NCBI GenBank assembly: GCA_903859705.1
Contig: CAIONQ010000079.1
Coordinates: 1-64,000 of the forward strand
DNA from: an uncultured Chthonomonas sp.
GTDB taxonomy: Bacteria; Armatimonadota; Chthonomonadetes; Chthonomonadales; Chthonomonadaceae
Length of the DNA stretch: 64,000 bases
Direction of reading: 5' to 3'
Position 1 is the first letter of the stretch, and the number at the start of each line of letters is the position of its first letter. Position numbers and translations under genes: made by a program. A model generated the notes under the pieces. It was given only the letters and a program-made list of their open reading frames with translations. It was not told where the DNA came from and made no database searches. Shown here piece after piece: positions 1 to 64,000 of this stretch.

Positions 1-1
1 G

Positions 2-97
2 TGGTCCGGTGAAGGAGCCGACGCAGTGCTGGCAGTACGCACAACAATACTCAATGGAAATGCACGGCAGTTGGCTAGTTTCGCGAAAGCAGCGTAG
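2..97 (+). CDS. C-terminal tail of a truncated upstream ORF, possibly transposase-like
   Basis: The frame opening at base 2 reads 31 codons (WSGEGADAVLAVRTTILNG...) before a TAG stop at 95-97, so it can only be the 3' end of a gene that begins before the window. The Trp-Ser-x-x-Gly-Ala-(D/E)-Ala-Val-Leu pattern resembles the C-terminus of ISKra4-type transposases as I remember them. That is recall, not a database match. The piece is too short for a firm call and may also be a chance open frame. Confidence 0.3.
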   Translation, partial: WSGEGADAVLAVRTTILNGNARQLASFAKAA

Positions 98-177
98 TGC
101 ACGCGGAGCGTGCTCCTACCTACTTCTGGGAATCGCACCCCTTCTTTCTCTTTCTCGGTTTCAGGTTTGGAAGTCCC

Positions 178-336
178 ATGGTTAGATGGCATGCTATTGA
201 GGTTGGCCCGTTTAGCATCGGCCTCGGGTCCATCACGTTATTGGCCGCACTCATTGGTTTCCTTATCGGATTTGCGCTGGGTGACAACATCTCCGAAGAT
301 TGGTTTGAAAACTTATTCGGTGGCAGCAGATATTAA
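178..336 (+). CDS. small single-pass membrane protein (hypothetical)
   Basis: A 52-residue protein whose middle (about residues 12-35, IGLGSITLLAALIGFLIGFALG) is a strongly hydrophobic, glycine-rich membrane helix, followed by an acidic and aromatic C-terminal tail. The ATG at 178 is preceded by GGAAG at a 4-5 base spacing. A GTG at 97 would lengthen it by 27 residues of unconvincing composition, so the shorter form is preferred. No family is recognised. It converges on polA with only 34 bases between the stops. Confidence 0.45.
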   Translation: MVRWHAIEVGPFSIGLGSITLLAALIGFLIGFALGDNISEDWFENLFGGSRY

Positions 337-361
337 CCCGCAGTCTCTTGCGAAACAGCAA

Positions 362-382
362 AGCACAACATTATATTGTGCT
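362..382 (-). terminator. possible polA terminator hairpin
   Basis: A 7-bp perfect inverted repeat (AGCACAA / TTGTGCT, 7-base loop) straddles the polA stop codon. On the minus strand it is followed by a moderately T-rich stretch (TTGCTGTTTC). The stem is short and AT-rich, so it is only a candidate. Confidence 0.35.
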
Positions 383-3145
383 CATATCCGCCCAGTTTAA
401 CCCGGATTTTGCGTCTGCCGCCAGCGGTACATCCAGTGGAAAAACGCCACCCATAATCTGCTGAATGCTGGGAGTAATCTCACCGATGGCTTCAGGAACA
501 ATCTCAAACAGCAGTTCATCGTGCACCTGTAGAAGCATGGTGCAATGCCTGCTCCACCTGGCCTGAACCTCATTGTAAACCTGGATCATCGCCAGCTTCA
601 TGATATCGGCCGCTGTGCCCTGAATGGGCATGTTTACAGCTGCACGTTCGGCAAACTGCCGCATGCTATGGTTGGGGCTGTCGAGCTCTGGCAGATACCG
701 CCTGCGCCCCATCAAAGTAGTAACAAACCGGTTGCTATGAGCATCGGCTGTTGTGCGCGCAATAAATTCTTGCACCCCAGGCAAACGGTGGAAGTATTCC
801 TTGATCCACTCGGATGCCGTGCGGGTATCCACGCCAAGAGTTGCGCCCAGCGCGAAAGCGCTTTGGCCGTAGATAACGGCAAAGTTAATTGTTTTGGCCT
901 GGCGGCGCTGATCCGATGTTACCATTGCTAAGGGCACATCAAACACGCGCGCAGCGGTGGCTGCGTGAACGTCTTCCCCATCGATAAAGGCTTGCTTGAG
1001 TGCGGGATCGCCAGACATGTGAGCAAGCACTCGTAACTCAATCTGCGAATAGTCGCAGGAGAGCAATCGTTTTCCAGGCGCCGCGACAAATGCTCGTCGA
1101 ATTTCGCGCCCTGCTTCGGATCTTACAGGGATATTCTGGAGATTAGGTTCAGAGGAGCTAAGCCTGCCAGTACTTGCGACTGTCTGGTTAAGGGTGGTGT
1201 GAATTCTGCCATCTGCCGGGTCTTTCAGTTTTACCAGAGCATCTGCATAGGTGGCCTTGAGCTTTGATATCTCTCGATAATCCAGGATTTTACGTGCTAT
1301 GGGGTAATCGACTGCGAGCGGTTCCAGTAGCTCCGCCCCGGTGGAGTAGCCCGTTTTGGTTTTCTTGCCTGTTGGCAGCTGCAGTTTTTCAAACAGCACC
1401 TGCTGAAGCTGCTTCGTTGAACCAATATTGAACTCTTCCCCTGCGAGGCCGTAAATTTCGGCTGCCAGGCCCGAAAGCTCATTTTGCATTCTTATGCTGA
1501 GAGTGGAGAGATACGGCGCATCAATTAGCAACCCCACGCGTTCTACAGCCGCCAAAACCGGCTCCAGGGGCATTTCAATGCGGTTCATCACGTCCAACAT
1601 TCCCAGCTTCTCAAGGTTGGCTCGCATCGGCTCAGCAAGCCGCCACAGGCAGGCTGCCTGAGATGCGAGGCTACCTGAAGGGTCTTCCATTGAGTAGGCG
1701 GCAAACGATGCGGCCGGAGAGTTAAGGTACGTAGTGACAAGATCTTCGATTGGGTACTGACTACGGCTTGCATCCAGCAAGTAGCCTGCAAGAAAGGTAT
1801 CAAAGCGGATGTCTGGTTCATGTATGCCTGCATGCACCACAGCATGCAGTTGTGGCTTTGCATTGTGTGAGATGAACTCGCAATCTGCAATAGTTAATAG
1901 CCTGTTTGTATCTTCAACGGATATGCTGTACGGCTCATTTGCGGGAGCATCCAGCCCGGCAAACAGGCCACCAAGCGTGCCGGGATCCGCATCATTCCGG
2001 AACGGAACGTACCATGCCCGGGAGCTGGATGCTGCGAAAGCTATCCCTAATACTAACGCGCTCAGGGGATGGCTATTATTCTCCAGGTGAACCAGAAGCC
2101 CAACTTTGCGTACGTTTTCACACTCGCGCAGCGCTGCCTCAAACTGATCTGCTGTCCGGATAACTACCGTAACGGGCGCTTCTTCATCTCCGGGACCAAA
2201 TAGAGATGGCTGTACATCGGGCAATGTTTCGGCAAGAACCGGGGCGCTTTCACGTGGTAGGCGAGTTAAGAGCGACTTGAACTGAAGCTCTTCAAAAAGG
2301 GAGCGAACACGCCGCCAATGTTCCGAAGTTGGCTTATATGGCTTAATCTCTGTATCAATTGGCGCGTCGCAAATAATCGTTGCCAGCTTGCGGGATAGAA
2401 TTGCCAGCTCTGAGTTGGCCTCCAACGCATTCTTTGCCTTATTGGGTGTCACATCTGAAACATGTTGCAGCACATTATCCAGTGTTCCCCATGTCTGCAG
2501 CAAAGCCGTTGCGGTTTTCTCTCCGATCCCTGGAACCCCGGGGATGTTATCCGAAGTGTCGCCCACCAGCCCTTTCCAATCCGGCAATCGCTCTGGACCA
2601 ACTCCATACTTCTCCAACACCTCATCCGGGCCATAAACCCGCACATCTGTAACTCCACGCTGGCAAATCTCTACGGCTACACCTTCTCTAACAAGCTGCA
2701 GCTGATCCGAATCACCAGTGAGGATAACAACCTGCATCCCGGCTGCAACTCCATGAGCAGCCATGGTACCTACAAGGTCATCCGCTTCATAACCGGGCAG
2801 TTCCGCGCTTTGTATTCCAAAAGCCTCTACGAGTGCCCTTGCTTCCGGCATTTGCGCCTTTAATTGAGGATCTGTCTCTGGCCGGTGCGCCTTGTAAGCC
2901 TCGTACTCCACCTTACGAAGCGTTGGTGCCGAGGAATCCCAGCAAATAATGATTGAATCTGGCTTCTGGCTATTGAGAATACTCAATATCATGCTACTGA
3001 AGCCGAACAGCGCTCCTGTGGGCCGGCCATCCAGCGTAGAGAGATACGGGTTGGCGAAATGTGCCCGGAACAGCAGGCTGTAGGCATCTACAAGTACAAG
3101 CTTTGGGGCAGATTTTACAACCGTTGTGTCGTCGGCAATGACCAC
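371..3145 (-). CDS. polA: DNA polymerase I
   Basis: Family A DNA polymerase of 924 residues that fills gaps and removes RNA primers during replication and repair. The N-terminal third is a FEN-like 5'-3' nuclease (LVLVDAYSLLFRAHFA, later GYEADDLVGT and VGDTSDNIPGVPGIGEKTA). The C-terminal third holds the polymerase motifs: A (SCDYSQIELRVLAHMSGD), B/O-helix (RRQAKTINFAVIYGQS) and C (LLQVHDELLFEI). The central exonuclease domain has LLVHLENN where the metal-binding DxE motif would be expected, so 3'-5' proofreading is probably absent, as in Taq and Bacillus Pol I. GTG at 3145 is chosen as the start because GAAGGA lies 8 bases upstream. An in-frame ATG at 3190 lacks a ribosome site. It lies 73 bases downstream of pnuC on the same strand. 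Confidence 0.95.
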   Translation of the reverse strand: MVIADDTTVVKSAPKLVLVDAYSLLFRAHFANPYLSTLDGRPTGALFGFSSMILSILNSQKPDSIIICWDSSAPTLRKVEYEAYKAHRPETDPQLKAQMPEARALVEAFGIQSAELPGYEADDLVGTMAAHGVAAGMQVVILTGDSDQLQLVREGVAVEICQRGVTDVRVYGPDEVLEKYGVGPERLPDWKGLVGDTSDNIPGVPGIGEKTATALLQTWGTLDNVLQHVSDVTPNKAKNALEANSELAILSRKLATIICDAPIDTEIKPYKPTSEHWRRVRSLFEELQFKSLLTRLPRESAPVLAETLPDVQPSLFGPGDEEAPVTVVIRTADQFEAALRECENVRKVGLLVHLENNSHPLSALVLGIAFAASSSRAWYVPFRNDADPGTLGGLFAGLDAPANEPYSISVEDTNRLLTIADCEFISHNAKPQLHAVVHAGIHEPDIRFDTFLAGYLLDASRSQYPIEDLVTTYLNSPAASFAAYSMEDPSGSLASQAACLWRLAEPMRANLEKLGMLDVMNRIEMPLEPVLAAVERVGLLIDAPYLSTLSIRMQNELSGLAAEIYGLAGEEFNIGSTKQLQQVLFEKLQLPTGKKTKTGYSTGAELLEPLAVDYPIARKILDYREISKLKATYADALVKLKDPADGRIHTTLNQTVASTGRLSSSEPNLQNIPVRSEAGREIRRAFVAAPGKRLLSCDYSQIELRVLAHMSGDPALKQAFIDGEDVHAATAARVFDVPLAMVTSDQRRQAKTINFAVIYGQSAFALGATLGVDTRTASEWIKEYFHRLPGVQEFIARTTADAHSNRFVTTLMGRRRYLPELDSPNHSMRQFAERAAVNMPIQGTAADIMKLAMIQVYNEVQARWSRHCTMLLQVHDELLFEIVPEAIGEITPSIQQIMGGVFPLDVPLAADAKSGLNWADMSTI

Positions 3146-3205
3146 AGAAATCGTCCTTCTTTCAAGCGGGTGACTGCGCACCCAAAACAATAGAAATATG
3201 TCTGT

Positions 3206-3211
3206 ATTATA
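3206..3211 (-). promoter_or_regulatory. candidate -10 element upstream of polA
   Basis: A perfect TATAAT on the minus strand lies about 60 bases before the polA GTG, in the gap after pnuC. No good -35 hexamer sits at the usual distance (the bases there read GCCCAA), so polA may have its own weak or activated promoter or be read from pnuC. Confidence 0.3.
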
Positions 3212-3218
3212 CTGAAGA

Positions 3219-3854
3219 TCATGCCGCCTTGGGCGTATCCAGTGTAACCTGGTGGGAGCTCATTATTGCCCGCCACTGGTATGCTCCCTGAAACGCCATG
3301 ATAAGGAACAGCACATAGAGTGTTGCCAGCCCCAGAAGGTGCTGTTTTGGAAACATCCAGAATGCGTAAATCACGTCGACTACTATCCACGCCACCCAGT
3401 TCTCAAACTTTTTCCGGGTTTGCAGATACTGCGCAACTATGCTGATAACGGTGGTGGTAGCATCCGTGTACGGTAGATCAGATTTCTTGTAATGGGCCTC
3501 AATTGCACCGACGAAAAGCGCCGTTATTACAGTACCGACGACCCAGGCCACTCTGGCTCGGGTAGATATGGTTGTTACGGGAAGGTCGTCCGAATGTTTA
3601 GGGCCTCCCCGCAGCCAGATGTACCAGCCATAAATTGAAACCGGCAGATAGTACAGTACCTGCAGGCCAGCATTCAATGGGTCTTTTGCATCCAGGAAGA
3701 TCTTTCCAAACAGGACAACCGATACGATGCCCCATGGCCAGGTGGCTATCTTGTTACGAATGGCATAAATAACCGAGAAAATGGCGGTGATATACGCTAC
3801 AAGTCCAACGTAACCGCCTATTTGCTCCCAGCACAACATCAGGAATGATTTCAT
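3219..3854 (-). CDS. pnuC: PnuC-family nicotinamide riboside transporter
   Basis: An integral membrane protein of 211 residues with about seven hydrophobic helices, the normal size for PnuC. Family hallmarks visible are the WPWG motif near residues 39-42 and the NWVAWIVVDVIY helix near residues 152-163, with conserved aromatic and Asn residues that line the vitamin path. Members facilitate uptake of nicotinamide riboside (or, in relatives, thiamine or riboflavin) for cofactor synthesis. The substrate cannot be fixed from sequence, and there is no adjacent nadR or thiamine gene. The ATG at 3854 has no clear Shine-Dalgarno (ATAATAAACTT precedes it). I saw no recognisable riboswitch upstream. 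Confidence 0.85.
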   Translation of the reverse strand: MKSFLMLCWEQIGGYVGLVAYITAIFSVIYAIRNKIATWPWGIVSVVLFGKIFLDAKDPLNAGLQVLYYLPVSIYGWYIWLRGGPKHSDDLPVTTISTRARVAWVVGTVITALFVGAIEAHYKKSDLPYTDATTTVISIVAQYLQTRKKFENWVAWIVVDVIYAFWMFPKQHLLGLATLYVLFLIMAFQGAYQWRAIMSSHQVTLDTPKAA

Positions 3855-3910
3855 AAGTTTATTATGACCCGGCAGTACTCAATCAATATCAAATTGGCCA
3901 TAACAAAATC

Positions 3911-3936
3911 AAAGGGCGGGACAAAGCCCGCCCTTT
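3911..3936 (-). terminator. rho-independent terminator of gdhA
   Basis: Perfect 10-bp stem AAAGGGCGGG / CCCGCCCTTT with a 6-base loop, followed on the minus strand by GATTTTGTTA. It lies 28 bases past the glutamate dehydrogenase stop and separates that gene from pnuC. Confidence 0.85.
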
Positions 3937-3964
3937 CAAATGCAAATCCTTCAAAATTGAGCAA

Positions 3965-5296
3965 TCAGGGGTAGATTCCTCGGATTGTGGTGGCATCTGC
4001 CACACGCTTTACGCCAATGAGGTAGGCAGCGAGGCGCATATCTACGCCTGCATTGCGAGACATCTGGCGTACATCTGCGTAGGACTTACGCATAATTGCT
4101 TCCATTCGAGAATTGACTTCGTTCTCTTGCCAGAAGAAGAACTGCAGATCCTGCACCCATTCAAAATAGCTCACCACAACACCACCGGCGTTTGCGAGTA
4201 CATCCGGCACCAGGAAGATCCCACGTTGCTTGAGGATGCTGTCTGCGGTAGGCGTGGTTGGGCCGTTGGCACCCTCAATTACGATTTTCGCCTGAATACG
4301 GTCTGCGTTTTCTGCCGTTATCTGGTTTTCGATGGCGGCTGGCACCAGCACGTCAACTTCCAGTTCTAGTAGTTTGCGCGGATCAATGGGCACACCTCCT
4401 GTGTGCTTTGTGAGGCTGCCATCCCTATTGGCACACTCCTGAAGTGCGGGTATATCCAGCCCTTCTTCATTATATAGGCCGCCGATAGCATCACTTACAG
4501 CAACTACTTTTGCGCCCTTTTCATGGAATATGCGTGCCGCCACACCCCCAACATTACCAAAGCCCTGAACGGCAACCCGTAGACCTTCCATCTTCATACC
4601 AAACTCTGCAATTGCTTCACCGGCTATACAGACGATACCACGCCCCGTGGCATCAGAGCGCCCCTCACTGCCACCGATTGCCACCGGCTTACCGGTAACT
4701 ACCGCTGGTACGGTGTGGCCGGCTGTCATAGAGTAGGTATCCATTACCCATGCCATTGTTTGAGCGTTTGTGCCCATATCTGGCGCGGGAATATCGGTAT
4801 TGGGGCCAATAACAATGCTGATTTCTGAGGTGTAGCGCCGCGTTAACCGTTCCAACTCTGCCAGAGAAAGTGCCTTCGGATCACAAACTACCCCACCTTT
4901 TGCACCGCCAAATGGAATGTTAACAATTGCGCACTTCCAGGTCATCCACATGGAAAGCGCGCGTACTTCATCAATATCCGTTTGAGGGCTAAATCGGAGG
5001 CCACCTTTACTTGGGCCGCGAGCAATATTGTGTTGAACACGATAACCGGTGAAAATTCGAGTGGTTCCGTCATCCATCTTTACCGGAAAACGGACAGTGA
5101 GCTCTCGCTCTGGGGATTTTAGTACTTCGTGGAGGCCGGGATCCAGCTCGAGATGCCGTGCTGCAATCTCCAACTGCTGAAGTGCATTGTGGTAAGGGTT
5201 TGAGCTTTCGCGCGGCATGCCTTCTGGGATAGAGGCCACCGGCAATTTGGGGCGCTCGGTGCTACGCCCGCGAGAAAGCGGAAAAGATACGCTCAT
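3965..5296 (-). CDS. gdhA: glutamate dehydrogenase (Glu/Leu/Phe/Val dehydrogenase family)
   Basis: A 443-residue cytosolic oxidoreductase that interconverts glutamate with 2-oxoglutarate plus ammonia. The N-terminal dimerisation/substrate domain includes GYRVQHNIARGPSKGGLRF, the catalytic-lysine region PFGGAKGGV, and PAPDMGTN. The Rossmann domain follows with VAVQGFGNVGG, then IEGANGPTTP and the C-terminal DVLANAGGVVVSYFEW. Length and motifs fit the hexameric GDH common in Gram-positive bacteria and archaea. Cofactor preference (NAD or NADP) is not assigned. The ATG at 5296 has AGAGGAG eight bases upstream. It is monocistronic, with its own terminator, and divergent from the NHL gene. Confidence 0.93.
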   Translation of the reverse strand: MSVSFPLSRGRSTERPKLPVASIPEGMPRESSNPYHNALQQLEIAARHLELDPGLHEVLKSPERELTVRFPVKMDDGTTRIFTGYRVQHNIARGPSKGGLRFSPQTDIDEVRALSMWMTWKCAIVNIPFGGAKGGVVCDPKALSLAELERLTRRYTSEISIVIGPNTDIPAPDMGTNAQTMAWVMDTYSMTAGHTVPAVVTGKPVAIGGSEGRSDATGRGIVCIAGEAIAEFGMKMEGLRVAVQGFGNVGGVAARIFHEKGAKVVAVSDAIGGLYNEEGLDIPALQECANRDGSLTKHTGGVPIDPRKLLELEVDVLVPAAIENQITAENADRIQAKIVIEGANGPTTPTADSILKQRGIFLVPDVLANAGGVVVSYFEWVQDLQFFFWQENEVNSRMEAIMRKSYADVRQMSRNAGVDMRLAAYLIGVKRVADATTIRGIYP

Positions 5297-5539
5297 GGGT
5301 ATGACTCCTCTTCGAATCCAATGTTATGCCTTAACTGCGGAGGGAGGGCCAGCTTCCCGAACGCGCCATTGCATTCGGCCGCAGAGCAAGCATGATAATC
5401 GTTCTATTCTACCTTACGTAAAGCAATCGCAATAAGTGTCGCTAATATGCCGCCAGTTTGCTGCATATCAACCCCTTGCCGCCATTGGTTAGTATCTGCC
5501 ATACTCTGCCAACAATCGCTGATTCGGCACTGGACTCGT

Positions 5540-6553
5540 ATGACCAATTCTGTCAAGAAATGTTTTTCTAAATCCTTTTTTTCGAAGGCTGTGGCCCTTG
5601 TGTTTGCCACAGCACTCACCTTAATGCCAGGTTGCCAGGGGGCAGATCCCGTGGCTGAGGCCATCCATGCGCGGATTTATATTGCAGACACGGGCAACAA
5701 CAGAGTTGTGCGTATTGATGATATGGATGGCCGCAACTGGCAAGAGTGCACAGGCAGCCCAACTGAGAAGCGAGGGGGATTTAGCAATCCGCAGGGACTT
5801 TATGTAGACATGAACGGCAAGATATTTCTTGCCGATACGGGCAATTCACGTATTATTCGGATGGATAACATGTTGGCAGAAGGTTGGATTGCTGTAGGAA
5901 CTGCAGGGGATGGAAAAGGTCAGTTTAAGGAGCCTGTTTCTGTTTGTTCCGATCGGGAAGGGCACATTTATGTTGCCGATAAGGCTGGTTGCCGAATTAC
6001 CCGCATGGATGACTTAAACTTCGGCCACTGGACCACTCTGGGTGGCCGAGGCAAAGGTGCCAACCACTTTAGCTCCCCAGCCGGGATGTTTGTCGATCAG
6101 AACGAGAAGATTGACGTTGCGGATGCTTGCGACAACCTGCATGATGCGTGTAACAACCGGGTGGTGCAGATGGATGATATAGATGGAAGCGGCTGGCACA
6201 GCCATGGGCGGGGACCGGGAGATGGCAAAGCCCAATTTAGTAGCCCCATTGGATTATGTAAGGATGGCCACGGCCATATCTACATCGCAGACACGTTCAA
6301 TAATAGGATTGTTGTGATAGATGACATCGAAGGCGGCCACTGGCAGGCGCTGGGCAACGGGCCCGGCTCGGGAATTGGGCAGTTTAACAATCCTTCGGCT
6401 GTTTGGGTTGATTCCACCTACCACATTTACATTGCAGATACAGGCAATAACAGAATTGTCAGGGTAGACGATATTAGCGGCAAGAACTGGATGGTATACA
6501 CAGGAGACTCCAACCGCGCGCTGAAATCTCCTATGGCCATTGTATTGCGCTGA
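5540..6553 (+). CDS. secreted six-bladed NHL-repeat protein
   Basis: A 337-residue protein with a basic N-terminus and hydrophobic signal (AVALVFATALTLMPGC). The following cysteine could be lipidated, although the Pro at -2 makes it a non-standard lipobox. After the signal come six NHL blades marked by (I/V)(Y/F)(I/V/L)AD-x-(G/C)NNR(I/V)VR(I/V/M)DD. Blade four carries an insertion (DACDNLHDACNNR) with two extra cysteines. NHL propellers are binding scaffolds, and no catalytic residues are evident. The ATG at 5540 is chosen because it directly precedes the signal peptide. It converges on the giant TPR gene with a 13-base gap. Confidence 0.75.
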   Translation: MTNSVKKCFSKSFFSKAVALVFATALTLMPGCQGADPVAEAIHARIYIADTGNNRVVRIDDMDGRNWQECTGSPTEKRGGFSNPQGLYVDMNGKIFLADTGNSRIIRMDNMLAEGWIAVGTAGDGKGQFKEPVSVCSDREGHIYVADKAGCRITRMDDLNFGHWTTLGGRGKGANHFSSPAGMFVDQNEKIDVADACDNLHDACNNRVVQMDDIDGSGWHSHGRGPGDGKAQFSSPIGLCKDGHGHIYIADTFNNRIVVIDDIEGGHWQALGNGPGSGIGQFNNPSAVWVDSTYHIYIADTGNNRIVRVDDISGKNWMVYTGDSNRALKSPMAIVLR

Positions 6554-6566
6554 TTCCTATGGTTTG

Positions 6567-9500
6567 TTAGCTCATTCCCCTTGTAGCATCAACAACAATG
6601 ACATTGAGTGCAGCCCATGCTATAGGGCCAAATCCGCCAAGCCGCTTAACGCAACAGAAACGCGCTTTTCTGTACAGTCGCAATGTATCTAACCTGGAAC
6701 GGTACGCGCGATTTGTTTTTAGTGCGGTTGCGAGGTTGTTCCTCACATCTCGGAACCTGTCTTCTGGTTTCTCCTCTGTTCCTATTTCAGCACCGTTGCC
6801 ACGCCGGATTGCTTCGCACAGCCAGAATATGAATTGATAGTATTCCGGCAGTTTTGTTGGTTCCGTATGTTCGACAACGCGCGCAGCAACGGGATCATCA
6901 GCAGTACCTGCCAGCCGAGAGTCCCAAAGCAGCCACAAAGCGTGTAGCACCGTGCTGTGATCCCGCTCCATTCCCAGTGCTGCACGGCTTACTTGCGCAG
7001 ATTCGGCGTCTTTTTGCAGGCAACGGAGTGATGCCACTCTGTTCAGCAGCATCCATGCTTCCAGGTTGGGCCTGGATTTCCAATCTGCTGTCCATTCATC
7101 ACAGAGTTTGTGCTTCTCGAGGCGTGTGTATGCATGAGCGGTTACAGCCCAGGAAATGGTCTGCCTGCTCAGTGTGAGTTTACAGGAAGATATGAACTTC
7201 TGAACCTCTTTGAAGTGTTTTTGATCCATCTGGTAGTTAATCCAGGCTGCGGCCGCATGAGCACCCGCCTCACCAACCGCCAGAGCCTTTGTAATTTGAG
7301 CATCCAGGTTGTTTTCCCCAGCACTAAGTGCTGCGGTAACCCATGCATTGCCAGCTTCCGGCATGGCATTGGGATCCATCAGGGCAGTATCCAGCCCATG
7401 GCGTGCAGCACTTGCAGACCCAGAATCACAAACCAGTTTCACTGCTTGAATGAGGTGTGCCGAGTAATCGGAATTTGCAGCGCACAGTCTTCGGATGCCC
7501 TGAGCAATAGCAGAGGCGTTCTTGCGTGCCAGAGCCAACCTCACCTCGCAGGCAATCACCCAGCCTTGCCGATCAAAGGATTTGAGTGCATCTACAGTTG
7601 CACCTGCTCCTGTAAGGTCGGCCACATCAATCTGCAGCTTAACAAGCTCAACCGCAGAGTACTCGTAATCCGGCCGCAGTTCTACGGCACGTTTATGAGC
7701 ACGGATTGCCTCCACCTTCAGTTCACTCCTGCGCGAGGCTTCGCCAAGGTGTGCCCAGGCTCTTGAGTTGGTTGGCTCCTGCACAACGTACTTCCGAGCG
7801 GTTTCCAGATAGGTGGCTTTATCATCGCCCTCGGCCAGTTTTTGGATGAGATAGTGCCAGGCCCCGGGATCGTTTGGATCCTCCTGAACAAGCTTCTTTA
7901 AAGTGTCGATCCCCATCTGGCGATCGCCCGAGGCGTCATATGTCTGGGCCCGGTAAAGGCCAATTGCAGGCGTCATCAACTCTGGCGGAACGCGTAGAGA
8001 ATCAAGGGCCTCTTTAAAGCGACGTTCGCCACACAGGATTTCGGCTCTCAATCCATAGGCATCATCGCATCTTGGATTTAGTTCGAGTACTTTGTCTATA
8101 GCTGCCAGTCGTTCAGGAGTATCGGCAGGGAAATCCAGTATCTCGGCAAGTGCCAACCAAACGCGATACTCATTTGGGCGTTCTGCCACCATTTGTCTTA
8201 CGAGGCCCGGCGCTTCTTCAGGGTGGCCGAGCTTTGCTGACCATTCTGAGTAAGCACCCCAGGCCCATTGGCTACCAGGATCAAGATCGAGCGCGATTCT
8301 AACCGCCTCTACTGCCTCTGCTCTCTTGCCGCTCTTTTCCAGCATATAGGCATAGTACTCATGAGTCAGCCTATCCAACCGATCCCACGTTATAGCCTGT
8401 TGCATTATCTCAACAGCCCTATCTGTTTCACCTGTGCTGGCATAGGAGCGAGCCAGTTGCCTTGCTGCATCCAGGTTGCGGGGTGAGATCTTCATGGCAT
8501 AACCAAGTGCTTCACGTTCGCCAGGGCGGTTTTGGAGAGCTGCGCGAACATCGGCAAGCTTTTGCCAGGCGCTGGAGTTTAACGGAAACCGTGATGCCGC
8601 ATCTTCTGCCACATTGAGGGCTTTGTTTGGCTTATCACGCTCCAGATAGTGGTCTACCAGCGCAAGGCGCGCTTCGGCCAGATGTGGCAAACGCTGCACA
8701 AGGTTAATCAGTGTTTGTTCAATTGCACCGGCATCCAAAACCGATTCTGCAAAGTGCAAGAATGCTTCAACGCCAGTGGAGATCTGAACCTGTTTCCCGA
8801 GTTCAGCAGCAACCAGGTGTATGGCATCGCGCCTTTCCTGCGGTGTTGTGCATGTCTCCAGAAGCCGGCGCTGGCCATAGTCGTAATCGATATCCAGCTG
8901 AATTGCCGTTGTATAAGCGGCTTTTGCAGCTGCCAGATTACCCATATCCAGGTAGACATCCCCGAGGATACCGTGTGAGCCTGGAGACCGCGGTTCCAGC
9001 TGAACAGACATTTGAGCATACTGCAGTGCTTCCTCACGCCTGCGTTGGTCGTTGAGCAGCAGCGCCAGTTCCCTGTATGTCCATGCCTCTGCCGGGTTTA
9101 TATCAAGCATCCGGCGAAGGGCAGCCTCATGCTTTGCTTTCTCGGTAAGCTCTCGCAGCCAGCGGCACCAATGACGATACAGTTCAAAGTGGTTTGGAAA
9201 GGCGTCCACAGCGTCTTGATAGTGCTTTGCCGCTGCTGCGGGGCCATTCATTTGCCCCAGCAGATAGGCGCACTCCTGGTGCAGTTCCATCGATAGAGGA
9301 TCCTGTTCCAGAAGTTTCTGCCAGCATTCGAGGGCTTCGGAAAGCTTATTCTGTTGCGAAAACAGGCGTGCTCTGGCACGGAGCAAGGATGTTTGAGCGG
9401 CATGGCCTTCGGCCTGAGCAATGAGCCTTTCGGCAGTGGCCAGTTGGCCGTATCTGGCATAGGCTCTGGCGGCAAACAGGCGTAACTCGCCGTTAGAAGG

Positions 9501-11684
9501 GTCGGAATCAACCGCACTCGATATGGTTTTGAATGCCTCTTCCATTCGGTCGGTTTGCTCGAGCGAATCAAAAAGAGTGCACACTGGCAGATGGGATCTG
9601 GAGGCATACCTGGCGGCCCGATCTCGCAGGAAGGCCAGCGCTTCTTCTTCTTTGTTAAACCAGCGCTCCGCAATAAAATAGCTTCGCGCATTGCCCTCAT
9701 CGTATGGGTCCAAACAAGCCGCAAACCGATAAAGCTCCGTTGCCTCTTGCTGGCGGCCTTCTTGCCAGTACAGAGATGCCAGGGTCCACAGGCTTTCGTC
9801 TCGCGTGGGGCTCATGCGAATGGCTCGTAACAGAATTGCCTCGGCCCTGTTTTCGTCTCGAGCATCTTCCATAAGCTCAGAGGCCAACAGATGCAGAAAC
9901 AGGGGCGAAAATTGAGCCACGCGTTCCACATCGGCTTCAGATGTATCCGTATCTACCGTGCCGATGCGCTGCCTGCTTGTTTTGCCACGGCGTGTGCGGC
10001 AAACCTGTTCAAGCAGCTGTAGACGTTCCTCCCGCCTGCCAAGAATTCGGAGCCAAGAAATACGGCTCATCAGCATATTGGGTTCTTCGGGCCACTGTTT
10101 GCTGCGCGCCTCTACGAGTTCGAACGATCGCATACGGTCTGAATCATACGAAGCAAGCGCAGAACCTGCGTAATAGGCGGCCACATGCTCGGGAGCCTGC
10201 TCAGCAATGGCATCGTACTTCCGGATCGCCTCTTCTCGATTGTGTTCGGCGAGCGCTGCCTCCACATCGTACAGTAGATCATACAGAGCTGTATCGGCCA
10301 GGTTGAGATCTTCGATAAGGGCTCTCTTCTCCATCGGAACAAGCGCCATACCACGTGGCCCATACGGAGTAAGGCGAGCCAACAAGCCATTACCGAACGG
10401 TTCTTCGATATCTGGCCGATATGGATCACGGATGCACAGTGTACCCAGGCGCGCATCATAGCCTGCCACTGCCTGCAGATGGGCATATCCTGCTCCCGTA
10501 GTGGAAAGCGTGAACGGCACACCCCTATCAATTAGCTCAATACAGCTTTCCCAGGTAACGGTAAATTCCCGAACATACCAGCCGCTATCAATTGCCCATT
10601 TGCGCTGGCTGTAGTACGGTGTGCCAGCGTAGCAGATCGCATCGGCAATCTCGAGATGATCTGCTGGCTGTCCAAAGTACTTGCTAATTGCGGTAAGTGT
10701 TGCGGGGGCACAAGTAAGGTGGTGCTGACGCACAAATGGCACATCCAGCAACACAAGTGGCGCGTCTGATCCGTTAGCCTTGAGGTTTGCGGCCGCGGTA
10801 AGGTAATACGGATGCCTGCTATCTTCCGCCCCCTTCAAGAATTCATCCATACGGCCCAGTCGATAGCTGAGATCTGCACCGTATCCAATCAAGGCAGGCT
10901 TGGCCTCAGCCTCTATAAACGGCATGAGAGCGATAGCAGCCGTAAGGGATAGTTCCGCCGAAGCATAATCAGCCATAGAGCGCTGCAGATGCATGATCTG
11001 GAAGTAGACATACGGAGATTCAAATCTCTCCGCACAATCCGCAAGGACCTGCACTGCCTCTAAACGGCGCCCTTGTAGTTCCAGAAGCGAAGCATACAGC
11101 TGGTAGTGAGTACTGGAATCTGGAAACGTTTTTATCGATTCGGTTGATAGCTCCAGCGCTTCAGTGTACCTATCCTGCTCCATTAGCAGGCTGATACGAT
11201 CCGCAGTTAACCAACTGCTATTTTGGTCGATGGTATCTGCCTTGAGGTGCAGCTTTTCTGCGGCGCTAAAGTCTCGAAAACTGGAAGCAATGCCAGATTG
11301 CAGTGAGTACCAGAAAGCCAGATCTGAAGCCTGCTCTTCCGTCATATTGCCGGAGGGGATCATTACTTCTGGAGTCGCCCGCATCATGCGCTGTGCTCGG
11401 AGAGGGCCAAGGCGTGATAGAACCGTAGAGATGGCATAGCAGCGAGCCGTAAAACTCTTGCGATCGAGCCTGGCTGCCCGGTAAAAGTAACGCGCGCTTT
11501 CAGTGTTGACGGCAAGGTGCCCCAGGATGCGGCCCGCAAGAATAACAGCCGGAACATACCGGGTTGTTTTAAGATCGACCGACTCGTTTAGTAGCTTCCA
11601 TGCTTGCAAATTGAGGGAGCGCCGATACAGAGACAGCACTGAGGCAAGTGCTTCATCAAGGTTGTTGGTTTCGATGTTGGTCAT
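6567..11684 (-). CDS. giant TPR protein with embedded C39-like cysteine peptidase domain
   Basis: A 1705-residue protein without an obvious signal peptide or membrane helix. Residues 1-300 and about 450 to 1600 are helical tetratricopeptide-type repeats. Many blocks show the A-x3-Y-x2-A-L/A-x2-DP pattern, for example in the 770-1300 region. Between them, about residues 310-440, lies a papain-like C39 domain: Gln320 (oxyanion hole) and Cys325 in VRQHHLTCAPATL, His402 in YAHLQAVAGYD, Asp420 in IRDPYRP. The full Q-C-H-D set is therefore present. C39 domains cut after double-Gly leaders in bacteriocin exporters or occur as stand-alone C39-like proteases. No ABC transporter or leader peptide is nearby, so the substrate is unknown. 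No strong ribosome site precedes the ATG. Confidence 0.75.
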   Translation of the reverse strand: MTNIETNNLDEALASVLSLYRRSLNLQAWKLLNESVDLKTTRYVPAVILAGRILGHLAVNTESARYFYRAARLDRKSFTARCYAISTVLSRLGPLRAQRMMRATPEVMIPSGNMTEEQASDLAFWYSLQSGIASSFRDFSAAEKLHLKADTIDQNSSWLTADRISLLMEQDRYTEALELSTESIKTFPDSSTHYQLYASLLELQGRRLEAVQVLADCAERFESPYVYFQIMHLQRSMADYASAELSLTAAIALMPFIEAEAKPALIGYGADLSYRLGRMDEFLKGAEDSRHPYYLTAAANLKANGSDAPLVLLDVPFVRQHHLTCAPATLTAISKYFGQPADHLEIADAICYAGTPYYSQRKWAIDSGWYVREFTVTWESCIELIDRGVPFTLSTTGAGYAHLQAVAGYDARLGTLCIRDPYRPDIEEPFGNGLLARLTPYGPRGMALVPMEKRALIEDLNLADTALYDLLYDVEAALAEHNREEAIRKYDAIAEQAPEHVAAYYAGSALASYDSDRMRSFELVEARSKQWPEEPNMLMSRISWLRILGRREERLQLLEQVCRTRRGKTSRQRIGTVDTDTSEADVERVAQFSPLFLHLLASELMEDARDENRAEAILLRAIRMSPTRDESLWTLASLYWQEGRQQEATELYRFAACLDPYDEGNARSYFIAERWFNKEEEALAFLRDRAARYASRSHLPVCTLFDSLEQTDRMEEAFKTISSAVDSDPSNGELRLFAARAYARYGQLATAERLIAQAEGHAAQTSLLRARARLFSQQNKLSEALECWQKLLEQDPLSMELHQECAYLLGQMNGPAAAAKHYQDAVDAFPNHFELYRHWCRWLRELTEKAKHEAALRRMLDINPAEAWTYRELALLLNDQRRREEALQYAQMSVQLEPRSPGSHGILGDVYLDMGNLAAAKAAYTTAIQLDIDYDYGQRRLLETCTTPQERRDAIHLVAAELGKQVQISTGVEAFLHFAESVLDAGAIEQTLINLVQRLPHLAEARLALVDHYLERDKPNKALNVAEDAASRFPLNSSAWQKLADVRAALQNRPGEREALGYAMKISPRNLDAARQLARSYASTGETDRAVEIMQQAITWDRLDRLTHEYYAYMLEKSGKRAEAVEAVRIALDLDPGSQWAWGAYSEWSAKLGHPEEAPGLVRQMVAERPNEYRVWLALAEILDFPADTPERLAAIDKVLELNPRCDDAYGLRAEILCGERRFKEALDSLRVPPELMTPAIGLYRAQTYDASGDRQMGIDTLKKLVQEDPNDPGAWHYLIQKLAEGDDKATYLETARKYVVQEPTNSRAWAHLGEASRRSELKVEAIRAHKRAVELRPDYEYSAVELVKLQIDVADLTGAGATVDALKSFDRQGWVIACEVRLALARKNASAIAQGIRRLCAANSDYSAHLIQAVKLVCDSGSASAARHGLDTALMDPNAMPEAGNAWVTAALSAGENNLDAQITKALAVGEAGAHAAAAWINYQMDQKHFKEVQKFISSCKLTLSRQTISWAVTAHAYTRLEKHKLCDEWTADWKSRPNLEAWMLLNRVASLRCLQKDAESAQVSRAALGMERDHSTVLHALWLLWDSRLAGTADDPVAARVVEHTEPTKLPEYYQFIFWLCEAIRRGNGAEIGTEEKPEDRFRDVRNNLATALKTNRAYRSRLDTLRLYRKARFCCVKRLGGFGPIAWAALNVIVVDATRGMS

Positions 11685-11742
11685 GGTTATGGTTATCTAT
11701 TGCGATTGCGTATATTTATGCTTCGTTGGCCCGCCAATCCGG

Positions 11743-11771
11743 CGGACAATCCCTCAGTGAAAGTGTATAGT
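11743..11771 (+). promoter_or_regulatory. candidate promoter for the DUF4838-like gene
   Basis: CGGACA (4 of 6 matches to the -35 consensus), a 17-base spacer and TATAGT lie 39 bases before the GTG start. A small inverted repeat (CCGCC-5-GGCGG, 11731-11745) overlaps the -35 and could be an operator. Assigned from consensus only. Confidence 0.35.
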
Positions 11772-11809
11772 AACAGCACGGAAGTTCTGGTTGTAGTCGG
11801 AGGTTTGCT

Positions 11810-14473
11810 GTGTTCACCGCTATTGCCGTAATAACGGCTGCGCTCTCAATGTCTGCCGTAAGAAGCGCCCCAATCCCTGTGCGTACCTGTACCATTGTTG
11901 AGGCCGTGTCTCCCGATACAGTGGAGCACAACGCTGCCCTGCTGCTGAAGGATCGCCTCATGGGGGCAGGAATTACCGCTTGGATTGTGCCAGAGCCAGC
12001 TGCCAGTGACACCCACAAATCGGCCCTCACAATACTATTTGGCTCGGCATCGAGGCATAAGTCATTGAATGCCGCACTTAATTCCGTACGCATTTCACCT
12101 CCCACTGAGTTTGATCCCGGTCCGGAAGGTTTCGTGCTCCGCTCCCTGCCTACAACAAATGACAGGTCCAGAACTAGAATGGCTGCAGCTTCAGCCGATC
12201 CTCGGGGCCTGGTTTATGCTGCCGGCGAAATATTGCGCCAGATTCACCTTACCAGGCAGGGGCCCGTAATATCACAGTTTCTAGATATACGAACTGCGCC
12301 AGCGTTTGAGGTACGAGGCACCCAGATACAGCAGAGTGGTGTTAACTTTGAGAAGGCTCATGCCCGACAGTGGACAGAAGCAGAGCGCGAGCATGCCATT
12401 GCAGATATTATTCTTGCTGGTGCAAACACCATTCAGCTTGGTGGCGACTCACCCACCAATATCGACCCGGCATTTGCCTTTGTAAAAAGCCTCGGCGTAA
12501 AAGCGCTGTGCCACTACACTGCAAATGGTGGCAGCGGTCCGCCGGAGTGGCAAGCGAAGGAGTCTATCGGCCGCTCTGGTTACCTGTGCCCATCGGTACC
12601 CGAAGCGCGTGCGGCAATGCTGAAGCAGTGCGAAGATAATTTCAGGAACAGCCCGGATTATGATTATGTACGGCTGGTTGGCGGTGATGGCGGCGGCTGT
12701 GAATGCGATCTGTGCCATCCCTATGGCCATGTGTTCATATCGCTATGTGCCGACATGGCAGATATTATCCACAGATACCACCCAAACTGCCAGATTTTTA
12801 TTACAAATCAGAAGTTTGATGCTGAGAGCGACGAGGCTATATTCCAGTATCTGCAGGAGAAACCCCGTTCGTGGCTGCGCGGGTTTTGCTATGGCCCGGG
12901 TTCCGATAGCATGAGCTGGCAACCAGGACACAGACAGACCCACAGAATGGATCTGTTCCGATACCCTGGTTTTGGCCCCCCATCACGATATCTGCATGAG
13001 ATTTTGCATCAGTTACCGCCACAGCAAGACCTGGTGTTCTATAACGAGATAACCCACTGGCGTTATTCGGAATTTGGGTTTATTCAGGCATACCCAAGGC
13101 CAGACAAGCGCGGATTTTATCCGCCTGCTTCCGGGCACTTTATGTATGAACGTATGCCTGATCGCTACCTGACACAGGTGTATGACAGACTAACATTTTT
13201 TGCCTGGCCGCGCTTCTATTACAAAATGTTTGGAGAAACCGTGCGCTACGGCATTGGCGACTGCACTCATTCCAGCGGCACACAAGATCACTTTAATCAA
13301 TGGATGTGGGAACGGCTGATGTGGAACCCAAATCAGAGTGTGGAGCAGGTGGTAGATAGTTACTGCGAGACCTGGTTTGGTACTGAAGCAGCACCGGTGA
13401 TGGCTCAGGCGCTATTTCAACTGGAACAGAACCTGCAGGATGATCCCAATGTGCCGCTACCCAAAAAGCCAGGGATCTTTCATTACTACAGCCTGATAAA
13501 GCAGGCAGGCCGCCTTATACCTGCTGATTTGCGGAAACGCAACTGGCTGTGGCTGGAGCATCTTCAGAAGGCAGCTATTGATCTTCATACTGCCAGAGCT
13601 GTTGAACTACAGCTTGCAGCTCATGCCCACGTTGAAGCCCTTGTGGCGGCGGCAATGAGTGAATCTCCGCAGGCTCAAGAGGTGGCCATTTCAGCAGCAA
13701 GCGAGGCGCTAACCGCGATCTCGCCAAGCAGTGAGATGCTTGCTTTAGAAAATGAGGCCAGGGCGGCAGGTGAAGAGAGCAACTGGCTATATGGTGTGCG
13801 AAGCGAAGGGTTGTTTAGCCTGCAGCACGATTTCATTGGAATGGGCTGGACACGCGCCATGCTTCAGAAGGCAGCTTCCGCATCACCTAAAGAGAGAGGC
13901 TCGCTGCTTTTCCAGATTGCACATTACGAAGATCCAGGTCCGGGTGGATTTTATGACAATTGTGGCGTAATTGGCAAGATGCCGCATGTAATTAATGGCT
14001 CACCATACGACTACGGACAGCCCCTGGTTGCTGGTATGTTTTCGGAAGAGTGCAAGCACAGCCAGAAGACCATGTGCTCCACTCAGGAACAGTCGCAGGG
14101 TGTTGCACTGCGTTACGACGGACTTTCTAACATTGACTCGTATCGCGTACGAATCACCGTGGTAAGGCCGCAGTTCCAGGGCCGTTACGCAGCCCGCATG
14201 AAACAGCACTCTGAGAAACTGTTTGCTGGCGACGTACTTATTGCACCAGAAATAGAGATTCCGATGCTGGTACCCACCCAGTATGAGTTTGATATTCCTA
14301 AATCGTCAATTAAGAACGGGCAGTTAACATTGCGCTTCGAGAAGATGCCAGATATAGGAGCTGGAGATAGAATAACGGTGGAGCAGTGGCGTAACACTGG
14401 CGGTTGGGGAACGCTGGTTTCCGAAGTGTGGCTAATAAATACAACTGCCAGTTCCTCCGGGCGCAACAAGTAG
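11810..14473 (+). CDS. secreted DUF4838-like glycoside hydrolase
   Basis: An 887-residue exported protein (signal MFTAIAVITAALSMSAVRSA). An N-terminal alpha/beta domain (about residues 30-160) looks like the accessory domain that precedes GH20/GH67 barrels (ILFGSA, ADPRGLVYAAGEIL). From about residue 165 a TIM-barrel-like region follows (RGTQIQQSG; YDYVRLVGGDGGG). At about residues 296-304 there is a Cys cluster GCECDLCHP, typical of DUF4838 proteins. The C-terminus looks like a beta-sandwich. Members are predicted carbohydrate-active enzymes of unproven specificity. The GTG start has GGAGG six bases upstream. No transporter or SusC/D pair lies beside it. Confidence 0.65.
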   Translation: MFTAIAVITAALSMSAVRSAPIPVRTCTIVEAVSPDTVEHNAALLLKDRLMGAGITAWIVPEPAASDTHKSALTILFGSASRHKSLNAALNSVRISPPTEFDPGPEGFVLRSLPTTNDRSRTRMAAASADPRGLVYAAGEILRQIHLTRQGPVISQFLDIRTAPAFEVRGTQIQQSGVNFEKAHARQWTEAEREHAIADIILAGANTIQLGGDSPTNIDPAFAFVKSLGVKALCHYTANGGSGPPEWQAKESIGRSGYLCPSVPEARAAMLKQCEDNFRNSPDYDYVRLVGGDGGGCECDLCHPYGHVFISLCADMADIIHRYHPNCQIFITNQKFDAESDEAIFQYLQEKPRSWLRGFCYGPGSDSMSWQPGHRQTHRMDLFRYPGFGPPSRYLHEILHQLPPQQDLVFYNEITHWRYSEFGFIQAYPRPDKRGFYPPASGHFMYERMPDRYLTQVYDRLTFFAWPRFYYKMFGETVRYGIGDCTHSSGTQDHFNQWMWERLMWNPNQSVEQVVDSYCETWFGTEAAPVMAQALFQLEQNLQDDPNVPLPKKPGIFHYYSLIKQAGRLIPADLRKRNWLWLEHLQKAAIDLHTARAVELQLAAHAHVEALVAAAMSESPQAQEVAISAASEALTAISPSSEMLALENEARAAGEESNWLYGVRSEGLFSLQHDFIGMGWTRAMLQKAASASPKERGSLLFQIAHYEDPGPGGFYDNCGVIGKMPHVINGSPYDYGQPLVAGMFSEECKHSQKTMCSTQEQSQGVALRYDGLSNIDSYRVRITVVRPQFQGRYAARMKQHSEKLFAGDVLIAPEIEIPMLVPTQYEFDIPKSSIKNGQLTLRFEKMPDIGAGDRITVEQWRNTGGWGTLVSEVWLINTTASSSGRNK

Positions 14474-14513
14474 TCCGGTTTAATACTCTCAGCTGTGTCA
14501 TATAAGAACAAAA

Positions 14514-14557
14514 TCCCCCTGTCGGCAACGGTTTAATTCCGCTTACTTACAGGGGGA
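14514..14557 (-). terminator. terminator between convergent hydrolase genes
   Basis: A 9-bp perfect stem (TCCCCCTGT / ACAGGGGGA) with a 26-base loop lies between the convergent stops at 14473 and 14593. On the minus strand it runs into ATTTTGTTCTT, which suits termination of the GH29 gene. The plus-strand side is less T-rich. Confidence 0.6.
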
Positions 14558-14592
14558 CTGTAGTTTGTGCTTGTTCAGCTCATTTGCACAAT

Positions 14593-16374
14593 CTATTTTG
14601 AGGCTGGTTTTAGCGCAACCGATTTGAGGTTCATAACCGCGAGCGCTGGTTTGGATAGCGGATGTATGCGAATAGAGTGTTTGCCTGAGGTTAGTGCAAG
14701 AGAACCTTCAAGCTTGAGCGTGCTATAGCTCTGCCAGGAGCCTGTTGGTTTCACTACTCCCGAAACATGTGCGGGCTGGCCATCTACCTGCAGCTCAATC
14801 TCACTCCCCTCGCTGCCGTTGTCGCAGGAGTAATCCACCGATACTGCATATTTGCCGCCTCCGGTTGGAGGTATGGTTATCTCCCAGTGCACCATATCCC
14901 CTGCGTCGGTCCAATACCCGATGTTGCTGCCTTCGAGTTTTATTGTTTGGCCATCCAGCACGGCATCTTCTGCAAGCAGCTGCAGCGCTCCACCGATGCC
15001 AGGAGTTATCCGTGCGTCCGTCTGCTCTACAACCACCGCCCCCTTGAGTTTGATTTCTATGGTTGTGGAGAGTGGAGAGATATCTGATGCAGCTGGTTTC
15101 TCAATAACCAATCCGCCATCCTGCCCGGTAGATGTTTTTAGAACGGCTCCGGTGGCCAGCACTCGCGCACTGATAGCCTCGGTTTTAAGTCCAGGCAGGA
15201 GTAGCGGCCCATCCGGCCACGTGAATACGTTGAGATATAGGACGTTCTTCTTAACTGTTGCCCTGCCATCAAATGGCAGCCTTCGATAGGGGCTCGCCGA
15301 GGTGCCATAGATGCTTGCCCCATTCTTCTTCATCCATGCACCTACAGCCTGCAAGCGCTCAACTTCTGGCGCAGGGATAACGCCAAGGGCATCCGGCCCA
15401 ACGTTGAGCAGATAGTTGCCGCCTTTGGATGCAATATCTATCAGGTTGTGAAGTAAGGTTTCAGTTGACTTAAAGTTTGTATCGTAAGACTTGTATCCCC
15501 AGGTATCGTTTATCGTCATACAGGTTTCCCAGTCGCGATCTTTAAAGCCAGTTGCCGGTATAAACTGCTCGGGCGTTTCGGTATCACCCGGCACACCATT
15601 CCCAAGTCTGTTATTTGCAATCAGGCCGGGAGCAGATTTGAAACCTTCCGTCAGCAGCCGGATATCCTCAGGAGACATGGGTACCGGTGTATCCCACCAC
15701 AATACTGCCGGGTGGTAGCGCGTTAATAACTCTTTCACTTGCGGCGCCGCAACTTTTCTAACATACTCATGCAGGTCACCATCCTGCTTTTTATCCCAGT
15801 GCCCGCCATATGCCGCGCCGCCCGCGTGGTGCCAATCTTGCGCTTGAGAGTAGTAAACGCCGAATTTGATGCCGCGCTTTTTACAGGCTGCGGCCAGCTC
15901 TGCTATCGGATCGCGCTTGAATGGAGTTGCATCGTAGATATTGTAGGGATCGCTAAGTGAGTGAAACATGGCGAAGCCATCATGGTGCTTAGATGTTATC
16001 ACCATGTATTTCATACCTGCGTCTTTTGCAATTTGCGCCCAGGTATCCGCATTGAACTGAACCGGGTTGAACTGTTTTGCGAGCGCAGCGTAGTCGTCCA
16101 CTGGAATCTTGGCAGAGTTCATAATCCACTCGCCAATACCGCCAATGCGCTTATCGCTCCACGTTCCGGCGGGCACCGCATAGAGCCCCCAGTGTATAAA
16201 CATGCCGAAGCGCGCTTCGCGAGACCACTTCATGCGCAAATCGCGTTGAGACTGGGTTTCCCTTGCGTGCGGATCCGGAGACGAATCCTGTGCTGCGACG
16301 CAGCGTGGAAGAACGCTGAGCGCTGGCAAAAGGCATGCCATTGCTGCGAGTGAGCGAACATTTTGCTTATTCAA
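14593..16374 (-). CDS. secreted GH29 alpha-L-fucosidase
   Basis: A 593-residue exported enzyme (signal ends near CVAAQ) that would release alpha-linked L-fucose from glycans by a retaining mechanism. The catalytic barrel begins with WSREARFGMFIHWGLYAVPAG, continues with YMVITSKHHDGFAMF and GVYYSQAQDW, and has the expected nucleophile Asp228 in VLWWDTP. After the barrel comes a beta-sandwich, and the last 140 residues look like a carbohydrate-binding module (GGKYAVSVDYSCDNGSEGSEI). The start is TTG at 16374 with AAGGAGG eleven bases upstream. It is divergent from the carbonic-anhydrase-like gene and convergent with the DUF4838-like hydrolase. The activity label is family-based. Confidence 0.88.
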   Translation of the reverse strand: MNKQNVRSLAAMACLLPALSVLPRCVAAQDSSPDPHARETQSQRDLRMKWSREARFGMFIHWGLYAVPAGTWSDKRIGGIGEWIMNSAKIPVDDYAALAKQFNPVQFNADTWAQIAKDAGMKYMVITSKHHDGFAMFHSLSDPYNIYDATPFKRDPIAELAAACKKRGIKFGVYYSQAQDWHHAGGAAYGGHWDKKQDGDLHEYVRKVAAPQVKELLTRYHPAVLWWDTPVPMSPEDIRLLTEGFKSAPGLIANNRLGNGVPGDTETPEQFIPATGFKDRDWETCMTINDTWGYKSYDTNFKSTETLLHNLIDIASKGGNYLLNVGPDALGVIPAPEVERLQAVGAWMKKNGASIYGTSASPYRRLPFDGRATVKKNVLYLNVFTWPDGPLLLPGLKTEAISARVLATGAVLKTSTGQDGGLVIEKPAASDISPLSTTIEIKLKGAVVVEQTDARITPGIGGALQLLAEDAVLDGQTIKLEGSNIGYWTDAGDMVHWEITIPPTGGGKYAVSVDYSCDNGSEGSEIELQVDGQPAHVSGVVKPTGSWQSYSTLKLEGSLALTSGKHSIRIHPLSKPALAVMNLKSVALKPASK

Positions 16375-16578
16375 GGGCGCTTCCCCCTCCTTGTTGCGGT
16401 ATCACCGCCAAGCTGTTAACTGCGTTACAGGCCAATCTTCAGACCGGCGCGAGTGCCAAATCATCTGGTACAATGGGGCCCAGACAGCCGTACAGCTGTC
16501 ATTACAACATTCGCAACAACAATCCCTGAAAAGGGATATACAATAGTTTGGTGTGCGCGATATTTGCGAGGTGGCATC

Positions 16579-17157
16579 GTGATAGAGCTACAAGTTAAGC
16601 ATGGAATTGGGGCGGCCGAATCCGTGCCCATGGCTGCAAAGGCAGACATCCAACAACCTGACGTGAATGGCGAAGTGATATTTGAAGGCGCAGAGGGTTG
16701 GCAGCCCGCACGCCCACGAACACTTGTTGTTGCCTGCAGCGATGGACGATTGCAGAAGAGTATTGACGAGTTTCTTGCCACAAGGCTGGGAGTAACAGAC
16801 TATGATCGCCTTTACGCACCGGGCGGCCCTGCAGCCCTGGGGCGTGATACGCTGCTGCACAGAACCGACCAGCTTATTCGGGAGCTGGAGTTTCTGATGA
16901 AGGCACACCGAATCGAAGAGATAGTACTGCTGTTCCATAGTGCCGATGCATCCGGGCCAGACGATGCGATATGTGCACATTACAAGCGCATACTGCCCGG
17001 CGCTAACAGAAAGACAGTCGCAGCCGAACAGAATAAGCATGCAATTGAAGCTCGCCAGGTTATTGGTGCCATTGCACCCCATGTGCAAGTGCTGGTATAC
17101 AGGGCCGAAGTATCTTCTGATGGTGTGGTAAAGTTTGTAGATCTACTTACACCATAG
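16579..17157 (+). CDS. beta-carbonic-anhydrase-like protein with altered metal site
   Basis: About 192 residues. VVACSDGRL matches the CxDxR motif of beta-carbonic anhydrases (first zinc Cys and the Asp-Arg dyad), and RLYAPGGPAAL stands where those enzymes have the RNAG loop. The second zinc site, normally GHxxCG, reads FHSADASG: the His is retained but the Cys is missing. CO2 hydration is therefore doubtful, and the protein may be a non-catalytic or differently acting relative. GTG at 16579 with GAGG seven bases upstream is favoured. An in-frame upstream extension to 16453 has no ribosome site and poor coding character. The MFS gene follows after 62 bases. Confidence 0.55.
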   Translation: MIELQVKHGIGAAESVPMAAKADIQQPDVNGEVIFEGAEGWQPARPRTLVVACSDGRLQKSIDEFLATRLGVTDYDRLYAPGGPAALGRDTLLHRTDQLIRELEFLMKAHRIEEIVLLFHSADASGPDDAICAHYKRILPGANRKTVAAEQNKHAIEARQVIGAIAPHVQVLVYRAEVSSDGVVKFVDLLTP

Positions 17158-17219
17158 CAATATAACCCCCTGGAACTATTTTTGTTTCCTGAACACACGC
17201 ATCGACAGAAGGCGGATAC

Positions 17220-18533
17220 ATGGCAGAATTGACGACGGAGTCTGAACTGCAGAAGGCGGTAGTGAAGAAATTCATGATTCGCCTCATACCATTCCTTTCA
17301 CTGCTTTATGCCTTCTGTATAATCGATCGAACGAACGTTACAACAGCTTCGATCGATATGACTCGCGACCTTAAGTTCTCCAATCCCGTTTATGGTATGG
17401 GTGCCGGCCTATTCTTTATTGGGTACTTTCTGTTTGAAGTACCTTCAAACCTGATAATGGAGAGAGTTGGCGCAAGAAGGTGGATCGCGCGCATCATGTT
17501 TACATGGGGCATCATCTCCTGCTGTTTCATGATGATAAAAACTCCGGCGTCGTTCTACTCACTTAGATTTTTGCTGGGTATTGCTGAGGCAGGTTTTTAC
17601 CCGGGCATTCTGCTCTACCTTACCTACTGGGTACCCGCAATTCTCAGAGCGCGAATTGTTAGCAGGTTTCTTGCCCTCACAGCAGTACTTAGCCTTGTAA
17701 GTGCTCCGCTTGGCAGCTACTTGCTTACTCTTAAAGGTGTGCTTGGCTTAAATGGCTGGCAGTGGTTGTTCTTGCTGGAGGGGTTACCCTCTGCTTTGCT
17801 CGGCTTCGCCGTCCTATTCTTTTTGGAAGACCAACCACGCCATGCGAAGTGGCTAACTGATAGTGAAAAAGACTGGGTGGAGCGCAATGTAGCCCGAGAC
17901 ACCTCTCATGCTGGGAAAGTAGAGCATCTCAGCCTGAAATCTGCTCTTACCGAACCACGCATTCTTCTGCTGTGCCTTGTGTTTCTACTACAGGGTACAG
18001 GCAACAATGCTCTGGGATTCTTCACGCCAAAGGTGCTAACGGCCGCCAGCCATGGCAAATGGAGCAGCTCGCACATCGCATTAATTCTGGGAATCCCCGC
18101 CATGGTAGGCGCACTTGCCATGGTGATTGCCGCCGAACATTCTGATCGATCTGGAAGGCGGAGACTACATGTGGTTCTGGGATACTGCTTTGCAGGAATT
18201 GCGATGCTAGCGATGGCGAGTTTCGGCACTACTACTGCCTTAATGGTGTGCCTTTGCCTGATTGCTCTTGGGGAGCGTATAGCGGCTGCATCCTACTGGG
18301 CCATGACGGCCAACCTGTTGGGGGTTCGTGCTGCCGCCGGAGGGATTGCAATGATCAATTCCATTGGCAGCCTCGGTGGTTTCATTGGCCCCAACATTAT
18401 GGGTATCGTTACCGAACGAAACCACAATCAGTTTGGCCCTGGCCTGGCCATTGCAGCAAGCTTGATGATTGCGGGCGGAATAGTGGCTTTATTCTTGCCA
18501 ATGGACAGGCCCAGAACCCTAAAGGCGGTATAG
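17220..18533 (+). CDS. MFS transporter, anion:cation symporter (ACS) family
   Basis: A 437-residue protein with twelve predicted membrane helices. The ACS signature is clear: a first helix ending IDRTNV, FFIGYFLFEVPSNL in helix 2, and GIAEAGFYPGILLYLTYWVP followed by RAR in helix 4. Members import organic anions such as tartrate, hexuronates, galactonate, phthalate or 4-hydroxyphenylacetate with protons. The neighbouring hydrolases would make a sugar acid plausible, but nothing here fixes the substrate. The ATG at 17220 has an AGAAGG-like ribosome site. It could form an operon with the carbonic-anhydrase-like gene upstream. Confidence 0.85.
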   Translation: MAELTTESELQKAVVKKFMIRLIPFLSLLYAFCIIDRTNVTTASIDMTRDLKFSNPVYGMGAGLFFIGYFLFEVPSNLIMERVGARRWIARIMFTWGIISCCFMMIKTPASFYSLRFLLGIAEAGFYPGILLYLTYWVPAILRARIVSRFLALTAVLSLVSAPLGSYLLTLKGVLGLNGWQWLFLLEGLPSALLGFAVLFFLEDQPRHAKWLTDSEKDWVERNVARDTSHAGKVEHLSLKSALTEPRILLLCLVFLLQGTGNNALGFFTPKVLTAASHGKWSSSHIALILGIPAMVGALAMVIAAEHSDRSGRRRLHVVLGYCFAGIAMLAMASFGTTTALMVCLCLIALGERIAAASYWAMTANLLGVRAAAGGIAMINSIGSLGGFIGPNIMGIVTERNHNQFGPGLAIAASLMIAGGIVALFLPMDRPRTLKAV

Positions 18534-18537
18534 GCTG

Positions 18538-18565
18538 GGTGGCGCAGCGAACACACTGCGCCACC
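18538..18565 (+). terminator. terminator of the MFS transporter gene
   Basis: Perfect 10-bp GC-rich stem GGTGGCGCAG / CTGCGCCACC with an 8-base loop, followed by TTCAGCTTTTG. It lies 4 bases past the MFS stop and before the convergent Tim44-domain gene. Confidence 0.75.
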
Positions 18566-18589
18566 TTCAGCTTTTGAGATAGGCAGGTT

Positions 18590-19324
18590 TTATATACTTG
18601 ACTGCTGAGAAGAAGCTGTTAAGGTAGTTTCGTTTTGCAGCTTGAGATAGTCCCAAACAGTGGCGCTTTCATCTATCCGGTTTAATTTCCAAGCATCCCC
18701 CTGATACAGAAACGTCCAGACCGTTCTCAACTCCGAAGGCGTCTTAGAACCTTTCATGAGCTTACCGCTTTCATCCACCAGGTAATCAACCACTGTGGCA
18801 TCAATCTGCACAACTATCCGCGAACCATCTCCTTGATTCTGAGGATTGTGTTGAACCAGTAATGGCTTAATCTGACCGATTTTGTTGAGGCTGCAAATGT
18901 TGGTTACACCACGCGCTTTCCAATCATCCAGTAGTAGCTGCTGATTCTGCCAGTACCAATCCGTGGTGAAGGCACTCACTTCCTCCATCTTCTGATGGCT
19001 CCATGCCGACCATACCCACGAAAAGGCATTAGTAACCTGATCGGTAAAATCTAACCACCGGTACTGGGGCAAACATTGAGATAGCGTATTTAGAGCAGAC
19101 ATGGTTCGCTTGATTGCCCGCCTACGCTGGATAGCGTCGAGAATAATGATCGGTGAAAGAACGATTATCAGGATAATAGTTACTACTCTGCCCAGCCACG
19201 TTTTTTCAACAGCAACAATAATGCCGCCAGGGCCAGCGTGAACCGGTGAACCGGCGAGAAGAAAGCAAAGCGCATAGACGCACATCAGCGGAGTGACGCC
19301 CGATAATGACGGCCTTATCTTCAT
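18590..19324 (-). CDS. Tim44-like domain membrane protein
   Basis: A 244-residue protein. After a basic start (MKIRPS) there are two hydrophobic segments (a signal or first helix near residues 10-30, and WLGRVVTIILIIVLSPIIILD near 42-62), then a basic stop-transfer (RRRAIKR). The C-terminal 150 residues resemble the Tim44-like/calcium-channel NTF2-type fold: a helix with FTDQVTNAF, then the MEEVSAFTTDWYW segment, then beta strands ending TVWTFLYQGDAWKLNRIDES. In bacteria such domains are found on membrane proteins of unproven role. The ATG at 19324 has GGAG seven bases upstream, so it is preferred over 19357. Confidence 0.6.
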   Translation of the reverse strand: MKIRPSLSGVTPLMCVYALCFLLAGSPVHAGPGGIIVAVEKTWLGRVVTIILIIVLSPIIILDAIQRRRAIKRTMSALNTLSQCLPQYRWLDFTDQVTNAFSWVWSAWSHQKMEEVSAFTTDWYWQNQQLLLDDWKARGVTNICSLNKIGQIKPLLVQHNPQNQGDGSRIVVQIDATVVDYLVDESGKLMKGSKTPSELRTVWTFLYQGDAWKLNRIDESATVWDYLKLQNETTLTASSQQSSI

Positions 19325-19698
19325 ATAATAGCTCCAGTCTCTGGGCACAGGCATCAAAAATATTCAGGGCTAACGGGTAATTTTATGACACAAGTCGACG
19401 TATTTTTGCCGTGGCAGCTAGCATCCAATGTTTAATAGTTTGTTCCATTGCAACAACGTAATACCAGGCGGTGAGAACCGCGCTCCAGTTTGCCATCGCT
19501 CTACACAATAAATCTGTACCCACTGCAATGATAGTTCGGCATTATTCTCTTGACAGAAGGCAAACACAAGAGGATTTTGGTTGCAGCTTTCAAAAGCATA
19601 CAAGCCGATATTGTGTAGTTGTGCTGGTAATAATGATCGTCCGTTCATCCAACAGTGAACACCGGCAGTGCCGGGACTCTAACGCACACGAGGACCAG
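19325..19698. other. divergent intergenic region, no gene seen
   Basis: These 374 bases separate the Tim44-domain gene (leftward) from the DyP-P450 operon (rightward) and presumably hold both promoters. A frame in line with the downstream gene stays open back to 19471, but its composition is not protein-like. A TTGACA at 19550 has no matching -10. A small CCGGC-AGT-GCCGG hairpin precedes the operon start. Confidence 0.5.
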
Positions 19699-20985
19699 AT
19701 GGAACAGAACGCCTTATCCATTGTTACTTATGTCACCCAGGGATCAATGCCGATCCTGGAACCGCTACTGGAAGTGATAGGCGAAGACATTGGCGGTGAA
19801 GATCTGAATCAGTATATTAGATTCGGAGATCTTACCACAATCCACTTCGCGTGCTGGGTGGTTCTGCCTTCCACAGCTGACTCAAGCAATCCAATGAATA
19901 CCTACCGAGACACGTTGGTACTCGAGACCAACTTCGATGGTGATCTCGATACCCATCTCAATGAGCTAATCAGCAAGGGAGGTAAAGCGCTGGACGCAAT
20001 CTATGCCTATTGTGATGGTTGGCCAACCAGTGGCACTGCAAATCCTGGCGCGGTGCTGGCCTACCTAAAAGCACATATAGTTGCAACTCCGGCATTTTAC
20101 ATAGGATGCCCACGGCATACGGTCGCCGATATACGCAATGCACGGGATGTGCGTGCCGAGATTGAGGAGTTTCTGGATTCAGAGGACAAACAGGGCACTG
20201 TGGCATCCGCTTCTGATGCTGAACTGCTGCAGCGAATTAAGGATCATCTGGTTAAATCGCAGGTATCTGCAGTACCAAGTTTGGAGACACTGGATGCGCA
20301 GAGCCGCAGATCGTGGCGTAATGTTGTAATCACCGCACTCATCGGCGCACCGCTGCTGCTTCTGTGCTCACCGCTAATCCTGATATGGTATGTTGCTCTG
20401 CGAATTAACGAAGTGCGAGACTCTAAGATAGTCAAACCACCGCTGCCTGTGGATCCGCGCTTGTTTGGCAAAGAAGACATCTGGATTCAAAATCATCTCA
20501 CAACACTTGTAGATGTCAAGCCCGGCAAGTTCAGGCTCGGTACCCTCAAGTTTGTGCTGTGGCTGGTAAATATTCTCGCAAAAACTGTGTTCATTACAGG
20601 GCAACTCGGCGGCATACCTACTATTCACTTTGCTCGCTGGCTGTTTTTAGAGAAGGATCGACGCCTGCTGTTCTTCAGCAACTACGATGGGAGTTGGGCA
20701 AGTTATCTCGGTGATTTTGTAGACAAGGCCAACTACGGGCTAACGGCAGTGTGGAGCAACACAGATCGATTTCCTAACTCCCAGAACCTTGCATTTGGCG
20801 GCGCCCAGCACATTGAAGCATTTAAGGCCTGGAGCCGGCAGCACAACGTGTATGCCGCCGTGTGGTACAGCGCGTACCCTCAAGAAACCTTACAGAACCT
20901 CAAAACAGACATCAGAATTCGCGATGCAGTAGTGAGTAATTCGCTTTCAACTACGGATGTGCGGGAGCTGCTGCAGCGCCTTTAG
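19699..20985 (+). CDS. membrane-anchored protein with two related domains, first gene of DyP-P450 operon
   Basis: A 428-residue protein of no named family. The two halves are related: GDLTTIHFACWVVLP...LVLETNFDGDLDTHLNELI (about residues 45-95) is echoed by GGIPTIHFARWLFLE...LLFFSNYDGSWASYLGDFV (about 305-355). A single hydrophobic segment (VVITALIGAPLLLLCSPLILIWYVAL) lies between the halves. Each half looks like a ferredoxin-like alpha/beta domain of the kind that makes up DyP peroxidases and DABB proteins; that fold call is inference. The ATG at 19699 has GAGG five bases upstream. The DyP gene starts 47 bases downstream and the P450 follows it, so a role with those two haem enzymes is likely. 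Confidence 0.7.
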   Translation: MEQNALSIVTYVTQGSMPILEPLLEVIGEDIGGEDLNQYIRFGDLTTIHFACWVVLPSTADSSNPMNTYRDTLVLETNFDGDLDTHLNELISKGGKALDAIYAYCDGWPTSGTANPGAVLAYLKAHIVATPAFYIGCPRHTVADIRNARDVRAEIEEFLDSEDKQGTVASASDAELLQRIKDHLVKSQVSAVPSLETLDAQSRRSWRNVVITALIGAPLLLLCSPLILIWYVALRINEVRDSKIVKPPLPVDPRLFGKEDIWIQNHLTTLVDVKPGKFRLGTLKFVLWLVNILAKTVFITGQLGGIPTIHFARWLFLEKDRRLLFFSNYDGSWASYLGDFVDKANYGLTAVWSNTDRFPNSQNLAFGGAQHIEAFKAWSRQHNVYAAVWYSAYPQETLQNLKTDIRIRDAVVSNSLSTTDVRELLQRL

Positions 20986-21032
20986 GCATCGCAACTGCCA
21001 ACAGGATCCATGATTTTTAAAAAGAGGAACCC

Positions 21033-22442
21033 ATGATTGATCTGGAAGATATTCAGGGCCTGGTGTTCTCGGGCCATGGACACATGCCCTGGTCGCGCTT
21101 TATATTTCTGCGCGTGAGCAATGCCGTGCCGGCGCGGACCTGGTTGCAACAAGTAATACCGGAAATCGTGAGTAGCAAGGCGAGATCCCGATCGGAGGCA
21201 AAGCCAGAAGCTACTGCTCACATCGCCTTTACAGCAGAGGGCTTAGCGGCTATTGGGCTGAATGCATCTACTCTTGATGCCTTTCCTCGGGAATTTACTG
21301 AAGGGATGAGTAGTGGGCAACGCCCCCGAGTACTCGGTGATGTTAATGCCAACGACCCACAGAAATGGGAATTTGGGGGTCCCAATACGGAGCCAATCCA
21401 TATTCTGCTGGCACTGTATGCACAGTCGCAAAATCGCATGACAGAGTACGAACAGGCAAGTTGGTATCCTTCAAGCTCAACTGGCTTCTCGCTAGTCTAC
21501 TCCCAGAATTCGCACCGGCAAAGTGTAAATGAGCCTTTTGGATTTAGGGACGGCATCTCTCAACCTGCTGTGATTGACGGGCCAATACCTTTACCAACGG
21601 ATCCCAATGCACTGCCACCTCTTACGCCCGGTGAGTTTGTTTTAGGCTATAACAACGAATATGCAAATATGTCGCCAGCACCTGCCGTGCCAGCAGCAAG
21701 CGACCGCAATACAATATTGCCGCCAGATGCAGATGACGCCACAGCACGATCTTTTGGTAGAAACGGCACATTCCTGGTATACCGCAAACTAAAGCAGGAT
21801 TATGATGCCTTCTGGGGATGGTGCGAAGAGGCAACACGCAAGCAAGACGGATCTGTAGATCCAGATGCAAAGGAGATGCTTGCAGCAAAATTGGTTGGCA
21901 GGTATAAGAGCGGATGCCCGCTTACACTTTCTCCGAAGGCAGATAATCCAGCTCTCGGTGCGAGCGATAACAACAATAGTTTCAAGTTTGCTGATAAGGA
22001 CCTGGAGGGTTACGCCTGCCCTATCGGATCGCACATTCGGCGGGCTAATCCGAGAGACGTGCTGCACCCTAATGGGCCAGAACGATCTGTTGCTATATCT
22101 AATCGGCACCGTATCATGCGCAGAGGCCGCCCTTACTCAGAAACTCTGGAGAGCGGCACAAAGGAGGTTGGGCTGCTGTTTATTGCCATCAATGCAGATC
22201 TTCAGCGCCAGTTTGAGTTTATACAGCAAACATGGTTGGTCAACCCCAAGTTTAATGGGCTCTTCAACGATGAAGACCCACTTGTCTCCAATGCTGATGG
22301 GCCCGGCACGATGACCATTCAGCGTGAGCCCGTTCGCCAAAAACTGCATGGCCTTCCGCAATTCGTAACTATGCGAGGTGGTGCTTACTTCTTTTTGCCT
22401 GGACTGCGAGCGCTGAAATACCTCGCTAACCTGGCTGGATAA
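21033..22442 (+). CDS. DyP-type haem peroxidase
   Basis: A 469-residue dye-decolorising-type peroxidase, which uses hydrogen peroxide to oxidise an organic substrate through a b-type haem. The hallmark GxxDG motif is present as GFRDGISQP with catalytic Asp173. The proximal haem ligand is His334 in GSHIRRANPRD, with the conserved downstream Arg in NRHRIMRRGRPY. It has no Tat signal peptide, so it is probably cytosolic or held near the membrane by its operon partner. Length and the RRANPRD motif fit the longer (C/D-like) DyPs. The ATG at 21033 follows AAAGAGGAACCC. It sits in an operon between a membrane-anchored tandem-domain protein and a P450 (26-base gap). Confidence 0.92.
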   Translation: MIDLEDIQGLVFSGHGHMPWSRFIFLRVSNAVPARTWLQQVIPEIVSSKARSRSEAKPEATAHIAFTAEGLAAIGLNASTLDAFPREFTEGMSSGQRPRVLGDVNANDPQKWEFGGPNTEPIHILLALYAQSQNRMTEYEQASWYPSSSTGFSLVYSQNSHRQSVNEPFGFRDGISQPAVIDGPIPLPTDPNALPPLTPGEFVLGYNNEYANMSPAPAVPAASDRNTILPPDADDATARSFGRNGTFLVYRKLKQDYDAFWGWCEEATRKQDGSVDPDAKEMLAAKLVGRYKSGCPLTLSPKADNPALGASDNNNSFKFADKDLEGYACPIGSHIRRANPRDVLHPNGPERSVAISNRHRIMRRGRPYSETLESGTKEVGLLFIAINADLQRQFEFIQQTWLVNPKFNGLFNDEDPLVSNADGPGTMTIQREPVRQKLHGLPQFVTMRGGAYFFLPGLRALKYLANLAG

Positions 22443-22468
22443 ACCTGAATTGTTCTGGAGGTGAAAAC

Positions 22469-23767
22469 GTGCCTACACTGCATGAGATATGGTCTGGAAT
22501 ACTTTCTGAGGGACACAAACTGGAGCAGGATCTGCTAAACCTGAGAGAGCTTGTTGACAAAGACTTTGAGCGTTTGATGGCTAACCCAGAGCTAGTTAAG
22601 CCATTGTTTACACTGATGCGCAAGATACGCCCGATCTTTGTTGCACCGCATATCGCGGCAGTTTCTCTGTATCCCGATGTGCTGGAGGTGCTGGCAAACG
22701 AACAGTCGTTCAGTGTTTCGCCCATATACCTATCGAAGATGGAAGCCACAACGGGCGATTTTGTGCTTGGCCTTGATAATACTCCGCAATATCAAACCGA
22801 AATTGGGCTAATGAGAGCAGTAGTAACCCACGGGGATGTTTCCGCAATCAAGGCGATAACATGCCACGAGGCCGAATCACGCGTGCAGGCAGCGGCGGCG
22901 GCCGGCGGAAGCATAGATGCCGTTGCTCAGCTAACACGCCCTATTGCAAATGCCGTTGTTGCAGAATACTTTGGTGCCCCCGGCCCAGACCCTACGACCA
23001 ATATGCGGTGGATGCGTTCGATTTTCCGCGAGATATTCCTCAATCTGGGTAACGATCCCAATATGGCAAAGGATGCCTCCGAATGTGCAGTTGGGCTAAA
23101 TGCCAGCCTTGATGCCATCATCGCGGAGCGCAAACGTCAATTGGCAGCCGGTGAAATACTGCCAGATGACTTCCTAAGCAGGCTGGTAAAACTGCAGGCA
23201 ACAACGGAGCCAAGTTTTGAAGATTCAGTAATTCGCCGAATTGTTGGCGGCACCATCGTCGGCACCGTGGATACCAACTCCAAGGCGGCCGCCCAGGCAC
23301 TGGATCAGCTGTTGGTACGGCCACTCTCTCTGGAAGATGCACGGCAGGCAGCGGTGGCTGATGACGATGCCCTATTCGCACGGTATGTTTTTGAGGCACT
23401 GCGTTTCAATCCGCAAAACCCTTTCTTAATTCGAAAATGCACGCGGGACACCACCATTGCGGCAGGCACCTCGAGGGAAACCACCATTAAGGCTGGTGCG
23501 TTGGTGCTTGTTGGGACACAATCGGCCATGTTTGATCCCGACGTGTTTCCTGAGCCTGATGCATTCCGTGCAGATAGGCCCCAGAACCTGTACATTCACT
23601 TTGGGCATGGCATCCATACATGCTTTGGCCGATATTTTGCCGCAGAGATTATTCCTGGCTGTCTGAAGCCTTTGGTAAAGATGCCTGGCCTGAGGCGTTC
23701 AACGGGTACAGGGCTCAAATATGATGGCGCATTTCCAGACAGCTACGATCTAAGCTTCGACGTCTAG
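22469..23767 (+). CDS. cytochrome P450
   Basis: A 432-residue soluble P450. The haem-thiolate loop is FGHGIHTCFGRYFA with Cys385, the K-helix ExxR is EALR, and a PERF-like EPDAFRADRP precedes the haem loop. The I-helix oxygen-activation motif is unusual, reading GTVDTN where most P450s have AGxDTT. Both flanking positions are changed, so the enzyme may work as a peroxygenase or isomerase instead of a reductase-dependent monooxygenase. No ferredoxin or reductase is encoded nearby, which fits that idea, and the gene directly follows a peroxidase. The GTG start has CTGGAGG seven bases upstream. The operon ends in a very strong hairpin. Confidence 0.9.
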   Translation: MPTLHEIWSGILSEGHKLEQDLLNLRELVDKDFERLMANPELVKPLFTLMRKIRPIFVAPHIAAVSLYPDVLEVLANEQSFSVSPIYLSKMEATTGDFVLGLDNTPQYQTEIGLMRAVVTHGDVSAIKAITCHEAESRVQAAAAAGGSIDAVAQLTRPIANAVVAEYFGAPGPDPTTNMRWMRSIFREIFLNLGNDPNMAKDASECAVGLNASLDAIIAERKRQLAAGEILPDDFLSRLVKLQATTEPSFEDSVIRRIVGGTIVGTVDTNSKAAAQALDQLLVRPLSLEDARQAAVADDDALFARYVFEALRFNPQNPFLIRKCTRDTTIAAGTSRETTIKAGALVLVGTQSAMFDPDVFPEPDAFRADRPQNLYIHFGHGIHTCFGRYFAAEIIPGCLKPLVKMPGLRRSTGTGLKYDGAFPDSYDLSFDV

Positions 23768-23786
23768 AGCAACCTAACAGCTCAAA

Positions 23787-23830
23787 ACAAATTGGGGCGC
23801 AGCCAGTGCAGTGGCTGCGCCCCAATTTGT
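23787..23830. terminator. long bidirectional terminator between P450 and S1/P1 nuclease genes
   Basis: A perfect 19-bp inverted repeat (ACAAATTGGGGCGCAGCCA and its complement) with a 6-base loop lies 20 bases past the P450 stop and 22 before the nuclease stop. T-rich DNA flanks both sides (GTGTTTG on plus, TTTTGAG on minus), so it can end transcription from both genes. Confidence 0.9.
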
Positions 23831-23851
23831 GTGTTTGAAGCAAGAGATATG

Positions 23852-24838
23852 CTACTTGAGCGTAGCATTCAGTAGTTTTGCCAGCCGAGTTCCAGCAAGT
23901 ACGGCCGCTTTCCGTGAATACTCCTCCTGTGCAGTTGCATACTCATCTGTAAGCTCAGTATTCTGTTTCAAATCCCGGTAAACAAGCTTATCTGCCGTTT
24001 CTGCGCCCTTCTTAATCCATGCCGCGGCATCGGATGATGCAACTTCAGCGGCAGTTGGCTTCAGCTTTGTATCTGCCAACCAGCGGGAGGTTACATCCTC
24101 AAATGCTGCAGGCTGCTCAGCCTTTCGCTCTGTGGCTATAGCATGAGTAATGCCGGCATCCCAGTAGCCATGCAGCGGTGAAGGGCGCGCAGGCCGTTTG
24201 GGATCCATAACGCGTAGCCGATTTCCGCCTGCATCTCCCGTATCAGGGAAGAACTCGTAGCTAGAAACACAGTGCAGCGGCTGGTGCAGATCACCAGTAA
24301 TGTGCTCGAGCCAGTAAAGCCACCAGCATTGCAGCTTGCGATCTGGGGAGGTGCCCTTTTGAATTGATTCGAACTGCTTACGTGCCAGATTAAAAGCGTT
24401 CAATGCGTTTGAATCCTCAACAGGGTGAGCCCCGGTCGCTCGGACGGGCGTGTCGTAATAGTGCCAGGTTTTGCACAGGATATGCTCGTTATTGGATGGG
24501 TTCGGCTTTTCCTTCTTAAAGAAGGTGAGGTTCATTTCGGGGATGATTGCCTCGTAATCAGTGCCCCGATCGCCCTTAATAACATCTGGAAAGGTGGAAG
24601 CTTTTCGGAACGCAGCGCGCACATCTGCCTCAGCCGCTGAAGCCGGGCGGAACTGTGGATCGCCAGCAAGCAGTATTTGTCCAATAGCCTTCCTGGCAGC
24701 CGGTGAAAGCTGAGCCCACGCAATATCGGCAACTTGTTGATGCCCGGTGGCATCCCAGGCGGATGCCGGTGGTGTGCTGAACGCTAACCCGCAGATCGCT
24801 ACTGCTGCCCCTAACCAGGGGTTAATCCTTAGCTGCAT
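23852..24838 (-). CDS. secreted S1/P1-type zinc nuclease
   Basis: A 328-residue exported nuclease with a signal peptide ending at ASA-W. The mature N-terminal Trp is itself a zinc ligand in this family, so the predicted cut site fits. Ligand motifs are WDATGHQQVADIA, STFPDVIK, KTWHYYDTP, the central EHITGDLHQPLHC and GGN/LHGYWD. Family members cleave single-stranded DNA and RNA and may have 3'-nucleotidase activity, used for nutrient scavenging. Here it would act in the periplasm or outside. The ATG at 24838 has AGGAG five bases upstream and begins right at the signal peptide. The ORF remains open to 24886, but that part is not signal-like. Confidence 0.9.
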   Translation of the reverse strand: MQLRINPWLGAAVAICGLAFSTPPASAWDATGHQQVADIAWAQLSPAARKAIGQILLAGDPQFRPASAAEADVRAAFRKASTFPDVIKGDRGTDYEAIIPEMNLTFFKKEKPNPSNNEHILCKTWHYYDTPVRATGAHPVEDSNALNAFNLARKQFESIQKGTSPDRKLQCWWLYWLEHITGDLHQPLHCVSSYEFFPDTGDAGGNRLRVMDPKRPARPSPLHGYWDAGITHAIATERKAEQPAAFEDVTSRWLADTKLKPTAAEVASSDAAAWIKKGAETADKLVYRDLKQNTELTDEYATAQEEYSRKAAVLAGTRLAKLLNATLK

Positions 24839-24900
24839 AATTGCTCCTATTTGTGCTGGCACGGTTGTGCGCGCGAAGTGCTGCATTCCACATGCCGCGA

Positions 24901-27495
24901 TTATACCCCTGATGGATGAACTCGCAATGTTAACTTTTGCCCGGCCTTCAGAATGAGTGGCCCGGCAAAATGCACGATGCCCTCATGCGTAGTTGCGAGT
25001 AGGCTTACGCCATCCAGATCGGCATCAACCAGGCTCGAATCACCAATCCCCGGAAAGCCAAGAGAACTTAGTGTTGCCTCACCCCATGCTGGCTCAAGGT
25101 TAAATTCACTACTATCTGAGCCTGCATGCAGAGAAAAGCTCCCCCACTGCGTGCCTGCTGTGTAGATACATCGGAAGTTGCATGCATCGCCAACAGGCGC
25201 AACCGTGAGGTGACCATCCGCCGCATGGTATTGTTGGCCAGACATGGCGAGCACGAGGCTCCAAGAAGCCATTGCACGCGCATAATGGTGCCCACATTCA
25301 AACTCGTTCCAGGGGTTGCGCTTCTGGCCATCGTGCCTGTCTCGCACAGCGCGAACAATTGCGAGCCCCTCGTCAACCAGGCCTTCATAGATGCAATGAG
25401 ATGCAACCTGGTACTCTATTCCAGTCCAGATCTCGTCCGCGTAAGGGAATGGATAAGTTGGGCGGCCGCCATTGGGCCAGGTACATAGCAGCAAGCCGCC
25501 TTCATCATTGATTGCGTAAACTCGCTGCACAGACTCGTGCCGGGTAAGATCCTCTTTGAAGTTGTACTTGTAGATTGCTGCAAGTGTGGCCTTCAGTTCA
25601 CCCTCGGGAAGCACATCCCCAAGCCCCACAACCCGTGCAAACCATTGGCCCAGCAACTGATCTGCAAGGCAGCCCTCGCCGTACTGATACCGCGGCTCCG
25701 TATCGGTAACGATGGAATCAGGGTGAGTCTCTCTGCTGACAGGCCCTCGAGTGGCTTCCCAGAATGGAGTGTTGACTATCTGCCGATAAAACTCACCATT
25801 AAACAGCTGTGCACTGTACCCGGCTCGCCCACTTTCGTAAACTCCGCGGTACTCGGCAGCCCGGTTGTTCTCGCCGAGTGCCAGGGCCATCTCTTCTGCT
25901 GCGCGCAGGGCACCCAGATAGAATGTGCCCATCATGGTGTTGGCACCATAGAATTCGATATCGTAGGTGTTGTGCTGCTTGCCTTCCATTACGCCATCTT
26001 TATCGGCATCCCAGCTGCCTGGCAGCCAGGCATGCTCTATGGCGCGCACAACTCCCGGCCACACCGCCGTAAGAAAGTCTTTGTCACCGCATTGCAGCCA
26101 CTCTCTGTACACCTTCATAACGGTGCCCATTTGGCCATCTGCTGCTGGCATATGCGCCCAGAGGTCGCCTATGAGGGGCAGAAGCGTGCGGAATGCCATA
26201 TCTCCGTTAGAGCGCGTATTGTGCTGAAAATCGGTGAGTCGAACGCTGCGTTCTAATTCCGGGAACAGGTACGCCACTGTTTGCACATAGTTCCACACAT
26301 GTGTACAGTTCATAGCGCAACAGCCCGAGTTATCGCCGCAGCCCTCAAACCCATTCATGCGGCCATCTTCCGTTCTGAGGACGGTGGTTGTGCGCAGGAT
26401 TGAAGCATTAGCCGAAGCGGCATCTAGCACCTCATCCGGAAGAGTGCTATTGAACAGTGCTGAATGGTAGGCCCTCGTTTCCGATTCCAGCCTCTCACGA
26501 TTATCCGCTACGTACCTGGCGGCATCCCAGGCATCTGCCCACTGTGTGGAGTACCAGTTTCCCAGCCGCTTGCCTTTTACGCTGGCTTCCCCATTCCAGG
26601 TGTTGTGCAGATTTGGGAAATGCCAGCTCAAGATAAATGGCAGGGTGGCCGTTTGGCCGGGTTCCAGCGTTACTTTTAGGCCCAGAGTTCCAACATCGGA
26701 TTGGCCATCTGGCGATACCGATTCAGCGGAGCGGTTGTTCAGTTCTCCGCGCCCATGCGTAAATTCGTCCCAGAAGTTCTGAACGTCATCCCACCAACCG
26801 GCACGTTCCCACCTCAGTTTGAAAGTAGTTTGTGGCCACTCGGTTGCTACTGCCATGGAACCAAACAAGGGCGAATCTGGCGCGTGTTTCGAACCACTCA
26901 TGTAGATGCCTTCCAGGGCTTCTTCTTCTCGCCACTGGTTCAGGTTTGCTCCAAAGCCGCCATAAAATCTATTGGAAATAGAATCCTGGCCGTTGTATCC
27001 AACCGCATTCAACAGACTGCAGGCAATGGTTACGGATACTGGCACATCCAGAGGATTGGTTACCGTCCAATCCAGCAGAGCAGTTGGCGTACCAGAGTCC
27101 AGGGTGTTCATCGGTATAAATGGGTTGAAGGCCTCAAGTGATACCTGCACAGGCAAATCATCATCCTGAAACTCTATGCGAGCGAGTGGGTATTCGCCAT
27201 GAAAAATGGCTTCTTTCAGGCGTGGCAGGCCAGATACCTTGCTGGTTGGCAGCCCAAATCCAGCGGTATAGGGCGGCATTAGCCTGCGCTCCAAAACGCG
27301 TGCCACTCCTGCCCCACCCTCTGGTTCGGCATAGATAGAAAAGAATGTGTATGGCAGGTCTTTGCCTTTGGCTGGACGGTTAAATATCTCCCAGTCTCTC
27401 AGGTTGCCACGGCCACCAAGGGATACAGTACCCGTGCCGATCCCGCCGATAGGAAATGCTATCTCTTGCAAGCTCTCTGCAGTGAAAGTGCGCAT
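24901..27495 (-). CDS. GH116-family beta-glucosidase / glucosylceramidase-like enzyme
   Basis: An 864-residue enzyme of the GBA2/TxGH116 type. The N-terminal beta-sandwich starts with EIAFPIGGIGTGTVSLGGRG and DWEIFNRPAKG. The (alpha/alpha)6 domain has CCAMNCTHVWNYVQTVAYLFPELERS, the MEGKQHNTYDIEFYG motif expected to carry the nucleophile Glu, and a C-terminal IWTGIEYQVASHCIYEGLVDEG. Members hydrolyse beta-glucosides or xylosides by retention. The exact substrate is not decided. No signal peptide is seen at the preferred ATG (27495, GAGG six bases upstream); starts at 27507 and 27633 are possible but poorly supported. It is divergent from moaC and 62 bases upstream of the nuclease gene, possibly co-transcribed with it. 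Confidence 0.87.
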   Translation of the reverse strand: MRTFTAESLQEIAFPIGGIGTGTVSLGGRGNLRDWEIFNRPAKGKDLPYTFFSIYAEPEGGAGVARVLERRLMPPYTAGFGLPTSKVSGLPRLKEAIFHGEYPLARIEFQDDDLPVQVSLEAFNPFIPMNTLDSGTPTALLDWTVTNPLDVPVSVTIACSLLNAVGYNGQDSISNRFYGGFGANLNQWREEEALEGIYMSGSKHAPDSPLFGSMAVATEWPQTTFKLRWERAGWWDDVQNFWDEFTHGRGELNNRSAESVSPDGQSDVGTLGLKVTLEPGQTATLPFILSWHFPNLHNTWNGEASVKGKRLGNWYSTQWADAWDAARYVADNRERLESETRAYHSALFNSTLPDEVLDAASANASILRTTTVLRTEDGRMNGFEGCGDNSGCCAMNCTHVWNYVQTVAYLFPELERSVRLTDFQHNTRSNGDMAFRTLLPLIGDLWAHMPAADGQMGTVMKVYREWLQCGDKDFLTAVWPGVVRAIEHAWLPGSWDADKDGVMEGKQHNTYDIEFYGANTMMGTFYLGALRAAEEMALALGENNRAAEYRGVYESGRAGYSAQLFNGEFYRQIVNTPFWEATRGPVSRETHPDSIVTDTEPRYQYGEGCLADQLLGQWFARVVGLGDVLPEGELKATLAAIYKYNFKEDLTRHESVQRVYAINDEGGLLLCTWPNGGRPTYPFPYADEIWTGIEYQVASHCIYEGLVDEGLAIVRAVRDRHDGQKRNPWNEFECGHHYARAMASWSLVLAMSGQQYHAADGHLTVAPVGDACNFRCIYTAGTQWGSFSLHAGSDSSEFNLEPAWGEATLSSLGFPGIGDSSLVDADLDGVSLLATTHEGIVHFAGPLILKAGQKLTLRVHPSGV

Positions 27496-27697
27496 TCTAA
27501 ACCTCATAACTCTGCTGGATGATTGGCCGCTATCGTTAGCCTGTGCAGGCTGCCCGCCGCAATGGATGTTGCATTTACGGGTTGATATCTCCTCTGCAAC
27601 AGCCGTGCCTTGCGCAGGGATTCTCACTAACAACAGGTAAATGGAATTAGCATACGTGCAGAGTGTTTCTTCGCTGTTAATTGAAAGGTTGTTACAG

Positions 27698-28180
27698 GTG
27701 GCAGAGCTTACACATCTCGATGATCAGGGGCATGCCCATATGGTGGATGTTTCCCAGAAGCTGGAAACCGAACGGATCGCTGTGGCCTCCGGACAGGTGT
27801 TGTTGAAGCCTGAAACGGTTGCACTTCTGCGCGATGGCCAGGTGCCCAAGGGGGATGCCCTTGCTGTAGCACGTATTGCCGGAATAATGGGGGCCAAGAA
27901 AACCTCTGAGTTGATTCCACTTTGCCACCCATTGGCCATCACTAAGGTTACCGTTGATCCCCAGATAACGGATGCAGGAGTACATATAGTTGCAATGGTA
28001 AAGGTGAAGGGACAAACGGGTGTGGAGATGGAAGCCCTGACAGCAGTTTCTGTGGCCTGCCTTACGATTTACGACATGGTAAAGGCAGTGGATAGAACTG
28101 CCGTAATTACAGAAATCCGACTTGAGCAGAAATCTGGCGGTAAGAGTGGCGACTTCCGACGTGAGGAGGAGAACCAATGA
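27698..28180 (+). CDS. moaC: cyclic pyranopterin monophosphate synthase MoaC
   Basis: A 160-residue enzyme that converts 3',8-cyclo-7,8-dihydro-GTP (made by MoaA) to cyclic pyranopterin monophosphate in molybdenum cofactor synthesis. Typical motifs are [15 protein letters not shown] at the N-terminus, [57 protein letters not shown] and the C-terminal KSGG. The catalytic Lys and Asp positions are present. GTG at 27698 gives the usual family length and start. An in-frame ATG at 27641 would add 19 atypical residues. No other moa gene is in the window. It overlaps the next gene by four bases (ATGA). Confidence 0.93.
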
Positions 28181-30534
28181 AAGCACTTATTGGCGTCGCC
28201 GGCCTGGTAGTTGCGCTTCTGATTGCGGTACCCACGCAAGCTCAAAGTGGTCCGCAGGCACTTCCCACAGCAGGTACAACAGAATCGCTGGGAGTGAATA
28301 TACACTTCACAGATCCTCGCCCGGGTGAGGTCGAACAGATCGCTGCAGCTGGCTTTCGATGGGTGCGGATGGATTACTTCTGGGCAAGCATCGAGAGTAA
28401 GCGTGGTAGCTACGACTTTAGCGCATATGATCGGTTGTTAGCTGCACTAAAGCTGCACAAAATCCGCCCGATATATATTCTTGATTATGGCAATGATCTG
28501 TATGAGAAAGGCTCTCCCAGATCTCCCGAAGCAGTGGCAGCTTTTAGCGCATTTGCAGCTGCCTCCGTTACGCACTTTAAGGGGCAGGGTGTGGTTTGGG
28601 AGATGTGGAATGAACCAAACGGCGGCTTTTGGAGCCCAAAGGCGAATGTAGACGAGTATATTCGGCTGGCACTTGCTGTTGGAAAATCGATAAGGCAAGC
28701 GGCACCAAGGGAGTGCTACATTGGCCCGGCAACATCGGGCATGGATTTCAACTTTATCGAGAGCTGCTTCAAGGCTGGCTTGCTGAAGTACTGGGATGCA
28801 GTTTCATTCCATCCGTACCGTAACAATGCGCCTGAGACTGCCGCAAGGGATTATGTAACAGTTAGGTCTTTAATCAAACGATATGTGCCGGCAGGAAAGC
28901 AGATACCAATACTCAGCGGTGAGTGGGGATACTCAGAGCTTTATCCGGGCCTCAGTTTGGATCTGCAGGGCAAATACATTGCCCGCGAGTTCCTCACCAA
29001 TATCTCGAATGGCCTCGTAGTTTCTATTTGGTACGACTGGCATGATGATGGCTCAGACCCAAAAGAGCAAGAACATCACTTCGGATCTGTATATCAAAAT
29101 TATGCACCTAAACCCACTTATCATGCTGCAGAAACCCTCGCAAGGTCGTTGAAAGGGCTGCGATTTAACAAACGGCTGCCTCTCGCGAGCGATTCTGATT
29201 ATTGCTTGCTATTTACCGGCAATGGCGGCACCAGAACACTGGCAGTCTGGACATCAGCACCTGACCCGCATGAAGTAACTCTGCCGGTATCTGCAGGTGA
29301 ATTTGAACTTGTTCAGCCTGAACTGAAATCCACGAAAATTAGGGCAGATAGCAACGGCCTGCGCATATTGGTTACCGGGACTCCCGTTTATCTCAAACCC
29401 ACCGCCGAAAACTCGCTACTGAGCATTAGCGCCATTTGGCCTCCGCTGCCGCCTGTTGCGCAAGTCGACAGCAGGCAAGAGGCTGCAGGAGTGCTGCGTT
29501 CAGCACTATTACCTGCTGCTTTGCCAGCCAACGCAAAAGTACGCATCGAGAACCTTACCTTAAATGAGGAGGAAGGCACCGCCGAACGTAGCACAATGTT
29601 TGCATCGCCAACAGCCGCCTCAGCAGCCCTTGTGGACGTAATGCGGTGGCAGAAGCGACGACCAGGCGGTATGAAGTACCGCATTAGCCTGATAATATCG
29701 GGCATGCAGGCGCTTTCTCAGGAGACGGTAGTGGATGCCGTGCATCCTGTGACGTTGCTGCCCGCTCCCCCACAGAATGGATTGGTGCCGGTAACGGTTG
29801 AGAATCCCACGGGGGCGGCCCTGCATGGAACGATATCGGCCGGGGGCGGATCCGCCCCGATTTCGCTTGGAACGGGAACATTGCGGAGCACCGCAGCGTT
29901 GAAGGGATCAGATGCGGAATCCGGGTATCGGATTCGGTTGATGCTAAAGGAGGGCAGCGAAATTACCCTTACTCAGGCGCCCGTTGCCTACCAGAAGTTG
30001 GAGAGCTTTGAGGGTTACAGGCAAGGTTCGCGGTTGGAACCGGATGCCTATAGTGTTGTACCGGATGGAGACGCGAAGGTTGGCAGCCAGATTACGGCCA
30101 CTGTATCGGTGGCCCCGGTGGGGCTGCCGGGCGGGCGCCGCAATGCGCTGCACATTGTTTATAACTTTGATGCGGGGTGGAAGTTCTTGCGACTGGCACC
30201 GCAGGGAAAGAAACATGCGCCACTTGTCGGCGAACCTACCGGGATTGGGATGTGGGTGCTTGGGGATGGATCCGGAGACATTCTGAACCTGCGGTATGTT
30301 GATGCCTCCGGGCAAACATTTCAGACATCTGCCGGCAGCATCGGGTGGAAGGGCTGGAAGTGGGTTACCTTCTCGCTGGATCCTCGCAATGGTTCGTTCT
30401 GGGGTGGCTCTAACGACGGTAAGATTACGTATCCTATCTCGCTCGATACTACTGTTCTGGTGGATTCTCCCGGAGGCAGAGGTGGCAAAGGCGAGGTGTG
30501 GATTACGGATATCACGATGCTTTCGCGGCAGTAA
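28177..30534 (+). CDS. secreted clan-A glycoside hydrolase (GH39/GH5-like)
   Basis: A 785-residue exported protein (signal ends PTQAQS). Residues about 36-330 form a clan GH-A barrel: [13 protein letters not shown], the acid/base Glu in WEMWNEPN (about residues 141-148), SFHPYRNN, and the nucleophile Glu in LSGEWGYS (about residue 248). The following 400 residues are beta-rich. The last part ([13 protein letters not shown] to the end) looks like a carbohydrate-binding jelly roll. Beta-xylosidase or a related beta-glycosidase is likely, but the family number is not secure. Its ATG overlaps the moaC stop by four bases, an arrangement for translational coupling that is odd given the unrelated functions. 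Confidence 0.8.
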
Positions 30535-30621
30535 TGCCGCAACCTGGGGTCCTATTTACTTTGTTCCCAATTTCCCGAGCTTCGGCGTGCGAACAGGCAG
30601 AATTCCACATCATGAAGATCG

Positions 30622-30627
30622 TATAAT
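30622..30627 (+). promoter_or_regulatory. candidate -10 element of the peroxiredoxin gene
   Basis: A perfect TATAAT lies 91 bases before the peroxiredoxin ATG in the 183-base gap after the hydrolase gene. No clear -35 is found at 16-18 bases, so the assignment is tentative. Confidence 0.3.
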
Positions 30628-30717
30628 AACGGGGCGAAGATTGATCAGTCCGGCTCTGACTATGAGATTGGCCGAGACACCCTCTCTGCCAACCAGTCTA
30701 AATCACAGGAGATAAAA

Positions 30718-31272
30718 ATGTCCGCAAAAGTTGGAAAACCAGCACCCGATTTTACAATGAAGGTTGCAAAGCCCGGCGATACCGCCGTCACCGTTGGCAC
30801 CACGGTGTCCCTATCTGATTACAAGGGCAAGTGGCTTGTATTCTTCTTCTACCCGCTGGACTTTACTTTTGTATGCCCCACTGAAATCACGGCTCTTTCC
30901 GATCGATTTAGCGAGTTTGAGGAGATTGGCGCCGATGTTCTTGGCGTATCCATCGACTCTCAGTTCTCTCACCTGGCGTGGATGAACACCCCTCGCGACA
31001 AGCACGGCCTGGGCGAACTGAACTTCCCGCTGGCAGCCGATATCACCAAGTCTGTTGCAACGGATTACGGTGTGCTGATTGAAGAGGCCGGCATCGCGCT
31101 CCGCGGCCTGTTTATCATCGACCCCAACGGCGTACTTCAGTACGCGGTTGTTAATAACCTGAACATTGGCCGCAGCACGGATGAGACGCTGCGCGTGCTT
31201 CAGGCGCTGCAGACCGGTGGTCTGTGCCCCTCCGACTGGAAGCCTGGTAAGGCAACCCTGAAGGTTGGCTAG
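30718..31272 (+). CDS. typical 2-Cys peroxiredoxin (AhpC/Prx1 class)
   Basis: A 184-residue cytosolic thiol peroxidase that reduces hydrogen peroxide and organic hydroperoxides. The peroxidatic Cys53 sits in the FTFVCPTE motif and the resolving Cys170 in GGLCPSDW. The helper Arg and Thr are also in place. Length matches the Prx1/AhpC class of obligate dimers. No ahpF or dedicated reductase is adjacent, so thioredoxin is the likely electron donor. The gene has a good ribosome site (AGGAGATAAAA) and its own terminator. Its third positions are more GC-rich than its neighbours, consistent with high expression. Confidence 0.95.
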
Positions 31273-31312
31273 TAGGTTTATGCCTGCCCTTTAACGGGGC
31301 TGGCAATGTAAT

Positions 31313-31359
31313 AAAAACCCGCTGTGCCCCCGATTTATTGGGGACATAGCGGGCTTTTT
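31313..31359 (+). terminator. rho-independent terminator of the peroxiredoxin gene
   Basis: A 13-bp stem (CCCGCTGTGCCCC against GGGGACATAGCGGG, one G-T pair and one bulged A) with a 9-base loop is followed by CTTTTTG and preceded by AAAAA. It is 41 bases past the stop and could work in both directions. Confidence 0.85.
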
Positions 31360-31440
31360 GTTAGGTAGCAGGGAGATGGTGAGAGGCAAAGGGGAACGGG
31401 GAAGACCCGCGCAGAGCGCCTTAGGTGCGGGGTTTGGGGA

Positions 31441-31932
31441 TTGGGGTGCCTGCCGGACAGTGGCTGGGTTGAGCTTGATCGCTCTGGCTTTGATGGTCGG
31501 CTGGTAGTTTACCGGTTAAGCAGATCGGGCAGGCATGACAACCTGCCGCCACACATTGCCAATCACGACTTTAGCGGCAATGCCACCCTGTTGGGGATGG
31601 CCGATAAGAACCACGTGATCGCCAGTGAACGCGTGAACGCGTCACGGTTTCGCATAGCCAGTGTTGGACTTGATGGTGTAACTGAATCTGGCTGGCCTAT
31701 CAATCTATCATGTGATTCGATCGATGATGAGATCATCGAAGTTGCACTCTCGCGTGATGGTAAGCATCTGGTATATTCCATTATGACGCCCATTGATACC
31801 CACAACCTATTGACGGTGGGAACCTACGTAACATTCTATGCTTGTGATTTGAATGGTGCAGGTCTGCATTCAGTGTTTCGGTTTGGGAAGCATAAAACCG
31901 AAATGGAGCCCATTTTGGAAGAGCGGCAGTAG
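31441..31932 (+). CDS. hypothetical protein with beta-propeller-like (PD40/TolB) segment
   Basis: A 163-residue ORF starting at a TTG with no clear ribosome site. The middle reads (V)ALSRDGKHLVYSI and YACDLNGAGLHSVFRF, which look like successive strands of a TolB/PD40 beta-propeller, but at most two blades are present where six would be expected. No signal peptide is seen. It is either a short unassigned protein or the surviving 3' part of a longer propeller gene. It is flanked downstream by apparently decayed DNA, which favours the second view. Confidence 0.4.
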   Translation: MGCLPDSGWVELDRSGFDGRLVVYRLSRSGRHDNLPPHIANHDFSGNATLLGMADKNHVIASERVNASRFRIASVGLDGVTESGWPINLSCDSIDDEIIEVALSRDGKHLVYSIMTPIDTHNLLTVGTYVTFYACDLNGAGLHSVFRFGKHKTEMEPILEERQ

Positions 31933-32616
31933 TAGCCGGGTTCGGATGTAGGTGTGTGGATTGCTGTGAGTTTTAGCCCTCAATGCAAATGCCGCCTCCG
32001 CTTGAACGCGGCTACGTTGCAGGACGCTGATTCTCTCACCTCGCGGAGAACACGGAGGAAATGCGCGGAGCTCGCTTATGGTGCTGATGGTTGATAGGGA
32101 GGTAGGGCATTCCGAAAATACTGATAGCTGGATTTGAATAACTATAACTGGCACTTTGTGCCTGCCGGATGAGCGCAAGTGCGGAATTGGGAGGTTGATA
32201 GATCTCATGCTAAGACGCTTGCTATCGCTGTTACTTGCTGGATTTTCCCTCCTCACCCCATATCCCTCTCCAAATTATTTTGTGATTACTGGCGCGGTTA
32301 TACACCCCTCGCAGGCTCGGAGTTACAGCGCAGGTAGTCTTTTCCGCTTTGCTTGTGGTTTATCGGCAGGTCGCCGATGTCTGCGCTCGCTGGGATTCCC
32401 CTACCTTGTAATTGCTATTGCAACAGGCAGGAAACCTGGGACATTGTGCAGCATGACGGAGGGTTGGCTGAGTACTACCATTATGACTATTACGACCAGC
32501 AGGACAAGGTGCTGCGCTTCAGGCGCGGGGTTTGGGTGGCGGTTAATGAGAATTGCGCGACAGGCGGTACGATATGTATTGTGGTTTTATAATCGGTTTT
32601 TCTGGAGGCGCGTGCT
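31933..32616 (+). other. 684-base region without a convincing gene; possible gene remnants
   Basis: The region has short overlapping open frames in two phases. None has a ribosome site plus family-like sequence. One frame at 32353-32592 ends in an aromatic, protein-like stretch (EYYHYDYYDQQDKVLRF) and another passes through YFVITGAVIHPSQARSY. Together they suggest decayed or frameshifted coding DNA. No tRNA, hairpin terminator or insertion-sequence end was found. Confidence 0.45.
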
Positions 32617-34308
32617 GTGATTCCACTTGCTTTGTTTTTCTTTTCTATGGTTGGGCGGGTGGAGGGGAGTACTCCTTCCGCTGCAACTGCGGATTCCCGG
32701 GCTCTGGCGATGACGCCACCTATGGGATGGAACAGCTGGAATGCCTTTGAGAAGGATATTGATGAGACTAAAATTAGGGCGATTGTCGATGCTATGGTGA
32801 GTTCTGGAATGCGTGATGCGGGCTACCGCTATGTTGTTCTGGATGATGCGTGGATGGCGAAGGAGAGAGATGGTGAGGCTCGACTTGTTGCTGACCCGTT
32901 TAAATTCCCGAGTGGTATGAAGGCTATTGGTGACTATATTCATAGCAAAGGACTGAAGTTTGGGATATATGAAGATAGAGGCAGGTTAACCTGCCAACAG
33001 CTGCCCGGAACCCTGGGGCATGAACAGATAGACATGCAGACCTTTGCAGATTGGGGCGTGGACTATATTAAGATGGATAGCTGTTTTGCGGAGGCGAACG
33101 GCAAAGTCAGCTCTGAACACTATCAAACACTTCGGAAGTTTATTAATGCCACGGGACGCCCCATGATCCTTAGCATCTCAGATTTTGGTAATGGCGCCTG
33201 GGCATGGGGTGGCAAGGATTCCTCTCAGCTCTGGAGGACTTCGTACGACATTTATCCTTACATGGATTCTGTATATTCGTGCGCAGAAACCTCGGCGGGA
33301 GCTGGCTCGATTCATCCGGCCTTTAATGGATTGTGGCAGTTTGCAGGCCCGGGCCATTGGAATGACCCGGATATGTTGGAAGTTGGAAACCTTAAGGACG
33401 ACATACCCGCAGATCGGAAAAGCATTGCAGACCGTGCACATTTTAGTTTGTGGTGCATCCTGGCTGCGCCCCTGATGGCGGGAACAGACCTCCGCACATT
33501 GAACAATGATGTGCGGAATACTCTTACTGCCCCTGAGGTGATTGCCGTTGATCAGGATAAACGTGGCATACAGGGCTATAAGGTGTTTTCTGAAGCCGGG
33601 GTGGATATCTATAATAAGCCCCTTGCGGATGGAACGACGGCCGTGCTGATACTGAACAAGGGTCCACAAAAATCGACCGTGACAGTACAGTGGGACCAGA
33701 TTGGGCTCTCTGGCACTCAGTTGGTGCGCGACCTGTGGGAGCGCAAGAACCTTGGAAGTTTTAAGGATGCTCTTTCGGTTGAACTTGGCACGCATGAGCA
33801 CAGGCTGCTTAAAATTGGGCGGACTGGCAGACCGCTGCCTTCCCCCAAACCGATGCCTGCAGAAAAATACGTGGTAACCCGTAAGGGTATAACGTATTTG
33901 AGCGACCTTTATTACATATGGAAATCCTGGAATGCGCCTGTATACGATTCTGCTTTTGATGGTAAGCCGCTTGTGATTGACGGCAAGACTTATATGAAGG
34001 GGCTTGGCTGCAAAGGGAAGAGTGCGGTGATGTTTATGCTGAACGGCAATGCCGACACGTTTAAGGCTGTTGTTTCGCTGAATAGGGATAGTAAGGATGT
34101 GGGCACTGGTCGCTTTTACGTTTACGATGGGGATTTCTTTAGCAATCGGAAGTTATGGGATAGCGGCCCGATGAATGCAAATTCGGCTGGCAAGGAAGTT
34201 GATATCGCTGTGAAGGGTGTTCAGTGTTTGAGACTGGTGTTTGAAGGCGATAATTTGAGTGGTAATTGGGCGGATGCACGTGTGGTGAGTGTGGAGAACG
34301 GTAGGTAG
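32617..34308 (+). CDS. secreted GH27 alpha-galactosidase with C-terminal NPCBM domain
   Basis: A 563-residue enzyme with a short hydrophobic signal-like start (MIPLALFFFSMVGRVEGS). The GH27 barrel opens with MTPPMGWNSWNAFE and has YVVLDDAWM, GIYEDRG, the nucleophile Asp154 in DYIKMDSC, and the acid/base Asp211 in WRTSYDI. HWNDPDMLEVGN follows. After a beta-sandwich (residues about 310-410) the last 140 residues are an NPCBM module (YLSDL at its start, MKGLGCKGKSAVMF, GRFYVYDGDF). It would remove terminal alpha-galactose or beta-L-arabinopyranose from plant polymers. The GTG start has TGGAGG eight bases upstream. It stands alone after a decayed region. Confidence 0.92.
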   Translation: MIPLALFFFSMVGRVEGSTPSAATADSRALAMTPPMGWNSWNAFEKDIDETKIRAIVDAMVSSGMRDAGYRYVVLDDAWMAKERDGEARLVADPFKFPSGMKAIGDYIHSKGLKFGIYEDRGRLTCQQLPGTLGHEQIDMQTFADWGVDYIKMDSCFAEANGKVSSEHYQTLRKFINATGRPMILSISDFGNGAWAWGGKDSSQLWRTSYDIYPYMDSVYSCAETSAGAGSIHPAFNGLWQFAGPGHWNDPDMLEVGNLKDDIPADRKSIADRAHFSLWCILAAPLMAGTDLRTLNNDVRNTLTAPEVIAVDQDKRGIQGYKVFSEAGVDIYNKPLADGTTAVLILNKGPQKSTVTVQWDQIGLSGTQLVRDLWERKNLGSFKDALSVELGTHEHRLLKIGRTGRPLPSPKPMPAEKYVVTRKGITYLSDLYYIWKSWNAPVYDSAFDGKPLVIDGKTYMKGLGCKGKSAVMFMLNGNADTFKAVVSLNRDSKDVGTGRFYVYDGDFFSNRKLWDSGPMNANSAGKEVDIAVKGVQCLRLVFEGDNLSGNWADARVVSVENGR

Positions 34309-34315
34309 TTTCGCT

Positions 34316-34343
34316 AAGTTAGGGAGTTAGGAAAGTTAGGGAG
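34316..34343 (+). repeat. short direct repeat downstream of the galactosidase gene
   Basis: AAGTTAGGGAG occurs at 34316-34326 and again at 34333-34343, with TTAGGA between (period 17). It sits just past the GH27 stop in the 214-base gap before RNase HI. No function can be assigned. Confidence 0.6.
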
Positions 34344-34522
34344 GCAAATTCCGCCTGGCGGATGGAAGGCGCAGTACGACCATTAGGACCCGTAGGCCGC
34401 GTAGATGGGCGCCTGCGCGGGACTAGCGCCTGCGGTGCCGAATACCCAGGGGAGTGGAATTGGATGCAGATGCCGCCGCGATGCAGTATATTTACTCATT
34501 AAATGTGTGTACGGAGGTTACA

Positions 34523-35011
34523 GTGGCGGAAGGTGAGCAGCTTAAGCGGGTGACGATTTATACTGATGGGGCATGTACCGGAAACCCGGGGCCAGGTGGG
34601 TTTGGGGTTGTGTTGAGTTATGGCGAGAAGCGACGTGAGCTTTCTGGAGGGTTCCGGCGCACTACCAACAATCGTATGGAGATTATGGCGGCGATTACGG
34701 GACTTGAAGCGTTGAAGTACCCGTGCGTTGTTACCCTTTACACGGATTCTCAGTATCTGGTAAATAGCATTGAGAAGGGCTGGGTTCGTGGCTGGATGGC
34801 GCGCGGTTGGCGCAAAGCCGATGGTAAGATGGCGGTTAATGTTGACCTGTGGGAACGTATTTTGCCGCTGCTGCAGATGCACCGGGTGAGCTTTGTGTGG
34901 GTTAAGGGACACGCGGAAACTGAGGAGAATAATGTGTGTGACCGCCTTGCTGTGGCGGCCGCACACGAGCCCGGCTTGCCCGCGGATACGGGCTACGAAC
35001 GCTCGGCATAA
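34523..35011 (+). CDS. rnhA: ribonuclease HI
   Basis: A 162-residue enzyme that cuts the RNA strand of RNA-DNA hybrids, removing primers and R-loops. The four carboxylates of type 1 RNase H are visible: Asp in [15 protein letters not shown], Glu in NNRMEIMAA, Asp in [10 protein letters not shown] and Asp in NNVCDRLA. The basic handle [16 protein letters not shown] is also present, as in the E. coli enzyme. GTG at 34523 has GGAGG five bases upstream and gives a standard length. An ATG at 34454 would add 23 residues. The 3' end overlaps the convergent flavoprotein gene by 19 bases. Confidence 0.94.
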
Positions 35012-36582
35012 TCTGAGATGCAGGCTTCGGCGGCCAATTTACCGGGGGCGCCATACACACAGCCACCCGGATGTGCGCCGGAGCCGCACAGGTATAACCC
35101 TTTAATTGCAGTTCGGCCACCCGGTAGATTGGCCGGGTTTCGGGCAGCAAAGAGAGTTGGCGGCAATAGATCGCCGTGGAATATGTGCCCCCCAGTTAAG
35201 CCAAATCGCTGTTCGAGATCCCTCGGTGTAAGTACCTGACGATGAAGGATGGAACCCGGGATGTTGGGAGCGTATCTGCCACAGATATCGATTACCCTAT
35301 CTGCAAATTTCTCTCGCTCGGAATTTAGATCCAGGCCATCCGCGAGATTATAAGGGAAGTACTGTACGAACAACGATAAGATGTGCCCCTCTGCTGGGGT
35401 TAGCGTTGTATCTGTTGCCGTTTGGATGTACATTTCGATCATTGGCTCGGAAGCGGGATACCCCTTGCTGGCCTCTTCCCAGGCGCTTTCAAGAGCTTCT
35501 ACACCCGGGCACAAGTGAACTGTACCGAAGTGCTCTTCACGAATGGGTGCCTCGTTGTAAGGAAGATTGGTAAACCGCGGGAGTTCTGAAACGGCGAGAT
35601 TGATTTTTGCTGATGCCCCACCGCGCGTTTTCAGCAAGTTCCAGGTATCGTTGGCCGGACGCAGTTGTGCCGGAAGTAGGTTTTCAAAGGTTCTGTAAGG
35701 ATCGGCATTCGAGAGCACCACTGGCGCATGGATGACTTCGCCCGTTTCAAGGCGGATGCCGATCACGTGCGCTGCCCCATCTGGATCCTGCTCTGTGAGT
35801 ATTTCTGCGGCCAGTGAACTGGTTCTAATTTGACCTCCAAGATCCATCAATGCTTCTGCAAGGCCCTGTGTGATGCGCCCCATTCCACCTCGAACGTATC
35901 CCCATGAACCCCGGCTCCCTACGGCTCTACCCATGTAGTGGTGAAGCAACACGTATGCTGTTCCAGGAGTGGATGGGCCGCCGTAGGTGCCGATCAGCCC
36001 ATCGGTTGCGAGAACCGTTTTCAGCTTATCATCGTTAAAGCGAGCATCTAGCAAATCCCGAACGCTTCCTTTGATGAACTGGCTGTAGAGATCCTCACAC
36101 CCCGCCTGGCAGAATGCCTGCAGCAGCTCTTGATCTGTTGGTGCTGTTCCTTTTAGGAATGGTTCAATTATCTCTGCTGCCGCTTCTACATCTGCCTCGA
36201 AATCAAAATATGCGGATACATCTTCCGGGTTATCCGGGAGGAACGCCTCCAGCGATTTGCGAGTGCGTTCTTCATCCGGATATAGAAACAGGTTACTGCC
36301 ATCCAAAAATGGGGAGTAACCAGATGTTTCCCGCCGGTAGACCTCATAACCATATGCCTTGAGGTTTAGCTCTTCTGTAATTTCTGGAAGCAAGAGGCTA
36401 CACAGGTACGCACCCTCTGAAACATGGTAGCCGGGCCAAATTTCACGGGTTACACAGGCACCGCCGACGTGATCGGCGCGTTCGATTACCAGAACGTGCT
36501 TTCCCGCTTTAGCAAGGTAAGCAGCGGTGATAAGCCCGTTGTGCCCTGCACCGATGATAATGGCATCGTATTGGGTGCTCAT
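34993..36582 (-). CDS. FAD-dependent oxidoreductase, PYROXD2 / phytoene-desaturase-like
   Basis: A 529-residue flavoprotein. The N-terminal dinucleotide fold is [28 protein letters not shown] followed by GGACVTRE. The substrate region has [19 protein letters not shown] and [18 protein letters not shown]. The C-terminal FAD clamp is [20 protein letters not shown]. This organisation matches the PYROXD2-like branch of the carotenoid desaturase/isomerase superfamily. Bacterial members are annotated broadly and the substrate is unknown. No carotenoid gene is adjacent, so carotenoid work is not implied. The ATG at 36582 has AGGA nine bases upstream. It is downstream of the pilus array but behind that array's terminator. 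Confidence 0.82.
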
Positions 36583-36610
36583 TTGATTGCTTCCTATAGG
36601 TAATGCAAAA

Positions 36611-36648
36611 CTGGCCGGGCGATCCACATTTTGGGTTCGCCCGGCCAG
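36611..36648 (-). terminator. terminator at the end of the pilus/adhesin array
   Basis: A 12-bp perfect stem CTGGCCGGGCGA / TCGCCCGGCCAG with a 14-base loop, followed on the minus strand by TTTTGC. It lies 26 bases past the stop of the 2848-residue protein and before the flavoprotein gene, marking the 3' end of the 27-kb leftward array. Confidence 0.85.
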
Positions 36649-36674
36649 AAGAGTGTCAGCCGTGCTGACTTAGA

Positions 36675-39600
36675 CTATCGCTGATTACTTGCAGTTGAGT
36701 AGAACTGCGGCGCGATTGTTTCGTAGTAGAGATCGGTTGTGTTGGAGCGTGTGCTGGTCCAGAATACCCACAGCTTATCCAGATATGGATCCTTGAACGC
36801 AGCCACGGTACCTTCGCTTACGGCCTGATCGGTAGGAAGCGGGTTCTCCGCAACGGTTTCATCTCCGTTGGACTGTGTGGAGCTCATTTCATCTCCCCAC
36901 GCTACGGTGTAGACGAGATTACCGGAGCTTTGCACAGAGTTTGTAGCCGGGTTGTAGTACGAGTAGGAAATTCGTACTGTTCTGCCTTCTGCAATCTCCG
37001 TGAAGTAGATGCGGCCGCGTACCCAATCGACCTCGTACGGACCAAGGCTACCCGAGCCCACCAGTGCAACTGTTGGTGCCGCAAACAGCTGCTGATTGCC
37101 GTTTGCATCGGCGGCACCCAGAGCCATTGGCCGTGGGAGCTTCACCATCAAGCGCATCGACTTGTAGTAGATAGTTGACTTAACGGTTCCGCTCGGATCG
37201 TTCTTGCGATACAGAACCCACATACGATCCAGTTCCGGAGCAGACGACGGCGAGTTGAACACCACCTGCGGGAAGTGCAGGTTGTAGCGCGGGTTTGGCC
37301 CTCTATCCAGCACGACCACGGGGGTGGTATTGCTGCCAGGAGAGTCTACAGCCGGGCGTGGTGCAAACACCGGATCATTTGCCCACGAGGACACTGCAAG
37401 AGTTGGCCGATAGATGTTGGTATCGTCTCTCGAAGATGAGAAACGCATGACATATGGCTGATAGCTTGCAAGCACCGTATCGTTGATAAGTGGTGCTACC
37501 TGCGGGAAGGTGACCGTACCAGAGCGCGTATCGACCACTACTTGTCCACCGCTGAGCCCGTTGGCTGCCGGTGTTACTACACCGGTATCATCCATGCTGA
37601 GCGCTTCGTAAGTGATAAGGCCAGATGCCGGATCAAACTTACCGATCTGTGGGCTGGCAACGTTTGTACTTGTTACCGCTTTACTCACCGGATCCAGAAC
37701 AAACTGGCGGTTGAGATGCGAGTACGTTCCGGACGTGCCCTTGATGTAATCGATAGAGATGGAGCCGATGGTATCACTTGGAAGTAGCGTTCCGTTTACG
37801 CCGTTACCGATCTGCCAGAAGGCATCTCGGGAAGCGAAGGTATTCGATGTACCGACGCGGGAGAGAACTTCCTGAGTTACATATGGGAATGGCTGCAGGC
37901 TCAAGGCACCGAGTGTGCCTCCAGTACCGCCAGTGCCGCTTCGGTTAATTACGTAGCGTGAGTAGAGAATCTCAGGACGCTTGCGGCCAGCAAGTGTGCC
38001 TGTGAATGCTACATCGATGCAGTCGTAAGTTTGACCGAACTGAACTACGTGCCTGTAAACCGGTGCCGCATCGCTTTGCGATGTGAGGGAGCCAGGCAGC
38101 GGAAGCTGCGTATCGGTACCCCACGGATTGGCGGTGAAGGCCTGATTCAGGTTTGTTGACGAGGCAACGTTGTAGTACAGCTGAGTGTTGCTGCCCGAAC
38201 CGGCATGCCAGAACAGGAACAGGAACTTCTGCGCCGGGAAGCCGTTACGTGCAGGAAGCTTCACCAGGAGTGGCTTAGGAGCGCGCTTGGCCAGAGACGG
38301 ATCGTTCATTAAAGAGAACGTTGGTCCCTGTGGTGCGCCTGCGATACCACCAGAGGTGCCGACTGGCTGCCAGAACGTTCTGGTATCTGTAACGGCAACC
38401 AGGTTGCTGTTTGTGCCGGTATTGGTTTTATCTACCGAACCCTGCCAGAACAGATAAGCTTCCTTATCATTTGCGTTTGGCAACCCGTACCCACCAGAGA
38501 GATCAAGTGAGGGCGCCACTGCCGGGCTGGTGAGGCGCATTGTTTGCGCCTGGACATCACCGGTAAGGAATGGCGGCTTGAATAGCCCGATAGTTGCGTT
38601 GTTCTGATCTGTTGTAGTAGATGGGAACAGGTACTGCGTTGTTGCCGGCGTGCCTGGCCCGCTTGTTCCGTAACCGATGAACGTGGTTGGATTAGTCCAC
38701 CAGGTTGCATTTGGTCCAGAGTTGGCGAAGTTAAAGTCGCCAGAGAATGCAGGATACGTGCTTGCATCGAATGTGTATGGTGCAGCGAGCGAGCTTGCTG
38801 CCAGGGTCCATTGCGCATTCGCTGCTGGCGTGTTGGACGCCGAGCGGTTGGTTGACCAGTACATCCACATTTGGCGTGGATCCAGGTTGGCTGCTACGGT
38901 ACCAGGCGCCATCCACACTGCGGGCAGTGTATTGGCTCCGCTGTATCCGCCAGGAACCGGCAGATCTACCTGCGGCAGCGTGCCTGTGGTCCAGCCCTGT
39001 GTTAGCCTGGATTCACGAACGGCTGCCTTCAGTCTGAAGGTAGGATCCGTGTGCGTTTCCAGTAGTGAGCCGCTTGCGGTGATATTGAGCATGTTGTCGT
39101 TATCAACGCCAGAGGTGTAGCCGGCAGAGGCTGCCAGCCATTCTCGCCACTGCGCCGGAGTATTGTCTTCGAAGATGTTGACATCTGCCGAGTAGGTGCC
39201 GACCGGCGTACCTACCGGAATAGCCAGCCCTATCTTTGGAGATGTAAAAACGCTCACCGTTTGAGGGCCAGAAGCCGATGCGAGCGAAGTAAGTATCTCC
39301 GGTGCATCGTGTGGCTTATCCGGCACTGTAAGCTGATGACCTACCGGATCGCCAGGACGCGGCTTGCTTACAACAGGCTGCGGCTGTACACCATCTGCCC
39401 AACCGACTACGCCGAGGTTCAGCGCGTTAGTTGAGATGAGTGACTTGTTTAGATTGTTAACCGTTACAATATCGTTGCCATATACATATGGGTTGACGAT
39501 TGGCCACATCGATCGCTCGATGAGGTACGGGTTGGACACCGATGGATTGTTGTTGAGACTGATGTGATCCAGCGTGCTTACGATACCGATGTTGCCTACG

Positions 39601-42600
39601 CCAGCGCCCGTGCCAAATGCCGCTGCAACCAGCGGAGATACGGACAGGTTGTTGACCTGATCGCTGTTGAGACGCAGTGCAACGGACTGTGTGGCAGTTG
39701 GCACCGCAGTTGCAGAGTGAGCGTATGCAGATATTGCTGCGCCGTTGACACCAACTAGTTTGGCAACGCGAGGGTTAACCAGGTTGATGTTGCTATCCGA
39801 GATGACAGTGAATGGCCGGAAGAACTGACCAAGGGTGTTGCTATCCGGATCGTCCCATGGGGCGGGCGTATTAATTGCGCCAGCCAGCAACGGGGCATCT
39901 TTAGAGCCGGTTGGTGAGAACGGAATTCGGAATGCACCTGCAGTGAAATCCGAATAACCGGTACCGTGCGGCAGTTTACCCACATCAACCGTTGTTTCCA
40001 AAACGCGCATTCGCACACTGGGAGCTACCGTAAGCCCCATATCAAAATCACGATGGGCTTCCTGGCTGGTTGCAATGGCATTAGAGCCGTTGCGGCCAAG
40101 CAGCAACTGAAGGCGAGCCGTACCGATGTTCGTTACCGATGTGGTGGACGTGTTCGGCGGGATAACCCTGATCTGCATCTGCGAAGTGTAGCCGGCAGCC
40201 GGGAAGGCGAGAGCATCGCCCGGGTTCACCGGATCGCCAGTGGTGGTCTGGATTGGCCCAAGAACCGGATCGTTGGTGGCGCTGAGGTTGCCGCCACGGA
40301 TAAGCCCACTGATTCCCACATAACCCTGACCGAAGTTGAAGGAGCTTCCATCCGGCAGTAAGCCACTGGTGTAACCGCGGTTTACATTAGCAGGCTGGTA
40401 CTTGGGTACCTGAACCTTCATCTGGATGGCTGAGGGCTGGATTTTACGAGAACGGATGACATCCGTATCGGGATCCGGGTTCAGCGTTGGATTCTTATCG
40501 TGGAAGATAGGCGGAGCCAGCGTAATTGTTGAGTGAATGGCATCCTGACCGCTACCGTTGGTGATGGTAAGGGCGTTGTCGTTCAAACTCGGGTAATCCG
40601 TTGTCTCCAGATTATTGTTTGGTAGCTGTTCCCACGGTAGCGGGTTCATTACCGAGCTTGGGCCACCATACCAGTGCGGTGGCTGCGTTACTACCTGAAC
40701 CTTGAGCCCACCATTGGAGCCGTTGTAACGGCTGATGGCAGATCTATCGGTAAGGAAGATCGCATTCACTGGTTTGCGAGATCCGTTGATCGCCTGGTAG
40801 GTTGCTGCAGATCCATCGGACAGTAGGCCGAGGGGAGCAAACACATCCTTAATAGGAGACAAGGAGCTTGCAGCTACATTGCCTGTAACCGACTGGCGGT
40901 TGCCATTGCCAAGAATTTCCCCGATGCTGGATGGGGAGCGATTAACGCTGCCAACCCAGCCGATAATGTTGTGGTTATTGGTACCGGTAAGATCGATGCT
41001 GCCATCACCCGTGTAGCTTCGTACCGTAAGGCCAATCGGGTTGGTTATACCGATATTGCGGCTGGCGGTAAGGCGGGATGGGTTTGCGATTGGCACCCCT
41101 CCGCCCGGAAGCGATGGTGTAAGATCGAAACCAGACCAGTTTGTTTGCCCTGCACTCAGGAAGTTGGAGTAGTTTGTGGTATCCAGGTTGCTTCCGTTGT
41201 TGTTATAGGCTTGCTCGATGGATGCCTGAGCGGTAACTTTGTATCCTGCTGTGCCTGGCGCAAATGGTGAGCGTGTGCTTGGGTTAATAAGCACTCGCAC
41301 CTTGGCAACCCACGGATATACGCTATCGGTTGGGCCAGTTAGCGTTTTCATGACTCCATCATCGGAACCAAGCCCGTAGATCTTCAGGTTATTGTGCTCG
41401 CCACCTGTTAGGCCGTTGTCATCAGGCCAGCCTGCCGGTGATGCTACACCGCCGGGATAGTAGCTTGAAACCCTGAGGCTTCCGCTGGCAGGAATGGTAA
41501 TTGGTGCTGCGTTAGGCTGCGTTAGTGTGAACACCACATTGATAGTGGGTGCACCATTGCCAAAGACCTTCTTAGTATTATCCTGTGGATGCGCATGGTA
41601 GATGCCAGCCGCAGAGATATACAGATAGTCTCCCCAGTCTGCTGCGTAGATATCACCGGTTACATTCGATGTTGCAGGGTTTGCAGTGTGCGAATATGCA
41701 TTGCCGGATTCATCTCGCAGGGGCGTTTCTCGGACGCTTGGCGGGCCAGGTGCCGGCGGGTTGGCGGTTGGGCCAAGCGATATTGCGTTAAAATCTGCCC
41801 GTGTGTACAGGTTAACGGTACGGAGATCAATACTCAGGCTGCCAACGCCGGCCCGTGCCTGCGGGGGCTCGCCAGTACCTAGTGTGCTGCCATCCTGGTT
41901 AGGACCGGTACCTACGCCATATGCTCGGAGCTGACCATCTTCGCTGCCGGAGAAGAGCATTCCGTTCGCGAGAACCAGGTTTGCATCGCGGCCAAGTGCA
42001 GAATCAAACTGTGACCAGATGACGGACAACGTTGGTACGCCGCTGATGGTTTCAGGGTTGGCTCGTAGGCCCCACAGCGCGCCGGCGCTATCGCCGAACA
42101 CAATGGCTGGTTGGGAAACCCCGATGTTGCCATCGATGCTGTAATCATATTGCGTTTGCAGTTGCGTGATGATTGGCGCGCTGGTGGTCATGGAACCGGT
42201 GATGGAGCCACCCGTTGCACGCAGAGTGGTTGTTCCTACCCCGGTAGCCGCTGCATCGAGCATAAGTACAGACGCAGTGACCTTATCCAGAACATACACC
42301 TGATCTCGACTGGAGCCTGGCAGGTTGGCCTGGGTTATGGCGAGTGGCGTCATTGCACCGAAATCGAAGGTGCTGGTATCGTTTGGATCGCTCGGGTATG
42401 GTGCGTTGGATGTAAACGGATAGATCCAGCTCGGCGCATTGGCTGCCGAGAGGGAAACCTCTGGAAGGCAATAGACGCGCCCGGCTGCTGTGAAGTAAAC
42501 ATACTTCGAACCACCGGTTGCACTGAATATTGTTAAGCCACTGATATCCGACAGGCCCTGTGAGGTAACCAGGGGATTGGCGCCGTTAGCCGGATACTGC

Positions 42601-45221
42601 CAGTTGTTGCGAGCCGCGTTATTCCAGTTTGCGTGCTGGCTACCATTGACGTTCGGGATACCGATGCTATCTCTGATGGGATTGATGGCATATACGTAGC
42701 CATCCAATGCCGGCAGAATGAATGGATCCCCTGCAAGGTTGTTGTTTACATAGTTCGGATCGTAGGCAGGCGTTTGGGCAAAGCCCTGCTTGCCTGTATC
42801 ATCCAGAATGGTGTTTACGCCGGATCTGCCCAGGAAGTGGTAAGCATCTGCGCCGAAGTGCGGATACGTCCATATACGCTGGGTGGTACCGGGCAGTGGT
42901 GTTGCACCAGAGATAGGTGAGTAATCACCACGGCCACCAGCATCAAATGCGTAAACTCGGCCATCGTTGCTCGGAACGATGAGCATCTGCGGACCGGTGG
43001 AATTTCCGGGATCATCGATCAACAGGGGGCTGGCTGTAATGCCGCCCATACCTGAGATGTTGGATCGGTTTGCGGAAATGTTCCAGAAGCCTGGCAGTGA
43101 CGGATCCTGACTTACTTCCCCATCATAGTAGTGATCGGCGCCAATAACCTGATCTGGCACTGCTGCCGCACCGAACGACGTAACCGGGTAGGTACCGGGA
43201 TCATATTTCAAACCAAATGCTGTGGCTGCCGCCGACGCATTTTTGTAGTTTGGATCGTGATACTGGTAGTAAGCTGCTGCAAACTGAGCGTTTGTATTGT
43301 CGTCTGCTACCTGTATTGGGCGATACGAAGGATATACCCAGTAAAGATCGGTAGTGAGCTTGGTTCTATCGCCAACGGGATCAAATGCATAGATTCGCCC
43401 ATTCGACAGCCCCGAAGATGACGTAACGAAGTACACCATGGGGCGTACTGCACCATCGCGGCACCTGACGTTGGCAATGAGTGGAGATGCTACGCTAACG
43501 TTGCTGCCATCAATCAGTAGATTGTTTGTATCTGGCAGGCCCACATACCGCCATCGCACTTTATCAATGGATGTTATCTGAACACCACCCAGTAGGGCAT
43601 CGCCATTCTGATTATCCAGGCAATAGAACACGGGTACTGTTTTGGTTGCAGTTACATCCGGTATGAGCGGATTGTAGTTTGGATTTGGAGTATTTGCCGG
43701 GTTGGGAGGTGATGGCAAGTACTGATTGGGATCTACGGGCAGGTTTGGATCCTGCGGGACAAATACAGATGTATCTGGAATGGTTTCTTCGCGAGCGAAG
43801 TAGATAAGCGGCAGTTTCTCCGTTGTTGCAATGTTGGAGTTGAATGCGTTGTTAAGCTTTGAAGTGGCAGCAACAGGGGCGAGAATTTGACCGGTGGCAC
43901 CAATAGTGCCAAGACCAAGGCCGCCAGAAGTGCTGTTGCTTATTGGCCGAAACCGTACTGCATCTGCTGTTACAAGCGGAGTAGCATCGTAGTTCTGCGG
44001 ATTGCCGCTACCCGGGTTTACATCATCTGGCGTGAGCGTATAGATGGTTACTACCAACTGGTCGCCAGGAGTGCCATCGTATGGGAAGGCTGCCTCGGTT
44101 TGCCCGGGTGCCGCGAGTTTAAACCATCCGCCCGCCTGCATGTTAACCATGTATACGCGGCTATTACTTAACAACGTAAGCCAACCAGAGAAAGAACCGG
44201 AAGGCGTTACTGTATTGTGCAGGCCATCTACAGCAGAAGTACCCCAGCTAACGCGCACAAACGCGCGGGAAACGCTGGGATGGTAGGTGCCGTTGATGAG
44301 CGTGCCGCTACCGGGCATATGTACATCAACGGCATAGTTACCAGCTGCTGCGTTGTACGCGCCCATCGAATAGATGGCCTTAAGCTGCGTAATCTGGAGG
44401 CGTGCATTGATCTGCTGTACGGTTTCCTGAGCGCCGCCAGGGAGTGCTGCAAGTTCTGCATCCGTTGCGGGGCTGGTAGAACCATCCGATCGCGTAACTA
44501 CAAAATCGCTATGCACTGCGGGCGTATAGGCATAGTCCTGATTCCAGGGATAGTCTGAACTTGAGTTTACCGAGTATCCGCCATAGGCAGAGCGGTAATC
44601 AATATCGTTACCGAATGCATCGGTTGCACCAGGAAGTATATCCGGAAGCTGCCACTGAAGGCCAGCCACAATCGGCCCGTAGGTCATGTGTGGCATCTGC
44701 TGCGGATCGTAGGTTCCCTGGGCACCCGTTAGAATTGGCAAGAACCTGGTTTTTTTGTTGAAGGCATCTTGAAATTGCGTGCCGCCCGGGTACAGCGGAT
44801 CATCGTTGGGCGAGAAGCTATAGTTCAGGCCCGTACCGACTGCCGGCCGCGTTGCATTATCGACAATGATTTGCCCCGGCGTTGTGCTGGGATTGGTTGT
44901 TAGATCCGAGGTGCGTGGGAACACCCATCGCGGAACAGCAAGCCCCGGGTTGTTGTTAAAAACGGAATCAATACTGGGTGGGCCGCCAACGGGATCTGTG
45001 ATCAGATATCCATTATATCCCGGACGAAACGCGTTGATGTTGACGCCGGAAGGAGAGCCAGTGACGGCTACCGTAGCTATTCCGCCACGATCCCCTACCC
45101 AGTCGATTGTATCGAATACCGGAAGCTGTGCATGCGCGCGCCCCGCCACTGCCATAAGCAGAGCGGCCGCGAGCGTTCTCCAGCCGGATTTTCGCCACAA
45201 TTGAGCAGTCATATGCCGCAT
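36675..45221 (-). CDS. giant secreted multi-propeller protein, last gene of the type IV pilus array
   Basis: A 2848-residue exported protein (signal TLAAALLMAVAGRAHAQ), Asn/Thr/Ser/Pro-rich and nearly free of cysteine. The first 500 residues contain a beta-rich domain (AGNYAVDVHMPGSG, SRAFVRVSWG) of the kind found as a golvesin/xanthan-lyase-like module. About residues 600-1110 hold PQQ-like propeller strands (DGRVYAFDAGG near 754, DGYVYAINP near 844, DGQLRAYGVG near 1097). The middle is Ig/cohesin-like beta. The C-terminal 750 residues repeat a W-x-(F/Y)-W-x-S-x-R...LYY strand pattern reminiscent of sialidase-type propellers. ATG at 45221 with GAGG eight bases upstream is preferred over an in-frame start at 45389. 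Function is unknown. Its place after PilX- and PilY1-like genes suggests a pilus-tip or surface adhesin. Confidence 0.7.
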   Translation of the reverse strand: MRHMTAQLWRKSGWRTLAAALLMAVAGRAHAQLPVFDTIDWVGDRGGIATVAVTGSPSGVNINAFRPGYNGYLITDPVGGPPSIDSVFNNNPGLAVPRWVFPRTSDLTTNPSTTPGQIIVDNATRPAVGTGLNYSFSPNDDPLYPGGTQFQDAFNKKTRFLPILTGAQGTYDPQQMPHMTYGPIVAGLQWQLPDILPGATDAFGNDIDYRSAYGGYSVNSSSDYPWNQDYAYTPAVHSDFVVTRSDGSTSPATDAELAALPGGAQETVQQINARLQITQLKAIYSMGAYNAAAGNYAVDVHMPGSGTLINGTYHPSVSRAFVRVSWGTSAVDGLHNTVTPSGSFSGWLTLLSNSRVYMVNMQAGGWFKLAAPGQTEAAFPYDGTPGDQLVVTIYTLTPDDVNPGSGNPQNYDATPLVTADAVRFRPISNSTSGGLGLGTIGATGQILAPVAATSKLNNAFNSNIATTEKLPLIYFAREETIPDTSVFVPQDPNLPVDPNQYLPSPPNPANTPNPNYNPLIPDVTATKTVPVFYCLDNQNGDALLGGVQITSIDKVRWRYVGLPDTNNLLIDGSNVSVASPLIANVRCRDGAVRPMVYFVTSSSGLSNGRIYAFDPVGDRTKLTTDLYWVYPSYRPIQVADDNTNAQFAAAYYQYHDPNYKNASAAATAFGLKYDPGTYPVTSFGAAAVPDQVIGADHYYDGEVSQDPSLPGFWNISANRSNISGMGGITASPLLIDDPGNSTGPQMLIVPSNDGRVYAFDAGGRGDYSPISGATPLPGTTQRIWTYPHFGADAYHFLGRSGVNTILDDTGKQGFAQTPAYDPNYVNNNLAGDPFILPALDGYVYAINPIRDSIGIPNVNGSQHANWNNAARNNWQYPANGANPLVTSQGLSDISGLTIFSATGGSKYVYFTAAGRVYCLPEVSLSAANAPSWIYPFTSNAPYPSDPNDTSTFDFGAMTPLAITQANLPGSSRDQVYVLDKVTASVLMLDAAATGVGTTTLRATGGSITGSMTTSAPIITQLQTQYDYSIDGNIGVSQPAIVFGDSAGALWGLRANPETISGVPTLSVIWSQFDSALGRDANLVLANGMLFSGSEDGQLRAYGVGTGPNQDGSTLGTGEPPQARAGVGSLSIDLRTVNLYTRADFNAISLGPTANPPAPGPPSVRETPLRDESGNAYSHTANPATSNVTGDIYAADWGDYLYISAAGIYHAHPQDNTKKVFGNGAPTINVVFTLTQPNAAPITIPASGSLRVSSYYPGGVASPAGWPDDNGLTGGEHNNLKIYGLGSDDGVMKTLTGPTDSVYPWVAKVRVLINPSTRSPFAPGTAGYKVTAQASIEQAYNNNGSNLDTTNYSNFLSAGQTNWSGFDLTPSLPGGGVPIANPSRLTASRNIGITNPIGLTVRSYTGDGSIDLTGTNNHNIIGWVGSVNRSPSSIGEILGNGNRQSVTGNVAASSLSPIKDVFAPLGLLSDGSAATYQAINGSRKPVNAIFLTDRSAISRYNGSNGGLKVQVVTQPPHWYGGPSSVMNPLPWEQLPNNNLETTDYPSLNDNALTITNGSGQDAIHSTITLAPPIFHDKNPTLNPDPDTDVIRSRKIQPSAIQMKVQVPKYQPANVNRGYTSGLLPDGSSFNFGQGYVGISGLIRGGNLSATNDPVLGPIQTTTGDPVNPGDALAFPAAGYTSQMQIRVIPPNTSTTSVTNIGTARLQLLLGRNGSNAIATSQEAHRDFDMGLTVAPSVRMRVLETTVDVGKLPHGTGYSDFTAGAFRIPFSPTGSKDAPLLAGAINTPAPWDDPDSNTLGQFFRPFTVISDSNINLVNPRVAKLVGVNGAAISAYAHSATAVPTATQSVALRLNSDQVNNLSVSPLVAAAFGTGAGVGNIGIVSTLDHISLNNNPSVSNPYLIERSMWPIVNPYVYGNDIVTVNNLNKSLISTNALNLGVVGWADGVQPQPVVSKPRPGDPVGHQLTVPDKPHDAPEILTSLASASGPQTVSVFTSPKIGLAIPVGTPVGTYSADVNIFEDNTPAQWREWLAASAGYTSGVDNDNMLNITASGSLLETHTDPTFRLKAAVRESRLTQGWTTGTLPQVDLPVPGGYSGANTLPAVWMAPGTVAANLDPRQMWMYWSTNRSASNTPAANAQWTLAASSLAAPYTFDASTYPAFSGDFNFANSGPNATWWTNPTTFIGYGTSGPGTPATTQYLFPSTTTDQNNATIGLFKPPFLTGDVQAQTMRLTSPAVAPSLDLSGGYGLPNANDKEAYLFWQGSVDKTNTGTNSNLVAVTDTRTFWQPVGTSGGIAGAPQGPTFSLMNDPSLAKRAPKPLLVKLPARNGFPAQKFLFLFWHAGSGSNTQLYYNVASSTNLNQAFTANPWGTDTQLPLPGSLTSQSDAAPVYRHVVQFGQTYDCIDVAFTGTLAGRKRPEILYSRYVINRSGTGGTGGTLGALSLQPFPYVTQEVLSRVGTSNTFASRDAFWQIGNGVNGTLLPSDTIGSISIDYIKGTSGTYSHLNRQFVLDPVSKAVTSTNVASPQIGKFDPASGLITYEALSMDDTGVVTPAANGLSGGQVVVDTRSGTVTFPQVAPLINDTVLASYQPYVMRFSSSRDDTNIYRPTLAVSSWANDPVFAPRPAVDSPGSNTTPVVVLDRGPNPRYNLHFPQVVFNSPSSAPELDRMWVLYRKNDPSGTVKSTIYYKSMRLMVKLPRPMALGAADANGNQQLFAAPTVALVGSGSLGPYEVDWVRGRIYFTEIAEGRTVRISYSYYNPATNSVQSSGNLVYTVAWGDEMSSTQSNGDETVAENPLPTDQAVSEGTVAAFKDPYLDKLWVFWTSTRSNTTDLYYETIAPQFYSTASNQR

Positions 45222-45255
45222 AACGTTGTCCTCTTGTCCGTTCTCAATACGGGAA

Positions 45256-45303
45256 GCCCGCTTATCGCGGGCCCGGTTCTCTCCGCGCATTCTCTGCGCG
45301 GAG
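45256..45303 (-). other. tandem intercistronic hairpins between the two giant genes
   Basis: Two perfect hairpins stand side by side: CTCCGCGCA / TGCGCGGAG (45281-45303) and GCCCGC / GCGGGC (45256-45272). Neither is followed by a T-run on the minus strand, so they look like transcript-stabilising or attenuating structures, not terminators. Confidence 0.55.
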
Positions 45304-45315
45304 GGGAGATGCATC

Positions 45316-48300
45316 TTAATTGGGTCGCTCACTGAAGGTCGGCTGCTCCAATATGTAAGTGGAGGCACCGCCAGATGTGGGAGAGCCAATGGCTCTCTTA
45401 ATCGGAACTTGCAGTGGTACCGGCGATATGGTTTCTTTAGGTGTCATCCATACAATTGCCGAGGTAGCTGAGTTTGGCACCAGCATCTGCCCGGCATTTG
45501 CATACAGTCGAGCTGCAAGGGATGTATACCCGGACGGGTAGGCCGCCGTATTGTAGTACACATCGCCTCTAACTTCAACCACTTCACCTCGCACCTGGCT
45601 CGGTGCAGCGTTTAGCAGGTTCAAACCATTACCGAATGCCGCCACTATGTTATCGCTGCCTGTATAGCGGTTAGTGATAAGATAGTGCGGATAGAACATA
45701 TTTGTGGCCGGATAGTAATCCGAAGCGCCCAGGCGCTGAATGCTTGCACCCTGCAGTGGCCGGCCTGTCATCTTAAGGTAATCGGTAGCATACAGGGCCC
45801 AGACGACTATGAGCTCACCGCTCTTAACGCCTGGCACTACCGCCTGCTCCGGAGATGTTGTTTCATAGCATCCGTTGGCATCGCATATGAGAACTCTCAG
45901 CTGAGTGTTGCCCAGGGCATCCAGAGTTGAGAACTCGGTTGCATAGCTAATGCCATTTAACGGAACGTGTGTACCGGTGTTAGGGTTGAACAAACCCGTA
46001 TAGCGTGCTTGAAGTGTGCCATCGGCTACACCGGCAGCGCGGCGAAGGATCACGATGGAACTGCCGCTTGCATCTACTCCGGGAATTGTTGTACCGGTAA
46101 ACCCAGGATCTCCACCGCCCTGAGCAGCGTTATCGACTGCTGAGAGAATGAACAGACTGGATGTTCCCGGCCCAGTTGGAACTCCGAACTGGGTAACTGT
46201 TCGATATCTGTAGCTCTTGTTTTGTTCCGAGGTGGTTTTGGACACATAGATCAGCTGATGCAACATCGTTACCGATGGCTGACCAGGTGAGGTCATGACG
46301 ATCGGATTGCCGTTTGCATCGTATATGTCTACCAGTTCCAGAAGGCGGTTATTGCCACTATCTGCAATCAGGTAATGGTAAGAGTAGTAGTAGCCTGTGT
46401 AGCTATATACATTTCCTGTTACCGGACTTGTGAACGCGATTGCGTTGCTGCCGATGAGGGTGTAGGTTTGCACATCCATAGGGCTGTTGAGCGTAAATGG
46501 ATCCCCAGGGCGCAGGAAATGGAGACCATCAGAGAAGCTGTGTATCTCCCATATAACCACGCCGCCCTTATCGGTCATCATAACCCGGCTGTTGCCAGTA
46601 TCCGCAACCACATAGTTATTGAGGTTTGAATGCTGTGCCATAGCCGGGCGAGCCAGCGAGATTTTTGCGGAAGCTATATTGCCGTTGGCACCCAGTGCAC
46701 CACCTACTACAGTTTGAGTTTGCGTGGCATCCATGGTCCATACAGCATCACCCGCGTGGTTAACCTCTATAAGGCGGTTGTTATCCGTTATCAGGGTTAG
46801 CTGATTATCGAATGTAGTTATTCCACGTGGCCCGCTCACAACCACTACATCTGTAGTGCCGACTGGCGGATTGGTGATAGCTTGATCGATACCCTTGTTG
46901 GACACGGTATCCCACTGGACGGGTGCGGTTTTCAACCGCAACGTGCCATCGGACTTATAGAGCGATGCCTGGCTGCCATCTGATGGCATGCCTGAAAGAT
47001 CCAGGGCGGCGATGCTGCCATGCTGCGTACCGTAATACAGTGTATTGCCAATGACGGTTGGTCCACTTGCCGGCTGCACATCTGGCAGGGAAGGGATGAC
47101 CGGGGCATTGGGATCCACGGCACCAGTGCGGCGAGTGTGCATTGGCACAATCATCCACCACAGCACGTTATCCAGCAGGCCGTAGCCGTTTGCATTGTAC
47201 TGGAGGTCGCCAAGCGTTTGTCCGCCTTGCCTGACCAGGAAGGGCTCGGCGAGGTTAAAGGAATCGCCACTGGAACCCTGCTGGCAGTTAAAGATGGATA
47301 CGGTGCTTGTTGCGTAATCAACCGTGAAGTTGGTGCCCTCAGTAAGTGTAATAGTGCGTGCACGTTGACCCGGTACATAATGGACGATATCGATCTGCTC
47401 CAGGGTAACCGGCCGCGTGCGCTGCCCATTTGCCTGATTAGAAGACGTATCCTGCATTACGATGGGAGAACCATCCGTTTGCTTGGGGATAAACGTGAGC
47501 GATGGGTTCGATCGGTATGCCATCAGAACCGTGGCATCCCACTCGTTAACTGCACCACCGGTGCCGTACTGCATGTGTGCCCAGCTTGTTTGGTAGATCA
47601 CACCATTGCTGTATGCAGGCGTACCGATAGATTCGAGATCGGACACAATCATCTTCGGCACTGCATTGAAGGTGCCGTTGAATGTATCGCTGTTTATAAG
47701 GCGAGCAGGGAGCCCCTGGCTACCACTGTAGATGCCTTCATCTGGAACGGGGCCATTGGGGAAGAACATCCAACGAACCGCGGGACCTTCTGGCTTGCCC
47801 CCACCTGCGATGGTGGCGCTTGTATCTTGAAAATGGTTACGATATGCATACAAACGGTCGGCAGCAGGAGCATCGCCAACGTTTACATAGATGTTATCAT
47901 CCTGAGATAGTGCTGCGGAACCCGTAAAGAACAGTGGTGTAACGTTTGCATTGTTACCGTAAGGGTTTGCTACCCGGCTTACTCGGAACATGTTGCTTAC
48001 ATCACGGTTGACAATTGGGTTGGTAGCTGCAGATACCAGATCTTTCAATGGCAGAGAGGGCCAATCAACGGTATAGTCTGCAGAAAGCGTATCTCCCGGG
48101 TTAATTGGTGGGTTGACCACTACCAGGGTATCGTGCTGATTCTGAATGCCCGCTGGAAGATGTGAGACTATCTTAAAGCTATTGGCGGATGCGCCGTTTG
48201 GATCGTAAGTAAGATCCGTTGTAACCCCATTGCTTGTTCTGTGTACTCTTGGGAGCATTGTGCGCTGCCCTGCAAATGGCAACGATGGTGCGTACCACGG

Positions 48301-50376
48301 AATATTTCCGCGAGCGCCAAAAGCTCGGAACGTTGTGTTTGGCGTTAAGGTTAAACCACTTGCGTAGCTTGTTCCGATGATATCCGTAAGAGGATCATTC
48401 TTCGAGCTAAAGAAGAGAGCCCACAGCCCATCGCCGTTACCCGTGGTGAGGTTATTATCAGGAGTAAGTGTGGGCACGTACACCATCTTATCCTGGGCAC
48501 CGGTAGTGTTATCGGTTACATAGCCAACCATGGGACTGCCAACGGGCATGGACATTCCGAGCACAGGTACCTGGACTGAAAGATTTGCCTGGAACAGAAC
48601 TTGCTGAGGCGTTGGGCCGGTACCAAGTTTGTTATCGCCAAATACGTTTGTACCCGAAATAGGATCTATGGGATTGATGTGCCATGCGTTGTTGGAATCT
48701 GAGGTGCTGCCGATAGCACTATCGTATACCAGCGTGAACAGAATTCCATCGGACAGGGTTGCGGAAGCTCCGCCAAATGGCTGGAGGCCATGCTGGTTTA
48801 TTAGAGCTGGTGCAAAATCACCGCCACTGCCACCACCTTCACCTACAACCGTGTATAGGAGTGCAGGCGATGTAGCCAGGGTGCCGTTAGCATTGCGTGT
48901 AAATGCGTTGTAGACCGCCGTGACGCCGTTGCTGCCTTGAATTGCCAACTGATCTATGGTGGTACCGCTGCTATTTATACTGAAGAGTGTGGGTGCACCG
49001 AATCTTACAGTACCGGAATTCCAACCCGCAACACCGGAGGCTGCCAGGTTAATGCGCCACACTTCATCATATGGTGAGCCGAGGGAGTAATCGATGATGC
49101 CATCATCCGCGTTGCCATCGTTATCAAGATCTTCGCCCGGCGACAGATCGTAACAATGCAGCACACTGGCGCCATCGACATAAAAGACGCAGTTTTTGTA
49201 GACGGCTGGGCCGGAATCCAGCGTTGTTGCAGCTGATGGGATAGATGACCAGCGGACGCCAAGGCCATAACCAATATCTTCCTGGCTGCTGCCTGTTCGG
49301 CGGGCATTAAATGCTCCGGTTGAAACCGTACTTGTCCAGGCAACTGTATTCAGTGCAAACTCGGCATCTACTAACTGAACACCCAGAAGGCTCTCGCCGC
49401 TTACGGCTCCCGTGTTGCCGTTTTCAAATACGACAGATGCGCCACCTGCATACGAGTTAACGCCGGTTACGATGCCAGCTGAGCTGATGATTATATGCCC
49501 GGCACCGTAGTCGCCCGCAGAAACAAGCGGCAGAGTGCCAGAATTCCCGCTTAATATAACGGGCGAAAGGATGCGTGGATTGAGGGGACCGCTAATTGGA
49601 TCGATGGCAATGTGCCTGTTGGGAGCCCCAGCCTGCCCAAGCGCCTGAACCGATGCAACCGAAATGGGGAACGGGAAGTTCACCATTGGATGATGCATGG
49701 TTGCAAGGGTTGGAGGATTGCCTGATACTACTGGGCCGCCATTAAAAGCTGCATCGATGAAGAACTGGTTCTGGTTATGATCGCCACCAGATTGAATATC
49801 AAAGCCGCCGAGATCTTCCAGCCAGACTGTTCCACCGGTATCAACATATTTGCGGAGCATATCTCGCTCTGCCGGGCTGAACCTGGCGGCGTTTGTATGG
49901 TACGCAAGCAGTACGACATCAAACTGCTGAAGATCGGTTTGAGTGATATTATCGAGATTTACTTCCCAATACGCGCCTATGTTCTTGGTGAGTGGAGCAC
50001 CAATTGCGAAAGCCGGATTGGAGAGCGTTGTATCCGTTGAAGTTGCATCTCGCGTGGTCCACCGCTGGCGAATGTCTCCGGTTATAGTGGATGCTGCAAG
50101 CGGATTAACAAATTCCCAGCCGGCGGGCTTAAGATCTGTTCGGCGATCCAGCAGGTAGAAGAAGTATGGCGCAGAGTTTTCCGGATATGTAACTCCACCG
50201 GAGGTAACAGTGGCTGCGTTAGATACAAGAACACACGCTTTGATCTGTCTCTTCGTGCTGGCGTAGCTGTGTGCATCCGCGCTTGCTGGCATACGTAGGC
50301 CGGAAAGCACCGTGGATACTGCCGCTATAGTCAATGTTGCCAGGCTCGCCAATATTCGGGAGCAGCGTCTCGTCAT
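45316..50376 (-). CDS. PilY1-like giant propeller protein with calcium-loop motif
   Basis: A 1686-residue exported protein with a signal near residues 8-34 (LASLATLTIAAVSTVLSG). Residues about 40-300 resemble the DUF4159/GATase-like fold (FDVVLLAYHTNAARFSPAERDMLRKYVDTGGTVWLEDLGG). Next come propeller strands, and near residue 415 a DLDNDGNADDG loop that matches the DxDxDGxxD calcium site seen in PilY1 and thrombospondin-type loops. PQQ-like strands recur (GNTLYYGTQHGSIAALDLSG near 1112), and NHL-like strands follow (VADTGNSRVMMTD near 1255, IADSGNNRLLELVD near 1333). The gene sits directly after the PilX-like gene, the position of pilY1 in classical minor-pilin operons. ATG at 50376 has AAGG eight bases upstream. 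Homology to PilY1 is inferred from context and architecture. Confidence 0.65.
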   Translation of the reverse strand: MTRRCSRILASLATLTIAAVSTVLSGLRMPASADAHSYASTKRQIKACVLVSNAATVTSGGVTYPENSAPYFFYLLDRRTDLKPAGWEFVNPLAASTITGDIRQRWTTRDATSTDTTLSNPAFAIGAPLTKNIGAYWEVNLDNITQTDLQQFDVVLLAYHTNAARFSPAERDMLRKYVDTGGTVWLEDLGGFDIQSGGDHNQNQFFIDAAFNGGPVVSGNPPTLATMHHPMVNFPFPISVASVQALGQAGAPNRHIAIDPISGPLNPRILSPVILSGNSGTLPLVSAGDYGAGHIIISSAGIVTGVNSYAGGASVVFENGNTGAVSGESLLGVQLVDAEFALNTVAWTSTVSTGAFNARRTGSSQEDIGYGLGVRWSSIPSAATTLDSGPAVYKNCVFYVDGASVLHCYDLSPGEDLDNDGNADDGIIDYSLGSPYDEVWRINLAASGVAGWNSGTVRFGAPTLFSINSSGTTIDQLAIQGSNGVTAVYNAFTRNANGTLATSPALLYTVVGEGGGSGGDFAPALINQHGLQPFGGASATLSDGILFTLVYDSAIGSTSDSNNAWHINPIDPISGTNVFGDNKLGTGPTPQQVLFQANLSVQVPVLGMSMPVGSPMVGYVTDNTTGAQDKMVYVPTLTPDNNLTTGNGDGLWALFFSSKNDPLTDIIGTSYASGLTLTPNTTFRAFGARGNIPWYAPSLPFAGQRTMLPRVHRTSNGVTTDLTYDPNGASANSFKIVSHLPAGIQNQHDTLVVVNPPINPGDTLSADYTVDWPSLPLKDLVSAATNPIVNRDVSNMFRVSRVANPYGNNANVTPLFFTGSAALSQDDNIYVNVGDAPAADRLYAYRNHFQDTSATIAGGGKPEGPAVRWMFFPNGPVPDEGIYSGSQGLPARLINSDTFNGTFNAVPKMIVSDLESIGTPAYSNGVIYQTSWAHMQYGTGGAVNEWDATVLMAYRSNPSLTFIPKQTDGSPIVMQDTSSNQANGQRTRPVTLEQIDIVHYVPGQRARTITLTEGTNFTVDYATSTVSIFNCQQGSSGDSFNLAEPFLVRQGGQTLGDLQYNANGYGLLDNVLWWMIVPMHTRRTGAVDPNAPVIPSLPDVQPASGPTVIGNTLYYGTQHGSIAALDLSGMPSDGSQASLYKSDGTLRLKTAPVQWDTVSNKGIDQAITNPPVGTTDVVVVSGPRGITTFDNQLTLITDNNRLIEVNHAGDAVWTMDATQTQTVVGGALGANGNIASAKISLARPAMAQHSNLNNYVVADTGNSRVMMTDKGGVVIWEIHSFSDGLHFLRPGDPFTLNSPMDVQTYTLIGSNAIAFTSPVTGNVYSYTGYYYSYHYLIADSGNNRLLELVDIYDANGNPIVMTSPGQPSVTMLHQLIYVSKTTSEQNKSYRYRTVTQFGVPTGPGTSSLFILSAVDNAAQGGGDPGFTGTTIPGVDASGSSIVILRRAAGVADGTLQARYTGLFNPNTGTHVPLNGISYATEFSTLDALGNTQLRVLICDANGCYETTSPEQAVVPGVKSGELIVVWALYATDYLKMTGRPLQGASIQRLGASDYYPATNMFYPHYLITNRYTGSDNIVAAFGNGLNLLNAAPSQVRGEVVEVRGDVYYNTAAYPSGYTSLAARLYANAGQMLVPNSATSAIVWMTPKETISPVPLQVPIKRAIGSPTSGGASTYILEQPTFSERPN

Positions 50377-50452
50377 GTTTCTCACCTTCTGGCTGCGGTT
50401 GTCACCGCATCTCAAACGGTAACGAATAACTCTCTAACTTAAAAGCGGTACA

Positions 50453-50472
50453 CCCGGAGGAACCCCTCCGGG
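50453..50472 (-). other. intercistronic hairpin before the PilY1-like gene
   Basis: Perfect 8-bp stem CCCGGAGG / CCTCCGGG with a 4-base loop in the gap between the PilX-like and PilY1-like genes. The following minus-strand bases (TGTACCGCTTTTAAG) are only partly T-rich, so partial termination or transcript protection are both possible. Confidence 0.5.
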
Positions 50473-50489
50473 CACTCGCTTCGAAATGG

Positions 50490-53400
50490 TTACGGTACTA
50501 CAGGGCTATCCGGCGGGCCGAAGTACAGCATGCCAGGGCATACTGGGAGCTTGGGCACTGCAGGAAGCGTTTGGAACACCGGGAACACACCTGCTACCGA
50601 CGGTGCAAAGTACCTTGCCCTGATTGCGCTATTCTGTCGCAGAGCGATAGCAGTAGCACCAGATCCGATCATATTGATATCGCATCTGCCCAGCCGAGGC
50701 TGGTAGTAGGGCAATGGAAGAGTTGGGTCGTAGATATATTCTATGCCCCTGCTCACACCATCCGCGATCTCTTTTGGAGTTCGGTTCTGCAGATGTTGAT
50801 CTGGAATACTGATGCCAGAAGAGCCATGTGTTGCAGGGATGTAGCCCCATCGGCTGAACCATGCAGCCTGATCTCCAGCAGAGGCGCTGTAGTTCTGTGA
50901 GATGGCACCGAAGAGTGTGATCTTCACATCCATTGGCTCGTTGTAGAACGGGAACGGCGTTCTGTGAACGTTGGAGCTATCCATAGGATCATAGATTGGG
51001 CGTGTGCCTGTTGCCAGGAAGTTAGCGCGAGTATCGTTAGGATTCTGGTTAAACGAATAACCGGGGATCACAAAGAACGAGCGCTCCTGTGCATACAGCA
51101 TTGCTTCTATTCTGATATCCAGGGGTGCCACCATGGTGCCGCTCATCAGGTAATCTTCTGTTTCGCTGAAGCCGGTTACACCCAGGCTGGTAACTGCTGC
51201 GGTTGCCGTTACATCCTTGGTGAAGTGGAAGACGTTAGCATCACCCAGCAACGAGAGCAGCGGGAACAGTGCGGTTCCACCGAAGTTCGGTGTAAACAGC
51301 GTTCCGGCATTTGTACCTGTTAGCGGGAATACACGCTGATCAAAGCCAGGGTTAACTTCTCTGGTGTCTCCAACGAAGGCACCGCCCTGATACCGCAGGC
51401 CAACTGGATACGTTTCTGCAGGAAAACCGTTGGGCATTACGCCCGGCCAACCACCAGCACCATTGAAGCGATACTGCGATGGTGCCGACGCTGGCAGTAA
51501 TCCCGATATATCGGCTGCCGGATTGATTGTAAGGTTGAACGCGGATGCGCCACCACCGGAGTTATTCTGGTTTGCAGCTTGCCGTACGAACATAAACAGT
51601 GGGCTAAGCGAGCCACCTACCCGATAGGTAGCCGGGTTTACACCGAATGCTACTTCAGGATCGAATGATTGTGTATCTGTTGGCAGGCCAATGTACTGCA
51701 GATCGGCATTGTTAAGCTGCTGCGTCCACGCTGGGCCCTGGCTGGGTGGCGCCATGAACATTGTGGTGTTCAGGGTCACATAGTCCTTGGCGAGAATGGA
51801 GCATGTAGAAGCGCGCTCATACGTAATGCCACCGGCATCTTTGTAACCATCGGTTCGGATAATGTTGCCATCAATATAGGCGGTTCCCCCACTCACGATT
51901 GTGAGGTGAACTCGGCCAAGATGATCGCCACTTGCGCTTGTGGCATCACTAACGGCGCCATAGTAACCTTTAACACGTACGTTACCTTCGGCCATAAGCA
52001 CCAGGTTTACACCGTAAGACTGCTTATCTCCGGGGAAGGTACCGGTGCGCGGAATAGCTCCAGCAGTACCTGCGGGTGCATCGCCATCATTGGCAAGCGC
52101 CGGCAGTGTGGCTACCTGGCCATCCGGGAAGGTGTAACTAATTGGGCCGAGCCTACGCAGGGGAATATCTACAACATTACCACCACTAGCGGTTACGCCT
52201 GTGCCATCTGGCTTGCGGAAACTCTTGCCATCACTACGGGTCATGCGGATATGATCACCCAGCAGTTCCACCAGTACGCCTGGTGGCCGATAGAACGGGC
52301 CACTCCAGTAATGCTGAGCAAACGTTGCTCGCGGGTTCAGCCAATCGGCACGCAGGGAGTATCCGCCGGTTCCGTTAGCCGTTTCTGGCTGCAGATCGGA
52401 ATTGTTATCAACCCATACACCCGTGCCCCACCCATAAAAGCCTGTATTAGTAGCGCCGTTCCAGGTTCCTGAGTACATAGTTGCTGCGCGGTATCGGTTA
52501 ATGCCGCTGCCGGCCACTACGCCATCGATTGTAGGAACATCGAGATACGGAATTGCGCGCTGATAGCCATAAACATCTGGTGCCTGGCTGCCATCACGAA
52601 CAATGCCCCCGAATGATACAAACTGCGGGCTGGAACTTGGGAATACGAAGTTGTTTGTTTGGGTACTGCCAACTGGCGGGCCAGTTGTCGGCGTTGTAAC
52701 CGTTACCTGTTGATCCTGATCATTCAGAATGCCATCTACAAGGACATCCTGGTTGGGTGCCAGCACGATATCAGCAGAAGCAAGAATGTTCTCGTTTGAG
52801 ATATTAGGATCGCCGCCACGCGGCCCCTCAAAGAAGCGGATCTCGCCACCGAGGCGCAGCACGCCATTGGAACGGATGGGCGCACCAAACAGGACATCCG
52901 TGCCATTTGTACCGAATGTGCTGCCCTGAATGGCAGGATCGCCAAGTACCATTGCGGTATCTGCGTAGCCCTGGCCGGCACCGCCCTGAACACTGTTTGT
53001 AACGGCAGGAATACCCAGGAAGTTATCGTAGCTTCGGTGATCCTTGCCGGTAAACCAGAACAGGTAGTCTGTAAGGCCTATCTGCTTGTAGGCGATAAGC
53101 TCGCGGCGCTGCCGTGGCGCGTTGCCATTAGCGGCAAACACGGTTGGGTCGAAGCCCTGTGCGAGATCGCCAGGTCGGCCGACGGCTTCGATGCGCATGT
53201 ACTGTGAGCGTGGATCATCTGGCTTGGGATCGTAAACTACGCGAACCAGTGCACGACCCCCCTGGAAGAACAGTCGGGTGAAGCCCTGCTGAAGCCAGCG
53301 GTAATCCGGATCTGTAACCCCATTGTTAGGGCCAATGGGTGTTGTGGGATCTGGACGCCAGTCGGCACCTTCCGGGCTGGAAGTGAAGTTTGTATCGCAG

Positions 53401-53606
53401 TAGCGAATAGCGGCTTCGGCAAATGACTCTGCGCTTTGATTTTGTTTGCTGCGTGCGGCAGCATTGAGGTTTCGGCCAATCTGAGCAACAAATATGCCGC
53501 CGATGAGTAGCAGCACGAACATTATTGCTATCGCCACAACGAGCATCTGGCCGCGTTTCGCGGTGTTTCTGGCCGATATGGTTCTTGTGCGATTGTTTTC
53601 AGACAT
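50490..53606 (-). CDS. PilX-like giant minor pilin/assembly protein
   Basis: A 1038-residue protein with a basic start, KRGQMLVVAIAIMFVLLLIGGIFVAQIG as the membrane helix, and an alpha-helical stalk rich in Ala and Gln (AAARSKQNQSAESFAEAAIRYCD). This is the PilX_N pattern. Position +5 after the putative Gly cleavage site is Val instead of the Glu of most pilins, as in GspK-like tip subunits. The remaining 950 residues are beta-rich. They include strands like GNVRVKGYYG and GTAYIDGNIIRTDGY that could form a beta-helix. Classical PilX is about 170-200 residues, so this is five times larger. ATG at 53606 has GGGAG eleven bases upstream; 53663 is an alternative. It lies between the PilW-like and PilY1-like genes. 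Confidence 0.68.
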   Translation of the reverse strand: MSENNRTRTISARNTAKRGQMLVVAIAIMFVLLLIGGIFVAQIGRNLNAAARSKQNQSAESFAEAAIRYCDTNFTSSPEGADWRPDPTTPIGPNNGVTDPDYRWLQQGFTRLFFQGGRALVRVVYDPKPDDPRSQYMRIEAVGRPGDLAQGFDPTVFAANGNAPRQRRELIAYKQIGLTDYLFWFTGKDHRSYDNFLGIPAVTNSVQGGAGQGYADTAMVLGDPAIQGSTFGTNGTDVLFGAPIRSNGVLRLGGEIRFFEGPRGGDPNISNENILASADIVLAPNQDVLVDGILNDQDQQVTVTTPTTGPPVGSTQTNNFVFPSSSPQFVSFGGIVRDGSQAPDVYGYQRAIPYLDVPTIDGVVAGSGINRYRAATMYSGTWNGATNTGFYGWGTGVWVDNNSDLQPETANGTGGYSLRADWLNPRATFAQHYWSGPFYRPPGVLVELLGDHIRMTRSDGKSFRKPDGTGVTASGGNVVDIPLRRLGPISYTFPDGQVATLPALANDGDAPAGTAGAIPRTGTFPGDKQSYGVNLVLMAEGNVRVKGYYGAVSDATSASGDHLGRVHLTIVSGGTAYIDGNIIRTDGYKDAGGITYERASTCSILAKDYVTLNTTMFMAPPSQGPAWTQQLNNADLQYIGLPTDTQSFDPEVAFGVNPATYRVGGSLSPLFMFVRQAANQNNSGGGASAFNLTINPAADISGLLPASAPSQYRFNGAGGWPGVMPNGFPAETYPVGLRYQGGAFVGDTREVNPGFDQRVFPLTGTNAGTLFTPNFGGTALFPLLSLLGDANVFHFTKDVTATAAVTSLGVTGFSETEDYLMSGTMVAPLDIRIEAMLYAQERSFFVIPGYSFNQNPNDTRANFLATGTRPIYDPMDSSNVHRTPFPFYNEPMDVKITLFGAISQNYSASAGDQAAWFSRWGYIPATHGSSGISIPDQHLQNRTPKEIADGVSRGIEYIYDPTLPLPYYQPRLGRCDINMIGSGATAIALRQNSAIRARYFAPSVAGVFPVFQTLPAVPKLPVCPGMLYFGPPDSPVVP

Positions 53607-53664
53607 AGCGTATGTCGCTCCCTGCATCCTGTATGTTGGTACTGAACAGTTCTTAGATGACATT

Positions 53665-55881
53665 TTAGTGTTGCAGGTTCCTTACTTTAACCTTATCTGT
53701 AAGGCGTGTCACCTGGGGTTTGCCAGAACCGATATCATACAGCCGCATCTCCAGAGTGAAGTTCATCAGATCACGGGTCATGTAATCAAATTTGACAACA
53801 TCACCGCTCTGGTTCATCTGGAAGTTGTAATACACTTCAACTGGATCCGCGGTTGCGCTACCATCGACGATGCCCGTTGCCGGGTTCGTTTTGAAAATCG
53901 GCAGCATATGATCACCAACGGCGGGCTGTGCCGTGGTAGGATCTGTGCCGTTATTAATGGTTAGGTTACCTGCGTTGTACTGAGAGCCATCTGGCTGATT
54001 ATCGAATTCTACGTAGCCGGCCAGCAGGCTTGGGGGCGTTGAACCGGTAACACCGCCAGGAATATTGGCATTGTTTACGTAGTTAATTTTGTACTGGTTG
54101 GGACCAGTGAAGCCACTCGCAGCCGATACGCGAGTGTACTGTACGCGATGACCGTAGTGTGTGCCGCGGCGTTGATCTGGGCCAAATATCTGCTCGGTAC
54201 CCGGAACTATTGATACTGTAGCCAACCCGCTTGCTGGATTGAGCGGCGAGATGATTCCGGCCAGGTTCAGAGTTGGGTACCCCGTGCTGGAGAGCGGCAT
54301 GGCAGTAAGCATAAGGAATCTTCTTGCGCCCGGACCAAGGGGACCAAATGCCGAGTATGCCGTGTTAATATCGTTGGGACTGTACCTCTGTGGTGCAGGC
54401 GCGAAGGCTGGCGACGGCCCATGCACAACTGTGGTTGAAGGATACGCGAACGATACCAGCCCCTTATTGCTACTTACAGTAAAACCAAGCTGTGTGCTGG
54501 GGTTATTGAACACACCGTTTGCCAGCTGCGGGCTTACATCTGGCAGGGCATCCGGGTTGGGCAAAGCCGCACCAGGTGCTATACCGGTAATGTGAACGAT
54601 GCGGAAGGCAGCATTTGCCGCGCTGTAGTAGCCTTCGTACAGATCCAGCGGATTTCGCTGTGTGGGATCTGTGCCAGAGCCGTTATCTCTATACAGGAAA
54701 ACGCGGTAGTTGCTGGACCAATGATCGTACTGCGATACAAAGGTTGGTGAAATAGGATAGGGCGACTCGTTGCCTGAGTTATCCAGGTTGGTAGCTACAC
54801 CCGGATCATTCTGCACAAAAGCCGGCTTGAAAGTAGCGAGCGGGCTAATAGTTGGCAGCTTGGTAACGGGATCGTACACAACCGCATTGGTAAGGCTATC
54901 ACGTAGCAGGGAAAGCAGATCTACCTTATCTGTGCGTACCAGCGAGGTAGATACCGCTCGCCAGTTCTCCCAGATCTGAACTTTGCCATCTCCATTGAGG
55001 TCTTTCCAACCCGGAACAGCCCAGAGTGTGGACCCTGCACCGGCTTCTTTACCGCCTGCAAGCGAATTATCGTAGAAGAAGTTTGGATCATGTAGGATGA
55101 TTGGAGCTGTCTTCGTGTCATCGGGTGCAGTGATATCCGTACCGGTGTGAAACAGCTTCAAGTTTGGAATGAAGTGCTGCGTATTTGCCGGATCTGGGAT
55201 ATAGGTGGTGACTTCTGCCTTGTACAGTGTTATCGGATTGTGGCTATCGCGAATCTTGCCCGTTGGGCGCAGGTTCGCTGCCGTGTTGGCGTATTCGTAA
55301 TAATTGAAATACGGCTTTAGAGGCGTGCCATTCTGGCTCAGGATGCCGGGGCCAGATACATTGTTTGCGGTTGCGAGAAACAGCTTGCCGAGCAGGATGC
55401 CATTGGCAAGTGGCAGCGCAACTCCCTTTTGTTCCGGAGCCGCTGAATCTGTGTATGGCATACCGGTTGTTGGATCGATTGGCAGTGCCACGGATCCATT
55501 TGAAAGGTATGGATTCTGATCCAGCGAGTGAGCCGGCGGCACATACTCCATCTGGGTGAACAGCGTGGGTACCACCACTGTAGCGCCGGTGCTATCGGTA
55601 GTCCAGATATTGACAGGGTTGCCTGTTGGATCCATCACATATTGTGCGGACGACAGGATCTGGCTAACCTGCGACATGGCATCTCGCGCAGCTGCCTGGC
55701 TTTCTGTTTGTGTGGTTGCGCGGCTCGTAAGCTCAATGCTGCTTATCAGAGGTTTAAACACGATAAGCATCAGGATCGAGGTAAGCGCGATAACTACCAG
55801 CAGTTCGATCAGCGTAAATGCGGATCGGCGTGTGGCCAGCGCTCTGGTTCTCGATATTCTTTTTTTGAGGTTGCAGTTCAT
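53665..55881 (-). CDS. PilW/PulJ-like large prepilin
   Basis: A 738-residue prepilin with a 21-residue basic leader and class III signal RRSA-FTLIELLVVIALTSILMLIVFKPLI. The residue before the cut is Ala instead of Gly, and Glu5 is present. The helix continues as SSIELTSRATTQTESQAAARDAMSQVSQILSSA, the PilW/PulJ pattern of an amphipathic stalk. The 650-residue globular part has no recognised domain. Typical PilW proteins are 200-350 residues. It ends at LTDKVKVRNLQH, with the next gene starting 58 bases downstream. Its order in the array (after the PilV-like, before the PilX-like gene) supports the assignment. Confidence 0.75.
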   Translation of the reverse strand: MNCNLKKRISRTRALATRRSAFTLIELLVVIALTSILMLIVFKPLISSIELTSRATTQTESQAAARDAMSQVSQILSSAQYVMDPTGNPVNIWTTDSTGATVVVPTLFTQMEYVPPAHSLDQNPYLSNGSVALPIDPTTGMPYTDSAAPEQKGVALPLANGILLGKLFLATANNVSGPGILSQNGTPLKPYFNYYEYANTAANLRPTGKIRDSHNPITLYKAEVTTYIPDPANTQHFIPNLKLFHTGTDITAPDDTKTAPIILHDPNFFYDNSLAGGKEAGAGSTLWAVPGWKDLNGDGKVQIWENWRAVSTSLVRTDKVDLLSLLRDSLTNAVVYDPVTKLPTISPLATFKPAFVQNDPGVATNLDNSGNESPYPISPTFVSQYDHWSSNYRVFLYRDNGSGTDPTQRNPLDLYEGYYSAANAAFRIVHITGIAPGAALPNPDALPDVSPQLANGVFNNPSTQLGFTVSSNKGLVSFAYPSTTVVHGPSPAFAPAPQRYSPNDINTAYSAFGPLGPGARRFLMLTAMPLSSTGYPTLNLAGIISPLNPASGLATVSIVPGTEQIFGPDQRRGTHYGHRVQYTRVSAASGFTGPNQYKINYVNNANIPGGVTGSTPPSLLAGYVEFDNQPDGSQYNAGNLTINNGTDPTTAQPAVGDHMLPIFKTNPATGIVDGSATADPVEVYYNFQMNQSGDVVKFDYMTRDLMNFTLEMRLYDIGSGKPQVTRLTDKVKVRNLQH

Positions 55882-55967
55882 GCCTGTCTCTGCCTTATTC
55901 TAAGGTGGAGCTGGGCGCTATAGTGCACGCGCCGCCCATTTGGTTCTTAGTTGTGGATGCCTGCGCC

Positions 55968-58001
55968 CTACTGGGAAGGCTGCTGTACCAGGATGGTATC
56001 GGTATCCTGTATTCGCCAGCGCTGGGCATCTCTCCATGCCACACGAGACTTCAGGGACAATCCGGTTACGTTGTTGACGCGCCTGCCTGTTTGTTGTGCA
56101 GAGAACGCGGTTGCTCCGATTGAAGGGGCAATATCAATAAATGGCAGGTTGAGATCGGGATCGAAGAGGCTTGGATCTGCAGAGATCTGGAACTGCATAC
56201 TGTGATAGGGCTCAATCCTAGTTGTGGTGTAGAACTCTCCCAGCATTACTGATTTGCCAGCATCGCAGGGTGCGAAATAGATTCGTGTAGCTTTGCCAGT
56301 AACTCCATCTCCGATGAAGTAGTGCCGGAAGTCTACACTCCCTGGGGCTGTAGCCTCACGGTAGTGCGCGGCTGCCTTTTGAACCTGTACGCCCCAATCT
56401 TTCTGAGTGCGATAGAAAATTCGAAGGCTTGCGCTCTGGAGACCCTGCGCTTCAACCACGGACTTATTAAGGGTAATCACTCCCGTTTTTTGATCTACGG
56501 TAGTTGGGCCAGAGGGATCAATTGTTAGGACACCGGTTCCCTGTGGAGAGTTCTGGTTGGTCCAATCTCCTACTTCCTGGCCGGTTGCTACGTTGTATAC
56601 AATGATATCGGGAGTTCGGTTTGAACCATCTCGATATATTCCATTGTATGTGCCGAGCGCCGGGTTGAAGTTGTTGATTGGATTGGAGTTATCCAGTACA
56701 TCGCCACCGAGGCGAAGGAACGGCACCGAAAGCGGCATTGTGTACGGAGACTGTGCCGGTACGCTGCGATCATCCTTCATAACATGGTTATCGAAGATCC
56801 GATAATCTACACGGGCTACCAGCGGTTTGGTACCGCTTGAAGTTACCTGCGGCTGATTGTGCCCGCTTGGGTTGAAAATCAGGATTCCCGGGTTTACATT
56901 GTTGCCGGGGCTTTGCTTGCTGTACCAGGCATATTCGTAAGCATCGTTAGAGCTCCATGTTGGAACCCCGCCTGCTTCTACCGTGTTATTTGGCAGCGCA
57001 AGTCTGAACTTGCGGGATACATCTTCGCTTTCGCGCACCATTCCATATGGGTAGGTAACATTTGCAGCAGGGGGGAACCCGGCCAGATACATCGCTGAAG
57101 GCACCGTCATCCCGTTACCTTCATTAATATCCGAAGGATACTGGCCATTGTATAGAGGCTGCCACACGGGAGCCGGCAGCGCTCCGTTTGTTCCGGCAGC
57201 TACATCTGGCACTGTAACTACCGTGCTAACCACACCGTTCGGCGGGTAGGCATTGGGCTGGAACTGTACCGAAATTGTGCCGCCCGTGCTCACATAGTAA
57301 TCGTAGCTAATTGTGAACTGGCGAAACGCTATTGGGCGCGCAGGATCGATTAACCTCGGGAAGAATGCCACCTTAAGGTTATCGTAATCGATAGCGTATT
57401 CGGCTTCGTTGCGCAGCACAGGTGTAGCGGAAGGATTTGAGATGGTGGGCACGGATGCCTGAATGGTTCGCTGCAGTGCGGCGCCATAAACGAGCAGACT
57501 ATCCGTTGTGCCAGTAAACGTGTTTTCGACTGGTCCGTATTCTAGCGGATGAATTCCGCCGTATCCCTGGCCGGTAGTACCGGAAGCAATTGGAATACGG
57601 AACGACTCGCCCATGACAAAGCGATACGGGTTAATGTTTGAGAAGTACCACGGATCTTTACCAGCCAGGCTTGGATCGGTGGCTACAAGATCTGCATTAA
57701 ACGAAGGAAGCACTGTGCTGGACAGGTTGCCGGCAGCATCCAGCGCGACGATGGCTTCGGAGGCATTTTCTGCGGCCAGCGCCTTATCCGTTACCTGACG
57801 GTTGATGGCTTCTGCTGCGGTTACTTCGGCTGTTCTTGCGATACTCAGAAAGCCAGGAGGAAACAGGCGCACGATGGCCAGGATTCCAATGAGCAGCACC
57901 ACAAGCACAACCATGATCTCGACGAGCGAGAAGCCGGAGTGCACTCGGCGCTCCACCTTTCGGCGGGTTTTGTTCAACTGGTTTGCGTTCATCATATCCA
58001 T
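55968..58001 (-). CDS. PilV-like large prepilin
   Basis: A 677-residue prepilin with leader MDMMNANQLNKTRRKVERRVHSG and the class III site SG-FSLVEIMVVLVVLLIGILAIVRLFPPGFLSIARTAEVTAAEAINRQ. Gly-1 and Glu5 are both canonical, and the FSLVEIMVV(L/A) plus IGI form is typical of PilV. The bulky C-terminal part (about 620 residues) contains beta-rich segments and no recognised domain. Classical PilV is under 200 residues. ATG at 58001 is chosen because it starts the short basic leader (AAGGG ten bases upstream). The frame is open to 58157 but unlike a prepilin leader. The next gene downstream is the PilW-like gene. Confidence 0.75.
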   Translation of the reverse strand: MDMMNANQLNKTRRKVERRVHSGFSLVEIMVVLVVLLIGILAIVRLFPPGFLSIARTAEVTAAEAINRQVTDKALAAENASEAIVALDAAGNLSSTVLPSFNADLVATDPSLAGKDPWYFSNINPYRFVMGESFRIPIASGTTGQGYGGIHPLEYGPVENTFTGTTDSLLVYGAALQRTIQASVPTISNPSATPVLRNEAEYAIDYDNLKVAFFPRLIDPARPIAFRQFTISYDYYVSTGGTISVQFQPNAYPPNGVVSTVVTVPDVAAGTNGALPAPVWQPLYNGQYPSDINEGNGMTVPSAMYLAGFPPAANVTYPYGMVRESEDVSRKFRLALPNNTVEAGGVPTWSSNDAYEYAWYSKQSPGNNVNPGILIFNPSGHNQPQVTSSGTKPLVARVDYRIFDNHVMKDDRSVPAQSPYTMPLSVPFLRLGGDVLDNSNPINNFNPALGTYNGIYRDGSNRTPDIIVYNVATGQEVGDWTNQNSPQGTGVLTIDPSGPTTVDQKTGVITLNKSVVEAQGLQSASLRIFYRTQKDWGVQVQKAAAHYREATAPGSVDFRHYFIGDGVTGKATRIYFAPCDAGKSVMLGEFYTTTRIEPYHSMQFQISADPSLFDPDLNLPFIDIAPSIGATAFSAQQTGRRVNNVTGLSLKSRVAWRDAQRWRIQDTDTILVQQPSQ

Positions 58002-58184
58002 TGCATCTGTGCCCTTGCAGGCTGCACTGAGGTGCGCCGCCTGTACGCTGGCATTTAGTTTGCATTGCCGGCGGTCTTGAGCCGGGAATTCATTGTTCAG
58101 CGATCTGCGTTGTTTGATCGTAGGTTTCTTCGTATTGTTCCGCACTAGGAATGGCATGTTTCCATGCCTATTGCCTGCTTGCGA

Positions 58185-59150
58185 TTACGGAAGGTAACCG
58201 AGTGGAAGCTGCATGCCAGCCACTTTGCTATCGATCTTGCGGGCTGTACCATTCAGCAGCAGAATGAGCACTTTGGAGCTCTTGGCTGTATCTACGTGCT
58301 GAGTAATGTAGGTAAGAATGGTTCTATCAGCTGGCGGATTAGCGTACTTGAGCTGCGTTACGTATGGATTGTTAGATGCATCCACATCGGCAACAACGCC
58401 GAAGTTGTGGGTCCAATCCGGGCTATAGTGCAGTTCGTAGCGTGGTGTAGTGCTGCCTGGCGCATAGTTAATACTGCCATCCAGATTCAGCATTGGACCA
58501 ATATCCATGCTATCCATCACATAGAACAGTTTGGCTGTGCCAGCGTAGGAGGATGGGCCAGCCGGTATGTTGTGATCTACGCCGGGCACCCAGGTTACCG
58601 GGATTGGATTGGCGGCAGTACCGCCTGCGGAGATGCTGACCTGCGAATTAATCGGCCAGTAAGCAATGGTTACATCCGTTGGGCGCTTATTTACGTTATC
58701 CGGGCAGGTGAAGGCTGTCGCATCTTTCACCTGATCATGAAATAGGAAGCCGCGTTCCGGAGAACTTGCCACGGTGGTAGTGTACGCGCCGATAGCGCTT
58801 GTGAACGGCACTATCGGTGAATCTGTGGTGGATGGCGAACATCCACCGCCAGAAGGTGTACAGCCTCGAGCCGGGCGGTTGGCCGGAATGGAGTTAGGCG
58901 CAAGTGGTGTTTCAGCGAAAGGAAACAACGTTGCCGGGTAGTGACCTTCATCCTCAGAGTAGAGGCGGGCACCAACGTACACAGCGTGCAGGTTGCTCAT
59001 TGTGCTGCTTTGCCTGGCCTGCTCCCGCACTACGCCGAAAACAGGGAAAAGAATTGCTGCCAGTATCGCTATAATTGCAATAACTACGAGCAATTCAATC
59101 AGGGTAAAGGCTTTCGCGCTGTTTTTGCGTGCAGTCTGCCGGGTGACCAT
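58185..59150 (-). CDS. small prepilin 2, paralogue of the following prepilin
   Basis: A 321-residue pseudopilin-type protein with leader MVTRQTARKNSAKA and site KA-FTLIELLVVIAIIAILAAILFPVFGVVREQARQSSTMSNLHAVYVGARLY. Ala replaces Gly before the cut, and Glu5 is present. This is the family abundant in Planctomycetota, Verrucomicrobiota and Armatimonadota. The C-terminal VKVLILLLNGTARK occupies the spot where relatives usually end in an H-x9-DG-like DGHxK motif. Alternative ATG at 59168 adds six residues. It closely resembles the gene upstream, so the two arose by duplication. They may be the major and a minor pilin subunit, but which is which is unknown. Confidence 0.85.
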   Translation of the reverse strand: MVTRQTARKNSAKAFTLIELLVVIAIIAILAAILFPVFGVVREQARQSSTMSNLHAVYVGARLYSEDEGHYPATLFPFAETPLAPNSIPANRPARGCTPSGGGCSPSTTDSPIVPFTSAIGAYTTTVASSPERGFLFHDQVKDATAFTCPDNVNKRPTDVTIAYWPINSQVSISAGGTAANPIPVTWVPGVDHNIPAGPSSYAGTAKLFYVMDSMDIGPMLNLDGSINYAPGSTTPRYELHYSPDWTHNFGVVADVDASNNPYVTQLKYANPPADRTILTYITQHVDTAKSSKVLILLLNGTARKIDSKVAGMQLPLGYLP

Positions 59151-59268
59151 GATTATATTTGTCTCCATCCATATCCGCCAGCATACCTGGCGCGCAGAGT
59201 ACTGTTCGGAGCTCCGTGTACTCGCTGAGCGAGCACCTCTTATCGGCGAATATGCGCCGGGTTGAATT

Positions 59269-60027
59269 CTAAGGGCTAAAGTAGAGCGGCCCGTTTGGAT
59301 GTGTTGCATCCTGATACACAAACTTTGAATAGTGAGTTGCCTTAGTTGTTCCATTCAGCAGCAACACCATGAGTTGATCGCTATGTGCAACAGATGCATG
59401 GTACGAGCACCATGTAACCACGGTCTTGTTTTCGTCCGGGTTAGGGTACTTCAGCTGATTCGGCGCATCGGCGGCACCGGTTGTTCCGGTCCAATCCAAT
59501 GCGTAATGAATTTCGCGCACTCCGGCAACCGCGTTGCCAGTTTTATCGATCTGGGGCCCTGTATCGTAGCTATCAAAGGTGTAGTACCATGCCGGGCTTG
59601 CCCCTGTTAGCGGTACACCTGGTGGATAGACGGCTCCATTGGTTACTGCGGCACGGTTATTGTTAGCGGCATTATCCGGGCACTGGAAGATACTGACATC
59701 TTTGTTGTACTTTTGCCCGGTTGCGAATGGCCGATTCAATACGTCACCAGCGCTCAACGGTGTGCCGGAGCCACTGTACAACGTGTTGTTGTTTACATAG
59801 GGGTTGCAGAGCAGAATGGGCGGGTACTTCTGGTTATCCAGGAAGTAGAGTTTCAGATCCTGACCAATTTCATGCATCTGCGTGAGGCAGGTTCCCTGCC
59901 GGGCAGATTCGCGGGCGCGGTTGAAAGTGGGGAAAAGAATAGCCGCAAGAATAGCTATAATTGCTATAACTACAAGTAGCTCGATGAGTGAGAAGCCAGA
60001 TCTCGCGGTTATCCTTCTGGTTTTCAT
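59269..60027 (-). CDS. small prepilin 1 (type IV pilin/pseudopilin family)
   Basis: A 252-residue prepilin with leader MKTRRITARSG and canonical site SG-FSLIELLVVIAIIAILAAILFPTFNRARESARQGTCLTQMHEIGQDLKLYFLDNQKYPP. Gly-1 and Glu5 are present. The C-terminal LMVLLLNGTTKATHYSKF parallels the neighbouring prepilin. Start choice is uncertain between ATG at 60027 (CAGG five bases upstream) and 60042 (GGAAGG directly abutting). It follows pilD by 141 bases on the same strand. The protein is expected to be cut by the encoded prepilin peptidase and built into a pilus or pseudopilus. Confidence 0.85.
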   Translation of the reverse strand: MKTRRITARSGFSLIELLVVIAIIAILAAILFPTFNRARESARQGTCLTQMHEIGQDLKLYFLDNQKYPPILLCNPYVNNNTLYSGSGTPLSAGDVLNRPFATGQKYNKDVSIFQCPDNAANNNRAAVTNGAVYPPGVPLTGASPAWYYTFDSYDTGPQIDKTGNAVAGVREIHYALDWTGTTGAADAPNQLKYPNPDENKTVVTWCSYHASVAHSDQLMVLLLNGTTKATHYSKFVYQDATHPNGPLYFSP

Positions 60028-60168
60028 ATCGGCCTGATTCATCCTTCCAACGGGCGCGAGCTCGTGAGTTAGCATGCACTAATGCAAGCTTCGAACGCCT
60101 GATTTGACTGCCATACGTTCGGTGATGTTCCCACCGGTTTGTGCACCTCGTGTTTGTGACGGATGCGT

Positions 60169-61245
60169 TTAGCTACCGGGGCTAAGTACCACCTGTTTTG
60201 GAAATGCATAGGCGAGGTACATTGCGGTAAACGGCTCACCAACCAGCATCGCCGCAAGAAACCCTACCACCATGAACGGACCGAATGGGATTGCAGACGG
60301 TGCCGGTACCCAGGCATCCTCATCTATGGTTGGCTTGACATCCACACCATGACGTGCTGCCAGTTTATCTCGGAAGTAATCCAGGATATCCTCAAACCAG
60401 AGAACATACCCAATCCAGCGAAGCTCCATCAGCAAGTTAGATTCTTCTTCCGGGGTGCTCTCCCCTTCGGATTCAGGCTGAACTTGCGGTACGTTTGCTG
60501 ATTTTGCCCGTTTCCCACGCAGATAAATCATTGCTGGGCCTACAATTGCACCAGATCCACAACATAGAATTGCCCATATTGGGATTAGGCGCAGTACCGA
60601 CATGCCGACTGGTGTGATGGATACTAGCATGGCGCCCATTGCACGCGCCAGCAGCACATCCCCCAGCCCCATGGCTTCTTGCCTTTTCCACACCCAGCCA
60701 AGAACTCTCACTGAACCGAACACTGCAATACCCGCCGCGCCTCCAAGAAGCGATGCGGGCAGCCAACCGTACAGCAACGCATGGCCAGGTTCGTGGGTGG
60801 CAAATCCATACATATCTCGTGCGAAGGCCACTATGAATGCAAGAATGTTGAGCTGCGGCGGTATTTCAAACAGCTCCATATCTATGCAGTACATGGGCAC
60901 CAGCAGTGCTATAAACGCGGTTAGCGCAATGGCATTTGCTGGTTCTTCTCGAAACCGAAGGTAAACCACAAGAAACAGGATGCCGGTAATTAGCTCTACC
61001 CAGAAATACCGTGATGAAATCGGCTTTTTACAGTATCGGCACTTTCTTCCACAGATGAGGTAACTCAGCAGTGGGAAGAGATCCAGGGCTGAAAGCTGAT
61101 GTCCACACGAAGGGCAGTAAGACCACTGCGGCTTCGTGAGGGATCCATTACGGGGCAGACGCCAGATGACGACGTTCAAGAAGCTGCCGATGCATATGCC
61201 CAGCAGGAACGTCGTCACGCTCCAGAACCAGTTTTGTACGGTCAT
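60169..61245 (-). CDS. pilD: prepilin peptidase / N-methyltransferase PilD-like
   Basis: A 358-residue inner-membrane aspartyl protease that cuts prepilin leaders and usually methylates the new N-terminus. The N-terminal methyltransferase/zinc region begins GSFLNVVIWRLPR and contains the paired CPSCGH and CRYCKKP. The A24 domain has the catalytic-Asp region CIDMELFEIPPQ and the second motif GLGDVLLARAMGAM. The usual IPD triplet of the first motif reads IPP here. An acidic, charged insertion of about 80 residues (PESEGESTPEEES to DEDAWVP) precedes the last hydrophobic helix and explains the extra length over 250-290-residue relatives. The ATG at 61245 lacks a strong ribosome site. Only 78 bases separate it from pilC. 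Confidence 0.85.
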   Translation of the reverse strand: MTVQNWFWSVTTFLLGICIGSFLNVVIWRLPRNGSLTKPQWSYCPSCGHQLSALDLFPLLSYLICGRKCRYCKKPISSRYFWVELITGILFLVVYLRFREEPANAIALTAFIALLVPMYCIDMELFEIPPQLNILAFIVAFARDMYGFATHEPGHALLYGWLPASLLGGAAGIAVFGSVRVLGWVWKRQEAMGLGDVLLARAMGAMLVSITPVGMSVLRLIPIWAILCCGSGAIVGPAMIYLRGKRAKSANVPQVQPESEGESTPEEESNLLMELRWIGYVLWFEDILDYFRDKLAARHGVDVKPTIDEDAWVPAPSAIPFGPFMVVGFLAAMLVGEPFTAMYLAYAFPKQVVLSPGS

Positions 61246-61276
61246 AAGGTCGAGACAGACTTCATGGGTGAGTAAT

Positions 61277-61310
61277 TGGGCGGCAGAGCATGTAACTGCA
61301 AAGCCGCCCA
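61277..61310 (-). other. hairpin between pilC and pilD
   Basis: An 8-bp stem (TGGGCGGC / GCCGCCCA) with an 18-base loop lies in the 78-base gap. No T-run follows on the minus strand, so readthrough into pilD is expected and the structure may tune transcript stability. Confidence 0.45.
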
Positions 61311-61323
61311 GTTTCTTCCAGAC

Positions 61324-62580
61324 CTATTCTTTGGTTGCTCCGCCGGATTTCGTATCGTCGTCATTACCGCCGGAGAGGTTTTGAATAACCTGCAGCAGCG
61401 GGGCGAACATTGCGATAACGATAAACCCAACGCAAACACCGAGGAAAACGATCATAACGGGTTCGATTGCCGAGGTAAGGGACTGGAGTGTGGACTCCAC
61501 TTCGCCCTCGTAGAACTCTGCAATTTTGGAGAGCATCTGATCCAGAGCTCCAGATTCTTCACCGATAGAGATCATGTGAACAACCATGGGCGGGAACATT
61601 TTGCTCTTTTCCAGCGGTTCGTTAACGCGGTCTCCTTCTCGAATTCTTGCTCTGGCGTTCATGATTGCTTCTGCAATGATTTCGTTACCAACGGTACCGG
61701 CAACGGTTTCCAACGCTTGAAGAATCGGGACGCCCGATACGAGCAGAGTAGAGAGAGTTCGCGAGAAGCGCGCCAGGCAGATTTTATGGCCGAGCTTGCC
61801 GAATACCGGAACTTTCAGCTTGAGGCGATCGATAACTCGGCGGCCAAGCTTGGTAGTACCTGCGTATTTGATGCTAACCCAGAGCAGAGCAACGATACCG
61901 ATACCGATATACCACTTGGTCTTCAAGAAGTCGCTGAAGTCTACGAGCATCTGCGTCATCATCGGGAGGTCTTTAACGCCGAGGTCTTTGAAGAGTTCAA
62001 TAAACTTCGGAACGATAAATGTACAGAGACCGAGAACGATGAGGATAGCTACAACCACAACGATGGTAGGATAGGTAAGCGCCGCTTTAACCTTGCGGCG
62101 AAGTTCCATATCCTTTTCCAGGAAGTGGGAAAGGCGCTGCAGTGATTCTTCAAGTACACCACCGACTTCGCCTGCTCGGATCAAACCGATAAACAGGTTA
62201 TTGAAGACTTTTGGGTATTTCTGCATGGATTTTGAAAGCGTTTGGCCGCTTTCTACTTCCACCTGAATTTCACGCAGGATGCGTTTGAGTTTCGGGTTTT
62301 GAGTTTGTTCTCCGAGAACGTCCAGCGAGCGTACAAGGGATACGCCCGCGTCGATCATGGTAGAGAACTGTCGGCAGAAGATGGAAAGGTCTTTGAGCTT
62401 AACGCGCCCAAAGCCAGCCCCGGCGCTTTTCTTCTTACCACCAGCGGCCTGTTTAAGGTCACTAACGGAGAAGCCCTGCTCCTGAAGGCGTTTCTTTAGT
62501 ATGTCCTGATTTTCAGCCTCGGAAGTTCCCGTTCTCACGGCTCCGGTGCTATCGCGTACTGTGTACTGGTATACGGGCAT
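61324..62580 (-). CDS. pilC: type IV pilus inner-membrane platform protein PilC (GspF family)
   Basis: A 418-residue polytopic protein with two GspF domains, each with a cytosolic helical bundle and membrane helices. The first has FCRQFSTMIDAGVSLVRSLDVL and FIGLIRAGEVGGVLEESLQRLS; the second has RFSRTLSTLLVSGVPILQALE and MISIGEESGALDQMLSKIAEFYE. The N-terminus (YQYTVRDSTGAVRTGTSEAENQ) and C-terminus are typical. PilC links the assembly ATPases to pilin extraction from the membrane. It starts 31 bases after pilT, so the two are co-transcribed. Length is normal for the family. Confidence 0.95.
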   Translation of the reverse strand: MPVYQYTVRDSTGAVRTGTSEAENQDILKKRLQEQGFSVSDLKQAAGGKKKSAGAGFGRVKLKDLSIFCRQFSTMIDAGVSLVRSLDVLGEQTQNPKLKRILREIQVEVESGQTLSKSMQKYPKVFNNLFIGLIRAGEVGGVLEESLQRLSHFLEKDMELRRKVKAALTYPTIVVVVAILIVLGLCTFIVPKFIELFKDLGVKDLPMMTQMLVDFSDFLKTKWYIGIGIVALLWVSIKYAGTTKLGRRVIDRLKLKVPVFGKLGHKICLARFSRTLSTLLVSGVPILQALETVAGTVGNEIIAEAIMNARARIREGDRVNEPLEKSKMFPPMVVHMISIGEESGALDQMLSKIAEFYEGEVESTLQSLTSAIEPVMIVFLGVCVGFIVIAMFAPLLQVIQNLSGGNDDDTKSGGATKE

Positions 62581-62611
62581 TTCTGGTTCCTCCAGAACGG
62601 AAACGAACTAC

Positions 62612-63892
62612 TTAGCGCTGGTATCCGGGCTGACCGGGTTGCGGCATGGTTGCCGTCTTGATCATCTTCTCAAGTTCTGGTGGGTTCTGCGCTCGGGTGA
62701 TGGCCTCTTCGTACGAAATGGTGCCCCGTACATAAAGATCGCGCAGGCTCTGATCCATGGTTGTCATGCCCATGCTGGCACTTGTCTGGATCATGGATGT
62801 GATTTGGTGCGCCTTGGCTTCACGAATCAGGTTACGGATTGCAGGGGAGGCGCGCATGATTTCAAGGCAGCAAACGCGGCCTGGTTGATTGGCGCGCGGG
62901 ATTAGCTGCTGGCAGAGAATTGCCTGCAGGTTATTGGAGAGCTGCAATCGCACCTGTTCCTGCTGACCACCCGGGAACGAGTCTACGATACGTTCAACCG
63001 AGGTAGCTGCCGAGTTGGTATGGAGTGTTGCGAAAACAAGGTGGCCGGTTTCTGCAGCAGAAACTGCCATCTGCATGGTTTCGAGGTCTCGCATTTCACC
63101 AACGAGGATTACATCAGGATCTTCTCGGAGGGAGGCGCGTAGTGCGTTTCGGAACTCCTTGGTATCCTGCCCAACTTCACGTTGGTTGATGATGCTGAAC
63201 TTGTGGTTGTGCAGGTATTCAATTGGGTCCTCGATGGTGATGATGTGCTTGCTTTCTTCCGAGTTAATTCGGTTGATCATCGCCGCGAGAGTAGTAGATT
63301 TTCCGGATCCTGTAGGGCCTGTAACGAGAACAAGGCCGCGAGGGAGCTTGGTAAGTTCTTCCAGAATTCCCGGGAGTCCCAGTTGCTGCAGAGTAGGTAT
63401 CTTCTGCGGGATCTGGCGGAAGGCCATTGCGCAGTTGCCTTTATCGCGGAATACGTTAACGCGGAAGCGGGCAATGCGTGCGAGCTGGTAGGAGAAGTCG
63501 AGTTCAAGATCGGTTTCAAATCGCTGAATCTGATCGTCCGTAAGGATATCGTAGATGAGGCGCTGTGTGTGCTGCGGCGACATCTTTTCCCACGGCATTG
63601 GTACCAGAGCACCATCGACACGGATGATTGGCGGTATGCCTACTGCGATATGAAGGTCGGAAGAGCCCTTATCAACCATTGCGCGGAGCAGGTCATCGAT
63701 ATGGGCATCGTCCAGCGGAAGCGGTCGGGCCGATGCGGTCGGTACAGCCTGTGTTGGAACCTGCCCCTGTTGTGCAAGCGGGTTGTAGGCAGTGGGCTGT
63801 TGTGGAGCCAGCGGGTTATAGGGCTGATTTCCAGGGGCCGCGCCGGGTATGGGCGGTACGCCCGGCGTATTCGGAAACTGGTTATTCGACAT
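62612..63892 (-). CDS. pilT: type IV pilus retraction ATPase PilT
   Basis: A 426-residue hexameric ATPase that powers pilus retraction. Motifs are Walker A GPTGSGKSTT, the Asp box IITIEDPIEYLH, Walker B VILVGEMRDLETM and the His box ATLHTNSA, with the PilT-type AIRNLIREAKAHQI near the C-terminus. The N-terminal 60 residues are a Pro/Gln-rich, probably disordered extension with a duplicated YNPLA-x-QQ motif not found in the 345-residue classical PilT. It is the first gene of the array visible here. The extension ATPase PilB and PilM/N/O/Q are not in the window and may lie beyond 64,000. No promoter was recognised in 63,893-64,000. Confidence 0.95.
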   Translation of the reverse strand: MSNNQFPNTPGVPPIPGAAPGNQPYNPLAPQQPTAYNPLAQQGQVPTQAVPTASARPLPLDDAHIDDLLRAMVDKGSSDLHIAVGIPPIIRVDGALVPMPWEKMSPQHTQRLIYDILTDDQIQRFETDLELDFSYQLARIARFRVNVFRDKGNCAMAFRQIPQKIPTLQQLGLPGILEELTKLPRGLVLVTGPTGSGKSTTLAAMINRINSEESKHIITIEDPIEYLHNHKFSIINQREVGQDTKEFRNALRASLREDPDVILVGEMRDLETMQMAVSAAETGHLVFATLHTNSAATSVERIVDSFPGGQQEQVRLQLSNNLQAILCQQLIPRANQPGRVCCLEIMRASPAIRNLIREAKAHQITSMIQTSASMGMTTMDQSLRDLYVRGTISYEEAITRAQNPPELEKMIKTATMPQPGQPGYQR

Positions 63893-64000
63893 CTAACATC
63901 TCCCCATATTAACGGCTTCGCGCCTGCGAGGTGAATATTGTCTCGAGGCGCGGAGCCCATTTCTTTGACTGCAAATCATAACGCGATAGCAGAGCTGATA

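What the first reader, a model, noticed from the sequence alone, without database searches (positions are those of the whole stretch)
36675..58001. Giant PilV-PilW-PilX-PilY1-like minor-pilin block
Five consecutive leftward genes keep the order and N-terminal signatures of the Gram-negative minor-pilin operon (pilV, pilW, pilX, pilY1), but the products are 677, 738, 1038, 1686 and 2848 residues, about three to six times the usual size for the pilins. They follow pilT, pilC, pilD and two small prepilins in a 27-kb array with a single clear terminator at its end. If the block forms a tip complex, the priming tip would carry many hundreds of kDa of globular domains, a pilus type I do not know to be described.
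Basis: partly seen in the sequence, partly recalled or inferred. Interest (0 to 1): 0.78.

Follow-up and report, generated by a model that had tools for sequence, protein, structure and literature searches.

The report
Giant pilus-tip proteins of Armatimonadota
Across nearly the whole bacterial phylum Armatimonadota, the genes for retractable hair-like pili are followed by the same five unusually large genes, which most likely build a very large tip for the pilus; neither this set nor this tip was found in the literature searched here.

Summary
Five leftward genes at 36.7-58.0 kb encode 677, 738, 1038, 1686 and 2848 aa, follow pilB-T-C-D and two small prepilins, and end at a strong hairpin terminator. 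They are not a quirk of one genome. The same order recurs across Armatimonadota: C-B adjacent in 64/64 loci, C-B-A in 45/45, E-D-C in 59/61. Gene C relatives occur in 236 of 251 sampled genomes of the phylum. Genes E and D are true type IV prepilins. C has no Pfam pilin match, but its predicted structure has a 70-residue N-terminal stalk helix, it lacks Glu5 like tip pilins, and its best PDB match is ComZ, a tip pilin of Thermus with an inserted beta-solenoid (Z 12.2; next 7.5). B and A are not pilins: both carry Sec signals. B is a DUF4159-like domain plus a predicted PQQ-type propeller with a PilY1-style Dx[D/N]xDGxxD motif; A has a PQQ propeller and other repeats. Neither matches the PilY1 family. 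Best reading: a type IVa pilus whose priming/tip complex (about 740 kDa) pairs ComZ/PilX-like giant pilins with a non-homologous, PilY1-like two-protein cap. Tip location, assembly and ligand are inferred, not shown.

The parts
62612..63892 (-). pilT, retraction ATPase (426 aa)
   Evidence: Pfam T2SSE 9.5e-52; a separate pilB with MshEN + T2SSE lies immediately upstream outside the window
61324..62580 (-). pilC, inner-membrane platform (418 aa)
   Evidence: Pfam T2SSF 2.4e-70
60169..61245 (-). pilD, prepilin peptidase (358 aa)
   Evidence: Pfam A24_N_bact 4.4e-31
59269..60027 (-). small prepilin 2 (about 252 aa)
   Evidence: N_methyl 2.5e-7; weak SBP_bac_10/DUF1559 0.002
58185..59168 (-). small prepilin 1; exact start uncertain
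   Evidence: N_methyl 3.5e-8
55968..58001 (-). gene E: giant PilV/I-type prepilin, 677 aa
   Evidence: N_methyl 1.4e-5; TIGR02523 PilV 1.7e-4, N-terminus only and below cut-off
53665..55881 (-). gene D: giant PilW/J-type prepilin, 738 aa
   Evidence: N_methyl 1.8e-6; TIGR02599 2.6e-7, N-terminal 60 aa only; conserved C-terminal VRN motif
50490..53606 (-). gene C: giant PilX/GspK/ComZ-type pilin, 1038 aa, no Glu5
   Evidence: AF2 pLDDT 81, helix 7-76; best PDB match ComZ, Z 12.2
53379..53588 (-). gene C stalk helix, residues 7-76
50937..53069 (-). gene C large inserted beta-rich region, about residues 180-890; limits approximate
   Evidence: limits inferred
45316..50376 (-). gene B: Sec-exported DUF4159-like domain + PQQ-type propeller, 1686 aa
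49336..50250 (-). gene B DUF4159-like alpha/beta domain, residues 43-347
   Evidence: DUF4159 in 14 of 20 homologues, best 1.4e-8; model
46801..49272 (-). gene B propeller, residues 369-1192, with long insertions
   Evidence: VIA Z 22-28 to PQQ/BamB-type propellers
49105..49131 (-). gene B motif DLDNDGNAD = Dx[D/N]xDGxxD, residues 416-424
   Evidence: exact in 32 of 47 homologues
36675..45221 (-). gene A: Sec-exported multidomain protein with PQQ propeller, 2848 aa
   Evidence: profile matches to PQQ propellers; Golvesin_C and propeller models in homologues
36608..36648 (-). intrinsic terminator after gene A
   Evidence: 12-bp hairpin + UUUU, z -6.5

Best explanation
This is the minor-pilin/tip module of a retractile type IVa pilus, specific (as far as could be searched) to Armatimonadota. 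PilD cleaves the prepilins E, D and C. C, which lacks Glu5, caps a starter complex with D and E, as GspK/J/I and PilX/W/V do. B and A leave through Sec, dock on C in the periplasm and become the outermost part, taking PilY1's role. PilB then extends small pilins under this complex through the secretin, and PilT pulls it back. The large globular parts form a tip of about 740 kDa that binds a surface or polymer, probably with calcium affecting B. Shown here: gene content and order, pilin N-termini, predicted folds of C and of most of B, phylum-wide conservation, and core pilus genes on both sides in one genome. Inferred: complex formation, tip position, export through the secretin, calcium binding, ligand.
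For: Order pilB-pilT-pilC-pilD-pilin(s)-E-D-C-B-A across families: E-D-C 59/61, C-B 64/64, C-B-A 45/45. C in 236/251 phylum genomes, 175/179 high-quality; B in 56/61 relatives, a few of these only weak matches. In G038, A is followed directly by pilM (PF11104, 7e-56), so B/A lie between pilus genes. C: G at -1 and Q at +1 in 64/65, hydrophobic residue at +5; 70-residue helix; ComZ the top PDB match, Z 12.2 over 267 residues, next 7.5. ComZ is argued to be a tip pilin whose solenoid is inserted in the pilin sheet (PMC6561018). B: DUF4159 + propeller + PilY1-style motif; PilY1 is a propeller with calcium motif 1 that caps PilX (PMC13190605). The four sampled genomes with D of only 315-354 aa lack B and A next to C; every genome with B has D of at least 509 aa where D was found. 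A separate T2SS with GspJ 333 and GspK 596 aa, and pilM plus a secretin (with unrecognised genes between), lie elsewhere in the genome.
Against: No complex was modelled or observed. B and A do not match PF05567. The calcium motif is also common in unrelated propellers and is lost in several close relatives. The C-ComZ match is structural only; sequence profiles find nothing. D and E folds beyond the N-terminus, the last 486 residues of B and all of A were not modelled. Whether a 300-kDa protein can pass the secretin on a pilus tip is unknown.
Confidence: 0.6

Rival explanations
1. E, D and C form the tip, but B and A are secreted or outer-membrane adhesins that are only co-encoded and never ride on the pilus.
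For: Both have plain Sec signals and no pilin stalk; propeller and Golvesin_C-type domains are common in surface proteins.
Against: Fixed C-B-A order across the phylum, B/A between pilin and pilM genes in G038, and small D only in genomes without B/A beside C.
Confidence: 0.25
2. The complex is mainly a DNA receptor for natural transformation, like ComZ/PilA2 of Thermus.
For: C resembles ComZ, which binds DNA (PMC6561018); ComEC is present in the genome.
Against: ComEC also rings in 10 of 14 control genomes, including E. coli. C is about twice the size of the compared ComZ chain with extra domains, and the B/A cap has no counterpart in the ComZ work read here.
Confidence: 0.15
3. The locus is a secretion pseudopilus that exports A and B as substrates.
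For: Pilin-type machinery beside two very large exported proteins.
Against: PilT and PilB in the locus, and a separate T2SS with GspD, GspJ and GspK elsewhere in the same genome.
Confidence: 0.07
4. The large sizes are assembly or gene-calling artefacts.
For: The genome is a 179-contig draft.
Against: The same sizes recur in dozens of independent genomes: median E 631, D 673, C 966, B 1596 (n = 52-65), A 2780 (n = 17).
Confidence: 0.01

Closest known systems
PilV-PilW-PilX-PilY1 priming/tip complex of type IVa pili (Pseudomonas, Myxococcus; PMC7541494, PMC13190605)
   Same: Gene order of pilin types; K/X-type pilin without Glu5; large exported propeller protein with calcium motif 1 next to the X-type pilin; PilB/T/C/D beside it.
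   Different: Pilins much longer; no PF05567 domain; B's predicted propeller is PQQ/BamB-type, with DUF4159 instead of VWA; a second, larger cap protein A.
ComZ/PilA2 of Thermus thermophilus (PMC6561018; PDB 6QVI)
   Same: Large beta-rich insertion in the pilin fold of a tip-type pilin that motif searches miss; best structural match of C.
   Different: C is about twice as long as the compared ComZ chain and has more insertions; D and E are also enlarged; B/A cap.
Modular pilins (Streptococcus sanguinis PilB/PilC; PMC8179133)
   Same: Functional modules carried on pilins.
   Different: Reported maximum 860 aa in that InterPro survey, and counted as single proteins; here three pilins of one locus are enlarged together, phylum-wide.
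Verru_Chthon cassette proteins B/C (TIGR02598, TIGR02599)
   Same: Weak N-terminal matches of E and D.
   Different: Only the N-terminal 50-60 residues match, far under cut-off; C has no match to any NCBIfam cassette model.

Membership tests
Type IV pilin (E and D) | N-terminal class III signal with Glu5 (N_methyl) | tested here: met
   PF07963 above cut-off for both
K/X-type tip pilin (C) | Prepilin-peptidase-type site with small residue at -1, hydrophobic stalk, no Glu5 | tested here: met
   G at -1 in 64/65 homologues, V/I/L at +5; helix 7-76
K/X-type tip pilin (C) | Match to a known PilX/GspK sequence model | tested here: not met
   No family at cut-off; PilX_N 0.043 and GspK 0.033 in one homologue each
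ComZ-like pilin (C) | Pilin domain with inserted beta-solenoid, shared fold | tested here: met
   VIA Z 12.2, 267 residues, rmsd 3.9, next Z 7.5; predicted model only; homology by sequence not shown
PilY1/PilC (B, A) | PF05567 propeller family | tested here: not met
   hmmscan of B and A and their homologues; the genome searches are weak because no control genome rang over the cut-off
PilY1/PilC (B) | Calcium motif Dx[D/N]xDGxxD in the propeller | tested here: met
   residues 416-424, 32/47 homologues; motif also common elsewhere; binding untested
PilY1/PilC (B) | Fold of the solved PilY1 C-terminal domain (3HX6) | tested here: inconclusive
   Top matches are PQQ/BamB-type propellers; a family that is not listed is not excluded
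Type IVa pilus machine | PilB, PilT, PilC, PilD, PilM, secretin in the genome | tested here: met
   PilN/O not recognised by Pfam
Minor-pilin tip complex | Proteins interact and sit at the pilus tip | not testable with these tools
   needs complex modelling or experiment

The most novel reading that the evidence does not exclude
A phylum has replaced the PilY1 cap of its type IV pili with an unrelated two-protein cap of nearly 500 kDa (DUF4159-propeller protein plus 300-kDa propeller adhesin) and enlarged all three priming pilins with it: a convergent and much larger solution to pilus priming and tip adhesion.
Probability: 0.45. Interest if true: 0.75.

Novelty: new variant of a known kind. 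Interest (0 to 1): 0.62.

Why it matters
PilY1 is treated as the standard cap of type IVa pili in diderms. A conserved block without PF05567 but with the same layout would show which features of the cap are essential (propeller, calcium loop, alpha/beta head, docking on a Glu5-less pilin) and which are historical. It also gives a likely function to long uncharacterised proteins of a little-studied phylum, and tests how large a cargo a pilus tip and secretin can carry.

Tried and rejected
PilY1 family in the genome and in 61 relatives: no match, though no control genome rang over the cut-off, so the protein-level scans carry the argument (against 6, 30, 95). Verru_Chthon cassette as the family: only N-terminal matches of D and E, none of C. 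Sequence profiles of C against PDB: nothing. CBM35/36-like sandwich in C (residues about 618-828): Z about 7, at the level of unrelated matches, so not claimed. Consensus promoter/terminator scan: numbers at or below chance; the terminator was confirmed by folding. PilY1 structure 3HX6 is not among the 50 listed matches of B, which excludes nothing. ComEC as a hint of competence: not discriminating. Papers on Armatimonadota pili: the Fimbriimonas genome paper lists pil genes and 79 PulG-like genes and proposes attachment; the passages found there do not mention these giant proteins (PMC4072686). Searches for DUF4159 with pilin, and for the Verru_Chthon cassette, found no paper.

Full report
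Observation. The window lies in a 6.24-Mb draft genome of 179 contigs. Its closest named relative by gene C is a metagenome genome labelled uncultured Chthonomonas (61% identity), and the listed relatives are Armatimonadota or unnamed bins, with one record labelled Propionibacteriaceae that is probably mislabelled. From pilT down to gene A, genes are co-directional with gaps of 31-183 bp, and pilB lies directly upstream of pilT outside the window. After A there is a 12-bp G+C-rich hairpin with a U tail, z = -6.5. A single transcript is plausible but untested.

What the genes are. E and D carry Pfam N_methyl above cut-off. In this genome 68 places match N_methyl; the frames of D and E (744 and 738 aa) are the longest, and the next is 446 aa. 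C has no recognised domain, but its N-terminus is RG^Q-x-L-I-V-A followed by a hydrophobic stretch; in 65 homologues the -1 residue is G in 64, +1 is Q in 64, and +5 is V, I or L, that is, no Glu5, as in the pilin that caps tip complexes (PMC10191384). AlphaFold2 with 65 sequences gives pLDDT 81 and pTM 0.87, one helix from residue 7 to 76, then short strands and a long beta-rich region. Among PDB chains re-aligned by VIA-align 2, ComZ of Thermus stands alone (Z 12.2, 267 residues, rmsd 3.9); the next match has Z 7.5. ComZ is a pilin-like protein with a beta-solenoid inserted between the last two strands of the pilin sheet, missed by a pilin finder, and argued to sit at the tip (PMC6561018). 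D and E were not modelled.

B and A. Both begin with Sec-type signal peptides (sequence). B has DUF4159 in 14 of 20 homologues and propeller repeats of PQQ and NHL type. The model of residues 1-1200 (pLDDT 80, pTM 0.85) has an alpha/beta domain at 43-347 and a propeller at 369-1192 that matches eight-bladed designed propellers and PQQ/BamB-type propellers with Z 22-28. The motif DLDNDGNAD at 416-424 fits PilY1 calcium motif 1, Dx(D/N)xDGxxD (PMC13190605); it is exact in 32 of 47 homologues but degenerate in several Chthonomonadaceae. This motif occurs in many propellers, so it supports an analogy, not descent. A has a PQQ propeller by profile, and homologues show Golvesin_C and propeller models. 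Neither B nor A matches PF05567.

Conservation. In neighbourhoods taken from whole genomes and in 78 loci from named contigs, the order is pilB-pilT-pilC-pilD-pilin(s)-E-D-C-B-A. Where the locus is long enough, E-D-C holds in 59/61, C-B in 64/64 and C-B-A in 45/45; median lengths are E 631, D 673, C 966, B 1596 and A 2780 aa. C is found in 236 of 251 genomes drawn from the phylum, and in 175 of 179 good ones; B in 56 of 61 relatives, although in a handful the match is weak or covers one domain only. In the four sampled genomes where D is only 315-354 aa (G034, G048, G039, G053), B and A are missing next to C, and B has no more than a weak partial match elsewhere; in every sampled genome with B whose D was found, D is 509 aa or longer. 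In G053 a 560-aa protein with PD40 propeller repeats takes the place after C. In G038 the gene after A is pilM. These facts tie B and A to the pilus and link the size of D to the cap, though the exceptions are few and belong to three families.

Mechanism. The most economical reading is a priming and tip complex: C caps, D and E follow, and B and A dock on C in the periplasm and leave as the tip when PilB extends the fibre; PilT retracts it. The genome also has pilM and a secretin on one contig, and a separate T2SS with GspD, GspJ of 333 aa and GspK of 596 aa on another, so this locus is not the T2SS. The sum of the five precursors is 744 kDa. The ligand is open: surface polymer or polysaccharide is favoured because of the adhesin-like make-up, and DNA is possible because of ComZ. 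All steps of this paragraph beyond gene content are inference.

Novelty. Large pilins are known one at a time: ComZ, and modular pilins up to 860 aa (PMC8179133). No paper found in the searches describes this set, and the Fimbriimonas genome paper only counts pil genes. The library holds open-licence papers only. I therefore call it a new variant of a known kind: a type IVa pilus tip module of Armatimonadota with giant pilins and a PilY1-like but non-homologous cap. The scan of about 85,000 species returned relatives of C only in loci that look armatimonad, but that scan relies on two short motifs and only the best 80 were returned, so absence elsewhere is not shown.

Noticed in passing
6567-11684 (-): A 1705-aa ORF rich in TPR-like repeats with what looks by eye like a cysteine-peptidase-like (C39-like) stretch; not compared with any library.
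   Followed up: no
G000 contig C21 (L175): A canonical-looking T2SS gene set (GspD, GspJ, HHH-bearing GspK of 596 aa) in the same genome, useful as an internal size control.
   Followed up: partly
G000, 68 places genome-wide: Large expansion of N_methyl prepilin-like proteins (68 hits), many of 250-350 aa; Fimbriimonas reports 79 PulG-like genes.
   Followed up: no
L081:2605-4284 (G053): In a genome without B and A next to C, a 560-aa protein with PD40 propeller repeats and a signal-peptide-like start follows C, perhaps a smaller substitute cap.
   Followed up: partly
G034, G048 loci (L068-L071): Family f7 has C of about 1300 aa but small D and no B/A beside it; an extra prepilin lies between E and D.
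   Followed up: partly
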